Source: Peronospora farinosa (taxonomy: Eukaryota; Oomycota; Peronosporomycetes; Peronosporales; Peronosporaceae). Taken from it: DNA of 64,000 nucleotides. Position 1 is the first letter of the stretch. Every line of letters begins with the position of its first letter. The stretch is from positions 305,514 through 369,513 of the forward strand of contig CANTFK010000993.1 in the NCBI GenBank assembly GCA_947646735.1, written 5' to 3'. Made by a program: the position numbers and the translations under genes. Of the stretch, positions 1 to 64,000 are shown in pieces. The notes under the pieces were generated by a model, which was not told where the DNA came from, made no database searches, and saw nothing but the letters and a program-made list of their open reading frames with translations.

Positions 1-480
1 CGACTGAGAGTGTGGGGAGACCTAAAAGACGCAAGCAAGGCAAAGAAGGCGAACGCCTTGAAGAACGTTGGTGCGCGTAACCTGCAGCTCTTCCTTGCGA
101 AAGGAACAGATGGCGAGTGTATCTCGTCTGGCTTGGAAATCGTGAAGATGCTGAAGAAGGGTGAGAAAACTGCTTATATTAAGCTCTCACGGCGGAAGAA
201 AATGAGCTGCAGGCAGAGAAATTCCTTGTGGACATTCTTGATGAAAATACCCATTACCTGTCTTGTCTCTCTTTCGCTCACGTCCTCTTAATCTGATTAT
301 CCAGCCGAAGCATACCGAAGCGAAGAGAACTTACAGGACATCCTAGGAATATTTTCGCAAGAAAAAGTTATCAATTGAATTTAGTCAGCCTATCAGAAAG
401 GAACAATGGCTTTACATCTTGGCCAAAGTATTGTCATATAAAAACAATCTTATTCGTTTGCAACCAGAAAATTTGTGTCT

Positions 481-495
481 CTTCATTCGAGAATT
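481..495 (+). promoter_or_regulatory. Possible oomycete initiator upstream of the CRN start, repeated in every unit
   Basis: CTTCATTCGAGAATT lies 19-33 bp before the CRN-type ATG. It resembles the oomycete core promoter, an initiator around TCATTY followed by a short A/T-rich flanking element. The same sequence is present in every unit, so the array may carry about 46 copies of a promoter. Spacing and motif agree with the family pattern, but the match to the flanking element is only partial and no transcript evidence is available. Confidence 0.35.
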
Positions 496-513
496 GTCTG
501 GCTCAATAAGATA

Positions 514-868
514 ATGGTAAAGCTGTTCTGCGTCATCGTTGGTATGAAGGAAAGTGCGTTTCCTGTGGACATTGATACGACTGAGAGTGTGGGGAGACCT
601 AAAAGACGCAAGCAAGGCAAAGAAGGCGAACGCCTTGAAGAACGTTGGTGCGCGTAACCTGCAGCTCTTCCTTGCGAAAGGAACAGATGGCGAGTGTATC
701 TCGTCTGGCTTGGCAATCGTGAAGATGCTGAAGAAGGGTGAGAAAACTGCTTATATTAAGCTCTCACGGCGGAAGAAAATGAGCTGCAGGCAGAGAAATT
801 CCTTGTGGACATTCTTGATGAAAATACCCATTACCTGTCTTGTCTCTCTTTCGCTCACGTCCTCTTAA
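514..868 (+). pseudogene. Frameshifted CRN (Crinkler) N-terminal domain, representative unit
   Basis: This is one of 46 equivalent copies. ATG at 514 opens MVKLFCVIVG, the typical start of CRN effectors of plant-pathogenic oomycetes. The first frame stops at 657 after 47 codons. A shift in the G-rich stretch near 585-592 moves the rest of the domain into a second frame, which holds the LFLAK motif at 665-679 and continues to a stop at 868. Near 760-764 the family-like reading moves to a third frame and then ends without the HVLVxxP motif. The LFLAK region is known to mediate CRN delivery into host cells; here translation from the ATG stops 7 bp before it. Every copy in the window shares both shifts, so they preceded amplification. 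A functional full-length effector cannot be made from a single unit. The unit could still be transcribed. Confidence 0.88.
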
Positions 869-3800
869 TCTGATTATCCAGCCGAAGCATACCGAAGCGA
901 AGAGAACTTACAGGACATCCTAGGAATATTTTCGCAAGAAAAAGTTATCAATTGAATTTAGTCAGCCTATCAGAAAGGAACAATGGCTTTACATCTTGGC
1001 CAAAGTATTGTCATATAAAAACAATCTTATTCGTTTGCAAACAGAAAATTCGTGTCTCTTCATTCGAGAATTGTCTGGCTCAATAAGATAATGGTAAAGC
1101 TGTTCTGCGTCATCGTTGGTATGAAGGAAAGTGCGTTTCCTGTGGACATTGATACGACTGAGAGTGTGGGGAGACCTAAAAGACGCAAGCAAGGCAAAGA
1201 AGGCGAACGCCTTGAAGAACGTTGGTGCGCGTAACCTGCAGCTCTTCCTTGCGAAAGGAACAGATGGCGAGTGTATCTCGTCTGGATTGGAAATCGTGAA
1301 GATGCTGAAGAAGGGTGAGAAAACTGCTTATATTAAGCTCTCACGGCGGAAGAAAATGAGCTGCAGGCAGAGAAATTCCTTGTGGACATTCTTGATGAAA
1401 ATACCCATTACCTGTCTTGTCTCTCTTTCGCTCACGTCCTCTTAATCTGATTATCCAGCCGAAGCATACCGAAGCGAAGAGAACTTACAGGACATCCTAG
1501 GAATATTTTCGCAAGAAAAAGTTATCAATTGAATTTAGTCAGCCTATCAGAAAGGAACAATGGCTTTACATCTTGGCCAAAGTATTGTCATATAAAAACA
1601 ATCTTATTCGTTTGCAAACAGAAAATTCGTGTCTCTTCATTCGAGAATTGTCTGGCTCAATAAGATAATGGTAAAGCTGTTCTGCGTCATCGTTGGTATG
1701 AAGGAAAGTGCGTTTCCTGTGGACATTGATACGACTGAGAGTGTGGGGAGACCTAAAAGACGCAAGCAAGGCAAAGAAGGCGAACGCCTTGAAGAACGTT
1801 GGTGCGCGTAACCTGCAGCTCTTCCTTGCGAAAGGAACAGATGGCGAGTGTATCTCGTCTGGCTTGGCAATCGTGAAGATGCTGAAGAAGGGTGAGAAAA
1901 CTGCTTATATTAAGCTCTCACGGCGGAAGAAAATGAGCTGCAGGCAGAGAAATTCCTTGTGGACATTCTTGATGAAAATACCCATTACCTGTCTTGTCTC
2001 TCTTTCGCTCACGTCCTCTTAATCTGATTATCCAGCCGAAGCATACCGAAGCGAAGAGAACTTACAGGACATCCTAGGAATATTTTCGCAAGAAAAAGTT
2101 ATCAATTGAATTTAGTCAGCCTATCAGAAAGGAACAATGGCTTTACATCTTGGCCAAAGTATTGTCATATAAAAACAATCTTATTCGTTTGCAAACAGAA
2201 AATTCGTGTCTCTTCATTCGAGAATTGTCTGGCTCAATAAGATAATGGTAAAGCTGTTCTGCGTCATCGTTGGTATGAAGGAAAGTGCGTTTCCTGTGGA
2301 CATTGATACGACTGAGAGTGTGGGGAGACCTAAAAGACGCAAGCAAGGCAAAGAAGGCGAACGCCTTGAAGAACGTTGGTGCGCGTAACCTGCAGCTCTT
2401 CCTTGCGAAAGGAACAGATGGCGAGTGTATCTCGTCTGGCTTGGAAATCGTGAAGATGCTGAAGAAGGGTGAGAAAACTGCTTATATTAAGCTCTCACGG
2501 CGGAAGAAAATGAGCTGCAGGCAGAGAAATTCCTTGTGGACATTCTTGATGAAAATACCCATTACCTGTCTTGTCTCTCTTTCGCTCACGTCCTCTTAAT
2601 CTGATTATCCAGCCGAAGCATACCGAAGCGAAGAGAACTTACAGGACATCCTAGGAATATTTTCGCAAGAAAAAGTTATCAATTGAATTTAGTCAGCCTA
2701 TCAGAAAGGAACAATGGCTTTACATCTTGGCCAAAGTATTGTCATATAAAAACAATCTTATTCGTTTGCAAACAGAAAATTCGTGTCTCTTCATTCGAGA
2801 ATTGTCTGGCTCAATAAGATAATGGTAAAGCTGTTCTGCGTCATCGTTGGTATGAAGGGAAGTGCGTTTCCTGTGGACATTGATACGACTGAGAGTGTGG
2901 GGAGACCTAAAAGACGCAAGCAAGGCAAAGAAGGCGAACGCCTTGAAGAACGTTGGTGCGCGTAACCTGCAGCTCTTCCTTGCGAAAGGAACAGATGGCG
3001 AGTGTATCTCGTCTGGCTTGGCAATCGTGAAGATGCTGAAGAAGGGTGAGAAAACTGCTTATATTAAGCTCTCACGGCGGAAGAAAATGAGCTGCAGGCA
3101 GAGAAATTCCTTGTGGACATTCTTGATGAAAATACCCATTACCTGTCTTGTCTCTCTTTCGCTCACGTCCTCTTAATCTGATTATCCAGCCGAAGCATAC
3201 CGAAGCGAAGAGAACTTACAGGACATCCTAGGAATATTTTCGCAAGAAAAAGTTATCAATTGAATTTAGTCAGCCTATCAGAAAGGAACAATGGCTTTAC
3301 ATCTTGGCCAAAGTATTGTCATATAAAAACAATCTTATTCGTTTGCAAACAGAAAATTTGTGTCTCTTCATTCGAGAATTGTCTGGCTCAATAAGATAAT
3401 GGTAAAGCTGTTCTGCGTCATCGTTGGTATGAAGGAAAGTGCGTTTCCTGTGGACATTGATACGACTGAGAGTGTGGGGAGACCTAAAAGACGCAAGCAA
3501 GGCAAAGAAGGCGAACGCCTTGAAGAACGTTGGTGCGCGTAACCTGCAGCTCTTCCTTGCGAAAGGAACAGATGGCGAGTGTATCTCGTCTGGCTTGGCA
3601 ATCGTGAAGATGCTGAAGAAGGGTGAGAAAACTGCTTATATTAAGCTCTCACGGCGGAAGAAAATGAGCTGCAGGCAGAGAAATTCCTTGTGGACATTCT
3701 TGATGAAAATACCCATTACCTGTCTTGTCTCTCTTTCGCTCACGTCCTCTTAATCTGATTATCCAGCCGAAGCATACCGAAGCGAAGAGAACTTACAGGA

Positions 3801-6800
3801 CATCCTAGGAATATTTTCGCAAGAAAAAGTTATCAATTGAATTTAGTCAGCCTATCAGAAAGGAACAATGGCTTTACATCTTGGCCAAAGTATTGTCATA
3901 TAAAAACAATCTTATTCGTTTGCAAACAGAAAATTCGTGTCTCTTCATTCGAGAATTGTCTGGCTCAATAAGATAATGGTAAAGCTGTTCTGCGTCATCG
4001 TTGGTATGAAGGAAAGTGCGTTTCCTGTGGACATTGATACGACTGAGAGTGTGGGGAGACCTAAAAGACGCAAGCAAGGCAAAGAAGGCGAACGCCTTGA
4101 AGAACGTTGGTGCGCGTAACCTGCAGCTCTTCCTTGCGAAAGGAACAGATGGCGAGTGTATCTCGTCTGGCTTGGCAATCGTGAAGATGCTGAAGAAGGG
4201 TGAGAAAACTGCTTATATTAAGCTCTCACGGCGGAAGAAAATGAGCTGCAGGCAGAGAAATTCCTTGTGGACATTCTTGATGAAAATACCCATTACCTGT
4301 CTTGTCTCTCTTTCGCTCACGTCCTCTTAATCTGATTAATCCAGCCGAAGCATACCGAAGCGAAGAGAACTTACAGGACATCCTAGGAATATTTTCGCAA
4401 GAAAAAGTTATCAATTGAATTTAGTCAGCCTATCAGAAAGGAACAATGGCTTTACATCTTGGCCAAAGTATTGTCATATAAAAACAATCTTATTCGTTTG
4501 CAAACAGAAAATTCGTGTCTCTTCATTCGAGAATTGTCTGGCTCAATAAGATAATGGTAAAGCTGTTCTGCGTCATCGTTGGTATGAAGGAAAGTGCGTT
4601 TCCTGTGGACATTGATACGACTGAGAGTGTGGGGAGACCTAAAAGACGCAAGCAAGGCAAAGAAGGCGAACGCCTTGAAGAACGTTGGTGCGCGTAACCT
4701 GCAGCTCTTCCTTGCGAAAGGAACAGATGGCGAGTGTATCTCGTCTGGCTTGGCAATCGTGAAGATGCTGAAGAAGGGTGAGAAAACTGCTTATATTAAG
4801 CTCTCACGGCGGAAGAAAATGAGCTGCAGGCAGAGAAATTCCTTGTGGACATTCTTGATGAAAATACCCATTACCTGTCTTGTCTCTCTTTCGCTCACGT
4901 CCTCTTAATCTGATTAATCCAGCCGAAGCATACCGAAGCGAAGAGAACTTACAGGACATCCTAGGAATATTTTCGCAAGAAAAAGTTATCAATTGAATTT
5001 AGTCAGCCTATCAGAAAGGAACAATGGCTTTACATCTTGGCCAAAGTATTGTCATATAAAAACAATCTTATTCGTTTGCAAACAGAAAATTCGTGTCTCT
5101 TCATTCGAGAATTGTCTGGCTCAATAAGATAATGGTAAAGCTGTTCTGCGTCATCGTTGGTATGAAGGAAAGTGCGTTTCCTGTGGACATTGATACGACT
5201 GAGAGTGTGGGGAGACCTAAAAGACGCAAGCAAGGCAAAGAAGGCGAACGCCTTGAAGAACGTTGGTGCGCGTAACCTGCAGCTCTTCCTTGCGAAAGGA
5301 ACAGATGGCGAGTGTATCTCGTCTGGCTTGGCAATCGTGAAGATGCTGAAGAAGGGTGAGAAAACTGCTTATATTAAGCTCTCACGGCGGAAGAAAATGA
5401 GCTGCAGGCAGAGAAATTCCTTGTGGACATTCTTGATGAAAATACCCATTACCTGTCTTGTCTCTCTTTCGCTCACGTCCTCTTAATCTGATTAATCCAG
5501 CCGAAGCATACCGAAGCGAAGAGAACTTACAGGACATCCTAGGAATATTTTCGCAAGAAAAAGTTATCAATTGAATTTAGTCAGCCTATCAGAAAGGAAC
5601 AATGGCTTTACATCTTGGCCAAAGTATTGTCATATAAAAACAATCTTATTCGTTTGCAAACAGAAAATTCGTGTCTCTTCATTCGAGAATTGTCTGGCTC
5701 AATAAGATAATGGTAAAGCTGTTCTGCGTCATCGTTGGTATGAAGGGAAGTGCGTTTCCTGTGGACATTGATACGACTGAGAGTGTGGGGAGACCTAAAA
5801 GACGCAAGCAAGGCAAAGAAGGCGAACGCCTTGAAGAACGTTGGTGCGCGTAACCTGCAGCTCTTCCTTGCGAAAGGAACAGATGGCGAGTGTATCTCGT
5901 CTGGCTTGGAAATCGTGAAGATGCTGAAGAAGGGTGAGAAAACTGCTTATATTAAGCTCTCACGGCGGAAGAAAATGAGCTGCAGGCAGAGAAATTCCTT
6001 GTGGACATTCTTGATGAAAATACCCATTACCTGTCTTGTCTCTCTTTCGCTCACGTCCTCTTAATCTGATTATCCAGCCGAAGCATACCGAAGCGAAGAG
6101 AACTTACAGGACATCCTAGGAATATTTTCGCAAGAAAAAGTTATCAATTGAATTTAGTCAGCCTATCAGAAAGGAACAATGGCTTTACATCTTGGCCAAA
6201 GTATTGTCATATAAAAACAATCTTATTCGTTTGCAAACAGAAAATTCGTGTCTCTTCATTCGAGAATTGTCTGGCTCAATAAGATAATGGTAAAGCTGTT
6301 CTGCGTCATCGTTGGTATGAAGGGAAGTGCGTTTCCTGTGGACATTGATACGACTGAGAGTGTGGGGAGACCTAAAAGACGCAAGCAAGGCAAAGAAGGC
6401 GAACGCCTTGAAGAACGTTGGTGCGCGTAACCTGCAGCTCTTCCTTGCGAAAGGAACAGATGGCGAGTGTATCTCGTCTGGATTGGAAATCGTGAAGATG
6501 CTGAAGAAGGGTGAGAAAACTGCTTATATTAAGCTCTCACGGCGGAAGAAAATGAGCTGCAGGCAGAGAAATTCCTTGTGGACATTCTTGATGAAAATAC
6601 CCATTACCTGTCTTGTCTCTCTTTCGCTCACGTCCTCTTAATCTGATTAATCCAGCCGAAGCATACCGAAGCGAAGAGAACTTACAGGACATCCTAGGAA
6701 TATTTTCGCAAGAAAAAGTTATCAATTGAATTTAGTCAGCCTATCAGAAAGGAACAATGGCTTTACATCTTGGCCAAAGTATTGTCATATAAAAACAATC

Positions 6801-9800
6801 TTATTCGTTTGCAAACAGAAAATTCGTGTCTCTTCATTCGAGAATTGTCTGGCTCAATAAGATAATGGTAAAGCTGTTCTGCGTCATCGTTGGTATGAAG
6901 GGAAGTGCGTTTCCTGTGGACATTGATACGACTGAGAGTGTGGGGAGACCTAAAAGACGCAAGCAAGGCAAAGAAGGCGAACGCCTTGAAGAACGTTGGT
7001 GCGCGTAACCTGCAGCTCTTCCTTGCGAAAGGAACAGATGGCGAGTGTATCTCGTCTGGCTTGGCAATCGTGAAGATGCTGAAGAAGGGTGAGAAAACTG
7101 CTTATATTAAGCTCTCACGGCGGAAGAAAATGAGCTGCAGGCAGAGAAATTCCTTGTGGACATTCTTGATGAAAATACCCATTACCTGTCTTGTCTCTCT
7201 TTCGCTCACGTCCTCTTAATCTGATTATCCAGCCGAAGCATACCGAAGCGAAGAGAACTTACAGGACATCCTAGGAATATTTTCGCAAGAAAAAGTTATC
7301 AATTGAATTTAGTCAGCCTATCAGAAAGGAACAATGGCTTTACATCTTGGCCAAAGTATTGTCATATAAAAACAATCTTATTCGTTTGCAACCAGAAAAT
7401 TCGTGTCTCTTCATTCGAGAATTGTCTGGCTCAATAAGATAATGGTAAAGCTGTTCTGCGTCATCGTTGGTATGAAGGAAAGTGCGTTTCCTGTGGACAT
7501 TGATACGACTGAGAGTGTGGGGAGACCTAAAAGACGCAAGCAAGGCAAAGAAGGCGAACGCCTTGAAGAACGTTGGTGCGCGTAACCTGCAGCTCTTCCT
7601 TGCGAAAGGAACAGATGGCGAGTGTATCTCGTCTGGATTGGAAATCGTGAAGATGCTGAAGAAGGGTGAGAAAACTGCTTATATTAAGCTCTCACGGCGG
7701 AAGAAAATGAGCTGCAGGCAGAGAAATTCCTTGTGGACATTCTTGATGAAAATACCCATTACCTGTCTTGTCTCTCTTTCGCTCACGTCCTCTTAATCTG
7801 ATTATCCAGCCGAAGCATACCGAAGCGAAGAGAACTTACAGGACATCCTAGGAATATTTTCGCAAGAAAAAGTTATCAATTGAATTTAGTCAGCCTATCA
7901 GAAAGGAACAATGGCTTTACATCTTGGCCAAAGTATTGTCATATAAAAACAATCTTATTCGTTTGCAAACAGAAAATTCGTGTCTCTTCATTCGAGAATT
8001 GTCTGGCTCAATAAGATAATGGTAAAGCTGTTCTGCGTCATCGTTGGTATGAAGGGAAGTGCGTTTCCTGTGGACATTGATACGACTGAGAGTGTGGGGA
8101 GACCTAAAAGACGCAAGCAAGGCAAAGAAGGCGAACGCCTTGAAGAACGTTGGTGCGCGTAACCTGCAGCTCTTCCTTGCGAAAGGAACAGATGGCGAGT
8201 GTATCTCGTCTGGCTTGGCAATCGTGAAGATGCTGAAGAAGGGTGAGAAAACTGCTTATATTAAGCTCTCACGGCGGAAGAAAATGAGCTGCAGGCAGAG
8301 AAATTCCTTGTGGACATTCTTGATGAAAATACCCATTACCTGTCTTGTCTCTCTTTCGCTCACGTCCTCTTAATCTGATTAATCCAGCCGAAGCATACCG
8401 AAGCGAAGAGAACTTACAGGACATCCTAGGAATATTTTCGCAAGAAAAAGTTATCAATTGAATTTAGTCAGCCTATCAGAAAGGAACAATGGCTTTACAT
8501 CTTGGCCAAAGTATTGTCATATAAAAACAATCTTATTCGTTTGCAAACAGAAAATTCGTGTCTCTTCATTCGAGAATTGTCTGGCTCAATAAGATAATGG
8601 TAAAGCTGTTCTGCGTCATCGTTGGTATGAAGGGAAGTGCGTTTCCTGTGGACATTGATACGACTGAGAGTGTGGGGAGACCTAAAAGACGCAAGCAAGG
8701 CAAAGAAGGCGAACGCCTTGAAGAACGTTGGTGCGCGTAACCTGCAGCTCTTCCTTGCGAAAGGAACAGATGGCGAGTGTATCTCGTCTGGCTTGGCAAT
8801 CGTGAAGATGCTGAAGAAGGGTGAGAAAACTGCTTATATTAAGCTCTCACGGCGGAAGAAAATGAGCTGCAGGCAGAGAAATTCCTTGTGGACATTCTTG
8901 ATGAAAATACCCATTACCTGTCTTGTCTCTCTTTCGCTCACGTCCTCTTAATCTGATTAATCCAGCCGAAGCATACCGAAGCGAAGAGAACTTACAGGAC
9001 ATCCTAGGAATATTTTCGCAAGAAAAAGTTATCAATTGAATTTAGTCAGCCTATCAGAAAGGAACAATGGCTTTACATCTTGGCCAAAGTATTGTCATAT
9101 AAAAACAATCTTATTCGTTTGCAACCAGAAAATTCGTGTCTCTTCATTCGAGAATTGTCTGGCTCAATAAGATAATGGTAAAGCTGTTCTGCGTCATCGT
9201 TGGTATGAAGGGAAGTGCGTTTCCTGTGGACATTGATACGACTGAGAGTGTGGGGAGACCTAAAAGACGCAAGCAAGGCAAAGAAGGCGAACGCCTTGAA
9301 GAACGTTGGTGCGCGTAACCTGCAGCTCTTCCTTGCGAAAGGAACAGATGGCGAGTGTATCTCGTCTGGCTTGGCAATCGTGAAGATGCTGAAGAAGGGT
9401 GAGAAAACTGCTTATATTAAGCTCTCACGGCGGAAGAAAATGAGCTGCAGGCAGAGAAATTCCTTGTGGACATTCTTGATGAAAATACCCATTACCTGTC
9501 TTGTCTCTCTTTCGCTCACGTCCTCTTAATCTGATTAATCCAGCCGAAGCATACCGAAGCGAAGAGAACTTACAGGACATCCTAGGAATATTTTCGCAAG
9601 AAAAAGTTATCAATTGAATTTAGTCAGCCTATCAGAAAGGAACAATGGCTTTACATCTTGGCCAAAGTATTGTCATATAAAAACAATCTTATTCGTTTGC
9701 AAACAGAAAATTCGTGTCTCTTCATTCGAGAATTGTCTGGCTCAATAAGATAATGGTAAAGCTGTTCTGCGTCATCGTTGGTATGAAGGAAAGTGCGTTT

Positions 9801-12800
9801 CCTGTGGACATTGATACGACTGAGAGTGTGGGGAGACCTAAAAGACGCAAGCAAGGCAAAGAAGGCGAACGCCTTGAAGAACGTTGGTGCGCGTAACCTG
9901 CAGCTCTTCCTTGCGAAAGGAACAGATGGCGAGTGTATCTCGTCTGGCTTGGAAATCGTGAAGATGCTGAAGAAGGGTGAGAAAACTGCTTATATTAAGC
10001 TCTCACGGCGGAAGAAAATGAGCTGCAGGCAGAGAAATTCCTTGTGGACATTCTTGATGAAAATACCCATTACCTGTCTTGTCTCTCTTTCGCTCACGTC
10101 CTCTTAATCTGATTAATCCAGCCGAAGCATACCGAAGCGAAGAGAACTTACAGGACATCCTAGGAATATTTTCGCAAGAAAAAGTTATCAATTGAATTTA
10201 GTCAGCCTATCAGAAAGGAACAATGGCTTTACATCTTGGCCAAAGTATTGTCATATAAAAACAATCTTATTCGTTTGCAAACAGAAAATTCGTGTCTCTT
10301 CATTCGAGAATTGTCTGGCTCAATAAGATAATGGTAAAGCTGTTCTGCGTCATCGTTGGTATGAAGGGAAGTGCGTTTCCTGTGGACATTGATACGACTG
10401 AGAGTGTGGGGAGACCTAAAAGACGCAAGCAAGGCAAAGAAGGCGAACGCCTTGAAGAACGTTGGTGCGCGTAACCTGCAGCTCTTCCTTGCGAAAGGAA
10501 CAGATGGCGAGTGTATCTCGTCTGGCTTGGCAATCGTGAAGATGCTGAAGAAGGGTGAGAAAACTGCTTATATTAAGCTCTCACGGCGGAAGAAAATGAG
10601 CTGCAGGCAGAGAAATTCCTTGTGGACATTCTTGATGAAAATACCCATTACCTGTCTTGTCTCTCTTTCGCTCACGTCCTCTTAATCTGATTAATCCAGC
10701 CGAAGCATACCGAAGCGAAGAGAACTTACAGGACATCCTAGGAATATTTTCGCAAGAAAAAGTTATCAATTGAATTTAGTCAGCCTATCAGAAAGGAACA
10801 ATGGCTTTACATCTTGGCCAAAGTATTGTCATATAAAAACAATCTTATTCGTTTGCAAACAGAAAATTCGTGTCTCTTCATTCGAGAATTGTCTGGCTCA
10901 ATAAGATAATGGTAAAGCTGTTCTGCGTCATCGTTGGTATGAAGGGAAGTGCGTTTCCTGTGGACATTGATACGACTGAGAGTGTGGGGAGACCTAAAAG
11001 ACGCAAGCAAGGCAAAGAAGGCGAACGCCTTGAAGAACGTTGGTGCGCGTAACCTGCAGCTCTTCCTTGCGAAAGGAACAGATGGCGAGTGTATCTCGTC
11101 TGGCTTGGCAATCGTGAAGATGCTGAAGAAGGGTGAGAAAACTGCTTATATTAAGCTCTCACGGCGGAAGAAAATGAGCTGCAGGCAGAGAAATTCCTTG
11201 TGGACATTCTTGATGAAAATACCCATTACCTGTCTTGTCTCTCTTTCGCTCACGTCCTCTTAATCTGATTAATCCAGCCGAAGCATACCGAAGCGAAGAG
11301 AACTTACAGGACATCCTAGGAATATTTTCGCAAGAAAAAGTTATCAATTGAATTTAGTCAGCCTATCAGAAAGGAACAATGGCTTTACATCTTGGCCAAA
11401 GTATTGTCATATAAAAACAATCTTATTCGTTTGCAACCAGAAAATTCGTGTCTCTTCATTCGAGAATTGTCTGGCTCAATAAGATAATGGTAAAGCTGTT
11501 CTGCGTCATCGTTGGTATGAAGGGAAGTGCGTTTCCTGTGGACATTGATACGACTGAGAGTGTGGGGAGACCTAAAAGACGCAAGCAAGGCAAAGAAGGC
11601 GAACGCCTTGAAGAACGTTGGTGCGCGTAACCTGCAGCTCTTCCTTGCGAAAGGAACAGATGGCGAGTGTATCTCGTCTGGCTTGGCAATCGTGAAGATG
11701 CTGAAGAAGGGTGAGAAAACTGCTTATATTAAGCTCTCACGGCGGAAGAAAATGAGCTGCAGGCAGAGAAATTCCTTGTGGACATTCTTGATGAAAATAC
11801 CCATTACCTGTCTTGTCTCTCTTTCGCTCACGTCCTCTTAATCTGATTAATCCAGCCGAAGCATACCGAAGCGAAGAGAACTTACAGGACATCCTAGGAA
11901 TATTTTCGCAAGAAAAAGTTATCAATTGAATTTAGTCAGCCTATCAGAAAGGAACAATGGCTTTACATCTTGGCCAAAGTATTGTCATATAAAAACAATC
12001 TTATTCGTTTGCAAACAGAAAATTCGTGTCTCTTCATTCGAGAATTGTCTGGCTCAATAAGATAATGGTAAAGCTGTTCTGCGTCATCGTTGGTATGAAG
12101 GGAAGTGCGTTTCCTGTGGACATTGATACGACTGAGAGTGTGGGGAGACCTAAAAGACGCAAGCAAGGCAAAGAAGGCGAACGCCTTGAAGAACGTTGGT
12201 GCGCGTAACCTGCAGCTCTTCCTTGCGAAAGGAACAGATGGCGAGTGTATCTCGTCTGGCTTGGCAATCGTGAAGATGCTGAAGAAGGGTGAGAAAACTG
12301 CTTATATTAAGCTCTCACGGCGGAAGAAAATGAGCTGCAGGCAGAGAAATTCCTTGTGGACATTCTTGATGAAAATACCCATTACCTGTCTTGTCTCTCT
12401 TTCGCTCACGTCCTCTTAATCTGATTATCCAGCCGAAGCATACCGAAGCGAAGAGAACTTACAGGACATCCTAGGAATATTTTCGCAAGAAAAAGTTATC
12501 AATTGAATTTAGTCAGCCTATCAGAAAGGAACAATGGCTTTACATCTTGGCCAAAGTATTGTCATATAAAAACAATCTTATTCGTTTGCAAACAGAAAAT
12601 TCGTGTCTCTTCATTCGAGAATTGTCTGGCTCAATAAGATAATGGTAAAGCTGTTCTGCGTCATCGTTGGTATGAAGGGAAGTGCGTTTCCTGTGGACAT
12701 TGATACGACTGAGAGTGTGGGGAGACCTAAAAGACGCAAGCAAGGCAAAGAAGGCGAACGCCTTGAAGAACGTTGGTGCGCGTAACCTGCAGCTCTTCCT

Positions 12801-15800
12801 TGCGAAAGGAACAGATGGCGAGTGTATCTCGTCTGGCTTGGCAATCGTGAAGATGCTGAAGAAGGGTGAGAAAACTGCTTATATTAAGCTCTCACGGCGG
12901 AAGAAAATGAGCTGCAGGCAGAGAAATTCCTTGTGGACATTCTTGATGAAAATACCCATTACCTGTCTTGTCTCTCTTTCGCTCACGTCCTCTTAATCTG
13001 ATTAATCCAGCCGAAGCATACCGAAGCGAAGAGAACTTACAGGACATCCTAGGAATATTTTCGCAAGAAAAAGTTATCAATTGAATTTAGTCAGCCTATC
13101 AGAAAGGAACAATGGCTTTACATCTTGGCCAAAGTATTGTCATATAAAAACAATCTTATTCGTTTGCAAACAGAAAATTCGTGTCTCTTCATTCGAGAAT
13201 TGTCTGGCTCAATAAGATAATGGTAAAGCTGTTCTGCGTCATCGTTGGTATGAAGGGAAGTGCGTTTCCTGTGGACATTGATACGACTGAGAGTGTGGGG
13301 AGACCTAAAAGACGCAAGCAAGGCAAAGAAGGCGAACGCCTTGAAGAACGTTGGTGCGCGTAACCTGCAGCTCTTCCTTGCGAAAGGAACAGATGGCGAG
13401 TGTATCTCGTCTGGCTTGGCAATCGTGAAGATGCTGAAGAAGGGTGAGAAAACTGCTTATATTAAGCTCTCACGGCGGAAGAAAATGAGCTGCAGGCAGA
13501 GAAATTCCTTGTGGACATTCTTGATGAAAATACCCATTACCTGTCTTGTCTCTCTTTCGCTCACGTCCTCTTAATCTGATTAATCCAGCCGAAGCATACC
13601 GAAGCGAAGAGAACTTACAGGACATCCTAGGAATATTTTCGCAAGAAAAAGTTATCAATTGAATTTAGTCAGCCTATCAGAAAGGAACAATGGCTTTACA
13701 TCTTGGCCAAAGTATTGTCATATAAAAACAATCTTATTCGTTTGCAAACAGAAAATTCGTGTCTCTTCATTCGAGAATTGTCTGGCTCAATAAGATAATG
13801 GTAAAGCTGTTCTGCGTCATCGTTGGTATGAAGGGAAGTGCGTTTCCTGTGGACATTGATACGACTGAGAGTGTGGGGAGACCTAAAAGACGCAAGCAAG
13901 GCAAAGAAGGCGAACGCCTTGAAGAACGTTGGTGCGCGTAACCTGCAGCTCTTCCTTGCGAAAGGAACAGATGGCGAGTGTATCTCGTCTGGCTTGGCAA
14001 TCGTGAAGATGCTGAAGAAGGGTGAGAAAACTGCTTATATTAAGCTCTCACGGCGGAAGAAAATGAGCTGCAGGCAGAGAAATTCCTTGTGGACATTCTT
14101 GATGAAAATACCCATTACCTGTCTTGTCTCTCTTTCGCTCACGTCCTCTTAATCTGATTAATCCAGCCGAAGCATACCGAAGCGAAGAGAACTTACAGGA
14201 CATCCTAGGAATATTTTCGCAAGAAAAAGTTATCAATTGAATTTAGTCAGCCTATCAGAAAGGAACAATGGCTTTACATCTTGGCCAAAGTATTGTCATA
14301 TAAAAACAATCTTATTCGTTTGCAAACAGAAAATTCGTGTCTCTTCATTCGAGAATTGTCTGGCTCAATAAGATAATGGTAAAGCTGTTCTGCGTCATCG
14401 TTGGTATGAAGGGAAGTGCGTTTCCTGTGGACATTGATACGACTGAGAGTGTGGGGAGACCTAAAAGACGCAAGCAAGGCAAAGAAGGCGAACGCCTTGA
14501 AGAACGTTGGTGCGCGTAACCTGCAGCTCTTCCTTGCGAAAGGAACAGATGGCGAGTGTATCTCGTCTGGCTTGGCAATCGTGAAGATGCTGAAGAAGGG
14601 TGAGAAAACTGCTTATATTAAGCTCTCACGGCGGAAGAAAATGAGCTGCAGGCAGAGAAATTCCTTGTGGACATTCTTGATGAAAATACCCATTACCTGT
14701 CTTGTCTCTCTTTCGCTCACGTCCTCTTAATCTGATTAATCCAGCCGAAGCATACCGAAGCGAAGAGAACTTACAGGACATCCTAGGAATATTTTCGCAA
14801 GAAAAAGTTATCAATTGAATTTAGTCAGCCTATCAGAAAGGAACAATGGCTTTACATCTTGGCCAAAGTATCGTCATATAAAAACAATCTTATTCGTTTG
14901 CAAACAGAAAATTCGTGTCTCTTCATTCGAGAATTGTCTGGCTCAATAAGATAATGGTAAAGCTGTTCTGCGTCATCGTTGGTATGAAGGGAAGTGCGTT
15001 TCCTGTGGACATTGATACGACTGAGAGTGTGGGGAGACCTAAAAGACGCAAGCAAGGCAAAGAAGGCGAACGCCTTGAAGAACGTTGGTGCGCGTAACCT
15101 GCAGCTCTTCCTTGCGAAAGGAACAGATGGCGAGTGTATCTCGTCTGGCTTGGCAATCGTGAAGATGCTGAAGAAGGGTGAGAAAACTGCTTATATTAAG
15201 CTCTCACGGCGGAAGAAAATGAGCTGCAGGCAGAGAAATTCCTTGTGGACATTCTTGATGAAAATACCCATTACCTGTCTTGTCTCTCTTTCGCTCACGT
15301 CCTCTTAATCTGATTAATCCAGCCGAAGCATACCGAAGCGAAGAGAACTTACAGGACATCCTAGGAATATTTTCGCAAGAAAAAGTTATCAATTGAATTT
15401 AGTCAGCCTATCAGAAAGGAACAATGGCTTTACATCTTGGCCAAAGTATCGTCATATAAAAACAATCTTATTCGTTTGCAAACAGAAAATTCGTGTCTCT
15501 TCATTCGAGAATTGTCTGGCTCAATAAGATAATGGTAAAGCTGTTCTGCGTCATCGTTGGTATGAAGGGAAGTGCGTTTCCTGTGGACATTGATACGACT
15601 GAGAGTGTGGGGAGACCTAAAAGACGCAAGCAAGGCAAAGAAGGCGAACGCCTTGAAGAACGTTGGTGCGCGTAACCTGCAGCTCTTCCTTGCGAAAGGA
15701 ACAGATGGCGAGTGTATCTCGTCTGGCTTGGCAATCGTGAAGATGCTGAAGAAGGGTGAGAAAACTGCTTATATTAAGCTCTCACGGCGGAAGAAAATGA

Positions 15801-18800
15801 GCTGCAGGCAGAGAAATTCCTTGTGGACATTCTTGATGAAAATACCCATTACCTGTCTTGTCTCTCTTTCGCTCACGTCCTCTTAATCTGATTAATCCAG
15901 CCGAAGCATACCGAAGCGAAGAGAACTTACAGGACATCCTAGGAATATTTTCGCAAGAAAAAGTTATCAATTGAATTTAGTCAGCCTATCAGAAAGGAAC
16001 AATGGCTTTACATCTTGGCCAAAGTATCGTCATATAAAAACAATCTTATTCGTTTGCAAACAGAAAATTCGTGTCTCTTCATTCGAGAATTGTCTGGCTC
16101 AATAAGATAATGGTAAAGCTGTTCTGCGTCATCGTTGGTATGAAGGGAAGTGCGTTTCCTGTGGACATTGATACGACTGAGAGTGTGGGGAGACCTAAAA
16201 GACGCAAGCAAGGCAAAGAAGGCGAACGCCTTGAAGAACGTTGGTGCGCGTAACCTGCAGCTCTTCCTTGCGAAAGGAACAGATGGCGAGTGTATCTCGT
16301 CTGGCTTGGCAATCGTGAAGATGCTGAAGAAGGGTGAGAAAACTGCTTATATTAAGCTCTCACGGCGGAAGAAAATGAGCTGCAGGCAGAGAAATTCCTT
16401 GTGGACATTCTTGATGAAAATACCCATTACCTGTCTTGTCTCTCTTTCGCTCACGTCCTCTTAATCTGATTAATCCAGCCGAAGCATACCGAAGCGAAGA
16501 GAACTTACAGGACATCCTAGGAATATTTTCGCAAGAAAAAGTTATCAATTGAATTTAGTCAGCCTATCAGAAAGGAACAATGGCTTTACATCTTGGCCAA
16601 AGTATCGTCATATAAAAACAATCTTATTCGTTTGCAAACAGAAAATTCGTGTCTCTTCATTCGAGAATTGTCTGGCTCAATAAGATAATGGTAAAGCTGT
16701 TCTGCGTCATCGTTGGTATGAAGGGAAGTGCGTTTCCTGTGGACATTGATACGACTGAGAGTGTGGGGAGACCTAAAAGACGCAAGCAAGGCAAAGAAGG
16801 CGAACGCCTTGAAGAACGTTGGTGCGCGTAACCTGCAGCTCTTCCTTGCGAAAGGAACAGATGGCGAGTGTATCTCGTCTGGCTTGGCAATCGTGAAGAT
16901 GCTGAAGAAGGGTGAGAAAACTGCTTATATTAAGCTCTCACGGCGGAAGAAAATGAGCTGCAGGCAGAGAAATTCCTTGTGGACATTCTTGATGAAAATA
17001 CCCATTACCTGTCTTGTCTCTCTTTCGCTCACGTCCTCTTAATCTGATTAATCCAGCCGAAGCATACCGAAGCGAAGAGAACTTACAGGACATCCTAGGA
17101 ATATTTTCGCAAGAAAAAGTTATCAATTGAATTTAGTCAGCCTATCAGAAAGGAACAATGGCTTTACATCTTGGCCAAAGTATCGTCATATAAAAACAAT
17201 CTTATTCGTTTGCAAACAGAAAATTCGTGTCTCTTCATTCGAGAATTGTCTGGCTCAATAAGATAATGGTAAAGCTGTTCTGCGTCATCGTTGGTATGAA
17301 GGGAAGTGCGTTTCCTGTGGACATTGATACGACTGAGAGTGTGGGGAGACCTAAAAGACGCAAGCAAGGCAAAGAAGGCGAACGCCTTGAAGAACGTTGG
17401 TGCGCGTAACCTGCAGCTCTTCCTTGCGAAAGGAACAGATGGCGAGTGTATCTCGTCTGGCTTGGCAATCGTGAAGATGCTGAAGAAGGGTGAGAAAACT
17501 GCTTATATTAAGCTCTCACGGCGGAAGAAAATGAGCTGCAGGCAGAGAAATTCCTTGTGGACATTCTTGATGAAAATACCCATTACCTGTCTTGTCTCTC
17601 TTTCGCTCACGTCCTCTTAATCTGATTAATCCAGCCGAAGCATACCGAAGCGAAGAGAACTTACAGGACATCCTAGGAATATTTTCGCAAGAAAAAGTTA
17701 TCAATTGAATTTAGTCAGCCTATCAGAAAGGAACAATGGCTTTACATCTTGGCCAAAGTATCGTCATATAAAAACAATCTTATTCGTTTGCAAACAGAAA
17801 ATTCGTGTCTCTTCATTCGAGAATTGTCTGGCTCAATAAGATAATGGTAAAGCTGTTCTGCGTCATCGTTGGTATGAAGGGAAGTGCGTTTCCTGTGGAC
17901 ATTGATACGACTGAGAGTGTGGGGAGACCTAAAAGACGCAAGCAAGGCAAAGAAGGCGAACGCCTTGAAGAACGTTGGTGCGCGTAACCTGCAGCTCTTC
18001 CTTGCGAAAGGAACAGATGGCGAGTGTATCTCGTCTGGCTTGGCAATCGTGAAGATGCTGAAGAAGGGTGAGAAAACTGCTTATATTAAGCTCTCACGGC
18101 GGAAGAAAATGAGCTGCAGGCAGAGAAATTCCTTGTGGACATTCTTGATGAAAATACCCATTACCTGTCTTGTCTCTCTTTCGCTCACGTCCTCTTAATC
18201 TGATTAATCCAGCCGAAGCATACCGAAGCGAAGAGAACTTACAGGACATCCTAGGAATATTTTCGCAAGAAAAAGTTATCAATTGAATTTAGTCAGCCTA
18301 TCAGAAAGGAACAATGGCTTTACATCTTGGCCAAAGTATCGTCATATAAAAACAATCTTATTCGTTTGCAAACAGAAAATTCGTGTCTCTTCATTCGAGA
18401 ATTGTCTGGCTCAATAAGATAATGGTAAAGCTGTTCTGCGTCATCGTTGGTATGAAGGGAAGTGCGTTTCCTGTGGACATTGATACGACTGAGAGTGTGG
18501 GGAGACCTAAAAGACGCAAGCAAGGCAAAGAAGGCGAACGCCTTGAAGAACGTTGGTGCGCGTAACCTGCAGCTCTTCCTTGCGAAAGGAACAGATGGCG
18601 AGTGTATCTCGTCTGGCTTGGCAATCGTGAAGATGCTGAAGAAGGGTGAGAAAACTGCTTATATTAAGCTCTCACGGCGGAAGAAAATGAGCTGCAGGCA
18701 GAGAAATTCCTTGTGGACATTCTTGATGAAAATACCCATTACCTGTCTTGTCTCTCTTTCGCTCACGTCCTCTTAATCTGATTAATCCAGCCGAAGCATA

Positions 18801-21800
18801 CCGAAGCGAAGAGAACTTACAGGACATCCTAGGAATATTTTCGCAAGAAAAAGTTATCAATTGAATTTAGTCAGCCTATCAGAAAGGAACAATGGCTTTA
18901 CATCTTGGCCAAAGTATCGTCATATAAAAACAATCTTATTCGTTTGCAAACAGAAAATTCGTGTCTCTTCATTCGAGAATTGTCTGGCTCAATAAGATAA
19001 TGGTAAAGCTGTTCTGCGTCATCGTTGGTATGAAGGGAAGTGCGTTTCCTGTGGACATTGATACGACTGAGAGTGTGGGGAGACCTAAAAGACGCAAGCA
19101 AGGCAAAGAAGGCGAACGCCTTGAAGAACGTTGGTGCGCGTAACCTGCAGCTCTTCCTTGCGAAAGGAACAGATGGCGAGTGTATCTCGTCTGGCTTGGC
19201 AATCGTGAAGATGCTGAAGAAGGGTGAGAAAACTGCTTATATTAAGCTCTCACGGCGGAAGAAAATGAGCTGCAGGCAGAGAAATTCCTTGTGGACATTC
19301 TTGATGAAAATACCCATTACCTGTCTTGTCTCTCTTTCGCTCACGTCCTCTTAATCTGATTAATCCAGCCGAAGCATACCGAAGCGAAGAGAACTTACAG
19401 GACATCCTAGGAATATTTTCGCAAGAAAAAGTTATCAATTGAATTTAGTCAGCCTATCAGAAAGGAACAATGGCTTTACATCTTGGCCAAAGTATCGTCA
19501 TATAAAAACAATCTTATTCGTTTGCAAACAGAAAATTCGTGTCTCTTCATTCGAGAATTGTCTGGCTCAATAAGATAATGGTAAAGCTGTTCTGCGTCAT
19601 CGTTGGTATGAAGGGAAGTGCGTTTCCTGTGGACATTGATACGACTGAGAGTGTGGGGAGACCTAAAAGACGCAAGCAAGGCAAAGAAGGCGAACGCCTT
19701 GAAGAACGTTGGTGCGCGTAACCTGCAGCTCTTCCTTGCGAAAGGAACAGATGGCGAGTGTATCTCGTCTGGCTTGGCAATCGTGAAGATGCTGAAGAAG
19801 GGTGAGAAAACTGCTTATATTAAGCTCTCACGGCGGAAGAAAATGAGCTGCAGGCAGAGAAATTCCTTGTGGACATTCTTGATGAAAATACCCATTACCT
19901 GTCTTGTCTCTCTTTCGCTCACGTCCTCTTAATCTGATTAATCCAGCCGAAGCATACCGAAGCGAAGAGAACTTACAGGACATCCTAGGAATATTTTCGC
20001 AAGAAAAAGTTATCAATTGAATTTAGTCAGCCTATCAGAAAGGAACAATGGCTTTACATCTTGGCCAAAGTATCGTCATATAAAAACAATCTTATTCGTT
20101 TGCAAACAGAAAATTCGTGTCTCTTCATTCGAGAATTGTCTGGCTCAATAAGATAATGGTAAAGCTGTTCTGCGTCATCGTTGGTATGAAGGGAAGTGCG
20201 TTTCCTGTGGACATTGATACGACTGAGAGTGTGGGGAGACCTAAAAGACGCAAGCAAGGCAAAGAAGGCGAACGCCTTGAAGAACGTTGGTGCGCGTAAC
20301 CTGCAGCTCTTCCTTGCGAAAGGAACAGATGGCGAGTGTATCTCGTCTGGCTTGGCAATCGTGAAGATGCTGAAGAAGGGTGAGAAAACTGCTTATATTA
20401 AGCTCTCACGGCGGAAGAAAATGAGCTGCAGGCAGAGAAATTCCTTGTGGACATTCTTGATGAAAATACCCATTACCTGTCTTGTCTCTCTTTCGCTCAC
20501 GTCCTCTTAATCTGATTAATCCAGCCGAAGCATACCGAAGCGAAGAGAACTTACAGGACATCCTAGGAATATTTTCGCAAGAAAAAGTTATCAATTGAAT
20601 TTAGTCAGCCTATCAGAAAGGAACAATGGCTTTACATCTTGGCCAAAGTATCGTCATATAAAAACAATCTTATTCGTTTGCAAACAGAAAATTCGTGTCT
20701 CTTCATTCGAGAATTGTCTGGCTCAATAAGATAATGGTAAAGCTGTTCTGCGTCATCGTTGGTATGAAGGGAAGTGCGTTTCCTGTGGACATTGATACGA
20801 CTGAGAGTGTGGGGAGACCTAAAAGACGCAAGCAAGGCAAAGAAGGCGAACGCCTTGAAGAACGTTGGTGCGCGTAACCTGCAGCTCTTCCTTGCGAAAG
20901 GAACAGATGGCGAGTGTATCTCGTCTGGCTTGGCAATCGTGAAGATGCTGAAGAAGGGTGAGAAAACTGCTTATATTAAGCTCTCACGGCGGAAGAAAAT
21001 GAGCTGCAGGCAGAGAAATTCCTTGTGGACATTCTTGATGAAAATACCCATTACCTGTCTTGTCTCTCTTTCGCTCACGTCCTCTTAATCTGATTAATCC
21101 AGCCGAAGCATACCGAAGCGAAGAGAACTTACAGGACATCCTAGGAATATTTTCGCAAGAAAAAGTTATCAATTGAATTTAGTCAGCCTATCAGAAAGGA
21201 ACAATGGCTTTACATCTTGGCCAAAGTATCGTCATATAAAAACAATCTTATTCGTTTGCAAACAGAAAATTCGTGTCTCTTCATTCGAGAATTGTCTGGC
21301 TCAATAAGATAATGGTAAAGCTGTTCTGCGTCATCGTTGGTATGAAGGGAAGTGCGTTTCCTGTGGACATTGATACGACTGAGAGTGTGGGGAGACCTAA
21401 AAGACGCAAGCAAGGCAAAGAAGGCGAACGCCTTGAAGAACGTTGGTGCGCGTAACCTGCAGCTCTTCCTTGCGAAAGGAACAGATGGCGAGTGTATCTC
21501 GTCTGGCTTGGCAATCGTGAAGATGCTGAAGAAGGGTGAGAAAACTGCTTATATTAAGCTCTCACGGCGGAAGAAAATGAGCTGCAGGCAGAGAAATTCC
21601 TTGTGGACATTCTTGATGAAAATACCCATTACCTGTCTTGTCTCTCTTTCGCTCACGTCCTCTTAATCTGATTAATCCAGCCGAAGCATACCGAAGCGAA
21701 GAGAACTTACAGGACATCCTAGGAATATTTTCGCAAGAAAAAGTTATCAATTGAATTTAGTCAGCCTATCAGAAAGGAACAATGGCTTTACATCTTGGCC

Positions 21801-24800
21801 AAAGTATCGTCATATAAAAACAATCTTATTCGTTTGCAAACAGAAAATTCGTGTCTCTTCATTCGAGAATTGTCTGGCTCAATAAGATAATGGTAAAGCT
21901 GTTCTGCGTCATCGTTGGTATGAAGGGAAGTGCGTTTCCTGTGGACATTGATACGACTGAGAGTGTGGGGAGACCTAAAAGACGCAAGCAAGGCAAAGAA
22001 GGCGAACGCCTTGAAGAACGTTGGTGCGCGTAACCTGCAGCTCTTCCTTGCGAAAGGAACAGATGGCGAGTGTATCTCGTCTGGCTTGGCAATCGTGAAG
22101 ATGCTGAAGAAGGGTGAGAAAACTGCTTATATTAAGCTCTCACGGCGGAAGAAAATGAGCTGCAGGCAGAGAAATTCCTTGTGGACATTCTTGATGAAAA
22201 TACCCATTACCTGTCTTGTCTCTCTTTCGCTCACGTCCTCTTAATCTGATTAATCCAGCCGAAGCATACCGAAGCGAAGAGAACTTACAGGACATCCTAG
22301 GAATATTTTCGCAAGAAAAAGTTATCAATTGAATTTAGTCAGCCTATCAGAAAGGAACAATGGCTTTACATCTTGGCCAAAGTATCGTCATATAAAAACA
22401 ATCTTATTCGTTTGCAAACAGAAAATTCGTGTCTCTTCATTCGAGAATTGTCTGGCTCAATAAGATAATGGTAAAGCTGTTCTGCGTCATCGTTGGTATG
22501 AAGGGAAGTGCGTTTCCTGTGGACATTGATACGACTGAGAGTGTGGGGAGACCTAAAAGACGCAAGCAAGGCAAAGAAGGCGAACGCCTTGAAGAACGTT
22601 GGTGCGCGTAACCTGCAGCTCTTCCTTGCGAAAGGAACAGATGGCGAGTGTATCTCGTCTGGCTTGGCAATCGTGAAGATGCTGAAGAAGGGTGAGAAAA
22701 CTGCTTATATTAAGCTCTCACGGCGGAAGAAAATGAGCTGCAGGCAGAGAACTTCCTTGTGGACATTCTTGATGAAAATACCCATTACCTGTCTTGTCTC
22801 TCTTTCGCTCACGTCCTCTTAATCTGATTAATCCAGCCGAAGCATACCGAAGCGAAGAGAACTTACAGGACATCCTAGGAATATTTTCGCAAGAAAAAGT
22901 TATCAATTGAATTTAGTCAGCCTATCAGAAAGGAACAATGGCTTTACATCTTGGCCAAAGTATCGTCATATAAAAACAATCTTATTCGTTTGCAAACAGA
23001 AAATTCGTGTCTCTTCATTCGAGAATTGTCTGGCTCAATAAGATAATGGTAAAGCTGTTCTGCGTCATCGTTGGTATGAAGGGAAGTGCGTTTCCTGTGG
23101 ACATTGATACGACTGAGAGTGTGGGGAGACCTAAAAGACGCAAGCAAGGCAAAGAAGGCGAACGCCTTGAAGAACGTTGGTGCGCGTAACCTGCAGCTCT
23201 TCCTTGCGAAAGGAACAGATGGCGAGTGTATCTCGTCTGGCTTGGCAATCGTGAAGATGCTGAAGAAGGGTGAGAAAACTGCTTATATTAAGCTCTCACG
23301 GCGGAAGAAAATGAGCTGCAGGCAGAGAAATTCCTTGTGGACATTCTTGATGAAAATACCCATTACCTGTCTTGCCTCTCTTTCGCTCACGTCCTCTTAA
23401 TCTGATTAATCCAGCCGAAGCATACCGAAGCGAAGAGAACTTACAGGACATCCTAGGAATATTTTCGCAAGAAAAAGTTATCAATTGAATTTAGTCAGCC
23501 TATCAGAAAGGAACAATGGCTTTACATCTTGGCCAAAGTATCGTCATATAAAAACAATCTTATTCGTTTGCAAACAGAAAATTCGTGTCTCTTCATTCGA
23601 GAATTGTCTGGCTCAATAAGATAATGGTAAAGCTGTTCTGCGTCATCGTTGGTATGAAGGGAAGTGCGTTTCCTGTGGACATTGATACGACTGAGAGTGT
23701 GGGGAGACCTAAAAGACGCAAGCAAGGCAAAGAAGGCGAACGCCTTGAAGAACGTTGGTGCGCGTAACCTGCAGCTCTTCCTTGCGAAAGGAACAGATGG
23801 CGAGTGTATCTCGTCTGGCTTGGCAATCGTGAAGATGCTGAAGAAGGGTGAGAAAACTGCTTATATTAAGCTCTCACGGCGGAAGAAAATGAGCTGCAGG
23901 CAGAGAAATTCCTTGTGGACATTCTTGATGAAAATACCCATTACCTGTCTTGTCTCTCTTTCGCTCACGTCCTCTTAATCTGATTAATCCAGCCGAAGCA
24001 TACCGAAGCGAAGAGAACTTACAGGACATCCTAGGAATATTTTCGCAAGAAAAAGTTATCAATTGAATTTAGTCAGCCTATCAGAAAGGAACAATGGCTT
24101 TACATCTTGGCCAAAGTATCGTCATATAAAAACAATCTTATTCGTTTGCAAACAGAAAATTCGTGTCTCTTCATTCGAGAATTGTCTGGCTCAATAAGAT
24201 AATGGTAAAGCTGTTCTGCGTCATCGTTGGTATGAAGGGAAGTGCGTTTCCTGTGGACATTGATACGACTGAGAGTGTGGGGAGACCTAAAAGACGCAAG
24301 CAAGGCAAAGAAGGCGAACGCCTTGAAGAACGTTGGTGCGCGTAACCTGCAGCTCTTCCTTGCGAAAGGAACAGATGGCGAGTGTATCTCGTCTGGCTTG
24401 GCAATCGTGAAGATGCTGAAGAAGGGTGAGAAAACTGCTTATATTAAGCTCTCACGGCGGAAGAAAATGAGCTGCAGGCAGAGAAATTCCTTGTGGACAT
24501 TCTTGATGAAAATACCCATTACCTGTCTTGTCTCTCTTTCGCTCACGTCCTCTTAATCTGATTAATCCAGCCGAAGCATACCGAAGCGAAGAGAACTTAC
24601 AGGACATCCTAGGAATATTTTCGCAAGAAAAAGTTATCAATTGAATTTAGTCAGCCTATCAGAAAGGAACAATGGCTTTACATCTTGGCCAAAGTATCGT
24701 CATATAAAAACAATCTTATTCGTTTGCAACCAGAAAATTCGTGTCTCTTCATTCGAGAATTGTCTGGCTCAATAAGATAATGGTAAAGCTGTTCTGCGTC

Positions 24801-26513
24801 ATCGTTGGTATGAAGGGAAGTGCGTTTCCTGTGGACATTGATACGACTGAGAGTGTGGGGAGACCTAAAAGACGCAAGCAAGGCAAAGAAGGCGAACGCC
24901 TTGAAGAACGTTGGTGCGCGTAACCTGCAGCTCTTCCTTGCGAAAGGAACAGATGGCGAGTGTATCTCGTCTGGCTTGGCAATCGTGAAGATGCTGAAGA
25001 AGGGTGAGAAAACTGCTTATATTAAGCTCTCACGGCGGAAGAAAATGAGCTGCAGGCAGAGAAATTCCTTGTGGACATTCTTGATGAAAATACCCATTAC
25101 CTGTCTTGCCTCTCTTTCGCTCACGTCCTCTTAATCTGATTAATCCAGCCGAAGCATACCGAAGCGAAGAGAACTTACAGGACATCCTAGGAATATTTTC
25201 GCAAGAAAAAGTTATCAATTGAATTTAGTCAGCCTATCAGAAAGGAACAATGGCTTTACATCTTGGCCAAAGTATCGTCATATAAAAACAATCTTATTCG
25301 TTTGCAAACAGAAAATTCGTGTCTCTTCATTCGAGAATTGTCTGGCTCAATAAGATAATGGTAAAGCTGTTCTGCGTCATCGTTGGTATGAAGGGAAGTG
25401 CGTTTCCTGTGGACATTGATACGACTGAGAGTGTGGGGAGACCTAAAAGACGCAAGCAAGGCAAAGAAGGCGAACGCCTTGAAGAACGTTGGTGCGCGTA
25501 ACCTGCAGCTCTTCCTTGCGAAAGGAACAGATGGCGAGTGTCTCTCGTCTGGCTTGGCAATCGTGAAGATGCTGAAGAAGGGTGAGAAAACTGCTTATAT
25601 TAAGCTCTCACGGCGGAAGAAAATGAGCTGCAGGCAGAGAACTTCCTTGTGGACATTCTTGATGAAAATACCCATTACCTGTCTTGCCTCTCTTTCGCTC
25701 ACGTCCTCTTAATCTGATTAATCCAGCCGAAGCATACCGAAGCGAAGAGAACTTACAGGACATCCTAGGAATATTTTCGCAAGAAAAAGTTATCAATTGA
25801 ATTTAGTCAGCCTATCAGAAAGGAACAATGGCTTTACATCTTGGCCAAAGTATCGTCATATAAAAACAATCTTATTCGTTTGCAAACAGAAAATTCGTGT
25901 CTCTTCATTCGAGAATTGTCTGGCTCAATAAGATAATGGTAAAGCTGTTCTGCGTCATCGTTGGTATGAAGGAAAGTGCGTTTCCTGTGGACATTGATAC
26001 GACTGAGAGTGTGGGGAGACCTAAAAGACGCAAGCAAGGCAAAGAAGGCGAACGCCTTGAAGAACGTTGGTGCGCGTAACCTGCAGCTCTTCCTTGCGAA
26101 AGGAACAGATGGCGAGTGTATCTCGTCTGGCTTGGAAATCGTGAAGATGCTGAAGAAGGGTGAGAAAACTGCTTATAATAAGCTCTCACGGCGGAAGAAA
26201 ATGAGCTGCAGGCAGAGAAATTCCTTGTGGACATTCTTGATGAAAATACCCATTACCTGTCTTGCCTCTCTTTCGCTCACGTCCTCTTAATCTGATTAAT
26301 CCAGCCGAAGCATACCGAAGCGAAGAGAACTTACAGGACATCCTAGGAATATTTTCGCAAGAAAAAGTTATCAATTGAATTTAGTCAGCCTATCAGAAAG
26401 GAACAATGGCTTTACATCTTGGCCAAAGTATCGTCATATAAAAACAATCTTATTCGTTTGCAAACAGAAAATTCGTGTCTCTTCATTCGAGAATTGTCTG
26501 GCTCAATAAGATA

Positions 26514-27423
26514 ATGGTAAAGCTGTTCTGCGTCATCGTTGGTATGAAGGAAAGTGCGTTTCCTGTGGACATTGATACGACTGAGAGTGTGGGGAGACCT
26601 AAAAGACGCAAGCAAGGCAAAGAAGGCGAACGCCTTGAAGAACGTTGGTGCGCGTAACCTGCAGCTCTTCCTTGCGAAAGGAACAGATGGCGAGTGTCTC
26701 TCGTCTGGCTTGGAAATCGTGAAGATGCTGAAGAAGGGTGAGAAAACTGCTTATATTAAGCTCTCACGGCGGAAGAAAATGAGCTGCAGGCAGAGAAATT
26801 CCTTGTGGACATTCTTAATGAAAATACCCTCCCATCGCGTGGCTACATCCACGTACTAATCAAGTTGCCTAAACCGATCGTTTATGCTGCTTCGCATGTA
26901 AGGAATGTGCAACTTTTTACAGCCATTGCGTTAAACAAGACAAAAAAGTGAGGAATGCTTTTTACTGGAAGATTGGAAAGTAAACGCTGTGCACAAGATT
27001 CCATTGATCTGAAAATTTATGAGCAGCTTGAGTGGATGCATTCAAAGGAAGAAATTCTTTTGGTGAATGGAAGATACGCTAATTGTATCGCTGCTATTGG
27101 ACGGTTGGCTTCATGAGTCTTCTTGTCTGGCAGACAAGAAGAGTATCGTGGTAGGCTCGTCGGGTATTGGCAAGTCGACGCTGTTGTGCGTGATAGCTTT
27201 TCATCTCGTCTTCAAGCACAAGAAGAATGTGCTGGTATACCAAGGATTGAGCAAATATTATCAGGAGAACTGTCCCTTTTATCTGGGTTACGAAGATGGC
27301 AAAGTCGTGCAGTTTGTAGTGGACGAATGCAATGACCAGAATGCGATTAACATATATAAAGTGCTTGTCCGCAAACAGGGCAAACATAAGAGTAGCAGGC
27401 TAATATCTACACGCATCCGTTGA
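26514..27423 (+). pseudogene. Terminal CRN copy joined to the degraded CRN body (HVLIKLP and P-loop)
   Basis: The last array unit starts at ATG 26514 and, after 26829, does not return to the repeat. It runs into sequence that continues a CRN gene. HVLIKLP at 26850-26870 matches the HVLVxxP motif that closes the CRN N-terminal region. An in-frame TGA follows near 26949 and another stop near 27114. A new frame from 27067 to 27423 encodes GSSGIGKST, a Walker A P-loop, followed by residues of the NTPase-like segment seen in many CRN proteins. The gene is broken by the two array-type frameshifts, at least two stops and a further frame change, and its 3' end is missing. A retroelement LTR begins about 75 bp downstream, so transposition may have removed the rest. 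This looks like the parental locus of the array units. Confidence 0.82.
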
Positions 27424-27497
27424 GTATATGAAAATAAACGAGGACGTCTAAAAGGTACTTGGTACCTCAGACCTGACACTAGGGCGTGGCACATCAA

Positions 27498-27988
27498 TGT
27501 GACCCACCCTCGTGAATGGGATATCCATGTATGGATTCAAATCCAACAAGGATGACGCCAGTTGGGACTGGGCGTCATGGTGACGCTTCAGACAGACGTC
27601 AACAGTGAGCTTAAATATATATTAAGCTCGCACGTAGAGATAATTTTTAAATAGACGCGTATCCGATCTTTACATTTAGTAAATGAGCATTTACATTTAA
27701 ATGTATAATTTTTTTTAAAAAATTCTAACATTAATTTTCTAATTACTGCTCACTGCACACGAGAAGCTTGATAAGCCTCTGCGTCTAGAAGGTGAAGCAC
27801 TTGTATTTAAAGTTCGTTGCGCGGATCGCTTTTAAGCGGCCGGCAACAATCAATACAGCGCTTCATAGCGCCGACCAACACCACCACCACCGCACGCGGA
27901 GGTAAGACAGTCTAACCGCTTCCTTACGCTGATCAAAGGTGTGTGCTTGCGTAGTACTTGGCAGCTTCTTTTGAAGTACCCGTCTGCA
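27498..27988 (+). repeat. Putative 5' LTR of element A
   Basis: The interval starts TGTGACCCACCC and ends GTCTGCA three bases before the PBS-like site, giving the expected TG...CA ends. It is AT-rich in the middle, with a TATA-like TTAAATATATATTAA near 27610, and contains no long open frame. With no second copy in the window, the left boundary rests on the TG dinucleotide and the position relative to the CRN remnant. Confidence 0.5.
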
Positions 27989-27991
27989 TTT

Positions 27992-28004
27992 TGGTAGCAC
28001 TTGT
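27992..28004 (+). other. Primer-binding-site-like sequence of element A
   Basis: TGGTAGCACTTGT sits 3 bp after the putative 5' LTR. It begins with TGG, complementary to the CCA end of a tRNA, and the identical 13-mer occurs at the corresponding position in element B (minus strand, 37789-37801). The matching tRNA would end in ACAAGTGCTACCA; I do not know which one that is. Confidence 0.6.
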
Positions 28005-28188
28005 AGTCTTACCACGACCCGTCTCTCTGAGCGTGCGTGCGAATACGAATGTCCCTTAGTATGAAATGGGGTACTTTCCTCACCTCCCCCAACGCCATAG
28101 AGAGTTGGCAGAGCATTTGGCGCAGGGACTTGGTAAACAAGCCCTGGTCAACCTCTTTCATTGACCTCCTGAGAAACATGTTGTACAG

Positions 28189-29127
28189 TTGGAACAATTT
28201 GAGGCATTTGTGCTCGGACAGCGTGGAAAGGCGTCCGAGGCATACAGCCAAGCTACGGCTGAGTCTATCAATAAGACTCAGGATGAGCTTAGGCTTGAGC
28301 AGGCACGTAATGAGGCGCTCAAAAGAACTGTTGAAACGCTTTCTGCCCGGCCTGCTCAACCGAGGCCCATTCGGATGGACCCTCCGAAGTTTGATGGGAC
28401 TAGCCCTCATACGATTGTTCACTGGCTATTAGCAGTTGAGCAATGTGGAGTGGCGCAGCTCATCGAAGACGACACCAGAATGGTGTCGTATGCCATGTCC
28501 AACTTGCGTGGCAAACCGTCAGAGTGGACATACTCTTCGCTGATGGCCAATGCTGATGCGTTTACATCATGGACGATCTTTAAGGCAAAGATTCGCGCCA
28601 TGTATCAGCCTCCTAACAACGAAGTGTTGCTTATGGCGCGCTTCTTTGGAGCAAGACAGGCGAAACGCTCTCTGCAAGAATTTGTGCAAGAGATGCGTTC
28701 GCTGTCTACGTCTATAAATGGGAAACCGATACCGGAACACTTAAGGTGCCTACGATCATGAATGGACTTAGGCACGGCCAATCGCGTCAGGCCCTTTTTA
28801 AGAAGGTGACAGCAACGATGGAAGAGGAAATTGACATTGCCTTAGTTGAGGAGAAATCCTACAACAGCGCCTCGGCGACAGCTTTATTATAAGCCGTCGG
28901 CCGAGAGGTCGGATGCCACTCCTATGGAGTTAGGCAATGCAGATGTTATCTGCTACAAGTGCGGCAAGCGAGGCCATATGATGGCTCGCTGCTATACCAA
29001 ACTTGCTGCTGGTGATAAGGCAGCCAGAAAGAAGTCTTTAAACCCGAAGAATGGTTCGAAGAACCGTGCACGTCGCACGGGTTCAGATTCGACCCCCGAT
29101 AGGTCGGGAAATGCGGGAGCACAGTAG
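28189..29127 (+). pseudogene. Element A gag, frameshifted
   Basis: The first frame (28189-28761) encodes a capsid-like gag core, including a retrotransposon-gag-type block around PKFDGTSP and FVQEMRSLS. A frame change near 28743 moves the rest into the frame that, from about 28846 to 29127, carries a CCHC zinc knuckle (CX2CX4HX4C, CYKCGKRGHMMARC) and a basic tail. Family-like sequence extends upstream to about 28130 but is broken by stops. Gag would normally package the element RNA; this copy cannot make intact Gag. Confidence 0.8.
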
Positions 29128-29177
29128 GGGCGGGATGCCCTACTGTCGCGGACTCTGAAGCTACCCCTAAATTCAGA

Positions 29178-29565
29178 GTGATCGAACAAATGGTTAGCAT
29201 AGTCCCTGAGGTACCAAAAGGTCGGGCCTCAACCCTTTTGGTCTACAGCGCTCGAGTACGAGGCTATGACCAAGTGATGACCCTTCTCGTGGATTCGGGT
29301 GCATCACAAAACTTTGTGAATTTCGTGACTCTGGAAAAGAGTCCGGCGAGTTATGAGTCGCTTTGCCAGGATGGAAAGCGAGAAGAGGCGATCGTTCGTT
29401 TAGCGAACCGCGCGCTTGTGAAATCGGAGGGAGTCCAAGTTGAACTCGCCTTCAGTTTCAGTGACTTCTCTTGTAAAGAGAAGTTCACAGTGCTAGGTAT
29501 GGAGAGTCCGTATGACCTCATTCTAGGCATGCCTTGGATTACTAAACACCAACCATGGATCTTCT
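29178..29565 (+). pseudogene. Element A aspartic protease fragment
   Basis: The open frame encodes a retropepsin-like domain with the catalytic motif LLVDSGASQNF near 29284 and the downstream motif DLILGMPW near 29517. It opens after gag in another frame. At about 29566 the sequence jumps straight from the end of the protease to the end of RNase H, so roughly the 2.2 kb that encodes RT and RNase H in element B is missing here. Confidence 0.8.
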
Positions 29566-30853
29566 TTGAATATTATTACAAGTTGAATATAAGCCGGGCA
29601 AGTCGAATGTCTTGGCTGACGCGTTATCGCGCAGACTAGACTTCGAGGCAAGACACCAGGAAAGTGTGTCTCGTGCGAAATCACAAACTGAGTCGTCAAA
29701 ATTGGTAGACATGAAGGCGTACCATGTGACGAGCTCAATGGCCTCCGATATAAAGGAGTGCTACAGTCAGAACGAACATTGTCACCTGCTGTTGGATCAC
29801 TTCAGTGGGCGAAAGGTTACCCTTCCGTCGCACCTGAAAGCGAAACTAAATCGCTTTAGCTACAGTGATGGCCTGTTATGGCATCAGATGTCACCCTGTG
29901 ATCCCTTGAAATCTATATCCCTCATGACACAGATTTCAAGCTGATGATACTTCACGAGTGCCATGATGCGCCATCTAGTGGGCATCTGGGCCGTGAAAAG
30001 ACATTCTTACGAGTGTCAGAGGAACTTTGGCGGACCCACCTATACCGATGGGTGGCCAAATATTTTCGATCTTGAGAAGAGTGTCAGTGCATAAATCCTG
30101 CACCTTCGAACAGTGCGCCATTGAAGTCACTGCCGGCTCCAACGGTTTGTTGGAAGCCGGTCAGTTTGGACTTCATGTTTGGCTTACCGCCTGACCATAA
30201 AGGCAGGACGGGGCTCGTCGTCTTTGTAGACCGACTGAGCAAGATGGTGCATTTGGCACCATGTAGCACCAAGATCTCAGGAATAGAAGCTGCCTGGATC
30301 ACGTGTATCAACTACACGGGATGCCCGAGTCCGTAGTATCGGACCGGGATCCGCGTTTTACGTCGGGTTTTTGGCGACATGTGTTCGAGCTGCTGGGTAG
30401 CAAGCTCCACATGTCAACCGCTGATCATCCCCAGACCGATGGCCAAACAGAACGGGCCAATCGAGTCGTGGCGGATGTGTTGCGTACAATAGCGACTCCC
30501 AAAGAATGGAGCAAGCAATTCGCATTCGTGGAGTTCGCTATTAATAACAGTGTTCACGCCAGTACGGGTAAAACACCGTTTTATATTAACGGACTGCGTC
30601 ATCCTCTAACGCCAGTCTCGTTTGTGCGCAGCCCGAGTCTTAGTGAGGGAGGACCCCTTACTTTCACTCGTTGCGAATGTTAAAGAGGGTCAAATTTGCC
30701 CTAGTGATACTGCTAATGTAACAGTGGTCACGACACCTATAGGTGTCAATGAGGAGGCACGGCAAGAAATGCATGTGCTCCCTGACGATGACACTATAGT
30801 GTTATTAACAGCGTCGACCCATGACCGACCACTTGGAGGCGTCATAGGCGAGC
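29566..30853 (+). pseudogene. Element A integrase region, frameshifted, cut by element B
   Basis: Pieces in several frames together cover the gypsy integrase. These are an RNase H/integrase linker with ADALSRRLDF (29612-29944), a degraded HHCC region with an in-frame stop near 30073, the core start SLDFMFGLPPD (30121-30336), SDRDPRF and HPQTDGQTERAN (30303-30683), and a linker frame up to 30853. At least three frame breaks are visible. The last frame runs up to the left LTR of element B and continues past its right LTR. Confidence 0.82.
30849..30853. other. Target site duplication, left copy
   Basis: CGAGC immediately precedes the TGTAGC end of the left LTR and matches the five bases after the right LTR. 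A 5-bp duplication is usual for gypsy integrases. Confidence 0.9.
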
Positions 30854-31482
30854 TGTAGCGGAGCTACACAGCTCTTTAGCCAGAGGAAGACTTTCGGCTG
30901 GAAGCCTCTTAGTTCTAGAGATATAAATAGAGTGAAGGCTAAAAGCCACTTAGTTCTGAGGAACTAATTAAACGACTTAAAGTCACCCTGTTCTAAGGAA
31001 CTAGGAAAGAGACTTTTAATCAATCAAGCAATATGCTTAAGGTTCAGAGAACCAACGCACAGAGTGCAAGAACAAGCTAGAAGCTTAGGGGTTCAAAGAA
31101 CCAACGCACGAAGTGCACAAGAGAACAAGTCAGAACGACTTGCGATCTTAAACTCAAAAGGAGAACTGATTTTATTTATGCTTTAAGATATTATGAATAG
31201 TCCTACTTTAAGTACACTACACTAGATTAATTACTATTATAGTAATTATTATATGCAGACTTTGCTATTGGACGACGTATCGTCTAAACATCTGTGTATG
31301 ATGTACTTAATACAGCGTTAGTGATTTATCGAATCCCAATCGATAAGATACGGTATTACCGAATACCGTATTATAACGCTCATACTTAATACCTCTCTAA
31401 CGAGAAGTATAATAATGCATTATATGCAATACAAAGGAGAGTTTAAGCGTAAACTCTCGGAAAGACGTGTAACCCCGTTACA
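30854..31482 (-). repeat. Element B 3' LTR (left copy)
   Basis: This 629-bp direct copy of 37804-38444 has termini TGTAGCGG and CCGTTACA. Compared with the right copy I count three substitutions (two near 30920, one near 31096) and the absence of 12 bp near 31467. On the element's own strand it follows the polypurine tract, so it is the 3' LTR. Confidence 0.95.
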
Positions 31483-31491
31483 CCCTCCCCC
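31483..31491 (-). other. Polypurine tract of element B
   Basis: On the minus strand the bases GGGGGAGGG abut the 3' LTR start TGTAACGG. This is the expected position and composition for the plus-strand DNA primer of an LTR retroelement. Confidence 0.8.
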
Positions 31492-31545
31492 AGACTGACT
31501 GACGTTCCCATAGAATGTCACTCGACATCTTTCCTCATAGAGGTA

Positions 31546-32361
31546 GTGCTGGAGCCCCATATCACTACTCAAAGCCAATACTTGGCACGCCTTAATAGGC
31601 AAGTGCGCGGTGCGCCAGTTCCTCCGATGAAGGGTGTTCCCATCCTTCTGTTCGCGGGGGAAACCGAGGAAGAAGAAGACACGGCTTTCAGCCGCTGGGC
31701 GCATTATGCGCGACGTTTAAGCAGCATGTGGGCCCTACGGGCAAGTGCCGATGTGGCAGATGTTCGACTTTAGCGGAAGATGCGTTATGATTACGCTAAA
31801 TTGAAGGCCCGGGGGAAATTGAAATCCCAACGAACGCATTATGCGCCTACTGCCCAGCAGCCCAATGTTTCGGCTACCCCTGCAGCCGCGAGTTCACGAC
31901 AGCCCGAGGCCGCTAACCCGCCTACCCTCACCCTTACTGGTGAGAAGCGTCAGCGCCAACAGACAGACCCTGCGCACGACGCTCAAAAACGTCCACGGCG
32001 TACGGGCAATCCTGCCGAAGGGGAGTCTCAAATTCCCATGAATTCCATGATTCGGGATAACCCCGCCATTTCACCAGATACTGGTTTTGACCATGGCGGC
32101 GACGCTTCTGCAGTAGACGCTCCACATGGAACTGCAGGTTCCCCTGCGCATCGAGCAAAGGAGGAGGAGGTCGGTGTATCGGAACAAGCTCATGCCGAGC
32201 TTGTTCAGGAGGTGCGGACCCTTCGTGAGGAGAGGCAGACGATGAACTCCCGGCTTGAGTCCCTGGAAGAGAGTCGGACCCGAATGCAGGGTCAACTTGA
32301 CTTGTTGGTGCAGATGCTCCGTCCCGCGACAATGCCAATGGGCCCGGCGCGAGCGCCTTAG
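31546..32361 (+). other. Antisense open frame at the 3' end of element B
   Basis: Opposite to Pol, one frame stays open from the 3' LTR inner end to 32361 apart from a single TAG at 31771. The part 31780-32361 starts with ATG and encodes 193 residues: a basic/Pro/Gln-rich region, then a predicted coiled coil (ELVQEVRTLREERQTMNSRL) near residues 140-175. About 400 bp overlap the chromodomain and linker on the other strand; 31483-31933 has no competing Pol coding. Antisense ORFs are known from some plant gypsy lineages. It may be a shadow of codon bias in the overlap, and I cannot show that it is translated. Confidence 0.4.
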
Positions 32362-33958
32362 CGTCTATTTGGGACGGATCCCGATAAGATTTCAACATGG
32401 CGACATAGAACACAGGATGTGTACGCAATTTGCGCGGCAAGTTAAGCGTATACGCTGTGCCTTTCTTGGCAATGACCTTAAAGGGTCCGATAAAGCGCGG
32501 ACGCAACTTCGTCTTAAAGACAGCGGATACTACATTGGTAGGTAGGTTTTTAGCATTAAGTAATACTTGGTCTCCGACCTCATAATCATTAATACAACCT
32601 ATGCCTTTCGCATCTGCATATTCCTTTTGTTTATCTTGACTATCAGCCATTGCATCTTGCACATGTCGTAAGACATTTAGTCGCGTTGCGAGAAACGCAT
32701 TTACCTGTTTCCTAACAGTATTAAGGCTGACATCAGCAAGCCGATCGGCAACCTCTCCCCCACCAAGCCCTGAACCACTCGGTGGTAGCGTTAACGGAAC
32801 GCGTGGGTGTGTGAGACCATTGACATAGAACGGAGTGTAGCCGGTGGAGGCGTGCACGGAATTATTGAGTGCAAACTCAACTACAGGGAGCATAGAGCTC
32901 CAACGCTTAGGCGTTTCAGCACAAACGCTGCGTAGGATATCTTCAACAACGCGATTTACGCGTTCGGTTTGACCATCGGTCTGCGGATGATCCGCCGTGG
33001 ACATGTCCAAACGGGTGCCCAGCACCTGGAAGACGGACTTCCAAAATTTACTCGTAAAACGAGGATCACGATCAGAAACAATTGCCACTGGCAAGCCATG
33101 TTGGCGAAACACCCGATCGATAAACAGCTCCGCTGTACCCATACCATCGATCGAATCTGGCACAGCCGCTAAGTGAGCCATCTTGCTCAAACGGTCAACA
33201 AAGACCACAATACCTGTATTGCCATGCGAATCTTTCGGTAGGCCAAATACAAAGTCCATACTAATGGACTCCCAGCACCCAGTGGGAATAGGCAAACTAG
33301 CCAGCGGCGCTGCCGAATGGGGCGAGGTTTTCACCCGCTGACACATTTCACACGTACGCACATATGTGCTCACCCATTTGTATAATTTGGGCCACCAATA
33401 ACTTTGGCATACTGCCCCATAGGTCTTTTCGCGACCCAAATGACCACCGATGGCGGTGTCATGTACCTCATAGAGGATACGATGCTTCAGGTCCTCGTCA
33501 TGAGGAACTACAATACGCGGAGGATCCGCTACATCTGTACGATAGTACAACAGCCCCTCATCGATAGAATATCGAGGGAGGCTTGCACGCAATCGTGCCG
33601 ACAATTTAATGTTCGAGTCTTTAAACTCCTCACTGCCAAGAGCATGTAGCAACGCTATACAGTGATCATCTTTAGCATACGCCGTACGAATGAGATCGGT
33701 GATAGAAGACGACAACATCGTCACATGAGCAAGCTCATAATCAGGTCTGCGTGACAACGCATCAGCCAAAGCATTTTGCTTGCCCGGCTTATATTTCACC
33801 TCGAAGTTATATTCGGCAAAGAATGACAGCCATCTGGCCATTCTCTGCGAGAGATGCGGCGACTGAGTCGCAGTGCGTAACGACGCATGATCGGTATAGA
33901 TCACAAAAGGCTTTGAGCCCAGCAGATGAACTCTGAATTTGACCAGGGCATACTTCAT
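31934..33958 (-). CDS. Element B Pol, second part: end of RNase H, integrase, chromodomain
   Basis: The 674-codon frame begins within RNase H (VIYTDHASLRT near residue 20, ADALSRR near 65). The integrase HHCC finger is at H166, H173, C203 and C206. The catalytic triad is D235, D296 and E332, with 35 residues between the last two as in D,D35E integrases. A Ser/Pro-rich linker (about 540-600) precedes a chromodomain with YLVKWRGYPESWNSWE. Both frames are needed for a working Pol, and they are separated by a single frame break, so this copy is probably inactive unless the break is bypassed. Confidence 0.9.
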   Translation of the reverse strand: MKYALVKFRVHLLGSKPFVIYTDHASLRTATQSPHLSQRMARWLSFFAEYNFEVKYKPGKQNALADALSRRPDYELAHVTMLSSSITDLIRTAYAKDDHCIALLHALGSEEFKDSNIKLSARLRASLPRYSIDEGLLYYRTDVADPPRIVVPHDEDLKHRILYEVHDTAIGGHLGREKTYGAVCQSYWWPKLYKWVSTYVRTCEMCQRVKTSPHSAAPLASLPIPTGCWESISMDFVFGLPKDSHGNTGIVVFVDRLSKMAHLAAVPDSIDGMGTAELFIDRVFRQHGLPVAIVSDRDPRFTSKFWKSVFQVLGTRLDMSTADHPQTDGQTERVNRVVEDILRSVCAETPKRWSSMLPVVEFALNNSVHASTGYTPFYVNGLTHPRVPLTLPPSGSGLGGGEVADRLADVSLNTVRKQVNAFLATRLNVLRHVQDAMADSQDKQKEYADAKGIGCINDYEVGDQVLLNAKNLPTNVVSAVFKTKLRPRFIGPFKVIAKKGTAYTLNLPRKLRTHPVFYVAMLKSYRDPSQIDAKALAPGPLALSRDGASAPTSQVDPAFGSDSLPGTQAGSSSSASPHEGSAPPEQARHELVPIHRPPPPLLDAQGNLQFHVERLLQKRRRHGQNQYLVKWRGYPESWNSWEFETPLRQDCPYAVDVFERRAQGLSVGADASHQ

Positions 33959-34005
33959 CGCAAGTAGCTCTTTGTCGTGAACTGGATAGTTCTTTTCTGC
34001 AGCTT

Positions 34006-36654
34006 TCAGCTGGCGAGATCAAAAGCGATTACACGCTCACGGCCTTCATCATCTGATTGTAACAGAGCACTGCCAATGGCAAAATCCGATGCGTCACAGA
34101 CGACGCTAAACGGTCGGTCAGGGTCTGGCAAAGCCAAAATAGGAGCATGTAGAAGGCTTGCCTTCACTGCTTGAAAAGCATTTTCGTGTTCGGCATGCCA
34201 ACACCATTCCACATCCTTTTTAAGGAGATTGGATAACGGCCGAGCCATATCAGCGTAATTTTCGCTATACTTGTGTAAGTAATTGGCAAGGCCAAGCCAT
34301 TTACGCAAGTCCTTCTGAGATTGTGGAACAGGCCAATCGACTATGGCTTTGACTTTGGCGGGATCCGCTCGTAGTCCTCGCTTCCCAATGAAGCACCCTA
34401 GAAAGGGAATTTCTTCGGCCCCGAAGATGCACTTAGAGGCATTAGCATATAATTTATTAGTGCGCATGCACTCGAGCACTGCTCGTAAATGAACAATATG
34501 GTTCTCAATATCTGACCGCCCATGTTCAGCTCGGCTATGGATAAAAATGTCATCAAAATACGTCTGTGCATAACTTCGATGGGGTCGAAACAATTGCGTC
34601 ACCAAACGGTTAAACGTAGCCGGAGCATTAGATAGCCCTTGGGGCATCACTAACCACTCCCAGAGCATACCGCTCGGAGTACTAACAGCAGTAAGCGGAA
34701 TATCACTAGCTCGCATGAGCAATTGGTAATAACCATCGACTAAGTCGAGCGCACTGTACATGGTACAACCGACCATATTGTTCTGAAGAACATCCTTTCT
34801 AGGTATCGGTGTCTGTGCAGGTATAGTGGCCGCATTGAGCTTATTATAAGCATGAACAATACGCCATTTACCATTTGGTTTCTTAACACAGAAAGTGGGT
34901 GTCGAGTGCGGAGATTTACTTTCACGCACCATGCCCGCCGCGTGCTTTGTACGAAAGAACTCGTCAATGACGTCACACTGTTCTTTGGGTAAAGGCCACT
35001 GCCGTGTTACACAGTATTTGGTTCCGGGAACCAAGTCAATTTCATGACGTACGCCCCTATCAGGTGGTAGAACCGACGGTGGATCGTGACACACCACGTC
35101 CTGGAATTCTTTTACCAAAGGATAGTGGGGATCTGAAGGTTCCTTTAGAATAGATTCCCCACTACGTGCACTTAGTGCCGCTTTGGTATCTTCAAGGACT
35201 GTCTCATCGACAAGCGAGGATGAGTTCAGCTCGAGGTTAGGTCGAATGACCACCATATCGGACAGAGCACCTGCCTTCAAGGCCTGATGAAATACATCCA
35301 CAGACATTTCGCCTAGCTCTAAAAGAGCATTTAATGATGGGAGGGCCTCAAGGTCAACCTCACCATCTACATCACCTGTCACTCCGTTGACCAGGGTGTA
35401 CAACTGGTCATTGACATTACTATGCGATAAAACAGACGCTTTGCGTCTCGCAGCCGCCATCTGGCGACGCTGCCGTCTCCTTGACGAGACCGTACTCTTC
35501 AAAGTACTTGGGATGTTATCGTCCCCAAGGTCAACAGACCCCTTGTCGTTTACCTGCCCTATGTAAGGGCCGATGTCATTACCGACACCCAATGGGTCAC
35601 TAGTACCACTGACTTCACTAACAAGGTCATTGACCTTCACTCGCTCTATACGAGAGCCGATGTCATTACCGACACCCATTGGGTCACTAGTACCAGTGAC
35701 TTCACTAACAAGGTCATTGACCTTCACTCGCTCTATACGAGAGCCGATGTCATTACCGACATCCAGTGGGTCACTAGTACCAGTGACTTCACTAACAAGG
35801 TCATTGACCTTCACTCGCTCTATACGAGAGCCGATGTCATTACCGACATCCAGTGAATCGCATTTCCAGCCAATATCACTAACAAGGTCATCGACCTTAA
35901 CTTGCTCTATACGAGAGCCGATGTCATTATCGACATCCAGTGAATCGCATTTACAGCCAATATCACTAACAAGGTCATTGACCTTAACTTGATCTATACG
36001 AGAGCCGATGTCATTACCGACATCCAGTAAATCGCATTTACAGCCAATATTACTATGAGTATCACTTAACGGAGTACGTGCCGTTCCACTAAGTGTCATT
36101 GAGCTCTGCTCGACACTATTATTGTTGACATCGGAGTTTATCAACTCAGACACTCCAATGTCCAGCACATTAACTGAATCAGTTAATGGCTCGCGCCAAT
36201 AGCACTTTTGTTTTCTAGCGAAGGTGGGTTCATGACTCTCCAAAGCTTCGCTAGGAACATCGCGCGTTGCGCCTAAAGTTTTGGATCTCCAATCGATCCA
36301 CGGCTCATGGCGTTCCAGCCAGGCCATACCGAGAATGAGATCATATCTCGAGTCCAGATCTAGGACAAGACAGCGTTCAACGCTATTGAAATCTAAAAAT
36401 TTCACACCTAAGCTCAACGGAACTTTAGGAACGGTGACACGTACACCAGTCGCGAGACGTACGGTTATACTGTCACCCTCTTGCGCTTCCAGCGCCTCAG
36501 CATACAGCTGACTCCCCTCAAGGGAGCGACGTCGGACATAATTCCCTGACGCCCCTGAGTCAATTAAAATTGACCAGGGTTTCTCAAAACCCTTAACGGT
36601 TGCCGACACAACCAACAAGCCTGGCTTGTAATTTTGTTCTATGGGAGCATCCAC
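34006..36654 (-). CDS. Element B Pol, first part: protease, reverse transcriptase, start of RNase H
   Basis: The open frame carries a retropepsin site ([11 protein letters not shown], near residue 32), a repeat-rich spacer, and a full reverse transcriptase with [26 protein letters not shown]-like MPQGLSNAP and the catalytic YFDD near residue 700. RNase H begins with [16 protein letters not shown] near residue 850. The frame ends at a TGA at 34006, because one base appears missing near 34015-34022; the next frame resumes the same domain. The left part of the frame has no ATG before the protease, consistent with translation coupled to gag. The given start is a non-ATG codon in an open frame and is only nominal. 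Confidence 0.88.
35540..36060 (-). repeat. 87-bp tandem repeats inside element B Pol (29-residue units)
   Basis: The word GCCGATGTCATT recurs at 35569, 35656, 35743, 35830, 35917 and 36004, exactly 87 bp apart. On the coding strand each unit gives 29 residues of the form [19 protein letters not shown] followed by a variable 10-residue part. About six units lie between protease and reverse transcriptase, all in frame. The three units nearest the RT side are most alike, while those nearer the protease carry [14 protein letters not shown] variants. Function is unknown; the repeats lengthen an otherwise ordinary spacer. Confidence 0.92.
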
Positions 36655-36740
36655 AAAACCACCTGGGGCTAAGCCCTGTTTACCTTTACCTCCTAAAGAT
36701 TCAACAGAACTTAGTTCTTTCCCAGTAGGGCGCCCCGCGC

Positions 36741-37742
36741 CTACTGGGAGTCGACATTTTCCCCTGCGGTGCTCGCCTTTTGGCTAGGAGCAGGGCTTCG
36801 GCTTTGCCGATTTGAACGTTGCTTTCGCAACGGACAGTTAGGGCGGAGATGCCTAGTGCTTCCGCACATGTAACATCTACGGATGCTACCTTGCTGCTCA
36901 GCAGCTTGAAGCTCAGCTTCTTCAGCATGGCTGAGGTCCATGGGTTCCGCCCTGTTAGAGGTATTTGATTGATTCCAGGGCAGACCATAGCGAGCAGATT
37001 TAAAATTGAATTCAGCGTTAAATGCTACGCTTACTGCCTCCTCAAAAGTTGAAGGCTGGACACGGAAAACTTCCGTCCTGGCGACCCCAGTGCGAAGTCC
37101 CTCCATAAAGATGGTTACTCGGACTTCCTCTGCCAGTGGGTCCTGCTGCATAGCAGCAATGAGAGTTCTCAACTCTTGGACATAGTCCGACAATTCCTTC
37201 TTACCCTGTCGGGTAGCTAGGAAGCGTGAGCGCACACGATAAGCCTGATTAGGCGGTGCAAACACACAACTTAATTGCTTTTTAAGCATCTCCCATGTGG
37301 GAAATGCAGCATTTACAGAGACACCGCTCGTTAGAGCCCATTCTCTAGCTCTTCCACCGAGCTTAGAAATGGCCAAGCCAACTCGTTGCTTATCGGATGC
37401 AAGCATGGCGGCATCCATTGCCATTTCAACTTCTCGGATCCAGAGGAGAAGGTTCTCTCCCTCCTTCCCCTCGAAGGTCTTGACACTTAAAACAAGTGGA
37501 CGAGCCTTTGGCTCTGCATCGGTCACAGGTACCGGAATGTACTGTATAGGCGCGGCTGACGCTGCCTGGTCATGGACCTGCCCGAGGAGCGTTGCCTCAT
37601 AACGCATAAAGGCCTCAAGACGAGCATTTAGAACCTCGGGGCCTTGGGCCAAAAGGGCCTCGATTTGATCGGGCCCGACGAACGCCGATAGTTTATCTAA
37701 GGCGAGTCGCTGTGCCTCAGAGAGGTGATTTTGATTCTCCAT
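36741..37742 (-). CDS. Element B Gag
   Basis: An open frame of 333 residues starts at ATG 37742, only about 47 bp after the PBS. The middle holds a retrotransposon-gag core, with [10 protein letters not shown] and [19 protein letters not shown]. Near the C-terminus is one CCHC zinc knuckle ([14 protein letters not shown]) followed by a basic tail. Gag forms the particle that packages element RNA. The stop at 36741 lies inside a region also open in the pol frame (the -1 frame), so pol may be made by frameshifting or reinitiation; no canonical slip site could be confirmed. The frame is intact. Confidence 0.9.
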
Positions 37743-37788
37743 TCTCACAGAGGGTCAGTCTTTAAAGACTCAGGTGTAGGATTGATCA

Positions 37789-37801
37789 ACAAGTGCTACC
37801 A
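37789..37801 (-). other. Primer binding site of element B
   Basis: The minus-strand sequence TGGTAGCACTTGT begins two bases after the 5' LTR. It is identical to the site in element A, which supports its role as the tRNA primer site for both elements. Confidence 0.75.
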
Positions 37802-37803
37802 AG

Positions 37804-38444
37804 TGTAGCGGAGCTACACAGCTCTTTAGCCAGAGGAAGACTTTCGGCTGGAAGCCTCTTAGTTCTAGAGAACTAAATAGAGTGAAGGCTAAAAGCCACT
37901 TAGTTCTGAGGAACTAATTAAACGACTTAAAGTCACCCTGTTCTAAGGAACTAGGAAAGAGACTTTTAATCAATCAAGCAATATGCTTAAGGTTCAGAGA
38001 ACCAACGCACAGAGTGCAAGAACAAGCTAGAAGCTTAGGGGTTCAGAGAACCAACGCACGAAGTGCACAAGAGAACAAGTCAGAACGACTTGCGATCTTA
38101 AACTCAAAAGGAGAACTGATTTTATTTATGCTTTAAGATATTATGAATAGTCCTACTTTAAGTACACTACACTAGATTAATTACTATTATAGTAATTATT
38201 ATATGCAGACTTTGCTATTGGACGACGTATCGTCTAAACATCTGTGTATGATGTACTTAATACAGCGTTAGTGATTTATCGAATCCCAATCGATAAGATA
38301 CGGTATTACCGAATACCGTATTATAACGCTCATACTTAATACCTCTCTAACGAGAAGTATAATAATGCATTATATGCAATACAAAGGAGAGTTTAAGCGT
38401 AAACTCTCGGAAAGACGTTACAACCGTCGTGTAACCCCGTTACA
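37804..38444 (-). repeat. Element B 5' LTR (right copy)
   Basis: A 641-bp LTR with the same termini as the left copy. It lies upstream of gag on the minus strand and should contain the element's promoter. Its extra 12 bp near 38418-38429 are missing in the 3' LTR. Confidence 0.95.
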
Positions 38445-38449
38445 CGAGC
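38445..38449. other. Target site duplication, right copy
   Basis: CGAGC immediately follows the TTACA end of the right LTR. Taking element B and this copy out leaves the integrase frame of element A unbroken, which confirms the insertion point. Confidence 0.9.
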
Positions 38450-38649
38450 TGGATGCTAAAAGCGTAAGCGAAGCTCAGCGCTTCGTAAATGAGCGATTAG
38501 CCATCACACGTAAAGTCCGTGACGCAATGGCAAGCACACAGGACAAGCAAAAACAGTATGCGGACCAACATGGTCGCAAAAAAATGAACACTTTGGTGTT
38601 AGTCGAACGTGTAAATGATAAACTACTTGCTAAGGGGCAAAACCAATGA
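38445..38649 (+). pseudogene. Element A integrase C-terminal part after element B
   Basis: The sequence directly after the right LTR of element B encodes the DAMASTQDKQKQYAD block typical of gypsy integrase C-termini, comparable to DAMADSQDKQKEYAD in element B. It is in the same codon phase as the frame ending at 30853 once the element and one copy of CGAGC are disregarded. The frame ends at a stop at 38649, before any chromodomain. Confidence 0.82.
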
Positions 38650-38650
38650 G

Positions 38651-39357
38651 GACAAGCGTAACACTGCCTTGACTTTCGTCGGACTCGCAATGCACGTCGA
38701 GGAAATAATCGATGTTTTAGTTATTACGCAACAGCAACAAGAGGCCCACGTAGTTCTGAGGATTAAAAGTAATACATACTGCCGTGCATGGTAATGTATA
38801 TCGAATGGCATTTTTTTTATGGAACTGCTATTTCCACCGCACTTTTTGCTATTTCCACCACGCCATAACTTTTGCACATTTTTACTATTTCCATCACACC
38901 ATACATTTTGTTTAAAACGACAAAACTGGGGCTTAAATGGAACGTCATTGTTTCAAGTCAGCATTACAGTAAACCCCTATACTGCCTTAAGTGTTAGCTT
39001 TACTTCCGGTTACGTAATACTGCCTCATTTGTGACGTGTCTCATTAATACATCCAAGAGTATCTTTGTTAAAAAAATTTCTTTGCAAACGTCAGCACACT
39101 ACCAGGGAACTCTTTCTATATTCGAGGCTTACTACCAATTGAATCTTCCTACGCCGTACTCTACTGTACGCTGTAGGACCAGTATCAGCAGAAAAAGCAG
39201 TAGATGTTGAAGCACAAGATTAGAAAGTCCAAAATTGATAACTGCAAGTCTGTTTCTACATTTTATAAGATGAGGTCATTAGTCATTCTGACCGAGCATG
39301 TTTTGGTAAATTTTGGAAGGTGGGCAGAAAAAGCGACATATCTAATGCTCCCATTTT
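38651..39357. other. Gap: end of element A and intergenic DNA
   Basis: No gene was recognised. The left part may still be remnant of element A. A short degenerate repeat of the words CTATTTCCACC, CTATTTCCACCAC and CTATTTCCATCAC occurs at 38827-38897. I found no copy of the element A 5' LTR here. Confidence 0.5.
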
Positions 39358-40825
39358 TTATTTAATAGTAAGCTGTATTCGCATGAACACTAGTTTCTTC
39401 TTCTTCAAATCAATTTTTGTCACGAGATACGCGCTGAGATTGCAGTTGCTGTTGCTGAGCAGGGGCCGCATGTATTGCATGCCGACACTCAAACTCGGCA
39501 ACATGGGTTGGTTGTCATTGACGGATGAGATGATGGAAGAGGTGCTGCCGTTAATGGAGGAGGAAGGCAGCAAAAGGTGCAAAGGCGCCGCGCGCACAAT
39601 TACTTCGGTTGCCGAGCCACCCACAACAGTATGCCGCGAGCATTTGCGGCTCGTCGATGGCGGTGAGGACTTGGATCTGTAATCATAGCCTGGGTGCTCC
39701 AGATGATGGTGGCTGGCAACTGGGCCCAATGACGTCGTGGGCACCGATGGCGGCCAGTCCACGATAATATGCCGAACCGACTGCTCATTGCGTGACTGAA
39801 AGCGTACCATCAGCTCGCGCGCATTCGCCACCGAGATGTCCGGAAGTTTGCGCAACGCAGCCACCTCGACCAGTTTCATAAGCTCATTAAACGTCATCAA
39901 CACGCCCAGCTCCGCGCGGGCCACCACCACGCGCATGATTCCGGCCTCATCGCTCTGATGAAAGTAACCATTGGTGCCCTTGGACGAATGTCCTCCCTGC
40001 GCACGCTTCTTCACGCGGCGATGGAGAGCTGCAAAATGCACACCGTAAGTTCTGGCAGCGGCGCGCAGACTCATCCCCTGCTGCTCCACAGCCGCGATTG
40101 CTCTATCCCATGTCTCCGGTGACACTGTGTGGCTCAGCTTGTAGCCACGTTTCGCGCTGGAGGTCGGATCAAAGTATTGGGGGGAAACACCGCCATCTCT
40201 ATTGTTGTCCGCGCTACCAGTGGAAGGTGCTGCACTGACACTCGAGCTACTGCTAGTCCCAGTCGTCGTGTCATTCTCGCTGTCGCCGCTACCACTGCTG
40301 GCGTTGAAGATGATCTCTTCGTTGCTCCATTTATGCCTGGAACCATGTCCTGCACGGTGGTTGTCCACAACCAAGGAGCGCTGCTGCTGCTGCTGCTGCC
40401 GACGAGTATGCTGTATCTGCGGGTCGCTGTCGTACATTGTCCGCATGCTGCACTGCGCCAAGGTTTCAGGCTCACGTGCAGCGGTGGAGCGTCTCAACGG
40501 CTGTTTGCCCCCACCTTTCTCGTCATCGCTACTACCATCACTCATCTGGCTGCTACTTGTTGCACGCACGGCGCTACTGTGGGTGCGACTCCCCACGTGG
40601 GCGCGCTCGGGCAGCCCGAATGCGAAGACATCGTTGGCATGTGCGAAATCGTGCGCGCGCTTGAACTCAAGGATCCAGCGCGTGGACGGAAAGTCGGGTG
40701 GAAAGCTAATTGCGCCCCTGTGGCTGGCGACCGCACGCACGGCAACGCGGACGTCGTCCGAGGTGATGCGTTGGTCGTGCCAGAATTGCTCGCGCAGAAC
40801 GACTTGCGCCTTAATGCTCTATGTC
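39358..40825 (-). CDS. HTH psq-type DNA-binding protein, 5' end unresolved
   Basis: An open frame of about 480 codons. Near the middle, SPETWDRAIAAVEQQGMSLR followed by AAARTYGVHFAALHRRVKKR is a helix-turn-helix of the psq/CENP-B-N type, as found in transcription factors and domesticated transposases. The N-terminal part has a compact segment (REQFWHDQRITSDDVRVAV, then FPSTRWILEFKRAHDF) that may be a second DNA-binding helix set. Between them are Ser-rich and poly-Gln stretches (40370-40400). Upstream of 40825 the frame meets a stop with an AG just before it and no ATG follows, so a first exon probably lies further upstream behind an intron. Likely nuclear. The last 40 residues are low in recognisable structure and the true 3' end may differ. 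Confidence 0.7.
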
Positions 40826-41627
40826 TATCGGTAGTAAAAGGATGAGGGCATCAGATCGCTAGTTAACGACGTTTTGACATGAAATGAAACTATGGACTTT
40901 TGCTGCTCAGGTTGATAGTATTGAATATTGGTGTTCATATACGAAATTTATTTTTAAAGTCTAGATAGCGCATGGAATCATCTACTAGCACGAGTCAACT
41001 ACTGTCTAGCACCGACGAGCCATACACATCGTAAGAAACTAAGCATAGACACCTATCAAACCTTTGACATCGCCGTCTATCTGATTGCCGATCCTTTCAA
41101 GCGTCAGACTACAAACAAATATACAGTACATGGGCAATAATCGCGACTCTAGCTTATTTTAAAGATGCATATGCAAGCTGTAGAGGTGATGCAAAAGTAT
41201 TCATTGTGGGTTAGTATGAAGATGAATTTTTTCTATTAATATCGACGATCTTTTTTCTACTAGCAGAAGAGAAAATTCTAAACCATCATATTTTGATTTT
41301 TTTTTGGAAAGGGGACAAGAAAGGTGCGGGATGTTTGATGCTCCTCATAAAAAGTGAGTAGCTCATCGAAAGATCTAGTACCCACTTCCTGTTTCTGTTC
41401 CCCTGTCGCAAGATGACTACCTCCAGCGGTAGGAGCTTCCAATCAAAAAGTCTCGCCATAAATTTAACCAATGCACGTCCATCATGATCGCTGACGGAAT
41501 TGTCTCGAACGTTTTGCCGTGGGTGGCCCACAATAGAAGAGGGACAGATGTCATCAATCTCTTTAGCCTTCCCCACCGTCTCACACCCGTTTTAAACGAT
41601 CTTTCGTAGCTCGTCCACAGTAACAAG
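40826..41627. other. Intergenic region between HTH gene and HSP70
   Basis: No gene is supported. The left edge should hold the missing first exon and promoter of the HTH gene. A palindromic GAAAATTC at 41271-41278, preceded by GAA at 41266, resembles part of a heat-shock element about 400 bp before HSP70, but the match is short. Confidence 0.4.
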
Positions 41628-41646
41628 TCTCATTTCCAAATTTTCC
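41628..41646 (+). promoter_or_regulatory. Oomycete core promoter (INR plus flanking element) of HSP70
   Basis: TCTCATTTCCAAATTTTCC fits the conserved oomycete start-site motif, an initiator TCATTTCC followed directly by the AWTTTNCC-type flanking element. It lies about 40-60 bp upstream of the HSP70 ATG, giving a short A-rich leader typical of oomycete genes. The best start-site position is near 41631. Confidence 0.8.
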
Positions 41647-41687
41647 TACGAGAAGAAGACAAACAACCCCAAACAAGAAACAACAAA

Positions 41688-43694
41688 ATGGCTCAGACTG
41701 TCTCTGGATACTCGGTCGGCATTGATCTCGGTACGACGTACTCGTGCGTCGGTGTGTGGCAGAATGACCGCGTAGAGATTATTGCTAACGACCAAGGTAA
41801 CCGTACGACGCCGTCCTACGTGGCATTCACGGACACGGAGCGTCTTATTGGTGATGCCGCTAAGAACCAAGTGGCTATGAACGCACACAACACGGTGTTC
41901 GACGCCAAGCGCCTCATTGGTCGCAAGTTTTCGGACCCGATCGTTCTAGCTGACACGAAGCACTGGCCTTTTAAAGTCACGTCTGGTGCCGGTGACAAGC
42001 CACAGATTACGGTGCAATTCAAGGGCGAGTCAAAGACGTTCCAGCCTGAGGAGATCTCGTCCATGGTCCTGATTAAGATGCGTGAGGTGGCGGAAGCTTT
42101 CATCGGCAAGGAGGTGAAGAATGCAGTGATTACGGTACCGGCCTATTTCAATGACTCGCAGCGTCAAGCCACCAAGGACGCCGGTGCCATTGCTGGACTT
42201 AATGTGCTCCGTATTATCAACGAACCGACGGCTGCTGCTATTGCCTATGGTCTGGACAAGAAGGGCGGCGAACGTAACGTGCTGATCTTTGATCTTGGCG
42301 GCGGTACCTTTGACGTGTCGCTACTAAGCATTGAAGAGGGCATTTTTGAGGTGAAAGCCACAGCTGGTGACACGCACTTGGGTGGTGAGGACTTTGACAA
42401 CCGTCTGGTAGACCACTTCACCCAGGAGTTCAAGCGTAAGCACCGCAAGGACATTACGGAGAACCAGCGTGCCCTCCGTCGTCTACGTACAGCGTGTGAG
42501 CGCGCAAAGCGTACACTCTCGTCGTCGGCACAGGCGTACATTGAGATTGATTCTCTGTTCGATGGTATTGATTTCAACTCGACCATCACGCGTGCGCGTT
42601 TCGAAGACATGTGCGGTGACTACTTCCGCAAGACGATGGAGCCTGTGGAGAAGGTGTTGCGTGACGCAAAGCTGTCCAAGAGCCAGGTGCACGAGGTGGT
42701 ACTTGTTGGTGGGTCGACGCGTATCCCCAAGGTGCAGCAGCTGCTGTCGGACTTCTTTAACGGCAAGGAGCCCAACAAGTCAATTAACCCTGATGAGGCT
42801 GTTGCCTACGGTGCTACCGTCCAGGCTGCCATTCTGAGTGGCAACGATTCATCGGAGAAGCTACAGGACCTGCTTTTGCTGGATGTGACGCCTTTGTCGC
42901 TTGGTCTAGAGACGGCTGGTGGTGTCATGACGACGCTGATTGCACGTAACACGACTGTACCGACCAAGAAGTCGCAAACGTTCTCGACATACGCGGACAA
43001 CCAGCCGGGTGTTCTGATCCAGGTGTTTGAAGGCGAGCGGTCCATGACACGCGACAACAATTTGCTGGGCAAGTTTAACTTGGACGGTATCCCGCCCATG
43101 CCTCGTGGCGTGCCTCAGATTGACGTAACCTTCGACATCGATGCGAATGGCATTTTGAACGTGTCGGCTGTGGAGAAGTCGACGGGCAAGGAGAACAAGA
43201 TCACGATCACAAATGACAAGGGTCGTTTGTCGCAGGCTGATATTGACCGTATGGTGTCGGAAGCCGAGAAGTACAAGTCGGAGGACGAGGCTAATAAGGT
43301 GCGCATTGAGGCCAAGAACGCTCTTGAGAACTACTCCTACAATTTGCGTAATACGCTCAACGACGAGAAGTTGAAGGACCAGATTTCGGAGGATGACAAG
43401 AAGGCGATTGAGGACAAGGTGACCGAGACCATTAACTGGTTGGATGCAAACCAGTCATCGGAGAAGGAGGAGTACGAAGGAAAGCAGAAGGAGCTCGAGG
43501 GTGTGGCCAACCCGATTCTGCAGAAGATGTACGCTGCTGCTGGCGGTGCTCCCGGCGCTGCTGGTGGAATGCCCGGAGGAATGCCAGGTATGCCTGGTGG
43601 TATGCCCGGCGGCATGCCTGGTGGCATGCCCGGTGCTGGCGCTCCCCCTGCTGGCGCGCCGGACCAGGGCCCCAAGATTGAGGAAGTCGATTAA
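41688..43694 (+). CDS. HSP70: Cytosolic heat shock protein 70
   Basis: An intronless gene of 668 codons, close to the usual 640-660 for cytosolic HSP70. It is an ATP-driven chaperone that binds exposed hydrophobic segments of client proteins with J-domain and nucleotide-exchange partners. The N-terminal ATPase domain has [12 protein letters not shown] (near residue 11), [12 protein letters not shown] (near 201) and [10 protein letters not shown] (near 340). The substrate-binding domain follows from about 395, then a helical lid and a GGMP-repeat tail (about 620-650). The C-terminus is EEVD, the docking site for TPR co-chaperones, which marks the cytosolic/nuclear form; there is no signal or transit peptide. 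ATG 41688 follows an A-rich leader and agrees with family starts. Nothing is missing. Confidence 0.98.
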
Positions 43695-44115
43695 GCGCGC
43701 TCCGCTAGAAGTCTCGTATCGTGCTGTCACCGGCAAAAGGCATTCTCTCACTTGCTTTTGAAGTCGGTTGATTTGAGTAGTAGGTAGAGAAGTAGTTATG
43801 GCAATTGTTTCTGAAAGAAAATTACAAAAACTGCATGAAATAAATTCGAATTGAAATGCCGTGTCTTGGCTTTCACAATATCTTTGATATCCACTGTTTC
43901 AAGAAGAAGAACGTCTTGAGTAGACAAAATTGAGATCTGTCGGAGATTGGATGTGCGAATACGGCTACGTGACGGAGATGTTGAAAAGCGCATTGAGCTC
44001 AACTTGTCGAATTCACGTTGCTGTACAACAAGGCTGTTCACAGTAAGGTATTCTCACCTTTTGCAGAAGATGTAGTCCAATATCATTATTACACGAAGTT
44101 GACTTCTGCAACTTA
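43695..44115. other. HSP70 3' flank
   Basis: This holds the HSP70 3' untranslated region and the left border of the inverted duplication. No gene is seen. Confidence 0.6.
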
Positions 44116-44119
44116 CAGT

Positions 44120-45160
44120 CTAGGAGGCAACTATCTGACGTCGATACTCGAGAATCATCTTGGAGTCCGCTTTCCAGCGTGTTCGTCGGATGAACTCGAG
44201 CGAGTATTCTGGACCGACAACCGCGCCGTTGCATAGAATCTCGATCTCCTCGGGCTTCAGAATGTTCAGCTTCTTAGCCAGGTACTTGCGCAGATACATG
44301 ATCTAGGCGATACCAGCACCAATCCGTTTAAACTCTCAATGCAATATCCTAGTCACTTAAGCCCTTACCTTGAAAAAAGACTGCGTGTTCATACACGGAG
44401 CTTTCAGCTCGCCAAGGTGGAGGAAGAGAGGAACATCGGGGCTGCAAACATTACACCAACAAGCGGTGAGAGCTCAGCACTAGCACGTACTCGCCGGATC
44501 AATTCAGAAAAACTCACCCGCGCTGTGGATACAGCTCAAACTGAATCATGTGTCTAGGTGACGACGGGCCGAGTCCACGACGAAACTTTGAAGCACTCGG
44601 GCGATTTTCCGACAACGTATCAGGTTGTTTGCGCTTGATACCAAAGTTTGCATAAAACTCTTGCTCTGTAAGGTAACAAACAAACATTAGACGCTTGACA
44701 AACTTATAGAATAACGAATGTAGTGATCAACAGCAGCCGTACCTTCCGTTTCTTCAGCTTCACGGTAATCTGGCAAGTACTTTTCAGAGAGCTCTTTTAT
44801 AGCTGGATCAGGGCTACATTATCGAAACGAGTGACAGATAGTACGGATACAAAGTATATCACTTCAAACAATAATGTTTTCCTATTCGGCGTACATGAAT
44901 TGGGTCCACGGCTTGGCACCGAGATTCACACCACAAGTCGGACAAGTGCACGATGATGTATGCAGATAGAATCCTCGAATGCAGCCATGACAGACTACAT
45001 CAATACAAAACGGAATATTAATCTGCTAACTGCTACATACACTTGGTTTAAAGTGTTACGTCAATGTCATACAGGTATGCAGACACTCTTTCGCAGTGTA
45101 CGGGTCTCGATAATAGCCTTTACACAATTTGCAAATAAAGAATTCATTGATATCGGCCAT
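44120..45160 (-). CDS. Polycomb-type RING/RAWUL protein, left copy
   Basis: Mirror copy of the gene at 48993-50033. Coding exons on the minus strand are 45073-45160, 44895-44994, 44743-44813, 44518-44665, 44369-44441 and 44120-44302, giving 220 residues. The frame and all splice sites are kept. Compared with the right copy, the donor after exon 4 is the consensus GTGAGT (right copy GTGGGT), and the first base of exon 5 differs without changing the glycine. The stop codon lies at the very edge of the duplicated block, so this copy's 3' flank differs from the other's. It is probably an E3 ligase subunit acting on chromatin, by family analogy. Confidence 0.78.
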
Positions 45161-45474
45161 ATACAAAGTTTCCTATTACAAACAAAAAACCACAACTAAG
45201 TGTTTGCTTCCTCTAGTATTTGATCAAAACAATAAAGCACGAAGATCCTTTGCACATCAACATACAGTACATACCGTACGTGCCTCCACTAATAAATGAT
45301 TACACGACGCATTGCCCAGCGATGGATTGATCGTCGTGTTTGAAGAGGAGTTCCTCGTCATGGGGTACACGATCGTAGCGATGAAAAATACAAAAGTGGT
45401 AACAACCTGTATTGAAACTATACAGACGCATAAAGAACCTACTAGACAGCATGATTGAAGCAATCTCGTATGTG

Positions 45475-46071
45475 TTAAGCGTGGGTGTATTGCTGCCGTC
45501 GTCTTCGCTTACAGAGCAACACGAACCCAATAACACATGCAACCGGAACTGCCATAAGGAATACGAAGAGCACAAACATAGTGCTGGAGAGAAACGATGG
45601 ATCTGATGCTGGGTCCCCATCACCAGTCAATTCGCTATCTGCAGATTTTGATTCTGTCGACTCCAGATGCCACGATGCATTTCCAATAAATTGATCATCA
45701 ATTTCTGACTCCGTTGGTTGCGATGGTGTTGGCGCTGGAGTAATGAAGCTGTCGGCATTCTCACACTTGCATCTCTCTTGATTCCAATGTCCTTGAAGCT
45801 GCTCGTGGGCGTGATGGTGTTTCGCTTGTAACTCCTGCAACTCACGATTCAGTCGAGTAGTAAGAGCTTCGAGATATCGACGCGTCGTTTCCAGCTGATG
45901 GATACGGCAGTAGTGTATTGTAGTCAACTCTTGAATCAAAGACGTGATGGGATGGCCCTGGCTATTTGGTAGTATGCGTGTTGGCTGGTATCCGTGATAG
46001 ATAGCAAGGTGTCCTTGGGCCTGATCGTTGCTGAAGGTCAGAGCAACCCAAAGGAATATAATGCATCGCAT
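45475..46071 (-). CDS. Single-pass membrane protein of unknown function, left copy
   Basis: Mirror copy of 48082-48678. It encodes the same 198 residues with one difference, Thr for Ile, in the segment before the coiled coil (ACT versus ATT codon). The frame is intact, so both copies may be expressed. It lies upstream of the left RING gene on the same strand, 314 bp apart. Confidence 0.65.
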   Translation of the reverse strand: MRCIIFLWVALTFSNDQAQGHLAIYHGYQPTRILPNSQGHPITSLIQELTTIHYCRIHQLETTRRYLEALTTRLNRELQELQAKHHHAHEQLQGHWNQERCKCENADSFITPAPTPSQPTESEIDDQFIGNASWHLESTESKSADSELTGDGDPASDPSFLSSTMFVLFVFLMAVPVACVIGFVLLCKRRRRQQYTHA

Positions 46072-46593
46072 TAGGAACTGCTGCTTTCGTGACGCAATGA
46101 GGAATGAAAAGGCGTTCACTTGCGTTGTAAGGTGACTGACTACCCATCCAAGTTGTGCGTTACAACCAGGGCTGCTTCTATCCATCGGCTTCGCGCGCAC
46201 GGATGCATAATTTCGATCCATTAGTCGTAATGGATGTGATATAGTTGCTAAAGGAGCCTGATATAGTGCAACACCCACGAGGTCCACAATAATCACATAC
46301 TTCGTTCTGATAGTTTGTGAGCCACTAAGTCATCAACCTGCTGTTTGATACAAGGAATGCGGACACTAAGCAAGTAAGCTACTCCATATCCCTCGTATAT
46401 CACTGTCGATAGGTATCTAGAGTAAAAAAGATCACTAAAATTTTAGCACTTCATCGCTGGCGAGACAATGACACAGCAACCATTGCACCTATTCTGTTGC
46501 AAAAAATACAGCTTTGAAGTCGAGTCAAAACATATCGAAACGAAATTGGAACGCATTACAGATGATTACAATCGACGACTAAAAAATGTCCAT

Positions 46594-47559
46594 TACTGTC
46601 AAACTGTCGGGCTTACGGGAAGTAAATTAGATGCTGCAATATTAATGTTTACAGAGAAAATTCAATAGAACGGTCATAAAAAGACATACTTGTTCTTAAA
46701 GGAACGTTTTACAACCTTTTGCACACCACGATTCATTAGCTATGCGCCGAAGAATTCCTTATCCTCGGCTGTTTGCATACATACATGTTTATTCATGTTA
46801 GCAGGAATATTAAGGTAAAGGCTGATGGTTAAGCTGAACATACCAAAGGTTACATTAAGATCGAACACTTTTGCGTCATTGAACGATGAAAGAAGTAGAT
46901 TATTCTTGCACAGCTTTATATAGTTGATCCTCTTTCGCTTAGACGCGTTTCATCCCTTTATTTTGCCGAGTCGTGAGCTCGGAGATGCTGGCAAGCTTCC
47001 GCGAAGCTGGCTTTATCGCACGGAATCGATGTCAAAAAATGCCATGAGCGCCTGTAGAACGGGCTGCTGAGTGGACATTTTATCGGCTTGGCAAACGACG
47101 CTTACTGAGATTGAAGAGCTGTTTGTTTAGTAACGCATGCTATGGCATTAGATTGTTGTTGGCAGGGGTATCTCCCAAAATATATATTTCGCGATCATTA
47201 TCTTTTTTGTTGTTGATGCCGCATTGTTATAGGCTGATACGCTAAGAATCTCGGCTGAACAAGGTTTATTTTCGAATCTCGGATGGCTTGAAAGTGTTGT
47301 TGTGTGCTGGCACGGTCTCAAATGTGTAATGATGACATTGTAGTGTAAATCTTGAGCGTTGCATGACTGACTCACATGCATTAAATAAAATATGTTCTTC
47401 TTTAAAAAATTACCTGATATCCTGCAAGAAGGAAGGTGGCAGCACCTTCCTCTTTCACAATAAAAACAGCTACTCACATTTATCAACGCTAGCCTGAATT
47501 TCAATCGATTATAACAACTAGCATTACCGTCAACCTGACCAGGATTGTCAGCCGATATT
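46594..47559. other. 966-bp spacer between the inverted arms
   Basis: Single-copy DNA between the arms, AT-rich, with no convincing gene. A minus-strand open frame at 47148-47567 spans the inner border and has no recognisable features. No transposon ends were found at the arm borders. Confidence 0.6.
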
Positions 47560-48081
47560 ATGGACATTTTTTAGTCGTCGATTGTAATCATCTGTAATGC
47601 GTTCCAATTTCGTTTCGATATGTTTTGACTCGACTTCAGAGCTGTATTTTTTGCAACAGAATAGGTGCAATGGTTGCTGTGTCATTGTCTCGCCAGCGAT
47701 GAAGTGCTAAAATTTTAGTGATCTTTTTTACTCTAGATACCTATCGACAGTGATATACGAGGGATATGGAGTAGCTTACTTGCTTAGTGTCCGCATTCCT
47801 TGTATCAAACAGCAGGTTGATGACTTAGTGGCTCACAAACTATCAGAACGAAGTATGTGATTATTGTGGACCTCGTGGGTGTTGCACTATATCAGGCTCC
47901 TTTAGCAACTATATCACATCCATTACGACTAATGGATCGAAATTATGCATCCGTGCGCGCGAAGCCGATGGATAGAAGCAGCCCTGGTTGTAACGCACAA
48001 CTTGGATGGGTAGTCAGTCACCTTACAACGCAAGTGAACGCCTTTTCATTCCTCATTGCGTCACGAAAGCAGCAGTTCCTA

Positions 48082-48678
48082 ATGCGATGCATTATATTCC
48101 TTTGGGTTGCTCTGACCTTCAGCAACGATCAGGCCCAAGGACACCTTGCTATCTATCACGGATACCAGCCAACACGCATACTACCAAATAGCCAGGGCCA
48201 TCCCATCACGTCTTTGATTCAAGAGTTGATTACAATACACTACTGCCGTATCCATCAGCTGGAAACGACGCGTCGATATCTCGAAGCTCTTACTACTCGA
48301 CTGAATCGTGAGTTGCAGGAGTTACAAGCGAAACACCATCACGCCCACGAGCAGCTTCAAGGACATTGGAATCAAGAGAGATGCAAGTGTGAGAATGCCG
48401 ACAGCTTCATTACTCCAGCGCCAACACCATCGCAACCAACGGAGTCAGAAATTGATGATCAATTTATTGGAAATGCATCGTGGCATCTGGAGTCGACAGA
48501 ATCAAAATCTGCAGATAGCGAATTGACTGGTGATGGGGACCCAGCATCAGATCCATCGTTTCTCTCCAGCACTATGTTTGTGCTCTTCGTATTCCTTATG
48601 GCAGTTCCGGTTGCATGTGTTATTGGGTTCGTGTTGCTCTGTAAGCGAAGACGACGGCAGCAATACACCCACGCTTAA
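48082..48678 (+). CDS. Single-pass membrane protein of unknown function, right copy
   Basis: The frame is open from 47857, but the likely start is ATG 48082, because MRCIIFLWVALTF followed by a polar DQAQG stretch reads as a signal peptide. The mature part has a helical, Glu/Gln/His-rich segment (about 60-100, RRYLEALTTRLNRELQELQ) likely to form a coiled coil, a CKC motif, and an acidic Ser/Thr-rich stalk. A transmembrane helix follows (about 163-185, MFVLFVFLMAVPVACVIGF), then a short basic tail KRRRRQQ. This predicts a type I membrane protein with a small cytosolic tail. I do not recognise the family. Earlier in-frame ATGs at codons 26 and 38 of the long frame are alternatives. Confidence 0.62.
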   Translation: MRCIIFLWVALTFSNDQAQGHLAIYHGYQPTRILPNSQGHPITSLIQELITIHYCRIHQLETTRRYLEALTTRLNRELQELQAKHHHAHEQLQGHWNQERCKCENADSFITPAPTPSQPTESEIDDQFIGNASWHLESTESKSADSELTGDGDPASDPSFLSSTMFVLFVFLMAVPVACVIGFVLLCKRRRRQQYTHA

Positions 48679-48992
48679 CACATACGAGATTGCTTCAATC
48701 ATGCTGTCTAGTAGGTTCTTTATGCGTCTGTATAGTTTCAATACAGGTTGTTACCACTTTTGTATTTTTCATCGCTACGATCGTGTACCCCATGACGAGG
48801 AACTCCTCTTCAAACACGACGATCAATCCATCGCTGGGCAATGCGTCGTGTAATCATTTATTAGTGGAGGCACGTACGGTATGTACTGTATGTTGATGTG
48901 CAAAGGATCTTCGTGCTTTATTGTTTTGATCAAATACTAGAGGAAGCAAACACTTAGTTGTGGTTTTTTGTTTGTAATAGGAAACTTTGTAT

Positions 48993-50033
48993 ATGGCCGA
49001 TATCAATGAATTCTTTATTTGCAAATTGTGTAAAGGCTATTATCGAGACCCGTACACTGCGAAAGAGTGTCTGCATACCTGTATGACATTGACGTAACAC
49101 TTTAAACCAAGTGTATGTAGCAGTTAGCAGATTAATATTCCGTTTTGTATTGATGTAGTCTGTCATGGCTGCATTCGAGGATTCTATCTGCATACATCAT
49201 CGTGCACTTGTCCGACTTGTGGTGTGAATCTCGGTGCCAAGCCGTGGACCCAATTCATGTACGCCGAATAGGAAAACATTATTGTTTGAAGTGATATACT
49301 TTGTATCCGTACTATCTGTCACTCGTTTCGATAATGTAGCCCTGATCCAGCTATAAAAGAGCTCTCTGAAAAGTACTTGCCAGATTACCGTGAAGCTGAA
49401 GAAACGGAAGGTACGGCTGCTGTTGATCACTACATTCGTTATTCTATAAGTTTGTCAAGCGTCTAATGTTTGTTTGTTACCTTACAGAGCAAGAGTTTTA
49501 TGCAAACTTTGGTATCAAGCGCAAACAACCTGATACGTTGTCGGAAAATCGCCCGAGTGCTTCAAAGTTTCGTCGTGGACTCGGCCCGTCGTCACCTAGA
49601 CACATGATTCAGTTTGAGCTGTATCCACAGCGCGGGTGGGTTTTTCTGAATTGATCCGGCGAGTACGTGCTAGTGCTGAGCTCTCACCGCTTGTTGGTGT
49701 AATGTTTGCAGTCCCGATGTTCCTCTCTTCCTCCACCTTGGCGAGCTGAAAGCTCCGTGTATGAACACGCAGTCTTTTTTCAAGGTAAGGGCTTAAGTGA
49801 CTAGGATATTGCATTGAGAGTTTAAACGGATTGGTGCTGGTATCGCCTAGATCATGTATCTGCGCAAGTACCTGGCTAAGAAGCTGAACATTCTGAAGCC
49901 CGAGGAGATCGAGATTCTATGCAACGGCGCGGTTGTCGGTCCAGAATACTCGCTCGAGTTCATCCGACGAACACGCTGGAAAGCGGACTCCAAGATGATT
50001 CTCGAGTATCGACGTCAGATAGTTGCCTCCTAG
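48993..50033 (+). CDS. Polycomb-type RING/RAWUL protein, right copy
   Basis: Six exons join in consistent phase: 48993-49080, 49159-49258, 49340-49410, 49488-49635, 49712-49784 and 49851-50033, for 220 residues. The C3HC4 RING uses C10, C13, C26, H28, C31, C34, C47 and C50, followed by GVNLGAKPWTQF, a stretch typical of PCGF/RING1 proteins. The C-terminal part (about 135-218), with LRKYLAKKLNI, EEIEILCNGAVVG and MILEYRRQ, is a RAWUL ubiquitin-like domain. RING-RAWUL proteins form PRC1-type complexes that ubiquitinate histone H2A in animals and plants; that role here is inferred. The ATG is the first in the RING exon. An AG at 48979-48980 leaves room for an earlier exon. Introns are 66-81 bp. 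Confidence 0.82.
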
Positions 50034-50037
50034 ACTG

Positions 50038-50533
50038 AGGTTTTCGTCAAAAAAGGTTTGAAAATGCGCATGAAGACTTCCACTTTAACAGCATATGCAT
50101 AGGTATGTCACTATAGCGCAGCAATGAATTGGGAGAACCCGTCGTTCCTTAGAAGAGAGCACTGCAGATTCTTCCAAAGTGATGTTCATGTTTGCGCTAA
50201 AAATCGTCGTATCGTTCATCGTGCGACTTTTTTAACTTCGATGCTTAACTTTTTCTATTTTTCGACGACTTTTAAAAATGTCGTCAATAGCACGCACTTT
50301 AAACCACAGCAGCGTGTAACTCACTTTTGCACGATATTAATTTTCGCTCCTTGCAATCTATATGGCTACATTTGTTTTACGCTTCCAAATTTTTGTTTAA
50401 TCAATTCATGAACAACGTTGTTTTGTGTAAATTTGCGCTGTGAATTTCATAAGAGTTCGTTTTAAACCACTCAAATTGAGGAGCTGCGTGTCCTTTTACG
50501 TGGTGCACACACCTGTATAATTTGGAGTCTGCC
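50038..50533. other. Intergenic region right of the inverted duplication
   Basis: AT-rich DNA with no recognised gene. It should contain the promoter of the methyltransferase-GNAT gene. Confidence 0.5.
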
Positions 50534-52600
50534 ATGGCGTCACCAATGGCGTCAGAATGGCGCGGCACGAGTGATCACAACGTCACTGAGACGTCTTTTG
50601 ACGCCGTCAAATGTAAACTGTCAGTTTAAATGAAGCTTGTCTTGAAATCTAGTTATTTCTTACGTATTGAATCTCTGTATAGCGATCACTAGTAGCTGCT
50701 AAAGTCAGTGTATCATACTTTGTCGTGATGTCGCTTATAGATCCGCAGTGACACTCGGCTATTTCCAGGACCCATTTTTACGCTTCTTTGTTGATAAACC
50801 TACACGACGCATCCCTCTGGTACTTTATTAAGCAATAGTAGAGCTCGTCCAGACCGAGTTTTAGCTTAGGATGAAGCTGTTTGAAGGCTTACGAGACGCT
50901 AATTTGGTGTCTATCGTCACAGATTCATCGCGGTTATTATTTGCGCCACATTGCTATTACCCGCTGTGTTGAGCTTTTTCTTTTGCACTGTAAGGTTTTG
51001 CGTAGATCAGTGGTTTATACTCTACTTTTTAATGACATTTCGATGGCGCTGATGACTGCAGATGCGACGTCGCCTCGAGTAAACATCGTATCGCTGGGAG
51101 CTGGATTTGACACGCTGTTCTTTCGTCTACTAGAGCAACGAAAGTTTGCTGGAATGGTCTCGTTTACGGAGGTGGACTGTGACGCCATTGTGAGTGCTAA
51201 GACAAAGCTGTTGAATGATCCAGTCATCCGAGTGGGTCTGTTCCCGAAAGATATTGGCGACTTGATGGTTATGACCTCTTCTGCTAGTGATGAAGTGGCG
51301 TGGCAATGTCACGTGCCATCTGGCTCGTACACGCTCATTGCTTGTGATCTAGGAGACATTTGGAGGCTGGAAGCAACGATGAATGCTGTTGGTGTTGAGC
51401 GAAGTTTACCAACGTTGATGCTTGGTGAATGTGTCCTGGTACGTCATACTAACCGTGATCAGTGCCGATAATGGTACAAGTTGCCTGAACATGTGGTCAT
51501 TGTAGTCGTATTTGGCACCAGAAAAGGGTACAAAGCTACTTCAGTGGCTGGCCGAGACCTTTTCATGCAGCTCCATTGCGCTATATGATCCGATTGGACT
51601 TGAAGCAAGTGACGATGGCAACATCGCCTACGCAACATCACAGCCTAAGAATCAGCCGGATGCTTTTGGCTCGACACTTAAGCGATATTTTGCTGTGAAA
51701 GGATGCGCGCTTCGTGGTGCACGAGGATGTCAGACCGCAGCTGATCACTCTCGCCGTCTACTAGCTCGCGCGCACTGGAAAAGATGCGCTATTCTCGACA
51801 TGAACGGAGTGTTTGCGGCTTGCACGACTGCAAAGGAAAAACACAGGCTAGCACTGCTAGAACCTTTCGACGAGTATGCCGATTGGATGCTGTGCAACGC
51901 TCATTACGCGATTTACCTTGCAGACAATTGCAAGGATCAAGATAAGGATGGTTTTGAGTGGACCACTGGTTTTGTGCCTCACATGCAGCAACACCAATAC
52001 CTCCTGACAGGAAGTGTTGCACCACAACAGAAACGCGAGGAATTATCCGAAACAGTAATCATCCGATCATTCCAGCGTGATGACTTGGCTACTGTGCGTT
52101 CGCTCTTTGAAAGTACACACCTCGATTTATCCAAGAGATCACGTGCTGTGAGCCAGTTCGTTGCAAACCGTCTTCGTGGTCCTAGTGGAGACATGTTCGA
52201 CGTATACCAAGCTTTCCAAACACCCAATAGCGCTGGTGTTACAACAAGTGGCTTCTGGGTCGCTGAAATAGGCGGCGAGGTCTTGGGTTGCGTTGGTGTA
52301 AGGCCTTTTGTGACATTTGCAAGCCAACAGCCGAATAGTGAAGAAGAGAGCCAAAGTGCCGAACTCTGTCGGCTTAGTGTTGCTCCCGCAGTTCGACGAC
52401 GTGGCGTGGCTTCAGCTTTGGTGCGAGCCGTTGAGGCTTTTGCTGTATCGTGTGGCGCGTTTAACGAAATTCGTCTCGACACCATTGAAGTCATGGAAGC
52501 TGCTCAGCATTTGTATCGAGCTCTCGGGTACGTTGAGCAACCAGACAACGAAAAGCAGTACAGCTCGTTCAAGCTTGTACATTTCCAGAAGACGCTTTAA
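50534..52600 (+). CDS. Leucine carboxyl methyltransferase fused to a GNAT acetyltransferase
   Basis: Five exons fit in phase: 50534-50612, 50749-50819, 50923-50989, 51062-51438 and 51506-52600, giving 562 residues. The first two thirds match the LCMT/PPM1 family: GYFQDPFLRFF, RRIPLIHRGYYLRH, the SAM-binding loop SLGAGFDTLFFRL (near residue 85), EVDCD (near 110) and LPTLMLGECVLSYL (near 190). LCMT enzymes methylate the C-terminal leucine of PP2A. From about residue 375 a second domain begins (ETVIIRSFQRDDLATVRSLF) with the acetyl-CoA motif LSVAPAVRRRGVASALV, typical of GNAT N-acetyltransferases. No stop or splice site separates the two domains, which share exon 5. The substrate of the GNAT part is unknown. 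The first exon is the least certain. Confidence 0.85.
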
Positions 52601-52879
52601 ATGGCTTCACATGTTCCTAATAAACACAAGAACATTATATTGTTCACAACCTTGTTATGCATGGTGGGAGAGCGAGCGGCTGAAGCAGACTCAATGTATA
52701 GGGCGCCTTACATCCAGACAAATGACGAAAGAATCATCGTCATTACTTTACATGCTAGTGATCACCTACAAACTCTTTCAAACTCAAGCACCAACTTCTC
52801 TCGAGCAGATACTTATGAGAAGCAAAGTGTGACGCAATCTATGGGTACTGCGCTGGCCTTGACGACTAGGCCAGCGTAG
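52601..52879 (+). CDS. Doubtful small ORF after the fusion gene
   Basis: A 92-codon frame starts on the base after the stop of the preceding gene. Its N-terminus, basic then hydrophobic (KNIILFTTLLCMVG), could be a signal peptide, and NDER follows near residue 41. The position inside the expected 3' untranslated region and the lack of a separate promoter argue against a real gene. It lacks an RxLR motif. Confidence 0.2.
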   Translation: MASHVPNKHKNIILFTTLLCMVGERAAEADSMYRAPYIQTNDERIIVITLHASDHLQTLSNSSTNFSRADTYEKQSVTQSMGTALALTTRPA

Positions 52880-53460
52880 TTGCCTTTACTAATGCAATTA
52901 AGCGTCATTAATCGAAGCGGTAGCCCCGAGTTTGATGGATGTCTTGAGGAGCGACGAATTGCAGATTATTGCTAAGAAAATATTACTTATCGTCGGATAA
53001 GCGATGAAAGGTCCGAATTGAGACCTCATAGGTGGTTAATCTACCAAAATAAAGGCAATAATAAAGCTTATGAATGCAATTGTGTGTGTTCCTTCGTCAA
53101 AGTGACGGCTACAATTGTTAATAGATCTCGTAACTGCAAATCCACTGAAACAAGAATTGAAACGCTGTACGATAATGTCAAAATTGTCAAAATTGTCGAA
53201 TTTGCTTTTCTTATTGCATAAATAATTAAATTGGCAATTACTGTATCTTTTACTATTTTTACCTGAGTTATTAATTGCAAACAATTTGCTGAACATCTCA
53301 CAAGATAGTTTTTATTTATTTCGTTTTTTATGATTTTATGATTTATCGTTTAAATATATTTCCATCATATTTTCTTACGCTAAACTAGTTTCTTTATAAA
53401 AAATATTAGTAACGGGTTGTTGATGAAATGTTTGTTTAAGTCAATACGAAATAAACTCAA
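52880..53460. other. AT-rich intergenic region
   Basis: Very AT-rich towards 53450. A triplicated word (GTCAAAATTGTCAAAATTGTCG) occurs near 53177-53198. No gene is supported. Confidence 0.5.
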
Positions 53461-53484
53461 AGTTTCTTTGCGGCTTTCTTTGAT

Positions 53485-53946
53485 ATGGATGGAACGCTAT
53501 TGGACACGGAAGAATTGAGTCGTCTTGCTATTGACAGTATTGTACGTCAGTTTGGTAAAGAATTTACCATGGCTATGCACAAGACGATCCTGGGTCGTCC
53601 TGCTGTCGAGTGGACGCGTATGGCAATTCTTGCGGTTGGTCTAAGTGAAGAGACCATCACTCCTGATGGACTATTTAAGCAGTGGGAACAAAGAATGCGT
53701 GACATGTCTGACCGTGTGGAGGAGATTCCTGGAGGTTTCGAGCTGCTGAGTGCGTTGTATGCACGTGGCATTCCCATCGCTCTGGCTACATCCAATAGCA
53801 AGAGTGTCGTAGAAGCCAAGATGAAGCACCATTCCAAGCTCTTTTCCTTCTTTTCTACTATTGTATGTGGAGACGATGTAGCCGTTTGTGGCCGGGTTAC
53901 ATGTATGTCTCCCCGAATGTGCGTGCTTAGGTATAGTATTCACTAG
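53485..53946 (+). pseudogene. HAD-superfamily phosphatase fragment
   Basis: The frame encodes the cap and part of the core of a HAD hydrolase of the HDHD1/GS1 type, enzymes that dephosphorylate small sugar or nucleotide phosphates. Motif I reads FDMDGTLLDT, but the first ATG available is the Met inside this motif, so the nucleophilic Asp before it lies outside an ATG-initiated protein. A TAA is 33 bp upstream in frame. Motif II (ALATSNS) is present. After GDD near 53870 the sequence stops matching the family and ends at 53946, so the motif III Lys and motif IV acidic pair are missing. Length is 153 residues against about 220-240 usual. Either exons are missed on both sides or the gene is a remnant. 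Confidence 0.6.
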
Positions 53947-54083
53947 AACGAATCCTAACAATATTTTAATTATATTTTTCTAAAGAACAAAGTTGCAACA
54001 ACCACTTTTTAACGTAATTAAAATCAATCGACTCTTATAAAGTCGAATGTTTCTTGCCGTGATCTTCATTCAAATGAATGCCG

Positions 54084-55034
54084 TTAATAGTGGGCGTCCC
54101 AAATGTGCAAGTAGTCGCGCACATCCTCAACATCATGAAAATTAATAAGAAACCGTGAAATAGATTCCAATTCACAATCGCTCGGGTCATCGATAAAACT
54201 GGAGCATCCAATGGCATTTCGAGGATGAAAAATGTAGGACATTGGCGCATTGTCAATGATGATCGTCTGCGAGACATCACGGTCCAACAAAGACAGATCC
54301 TTCACATAGCTTTTTTCATACTGCACGCAATGCTCACGGTAGAGACGGTAGCGGATAACGCCTTCCGGGTCAAGCTTGTCCAGTAGAGGGTCCGCATACT
54401 TGCTGAGACTAGCTGTGTATACTACAATCTCATAATACTTTGCCATTTCGATTAGAAATTCTTCAGCCCCCGGTCGCTTGCACACATACACTTGGTGGAT
54501 GGTGCCGTCGATGTCAATAGGAATAACAAGGTATGGGTTAGCAGTCGGCCTATACGATGAATGGACGAGCGTTTCGTCAAGGTCGAGCACTAAACATTTC
54601 TTGTCGGCGTCATTAGGAGAGGAAGGAGGAAGGACGTTCTTGTGAAGTTTACTGGTCCTTTTTGAAGCTGCTTTTGATTTTGTCAGTGACAAACGGCCGT
54701 GTGGTTGTTTGGTCAACGTATGCTGCTGCTGCTCAATGATTCCAACTGCCAAGAAAATGTTTGCAAACAAAGAGCAGAAACTTCCTTGGGCTCCACGCGT
54801 TGTAGATCCCTGGTGTTCTTCCGTCTCCAGAGGTTGCTGTTTGCCGTGTTTGTCGGCTTGGTGGACGATACTGGCCAGCAAATTAGTGACGTTGAGATCC
54901 GAAAGCTGTTTCGTTGACGACGCCTGTGCCCCACTTGTCATGCAAATGTGGGATACCGGGTTGTTATGGATTGCTTCTTCAGGCTCGAGATCCATGTTCA
55001 GGTCCGTCTGCGCTTTCGCCTGTGTTGAGGGCAT
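54084..55034 (-). CDS. SCP/FCP1-type (NIF family) phosphatase
   Basis: Begins at ATG 55034 and encodes 316 residues. The C-terminal 170 residues form the FCP1-homology catalytic domain: LVLDLDETLVHSS (near residue 150, the DxDxT nucleophile motif), KRPGAEEFLIEMAKYYEIVV, and TIIIDNAPMSYIFHPRNAI with the later DD pair in SSFIDDPSDCEL. These enzymes dephosphorylate serine residues, classically in the RNA polymerase II C-terminal domain. The first 140 residues are polar and unstructured, with one hydrophobic patch (SLFANIFLAVGII). The open frame extends 10 codons further without ATG, and an AG before it could be a splice acceptor, so an upstream exon is possible. Confidence 0.88.
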   Translation of the reverse strand: MPSTQAKAQTDLNMDLEPEEAIHNNPVSHICMTSGAQASSTKQLSDLNVTNLLASIVHQADKHGKQQPLETEEHQGSTTRGAQGSFCSLFANIFLAVGIIEQQQHTLTKQPHGRLSLTKSKAASKRTSKLHKNVLPPSSPNDADKKCLVLDLDETLVHSSYRPTANPYLVIPIDIDGTIHQVYVCKRPGAEEFLIEMAKYYEIVVYTASLSKYADPLLDKLDPEGVIRYRLYREHCVQYEKSYVKDLSLLDRDVSQTIIIDNAPMSYIFHPRNAIGCSSFIDDPSDCELESISRFLINFHDVEDVRDYLHIWDAHY

Positions 55035-55710
55035 GCTCGGGCTCCGTCCTAGAATTTCAAACAAAAGGAGATCCTAGTACAGTGTCGTTTATGATTCAAC
55101 TAGTTTGATAGTCGTGCTTGTTTTGTTTCGTGCAATTTTCTCAACTGAAAAAAGGTAGTTTTAATTGATACCGCGTCCACTGACCGGAAAGCAGTTGGAC
55201 AACCCTTTCTCCTTCATTCGTAAGCACCTCGTCAACGCCATCCTGTCGTCTATTTTGACTTTGAAAGTTTGAGCGTTGGTTAATGGATGTTTATTTGAAA
55301 ATACCTCTTAAACAACTTAAAATTCATTCGAAATCTTCATTGGGTCCATCTTTGAGCGTGTCTAGGTGTCGTAGTGCGTGAAACAGTGAGGTTAAAATCA
55401 ATCCGTAATCACTTTCCCTGTAAATTTAGAGATTGTCTCGAAATGGGACATCCCAACGCAAAAATCTAATTTGGGACAAGCTCGTAAAAGTGTCGATCAA
55501 AAAAGCACGTGTAAAAGTAGCCATCACTAATTGGCTGAAAATTTCGTAACGTTTTAATCGATCTACGCCAAGAAATAGATCTCTTTTTACCTACACTTAA
55601 TATCTCTAAGTTTCGCCTAATTTCCACCGTCTTGAAACGGTCCCTTTGCCTTCTCTCTCTCTCTCCTTGATTTTCAGTTATCGTTTCATCCAGTCGAACG
55701 AGTTTTTCAA
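55035..55710. other. Intergenic region between divergent genes
   Basis: Lies between the SCP phosphatase (minus) and the 182-residue gene (plus) and should hold both promoters. A short CT microsatellite is at 55653-55668. No gene is seen. Confidence 0.5.
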
Positions 55711-56259
55711 ATGTTTCGCTTCTTTACTTCAAACGGCTCTAAATCTAATGAACAAGCGGCTGAGATCGAGAAATATCGTGCCCGTCATCGCCAATTGTGT
55801 CGTAATCAGCAATCGGATGCAACGCTTAGTACGCACGTCGAGGACTTGGACGTAGAGGATGGACGTACTCGTAAAATTTCAGCCAAGTGGCGTCAAGAGC
55901 ACGAGCACGAGCAACAATTTCCAGTTGGTAATCAACTTGATGCAGAGATGCACATGAGCTTCAATGCCTTTGACTTTTCAACGTCACCCGAAGCTTTCTA
56001 TGAGACGGAGCAGCAGCAGCAACAGTTGGAGAGCAAAGGTCCGTCTTGCCAGAATAATCAGCAGTCAGAAGAGCAGACAAGAAAGCGGAATGCTAATGGA
56101 AGTTTGTGGGAACGGAGAAGTCTGGATCGCCCGACTAGTGGAAGTGCTCGACAGGTGCCGACATTGGGCAAAGAGGCTTTATGGGGAAGTCCCATGCATT
56201 ACGTTACTCAAGATGCACAGCGACAAGCACTCTATTTCCAGCCACAATATTACGCATGA
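55711..56259 (+). CDS. Hypothetical 182-residue polar protein
   Basis: An intronless frame from ATG 55711 with a start-proximal basic segment (EIEKYRARHRQLCRN), a Gln run (QQQQQ near residue 100), and a conserved-looking C-terminus (ALWGSPMHYVTQDAQRQALY). No membrane segment, signal peptide or known domain is visible. Codon use is like that of neighbouring genes and the upstream TTTCATCC at 55684 could serve as initiator, so I take it as a real gene of unknown function. Confidence 0.6.
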   Translation: MFRFFTSNGSKSNEQAAEIEKYRARHRQLCRNQQSDATLSTHVEDLDVEDGRTRKISAKWRQEHEHEQQFPVGNQLDAEMHMSFNAFDFSTSPEAFYETEQQQQQLESKGPSCQNNQQSEEQTRKRNANGSLWERRSLDRPTSGSARQVPTLGKEALWGSPMHYVTQDAQRQALYFQPQYYA

Positions 56260-56360
56260 GCAATTTTTTCATCAGTACTGTACGATAACTCAAATCATAG
56301 GTAAATTGCATTTACCTTAACACATTTCATCTCGTCGACAAGTGATGTTGTTTCGTTAGG

Positions 56361-59300
56361 TCAAGGCAGCTCAATACTGTTCACGAGAATAGGTGGGTTG
56401 CGATGCATTACTGACGCGAGGTACACGATGAAAATCAGCAGGAACGAAATGACAGCGTGACGAGGATCCTCCTGCATCCAGGCAAGCAGTGAGCCGTCCT
56501 TCTCAACTAGATCTTCGTCACTCTCGTATTCGTCGCCATTTTCGTCATCCAGACAGCTATCGTCCTTTTCGTGTGTGATGTTCGATGTCAGATTAGTTGA
56601 GCCTTCATGGACCTCGCTGTTCACTACTGAGTCTTGGCCCTCCACACCGGAGTGCCCCTCATTGTTTAAAGCACACACTGATGAGCCACTCCTTTCACCA
56701 CCGTTGGGTTGCACGTCGGGGATGCCACTGCTCTGACGTCGCAGCTGGGACAAATTTGCGTCCCAAGTGGCCCAATTGTCCGGACCACCAGGATGACGCC
56801 GCACCTTGCTCGCATCGGTGAGGGATTCTAGCCACTCCTCGCCTTCGTAAATGGTTTCTGTACGCAATGCCAAGATTTCACCGTTGGGTTTGGTAATCGC
56901 GATGCGAATACTATCAGTCTCACCCTTGTCCCACGCGAACCGCGCGACATCTGGGCCGCTGTTTGTCGTGATCTCCACAATCTCGCAGCGCGTAAGCTCC
57001 ATCATTTCCCGGTATTTACGAGACCGTTTGTGCGAATAGTACGAGAATAATGTTCCATCTAGCCGGCACCAGCGCTTAGACCACCGTGAAGGTACCATGG
57101 TAACCTCCTTGGCGCCACCTTTCTCTGTATTCTTTTGCAGCTTGCGCTTCTCAAACGAAATAGACAGATACCCTACTTTCACGCGGTTTTCCGGCTTTTG
57201 GCGTTTGTAGTTCTCACGCAACGCCTGGATCTCATCGTGATAGGTATGCACAAGGTCATCTGGTGCAAGATCTAGGAGGTTTGGTACGCGTTCCATTAGC
57301 TGAGCCCGAGCCGCTGGGTCGATGGCGTGGAAGCCGAATACCAAACTCTCCAAAGCTAAATGGAACGGTGCAGGGGGAAGCGTCAGCTCTATCTCGGAAA
57401 TTTTGCGATGAGAAAGAGTATTGACGCTCACCGAACTAGTATAAGTGGATGTTGACGCAGTAACATCCATGCTATCCTCGCTTACAGACGATAGGGAGGC
57501 ACCGCTCTGCTTGTTATCATCTTTAAATGACCCGCGCTTTTTCACGCTCAAGGCCATATTTCCATCAGCAGAAATGGAGAACCGAGCTTCATCCTTCGGG
57601 TTCAGCTCTAGCTGTTGGTGATGCTCCTGCGGGTATTTGTTGTCCCAAAGTTCCACTAAACTGTCAAGATGCTTTGTAAAATCTTCAAACGATGACACCA
57701 CGGATCGGAAGCGTATATCGAAAAATTCGAGCAAGATACGAAGCTTCATCGTAGCGACCACTTTAAAGACAAGATGCTTTTGGAACTTGCCCCTCGAAAA
57801 TTGCTGAAAGTAGTTCGTATCCTGGACAATACTACCGATTGAGAGGCCCTTGAACTTTAGTAGGCTTTCGCTAATTGCACCCGGATCCACATAGAGTCCC
57901 ACCGTGAATTGGTATTCGCGACAATCGTTGGGTGCGTCATTTTCATCTAGTGACAGCGAAAATTTGTGTGACCAAGTCCCCAGTAATGCACTGCCATCAA
58001 CAACCAAGTCTCCGCTGAACATTACGCTGCTGTCCCGATCCACCATGGGACCAAAATGTACCATAACACTGCGACTCTGGCGGCGCAGTATCTCAAGCTC
58101 ATTATCGTCGTATTCAGCCCATTCATCTTTGGTCGAGGGTTGCCAATGAATCCTGTGTGAATCAAGACTGCTATTTCTCTTGGATTGACTGCTTTTGCCT
58201 GCCTTGGCTACAGCGTGCTCTTCTTCTGGCTCGTCAGTATTCTCCTTGTTCTCATCCTTTCCTGCGTTTTCCTGAGATTGATGACTATTTCCGCCACGCT
58301 CAGGACTTCCAAAAAGATCTTCTACCTCACTGTCGTCCTCATCATCATTGTCATCGTCAGACTCGGAATCTTCTTCATCTTCACTATCAATACTCTGGAG
58401 TCGTTCACGAAGACTGCCAAAAATTTCGTCTTGTACGTCTAGAGCCTCACCACCCCACAGCGATGGAAGCCTTTCGATCAGACCACGTTTTGCATCGTGC
58501 TGAATCGAGTTGCTGTCGAAAAAGAGAGCTTGAATGCACTTACAAAGAGCATGCGATGCGATTGGCGGGTACAATTGGCCACGCAGTCGATACTCAAAAC
58601 GGTCGTCCTCATGTATCTGCATGACCATGGACTCGGCTTTCTTCAATGACTTTTCAATGAAACCAAGGAACGTGCTAGTTGCTGTAGCATTGGGTCCCAT
58701 ACGTGGAGTCAATCCATCCCGTAGCAGCGCCGTAAGCACCGATTTGGACACGCGCTTTCGGGCAGTAACAACAAAACTACGTCGGAACGTCGTATTGAAG
58801 AGCAGATGATCGTAAAACTGCTGGTCTCCATATAAACTTTTAGCGACACGACCACTAAACTTTTCCAATTCCTTCGTCGCCGTTTCCGGGTCAATGTACA
58901 TGCCCATAGCCAGAATCCGTTCGTCCGTCCATCCGACACGACGTACAACCGGTCCAACACCCACTAACAAGTCTCCATTAGCCAAATTGGGCGGAAACGT
59001 AATGCGTGAGTACATTTCCTTCAACGGTCCGTACGTCATTCTTGATTCCAAGATTGGAATCATATCTTCTTCAAATGAGTCACGTTTCATGTTTTCCTTG
59101 TCGAGCACATTATGCTCCATGACAGGAGTTGAATAGCCATCTTCATCACCAAATTCACCACTTTCAGTGCTCGTCATGGCACTTGTATGCTGTAACAACA
59201 TCAAGTTACTGGAAGTGCTACTATCATGATCAATGCCTAGATCCGGGATAGGCAAGTACGTAGGTCTTGCTCTTCGTTCGGCTTTGTTATCAGCCTGTGT

Positions 59301-59774
59301 CTGTTCTACACTTGCATGAAACACGTCACAAAAAACATCAATCCACTGATGTCTTTCTCTTTCCGTTGCAGCTGCCAATGTCAGTTTTGTATCCTTGATA
59401 AAAAGTAGAAAACCAAATGGTTTCGGTTCACTACACATCCGAATTGTAATGGGAGTATGTGCTGACAAGGGAATGTCACCTTTTCGATTACCCTTTTCAC
59501 TAAAGTATTGCAGTCGCGTACGTTCCAGTACAAAATCCCGCCATTTCCACGTAAATAAACGACGATCTCGACGCATGAGTTTACCCAGTAATAAAACGCC
59601 ATTCTCATTCGCGTTCATTTGGAGTGTTCGTGTGTTTATTTGTGACGAATGGAGAGCTACAGAGGGCGAAGAGACGTGAGAAGACGTGGGAAAGAGATCC
59701 AGTGATGGCGTTGCTGTAACGATGGAGGGAGAAGGAGCAGTAGACGCTTCACTATCGTCTAAATGTCGCATCAT
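56361..59774 (-). CDS. Tail-anchored protein with PH, two chalcone-isomerase-like domains and a second PH
   Basis: Intronless, 1137 residues from ATG 59774. Domains in order (approximate residues): PH domain 58-155 (LLLGKLMRRDRRLFTWKWRD, then HQWIDVF); chalcone-isomerase-like domain 250-440 (VGVGPVVRRVGWTDERILAM, ending HDAKRGLIERLP); acidic low-complexity linker 460-490; second chalcone-isomerase-like domain 585-850 (FTVGLYVDPGAISESLLKF, ending DPAARAQLMERVP); second PH 866-985 (SRWSKRWCRLDGTLFSYYS). One transmembrane helix lies near the end (about 1106-1123, VISFLLIFIVYLASVM) with a 14-residue tail. PH domains bind phosphoinositides; the isomerase-like fold binds fatty acids in non-enzymatic members. 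Lipid sensing or transfer at a membrane is a reasonable inference. The isomerase assignment rests on pattern and is less sure than the PH domains. Confidence 0.75.
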   Translation of the reverse strand: MMRHLDDSEASTAPSPSIVTATPSLDLFPTSSHVSSPSVALHSSQINTRTLQMNANENGVLLLGKLMRRDRRLFTWKWRDFVLERTRLQYFSEKGNRKGDIPLSAHTPITIRMCSEPKPFGFLLFIKDTKLTLAAATERERHQWIDVFCDVFHASVEQTQADNKAERRARPTYLPIPDLGIDHDSSTSSNLMLLQHTSAMTSTESGEFGDEDGYSTPVMEHNVLDKENMKRDSFEEDMIPILESRMTYGPLKEMYSRITFPPNLANGDLLVGVGPVVRRVGWTDERILAMGMYIDPETATKELEKFSGRVAKSLYGDQQFYDHLLFNTTFRRSFVVTARKRVSKSVLTALLRDGLTPRMGPNATATSTFLGFIEKSLKKAESMVMQIHEDDRFEYRLRGQLYPPIASHALCKCIQALFFDSNSIQHDAKRGLIERLPSLWGGEALDVQDEIFGSLRERLQSIDSEDEEDSESDDDNDDEDDSEVEDLFGSPERGGNSHQSQENAGKDENKENTDEPEEEHAVAKAGKSSQSKRNSSLDSHRIHWQPSTKDEWAEYDDNELEILRRQSRSVMVHFGPMVDRDSSVMFSGDLVVDGSALLGTWSHKFSLSLDENDAPNDCREYQFTVGLYVDPGAISESLLKFKGLSIGSIVQDTNYFQQFSRGKFQKHLVFKVVATMKLRILLEFFDIRFRSVVSSFEDFTKHLDSLVELWDNKYPQEHHQQLELNPKDEARFSISADGNMALSVKKRGSFKDDNKQSGASLSSVSEDSMDVTASTSTYTSSVSVNTLSHRKISEIELTLPPAPFHLALESLVFGFHAIDPAARAQLMERVPNLLDLAPDDLVHTYHDEIQALRENYKRQKPENRVKVGYLSISFEKRKLQKNTEKGGAKEVTMVPSRWSKRWCRLDGTLFSYYSHKRSRKYREMMELTRCEIVEITTNSGPDVARFAWDKGETDSIRIAITKPNGEILALRTETIYEGEEWLESLTDASKVRRHPGGPDNWATWDANLSQLRRQSSGIPDVQPNGGERSGSSVCALNNEGHSGVEGQDSVVNSEVHEGSTNLTSNITHEKDDSCLDDENGDEYESDEDLVEKDGSLLAWMQEDPRHAVISFLLIFIVYLASVMHRNPPILVNSIELP

Positions 59775-59941
59775 GTCGGTCGTCAAGTTGTTGCGCGTTG
59801 TGGAGACGCAGAAGAAGAAAAAATGACCCGAGGGGATTCATGTGTTTCAATTGGCACAACGTACGGTACGACTCGTACTGTGATATTTCAAGTTCAAAGA
59901 TGATATTTAGTGTTTTTTTTGCATTATTTCGAAACCCAATT
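59775..59941. promoter_or_regulatory. Short shared upstream region of two divergent genes
   Basis: Only 167 bp separate the ATG codons of the PH/CHI-like gene (minus) and the coiled-coil gene (plus), so both promoters must overlap or lie back to back here. TGCATTATTTCGAAA at 59920-59934 could be the plus-strand initiator. Confidence 0.45.
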
Positions 59942-61034
59942 ATGGCGAGTGACAAGGTCGAGACGATGGAAACGTCGCGGCGATATTCATTTCTAGAGAT
60001 AAAGGAAGCACAGCGCGTATGTGGTGAGAAGATGACGGCAACGGCATTGCGTGAATGCGGTTCAGCGTCTGCCGCTCAGCAGCAGATTTTTCGAGCGCAT
60101 GTGAATGACTTGTGCGCGACAGTTTTTGCCGCAGCACTGCGGAAATACAACCCAAAGAATCAAGGTAAAAGAGACGGAAGGATGGTAATTTATAGGAGGG
60201 AAAGGGAGCTGGCTTTTTTTCTAATGCACTATTACTGTTTAGAGGAGATGGCGCCTGTGGATGAAGAGACTGCGATTAAACTGAAGCAACTGGAAACGAA
60301 GCTGAAGGAGAAAGAATTGGCAGTTAAAAAGCTTCAAGAACGAGTGCCGAGAATGGCTGCAGCTAATGCGCGCAGGGAATTGGCAATGGCTCGCAAGCGT
60401 CATGCAGATGTGCACGTGACGTATGTTTGTATAGGTAGATGAATGTTGAAGAGTGAAATACTGATGCAGGATGATGGATTGTAGAGAATCGGAATCGATG
60501 AAGAGTGTTGGGGTGGAGTTGACAGACGAGGAAATTGAGGCACTCAAGGCGGCCTATGTGAAGGTATTGTCGAGATGGCGGTAGGAGGTGATAATATGGG
60601 AATCTTTGACGTTGAATTTCTGTGTTTTTATTGCAGACGACGTCTTCGATTGCAATTGCTAGTGCCAAGATGTCTCAAGTGATGAGCCAGACAACCGAAA
60701 CTATTAGTATAGTACGATCGTTTAGAATTGCTGGTGTGGTGACGCGCTTAGCTAACGTGGTGTTTGTTTCGAAATAATTCTAGGTGGAACAGGCGATGAA
60801 GCGACCAAAGACGGAAGTCGATATTGCTATGGAAAACAGTCCAGTCAAACCGAAAGCACTTTTGAACGAGCAGGTAAGCATCATGAAATGCTGCGTCGCC
60901 AAGTGTGATCCTACTTGTTGCACAAAATTGATTCGGCCGTTACTGTCTCCATGCAGGAAAAGTATAGTCTGCAGCAGCCGTCTCCTCTTCGTACGCGTTT
61001 GGCGCTACAGTTTAGCGCGTCCAAAAACGTTTAG
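59942..61034 (+). CDS. Six-exon coiled-coil protein of unknown function
   Basis: Exons 59942-60164, 60243-60420, 60470-60563, 60637-60711, 60784-60873 and 60957-61034 join in consistent phase with GT-AG introns of 49-83 bp and give 245 residues ending at TAG 61034. The N-terminal 75 residues are helical and Ala/Cys-containing (RECGSASAAQQQIFRAHVND). Exon 2 is a strongly charged coiled coil (IKLKQLETKLKEKELAVKKL). Further helices follow (exons 3-4), then a basic KRPKTEVD patch that could be a nuclear localisation signal and a short tail SPLRTRLALQFSASKNV. I do not recognise the family with confidence; small kinetochore (MIS12-complex) subunits have this architecture, but that is only a guess. 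Confidence 0.65.
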
Positions 61035-62295
61035 TTATATTGTTTGCTATTGATCCTGGAGGCAATCAGTAAGAATGTGCTTTTTTCGTTGAGCTTGTGA
61101 TGCTCTCGTTAGTCTTTCTTGATCCTATTACAGTATGAGAAGACTGGCAGAAGATCTGGGATATTGGACGTCTCAAAGGCCTACATTCAATACCATTTAC
61201 GAACCCATGGACTGCTTACAAACAATTAGCAAACATTAAGACAAACTATTTTTAAATGTTAGCTTGCAATTAACAATTTGTCTCGTTAGATTTTGGGCTC
61301 CAACCTGCAAATCAAAATGGTCTCTTGCAGTATTTGTAAGAGTGGAGTGAAGTAGTGGTGCACTTGTGCACGTAGAGGTAGAAGTAAAAGTAAAATATAT
61401 TAAGCATTAACTACTCTCCTTCGCTAGTGCTTTAACATGTACGATAGAGTCAACTGCGACTATACCATGTCTAGTCTGTAGTCTTCGTCTATCCCGCTTC
61501 GCCACATCTATTAAGATGTCACAACATTAGCCAATTCGGGTACGGTCGCACCTTACCGGGCACAGGTTATAGCCCTTGCCTTCAACACCTTGCAACCTGT
61601 CAAAAAACGATCGTTTCTAACAGTATTTCAATTTGTGGTGCTATATTGACCTCTATATCTGGGCCGCGATCTCTGATGCATGCAGCTAAGGGACTGAGCA
61701 CATTCGAGACCTTATCATTGTTGTCAACACGTACAAAAAAGGGGGACAATAGATCTTCAAGCTTCCACAAGGTCCTCCCTCATATAGACGTTCAAGCGTT
61801 GCTGGTGGGAGCGTTAAGAGGAGCACCGAGGACTGGATCAGCTTTTGTTGAACACAATTTGATGGGGCATGCGTGATACGCCTATCTTCCATGTCAATTC
61901 GAATGAAGAAGTACTTACAATGCATCTAATTGAATGAAAAAGTTCCAGATCTTCTTACCGCCCACACCTGGTTCACCGTCTCGTAGATCTTCTAAAATTG
62001 CGACGCTACCACTTTATAGCTTTCTCACGCCGGAGTTCTGTTTACCCGATAGGCGACTTTTCGTTTTCGGTTGCGTGGTCACTAGCTATGCAAATATCTA
62101 CACCTTCTCTGTAAAGATCCCATCGCTCTCTGATACGTCGCTGGACTGAAAGAGTGATTAGATGCGTCAGAGCTTGTACGAGCTCAGATCTCTTGCACAA
62201 CACTAGCCTCACTTCGTGAATAGCAAGTACGCTATGGCAGCTGAAGTTACGAATGCCGAAAGCTTTAAAGCGCTGCGTTTCGGCGTGTAAAAGTC
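61035..62295. other. Intergenic DNA without recognised genes
   Basis: AT-rich sequence with only short, featureless open frames such as 61646-61876. No RNA gene, transposon domain or long repeat was identified. Confidence 0.5.
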
Positions 62296-63247
62296 TATGG
62301 ACGGTGACGCACTATGCGCAAGTGTTTTGGGCGTTGTAGGCGTCGAGGAAACACTGGTGTGGCAGAGATTTCTTTATCTTGCTCTTCTTCAGCCGGTTAT
62401 CTGCAATTCTGAAGCGTACGCGAGCATCACTGCAAACATCATCTCATTTACCTGCAATTACAAAGTTGTCGCGAGCATCACTGCAAACATCATCTCATAT
62501 ACCGATTTCAAAGAACCCGTTTATTTCAATCTGACATATGGTGGAGTGGGTTCTCAAAATTGTATGATGAGACCCCAAACCACTCACTGTGCCGGACTGC
62601 CGACTGTCGGAAGGGGTACCCCGATGCCGCGTATGAACCTTCTCTCACCTTGTGTACCCGTCGGCTGGCGGGTTGCACTCTTTGGAAGACTTGGTGAGGA
62701 TGTAGAAGTCTGCCTTGAGGGAGGTATACCTGGGGGGGGGCCTCGAGTGGATATGCTTCACTCGGTGGGCCGGTAGGTGACCACTCGATCGACCTTGTCG
62801 AGAGTGGACTTAGAGCCAAATTCTTCAGGGGCGCTTGTCGTCCCATGGCCTTTTCCTTCTTGTTTCAGGGGTATCAACCGCCTGACCTTTACTTTGCTCC
62901 CGGACCTTGAGGTGAGGGAGACCGCTTCCGATAGCGGGTCTTGGGGGGTGTTGCTACTCGAACAAGCTCACAGGCCAAATATATTCTGGAGCTCTATTCG
63001 CACTTGAACTTCGCTACACAACTGTCTTCGACGGGGGCCAAAATTCATCCCTTCCCGGAACAGTGAGTAGTAACTTAGAACAAGTCCTTCTTGGATGACG
63101 GAGTCGTGCCACGTAGATCGCAAATTGAGTAGTATTTAATATAGTCCTATCCTTTTAACTCCTTTACTCTATCCTTGCCCGAAGCTCTGATTCCTTGCGT
63201 CGACTAGTCTGATCCTTGTATTAACTGGTCCGGAGTGGCTGAACCCC
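62296..63247. other. Repeat-like DNA, no gene assigned
   Basis: Composition is richer in G and C than the preceding kilobase and there is an eight-G run near 62731. Small open frames on both strands have no domains. The region with the minisatellite that follows may belong to a transposable element whose coding part lies beyond the right edge; nothing in the window proves this. Confidence 0.35.
62420..62499 (+). repeat. Short direct repeat, 28 bp, two copies 51 bp apart
   Basis: The block GCGAGCATCACTGCAAACAT plus eight further bases (TCATCTCAT-type end) begins at 62420 and again at 62471, separated by 23 bp. It lies in a small open frame (62297-62776) that shows no domain. Confidence 0.8.
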
Positions 63248-63499
63248 GAGGGGCCGAGGTCGACCAATGAGGGACCGGGTCGACCAATGAGGGACCCAGT
63301 CTACCGATGAAGGACCGGGTCTACTGATGAGGGGCCGAGGTCGACCAATGAGGGACCGGGTCGACCAATGAGGGACCCAGGTCGACCAACGAGGGACCGG
63401 GTCTACTGATGAGGGACCGGGTCGACCAATGAGGGACCCAGGTCGACCTATGAGGGACCCGGGTCTACCAACGAGGGGCCAGGTCGATCAATGAAGGGC
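63248..63499 (+). repeat. Minisatellite, about 12 units of ~20-21 bp
   Basis: Imperfect tandem copies of GGGACCGGGTCGACCAATGA cover 250 bp. Variants are mainly CCAATGAGG, CTGATGAGG, CCAACGAGG and CGATGAAGG. Most units keep a GTCGAC or GTCTAC core. Confidence 0.9.
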
Positions 63500-64000
63500 C
63501 ATGATCAACTCCCTTTGGTACCGGTTAACCGGTACCCTGATACTGATTTTTGCTTCGGTAGGTCCTGCGGATTGTTCTCAACCAACGGTCGCTCCCCTTC
63601 GGGACCCCTGTCTCTCTGGTCACCTGTCCCTGACCCACGGTCTATACTCCGAATCCAACTGGATTCTGGGACCTCCACATCACCACATTAGCACTTCACC
63701 ACAGCCGCCCCCTGCACTAGCTCAACCGTACCACGGATTAAGCACGCGCATGTCTTCACTTCCTTCGTCACGTAGATACTTTAATGTCCCCTTTGTTGCT
63801 CATCCATCTCTAAGTCGTGTCTGTCCAGCCATGTCTTCCCCTGGTTCTGACCCACCGTACGCTGATCCACCGTCTGAAGAGCCGACCTCGGTCGTCCCTT
63901 GAACATGAATCTTCTTTTCTCTTCGATCCTATTTTGTGTGCTTGTCCATCTTCTATCTCCTCTTGCCATGTTTTCCTCTGTTCTAGTTGATCTTGGTAAT
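63500..64000. other. Right end of window, no gene assigned
   Basis: A Pro/Ser-rich open frame of 133 codons (63501-63902) runs out of the minisatellite without a recognisable domain or signal. An ATG at 63831 opens a short PYADPPSEEP-containing peptide that could be the start of a gag-like protein, but it stops after 23 codons. Confidence 0.3.

What the first reader, a model, noticed from the sequence alone, without database searches (positions are those of the whole stretch)
1..26829. Giant tandem array of a broken Crinkler effector head
At least 46 consecutive 577/578-bp units each carry a CRN upstream region, ATG and LFLAK domain, with the same two frameshifts. CRN genes are normally dispersed and diversify by C-terminal shuffling. 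A satellite-like array made of a dead 5' end plus promoter is, to my knowledge, not a described arrangement. It may be a source of small RNAs that act in trans on functional CRN genes, a recombination reservoir for the conserved head, or a passive satellite.
Basis: partly seen in the sequence, partly recalled or inferred. Interest (0 to 1): 0.9.

Follow-up and report, generated by a model that had tools for sequence, protein, structure and literature searches.

The report
Tandem array of Crinkler gene heads
A downy-mildew genome, likely Peronospora farinosa, carries 64 near-identical head-to-tail copies of the upstream region and first part of a Crinkler effector gene, all broken in the same way; proteins of the spinach downy mildew read across the same joints in open frames, so the array is likely an old block of head-only genes that decayed here while recombination likely kept its copies alike.

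Summary
The array is real and larger than reported: 64 units of 577/578 bp over 36,968 bp, starting 10.1 kb left of the window. Each unit holds a Crinkler (CRN) upstream region and N-terminal head; in the last unit two frame pieces match Pfam PF20147. The unit lies at one locus (64 of 64 matches). The last unit runs on into a decayed CRN body; the boundary lies 21 bp before the HVLVxxP-type motif, a described CRN recombination point. Units are 99.5% alike with shuffled variants (33 of 55 site pairs), pointing to unequal exchange or conversion. It is not alone: a separate 846-bp CRN-head array (at least 34 heads) sits on two contig ends. Of seven proteins found, four (three named P. effusa) read across the same unit-to-unit joint in one frame; two have gene numbers near that of the window's PH-domain gene. 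So this is probably a shared block of head-only CRN cassettes, broken in all units here. A small-RNA role is plausible, untested. A donor role for other CRN genes is not supported (longest shared exact run 32 bp).

The parts
1..26829 (+). Window part of array 1 (46 units with their ATG in the window, plus a partial one at the left edge); the whole array is C273:295375-332342, 64 units
249..825 (+). One example unit (u19) in duplication phase: upstream part 249-513, head from ATG 514
483..494 (+). Word TCATTCGAGAAT, 31 bp before the ATG; exact in 64 of 64 units and, with up to 2 mismatches, in 39 of 53 CRN upstream regions examined (51 dispersed loci plus one unit of each array); predicted core promoter element
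   Evidence: that it is a promoter is inferred
26248..26829 (+). Last unit (u64), one of the most variant units
26514..26654 (+). First frame piece of the CRN head (PF20147 profile 1-31)
26548..26856 (+). Second frame piece of the CRN head, with LQLFLAK (PF20147 profile 26-78)
26760..26948 (+). Third piece, again in the first frame: end of the head and, past the array edge, HVLIKLP at 26850-26870; no Pfam match of its own
26830..27423 (+). Decayed CRN body relic beyond the array; piece 27067-27423 carries a P-loop-like stretch with weak Pfam matches only, all below cut-off
27448..30855 (+). Gypsy-like retrotransposon pieces directly after the relic (LTR-like repeated DNA, gag- and pol-like frames); labels from reading the frames, no family search

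Best explanation
The array consists of 64 head-to-tail copies of a Crinkler upstream region and N-terminal head, broken in every unit here, and it likely arose as a tandem duplication inside one Crinkler gene, was likely inherited from the common ancestor with Peronospora effusa as a block of head-only genes, and has likely lost its coding frames in this genome while unequal exchange likely kept the copies uniform. Shown: 64 units, identical frame structure, one locus, mosaic variants, a right-edge unit continuous with a CRN body relic, a unit boundary 21 bp before the HVLVxxP-type motif with a 4-bp word (ACCC) shared by left edge, joint and right edge, an identical upstream word in all units, and P. 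effusa proteins that read across the same joint.
For: Array anatomy and copy number; one locus only, 64 of 64 matches of a 37-bp word on C273. PF20147 in two frame pieces. Right-edge continuity into HVLIKLP and a P-loop-like relic. Concerted evolution: mean identity 99.46%, 11 shared two-state sites, 33 of 55 site pairs with all four combinations, neighbours more alike than in shuffled order (1.6 against 3.12 differences, minimum of 1000 shuffles 2.62), 31 haplotypes. Variable columns are about equally dense upstream and in the head (7 of 266 and 8 of 312, one of the latter the trimmed edge; counted by hand), so no sign of coding constraint now. Cross-species joint: of the 7 proteins found with the frame piece 26548-26856, P0037 and P0039 (KXD40_000957, KXD40_000989, P. 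effusa; 3 and 2 members) have residues 103-146 matching window 26244-26375 at 91%, just across the unit boundary at 26248; P0038 (source not named, 27 members) residues 83-118 match 25604-25711 at 97% across the boundary at 25670; P0035 (P. effusa, 12 members) matches 25437-25709 at 84% across it; P0040 (P. effusa) matches the right-edge unit (26760-26864, 89%) and then the relic (26873-26947, 64%). The PH-domain protein of window 56364-59774 is 99% identical to KXD40_001002; P0001, P0037 and P0039 all list a longest contig of 8417896. Recurrence: array 2, from a different CRN head. Literature: HVLV motif as CRN recombination breakpoint (PMC3726527, passages); near-identical effector clusters in P. 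effusa (PMC11540230, sections 10-11).
Against: No P. effusa DNA could be read, so unit number, order and position there rest on protein tails and locus-tag numbers. P0036 and P0041 do not read across the joint. P0035 joins the joint in the same shifted frame as the window's second piece, and P0036 begins in the window's shifted frame, so breaks of this kind also occur outside this genome. The joint-reading frames may be mere gene predictions. A reverse-strand frame of the unit found no homologue at E 0.001 or better. A 4-bp shared word can be chance. Expression, chromatin and small RNAs were not measured. Up to 7,879 bp repeat exactly inside the array, so the number of units in its uniform stretch (u44-u56) depends on read length.
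Confidence: 0.62

Rival explanations
1. Passive satellite that never coded: a CRN pseudogene's 5' end was amplified, and the open frames in P. effusa are only units not yet broken, or over-predicted.
For: The right-edge body is decayed here and P0040's reading of that part matches it at only 64%; no excess conservation of head over upstream; P0035 and P0036 show shifted frames outside this genome too; array 2 is also broken, with a TAG in 34 of 34 scored copies.
Against: Four of the seven proteins found, in clusters of 3, 2, 12 and 27 members, keep one frame from the head across the joint, more than I would expect if all units had been dead from the start.
Confidence: 0.2
2. Small-RNA source acting in trans: the array is transcribed, converted to double-stranded RNA and diced to 21-nt RNAs that lower expression of functional CRN genes, and is kept for that.
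For: In P. infestans 21-nt small RNAs are the main class on CRN genes (PMC3522703, abstract and passages); [quoted passage not shown] All 64 units keep the upstream word. With up to 2 mismatches a 21-nt window of array 1 fits 41 of 54 dispersed CRN loci (18 of 27 with a frame of 300 aa or more) and of array 2 18 of 54, reversed control 0 (two representative units per array).
Against: Exact 21-mers are shared with only 8 of 54 dispersed loci (array 1, all units) and 3 of 54 (array 2, 31 units). No reverse-strand copy of the 37-bp word was found. No small-RNA data for this species were available.
Confidence: 0.13
3. Promoter decoy: about 100 copies of a CRN-type upstream region in two arrays titrate a CRN-specific transcription factor.
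For: Word exact in 64 of 64 units and within 2 mismatches in 31 of 31 array-2 units.
Against: I know of no factor for this word; it was picked by eye from the same sequences; the head would not be needed for a decoy.
Confidence: 0.03
4. Assembly expansion: a few real units multiplied by the assembler.
For: Exact repeats up to 7,879 bp inside the array; 13 units u44-u56 identical at all shared sites.
Against: 31 distinct unit haplotypes in a non-periodic order; array 2 was broken between contigs, not expanded; the same joint exists in proteins of P. effusa records.
Confidence: 0.02

Closest known systems
RXLR effector gene clusters of Peronospora effusa (30-111 near-identical copies, chromosome 6; others on chromosome 13; PMC11540230, sections 10-11)
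   Same: Near-identical clustered effector copies, copy-number change, nearby LTR-Gypsy elements, some copies frame-broken.
   Different: Here the repeated piece is only upstream region plus head of a CRN gene, 577/578 bp, with no complete gene in any unit of this genome.
Oomycete satellite DNA (PpSat1/PpSat2 of Phytophthora parasitica, PMC7290008; AeSat families, PMC8780586; passages of both)
   Same: Tandem arrays with many copies; PpSat sequences are reported as transcribed mainly as small RNAs.
   Different: In the passages seen they are not described as effector-derived; the present unit is a recognisable CRN 5' end and is confined to one locus.
CRN pseudogenes and clusters of Phytophthora (PMC3804510, PMC3726527, PMC9584435; passages)
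   Same: Many CRN copies are pseudogenes, clustered, recombining at the HVLV motif, and rich in 21-nt small RNAs.
   Different: In those passages they are genes and pseudogenes in clusters, not a contiguous short-period array of the 5' end.
tRNA tandem arrays of P. infestans (271 copies, 513-nt unit; PMC9584435, passages)
   Same: Similar unit length; an array on a single chromosome.
   Different: RNA genes; Rfam (gathering score) and tRNA scans of this window find none.

Membership tests
CRN (Crinkler) effector gene | N-terminal Crinkler domain (PF20147) | tested here: met
   Two frame pieces of the last unit above the curated cut-off; the whole-genome search, which scored 150 of 224 candidates, lists 62 array-1 heads, all over the cut-off
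CRN (Crinkler) effector gene | LFLAK motif | tested here: met
   LQLFLAK in the frame pieces of the units translated; no variable column of the 64-unit alignment was checked for it separately
CRN (Crinkler) effector gene | HVLVxxP motif and C-terminal effector domain | tested here: not met
   Units end 21 bp before HVLIKLP; only the right edge has it, followed by a decayed P-loop-like relic
CRN (Crinkler) effector gene | One continuous reading frame through the head | tested here: not met
   Two breaks, with the same frame structure in 64 of 64 units; open-frame relatives exist in P. effusa
CRN (Crinkler) effector gene | Secretion signal | not tested
   No signal-peptide tool was used
Satellite DNA | Many head-to-tail copies homogenised by concerted evolution | tested here: met
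   64 units, 99.46% mean identity, mosaic variants
Satellite DNA | Heterochromatic, centromeric or subtelomeric, often at several loci | tested here: inconclusive
   One locus only; chromatin and chromosome position not testable
Effector gene cluster of the P. effusa RXLR type | Each copy is a complete gene | tested here: not met
   No unit of array 1 has a complete gene
Small-RNA-generating locus | Mapped 21-nt or 25/26-nt small RNAs | not testable with these tools
   No small-RNA reads available

The most novel reading that the evidence does not exclude
CRN 5' cassettes are repeatedly turned into self-homogenising arrays in Peronospora (two separate arrays of 64 and at least 34 heads): head-only CRN gene blocks that switch, by concerted spread of frame breaks, from a high-dosage source of head-only proteins to a non-coding 21-nt small-RNA factory that tunes the rest of the CRN family in trans.
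Probability: 0.12. Interest if true: 0.85.

Novelty: new variant of a known kind. Interest (0 to 1): 0.6.

Why it matters
Effector families are thought to evolve by duplicating and shuffling whole genes. Here only the upstream region and the head are amplified, with a boundary next to the family's described recombination point, and a pair of frame breaks is shared by all 64 copies while relatives in P. effusa read on in one frame. That gives a natural test of how concerted evolution can switch a whole gene block off, and of whether CRN tandem repeats feed the abundant CRN small RNAs of oomycetes. A secretome search that starts from annotated genes and open frames of 70 aa or more, as described for P. 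effusa (PMC12844528, methods passage), would probably pass over such an array in its present state.

Tried and rejected
Recombination reservoir: none of 54 dispersed CRN loci shares an exact run above 32 bp with array 1 or above 31 bp with array 2. Structural RNA array: no Rfam family at gathering score and no tRNA in the window. The oomycete Inr pattern as I recall it (YTCANTYY): no match in the array units; the family's own word was used instead, chosen by eye from the same sequences, so its count is descriptive. Presence of the array elsewhere through a reverse-strand frame: no hit at E 0.001. Three of 54 dispersed loci were dropped from the upstream comparison because no ATG lay in the expected place or too little upstream DNA was held (53 of 56 rows kept, two of them array units). 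The whole-genome PF20147 search scored 150 of 224 candidates, so counts from it are lower bounds; of the 150, 54 are dispersed, 62 lie in array 1 and 34 in array 2. The exact 21-mer count for array 2 is 3 of 54 with all 31 aligned units and 1 of 54 with two representative units. Literature: ten searches; no title or abstract start in the listings describes a CRN-head tandem array. Ten papers were opened: passages only for PMC12844528, PMC3522703, PMC3804510, PMC7290008, PMC9430622, PMC9584435, PMC8780586, PMC3726527 and PMC6264045; passages and sections 10 and 11 for PMC11540230.

Full report
What is there. One unit (window 511-1088) matches 47 head-to-tail places on the + strand of the window, 1 to 26829, at 98.96-100% identity. 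The window is C273:305514-369513, the right end of a 369,513-bp contig in a 46.85-Mb assembly of 274 contigs. Fetching the left neighbour shows the array starting at C273:295375, 10,139 bp left of the window. Cut at the joint, there are 64 units, with 35 spacings of 578 and 28 of 577 bp. A 37-bp word of the upstream part, with up to 2 mismatches, occurs 64 times in the genome, all on C273 and on one strand.

Which genome. The 1137-aa PH-domain protein at window 56364-59774 is 99% identical to P. effusa KXD40_001002. P0041, named Peronospora farinosa with a longest contig of 94,325 bp, is encoded letter for letter twice on C239 of this assembly, whose length is 94,325. So the assembly is most likely the one deposited as P. 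farinosa, a very close relative of the spinach downy mildew P. effusa.

Anatomy of the unit. From the joint: about 266 bp of upstream DNA, then an ATG and about 312 bp of head. In the last unit Pfam PF20147 covers the head in two frame pieces (window 26514-26654 and 26548-26856), both above the cut-off; the end of the head returns to the first frame, in a piece without a Pfam match of its own that matches P. effusa CRN proteins. The only indel columns among the 64 units are one upstream and one trimmed edge, so every unit has the same broken head. The word TCATTCGAGAAT occurs in 64 of 64 units (31 bp before the ATG at window 483-494); with up to 2 mismatches it occurs in 39 of 53 CRN upstream regions of this genome (18 of 27 with a frame of 300 aa or more), against a mean of 0.11 of 53 in single-base shuffles. 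It is likely part of the core promoter; this was not tested, and the word was chosen by eye from the same set of related genes.

Edges. The last unit runs on without a break into HVLIKLP (window 26850-26870) and a decayed P-loop-like stretch to 27423, followed by Gypsy-like DNA. So the array is the 5' end of one CRN gene, repeated in front of its own relic. The array edge (26829) lies 21 bp before the HVLI motif; HVLVVVP is described as the CRN recombination breakpoint (PMC3726527, passages). The left edge, the joint and the right edge share ACCC, consistent with a duplication at short homology, though 4 bp can be chance.

How it evolves. Mean pairwise identity is 99.46%; 15 of 578 columns vary, 11 of them with a variant in at least two units. 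In 33 of 55 pairs of shared sites all four combinations occur, and neighbours differ at 1.6 sites against 3.12 in shuffled order (minimum of 1000 shuffles 2.62). That is what repeated unequal exchange and conversion would give. The most variant units are at the two ends. Upstream and head vary about equally (7 of 266, 8 of 312 columns, one of these the trimmed edge), so no coding constraint is visible now.

Not alone. C177 from 115642 to the contig end at 143170 and C224:155-2102 near the contig start hold a second array on the - strand with an 846-bp unit: 32 plus 2 head anchors, 31 full units aligned, 99.49% mean identity. Its head is a different CRN head: about 71% identical to array 1 over some 200 bp, sharing no 18-mer with it, with a TAG in 34 of 34 scored copies. 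The assembly breaks inside it, so its size is a lower bound. C239 holds four copies of a 10.43-kb block with a CRN head (the fourth 9.2 kb long), 99.7-99.8% identical to the copy used as query.

Relatives in P. effusa. The 103-aa frame piece 26548-26856 found 7 proteins. Four have tails that leave the head and read into the next unit's upstream DNA: P0037 and P0039 (KXD40_000957 and KXD40_000989), P0035 (12 members) and P0038 (27 members, organism not named). P0040 matches the right-edge unit and then the relic. P0036 and P0041 do not reach the joint. P0035 crosses the joint in the same shifted frame as the window's second piece, and P0036 begins in a shifted frame, so frame departures of this kind occur outside this genome as well; P0037, P0038, P0039 and P0040 read the head in one frame. 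The head-to-tail joint is therefore not private to this assembly. The numbers 000957, 000989 and 001002 (the PH-domain gene of this window) suggest the same chromosomal place, but I could not read that DNA.

Function. Published P. infestans data make CRN genes and pseudogenes prominent sources of 21-nt small RNAs, and tandem repeats among the strongest sources per Mb (PMC3522703, PMC3804510, passages). Against a strong trans role by perfect pairing, exact 21-mers of array 1 occur in only 8 of 54 dispersed CRN loci and of array 2 in 3 of 54; with up to 2 mismatches, 41 and 18 of 54 (two representative units per array). As a donor of CRN heads the array leaves no trace (longest exact run 32 bp). 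My reading: a head-only CRN block older than the species split, decayed here, now most likely passive, possibly a small-RNA source.

Limits. Copy number in the uniform stretch u44-u56 rests on read length (longest exact repeat 7,879 bp). No expression, small-RNA or chromatin data. No genome-wide census of tandem arrays was possible (refusals).

Noticed in passing
C273:289740-293515 and window 41456-45229: A 3.78-kb block with an HSP70-like gene (label from reading the frame) lies in inverted copies, 99.3% identical, on the two sides of the array and its Gypsy-like elements, so the segment between could invert.
   Followed up: partly
window 44116-46593 and 47560-50037: Inverted 2.5-kb pair, 99.8% identical, each with a 248-aa frame that ends in a membrane-like stretch.
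   Followed up: partly
window 30854-38418; C273:294298-294912: A Gypsy-like element with 615-bp ends 99.5% identical (likely a recent insertion); a lone copy of the same end (91%) lies 463 bp left of the array start.
   Followed up: partly
window 35569-36028: An 87-bp repeat, 5.3 copies, inside the frame of the Gypsy-like element.
   Followed up: no
C177:115642-143170 and C224:155-2102 (L021, L022, L029, L031, L032): Second CRN-head array, 846-bp unit, broken by the assembly between two contigs.
   Followed up: yes
C239:1-40447 (L016-L019, L030): Four near-identical 10.43-kb tandem copies (the fourth incomplete), with a CRN head and Gypsy-like frames.
   Followed up: partly
C263:196775, 211781, 226773: Three CRN heads about 15.0 kb apart, suggesting a further large-unit tandem duplication.
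   Followed up: no
window 63248-63494: A 20-bp repeat, 12 copies, near the contig end.
   Followed up: no
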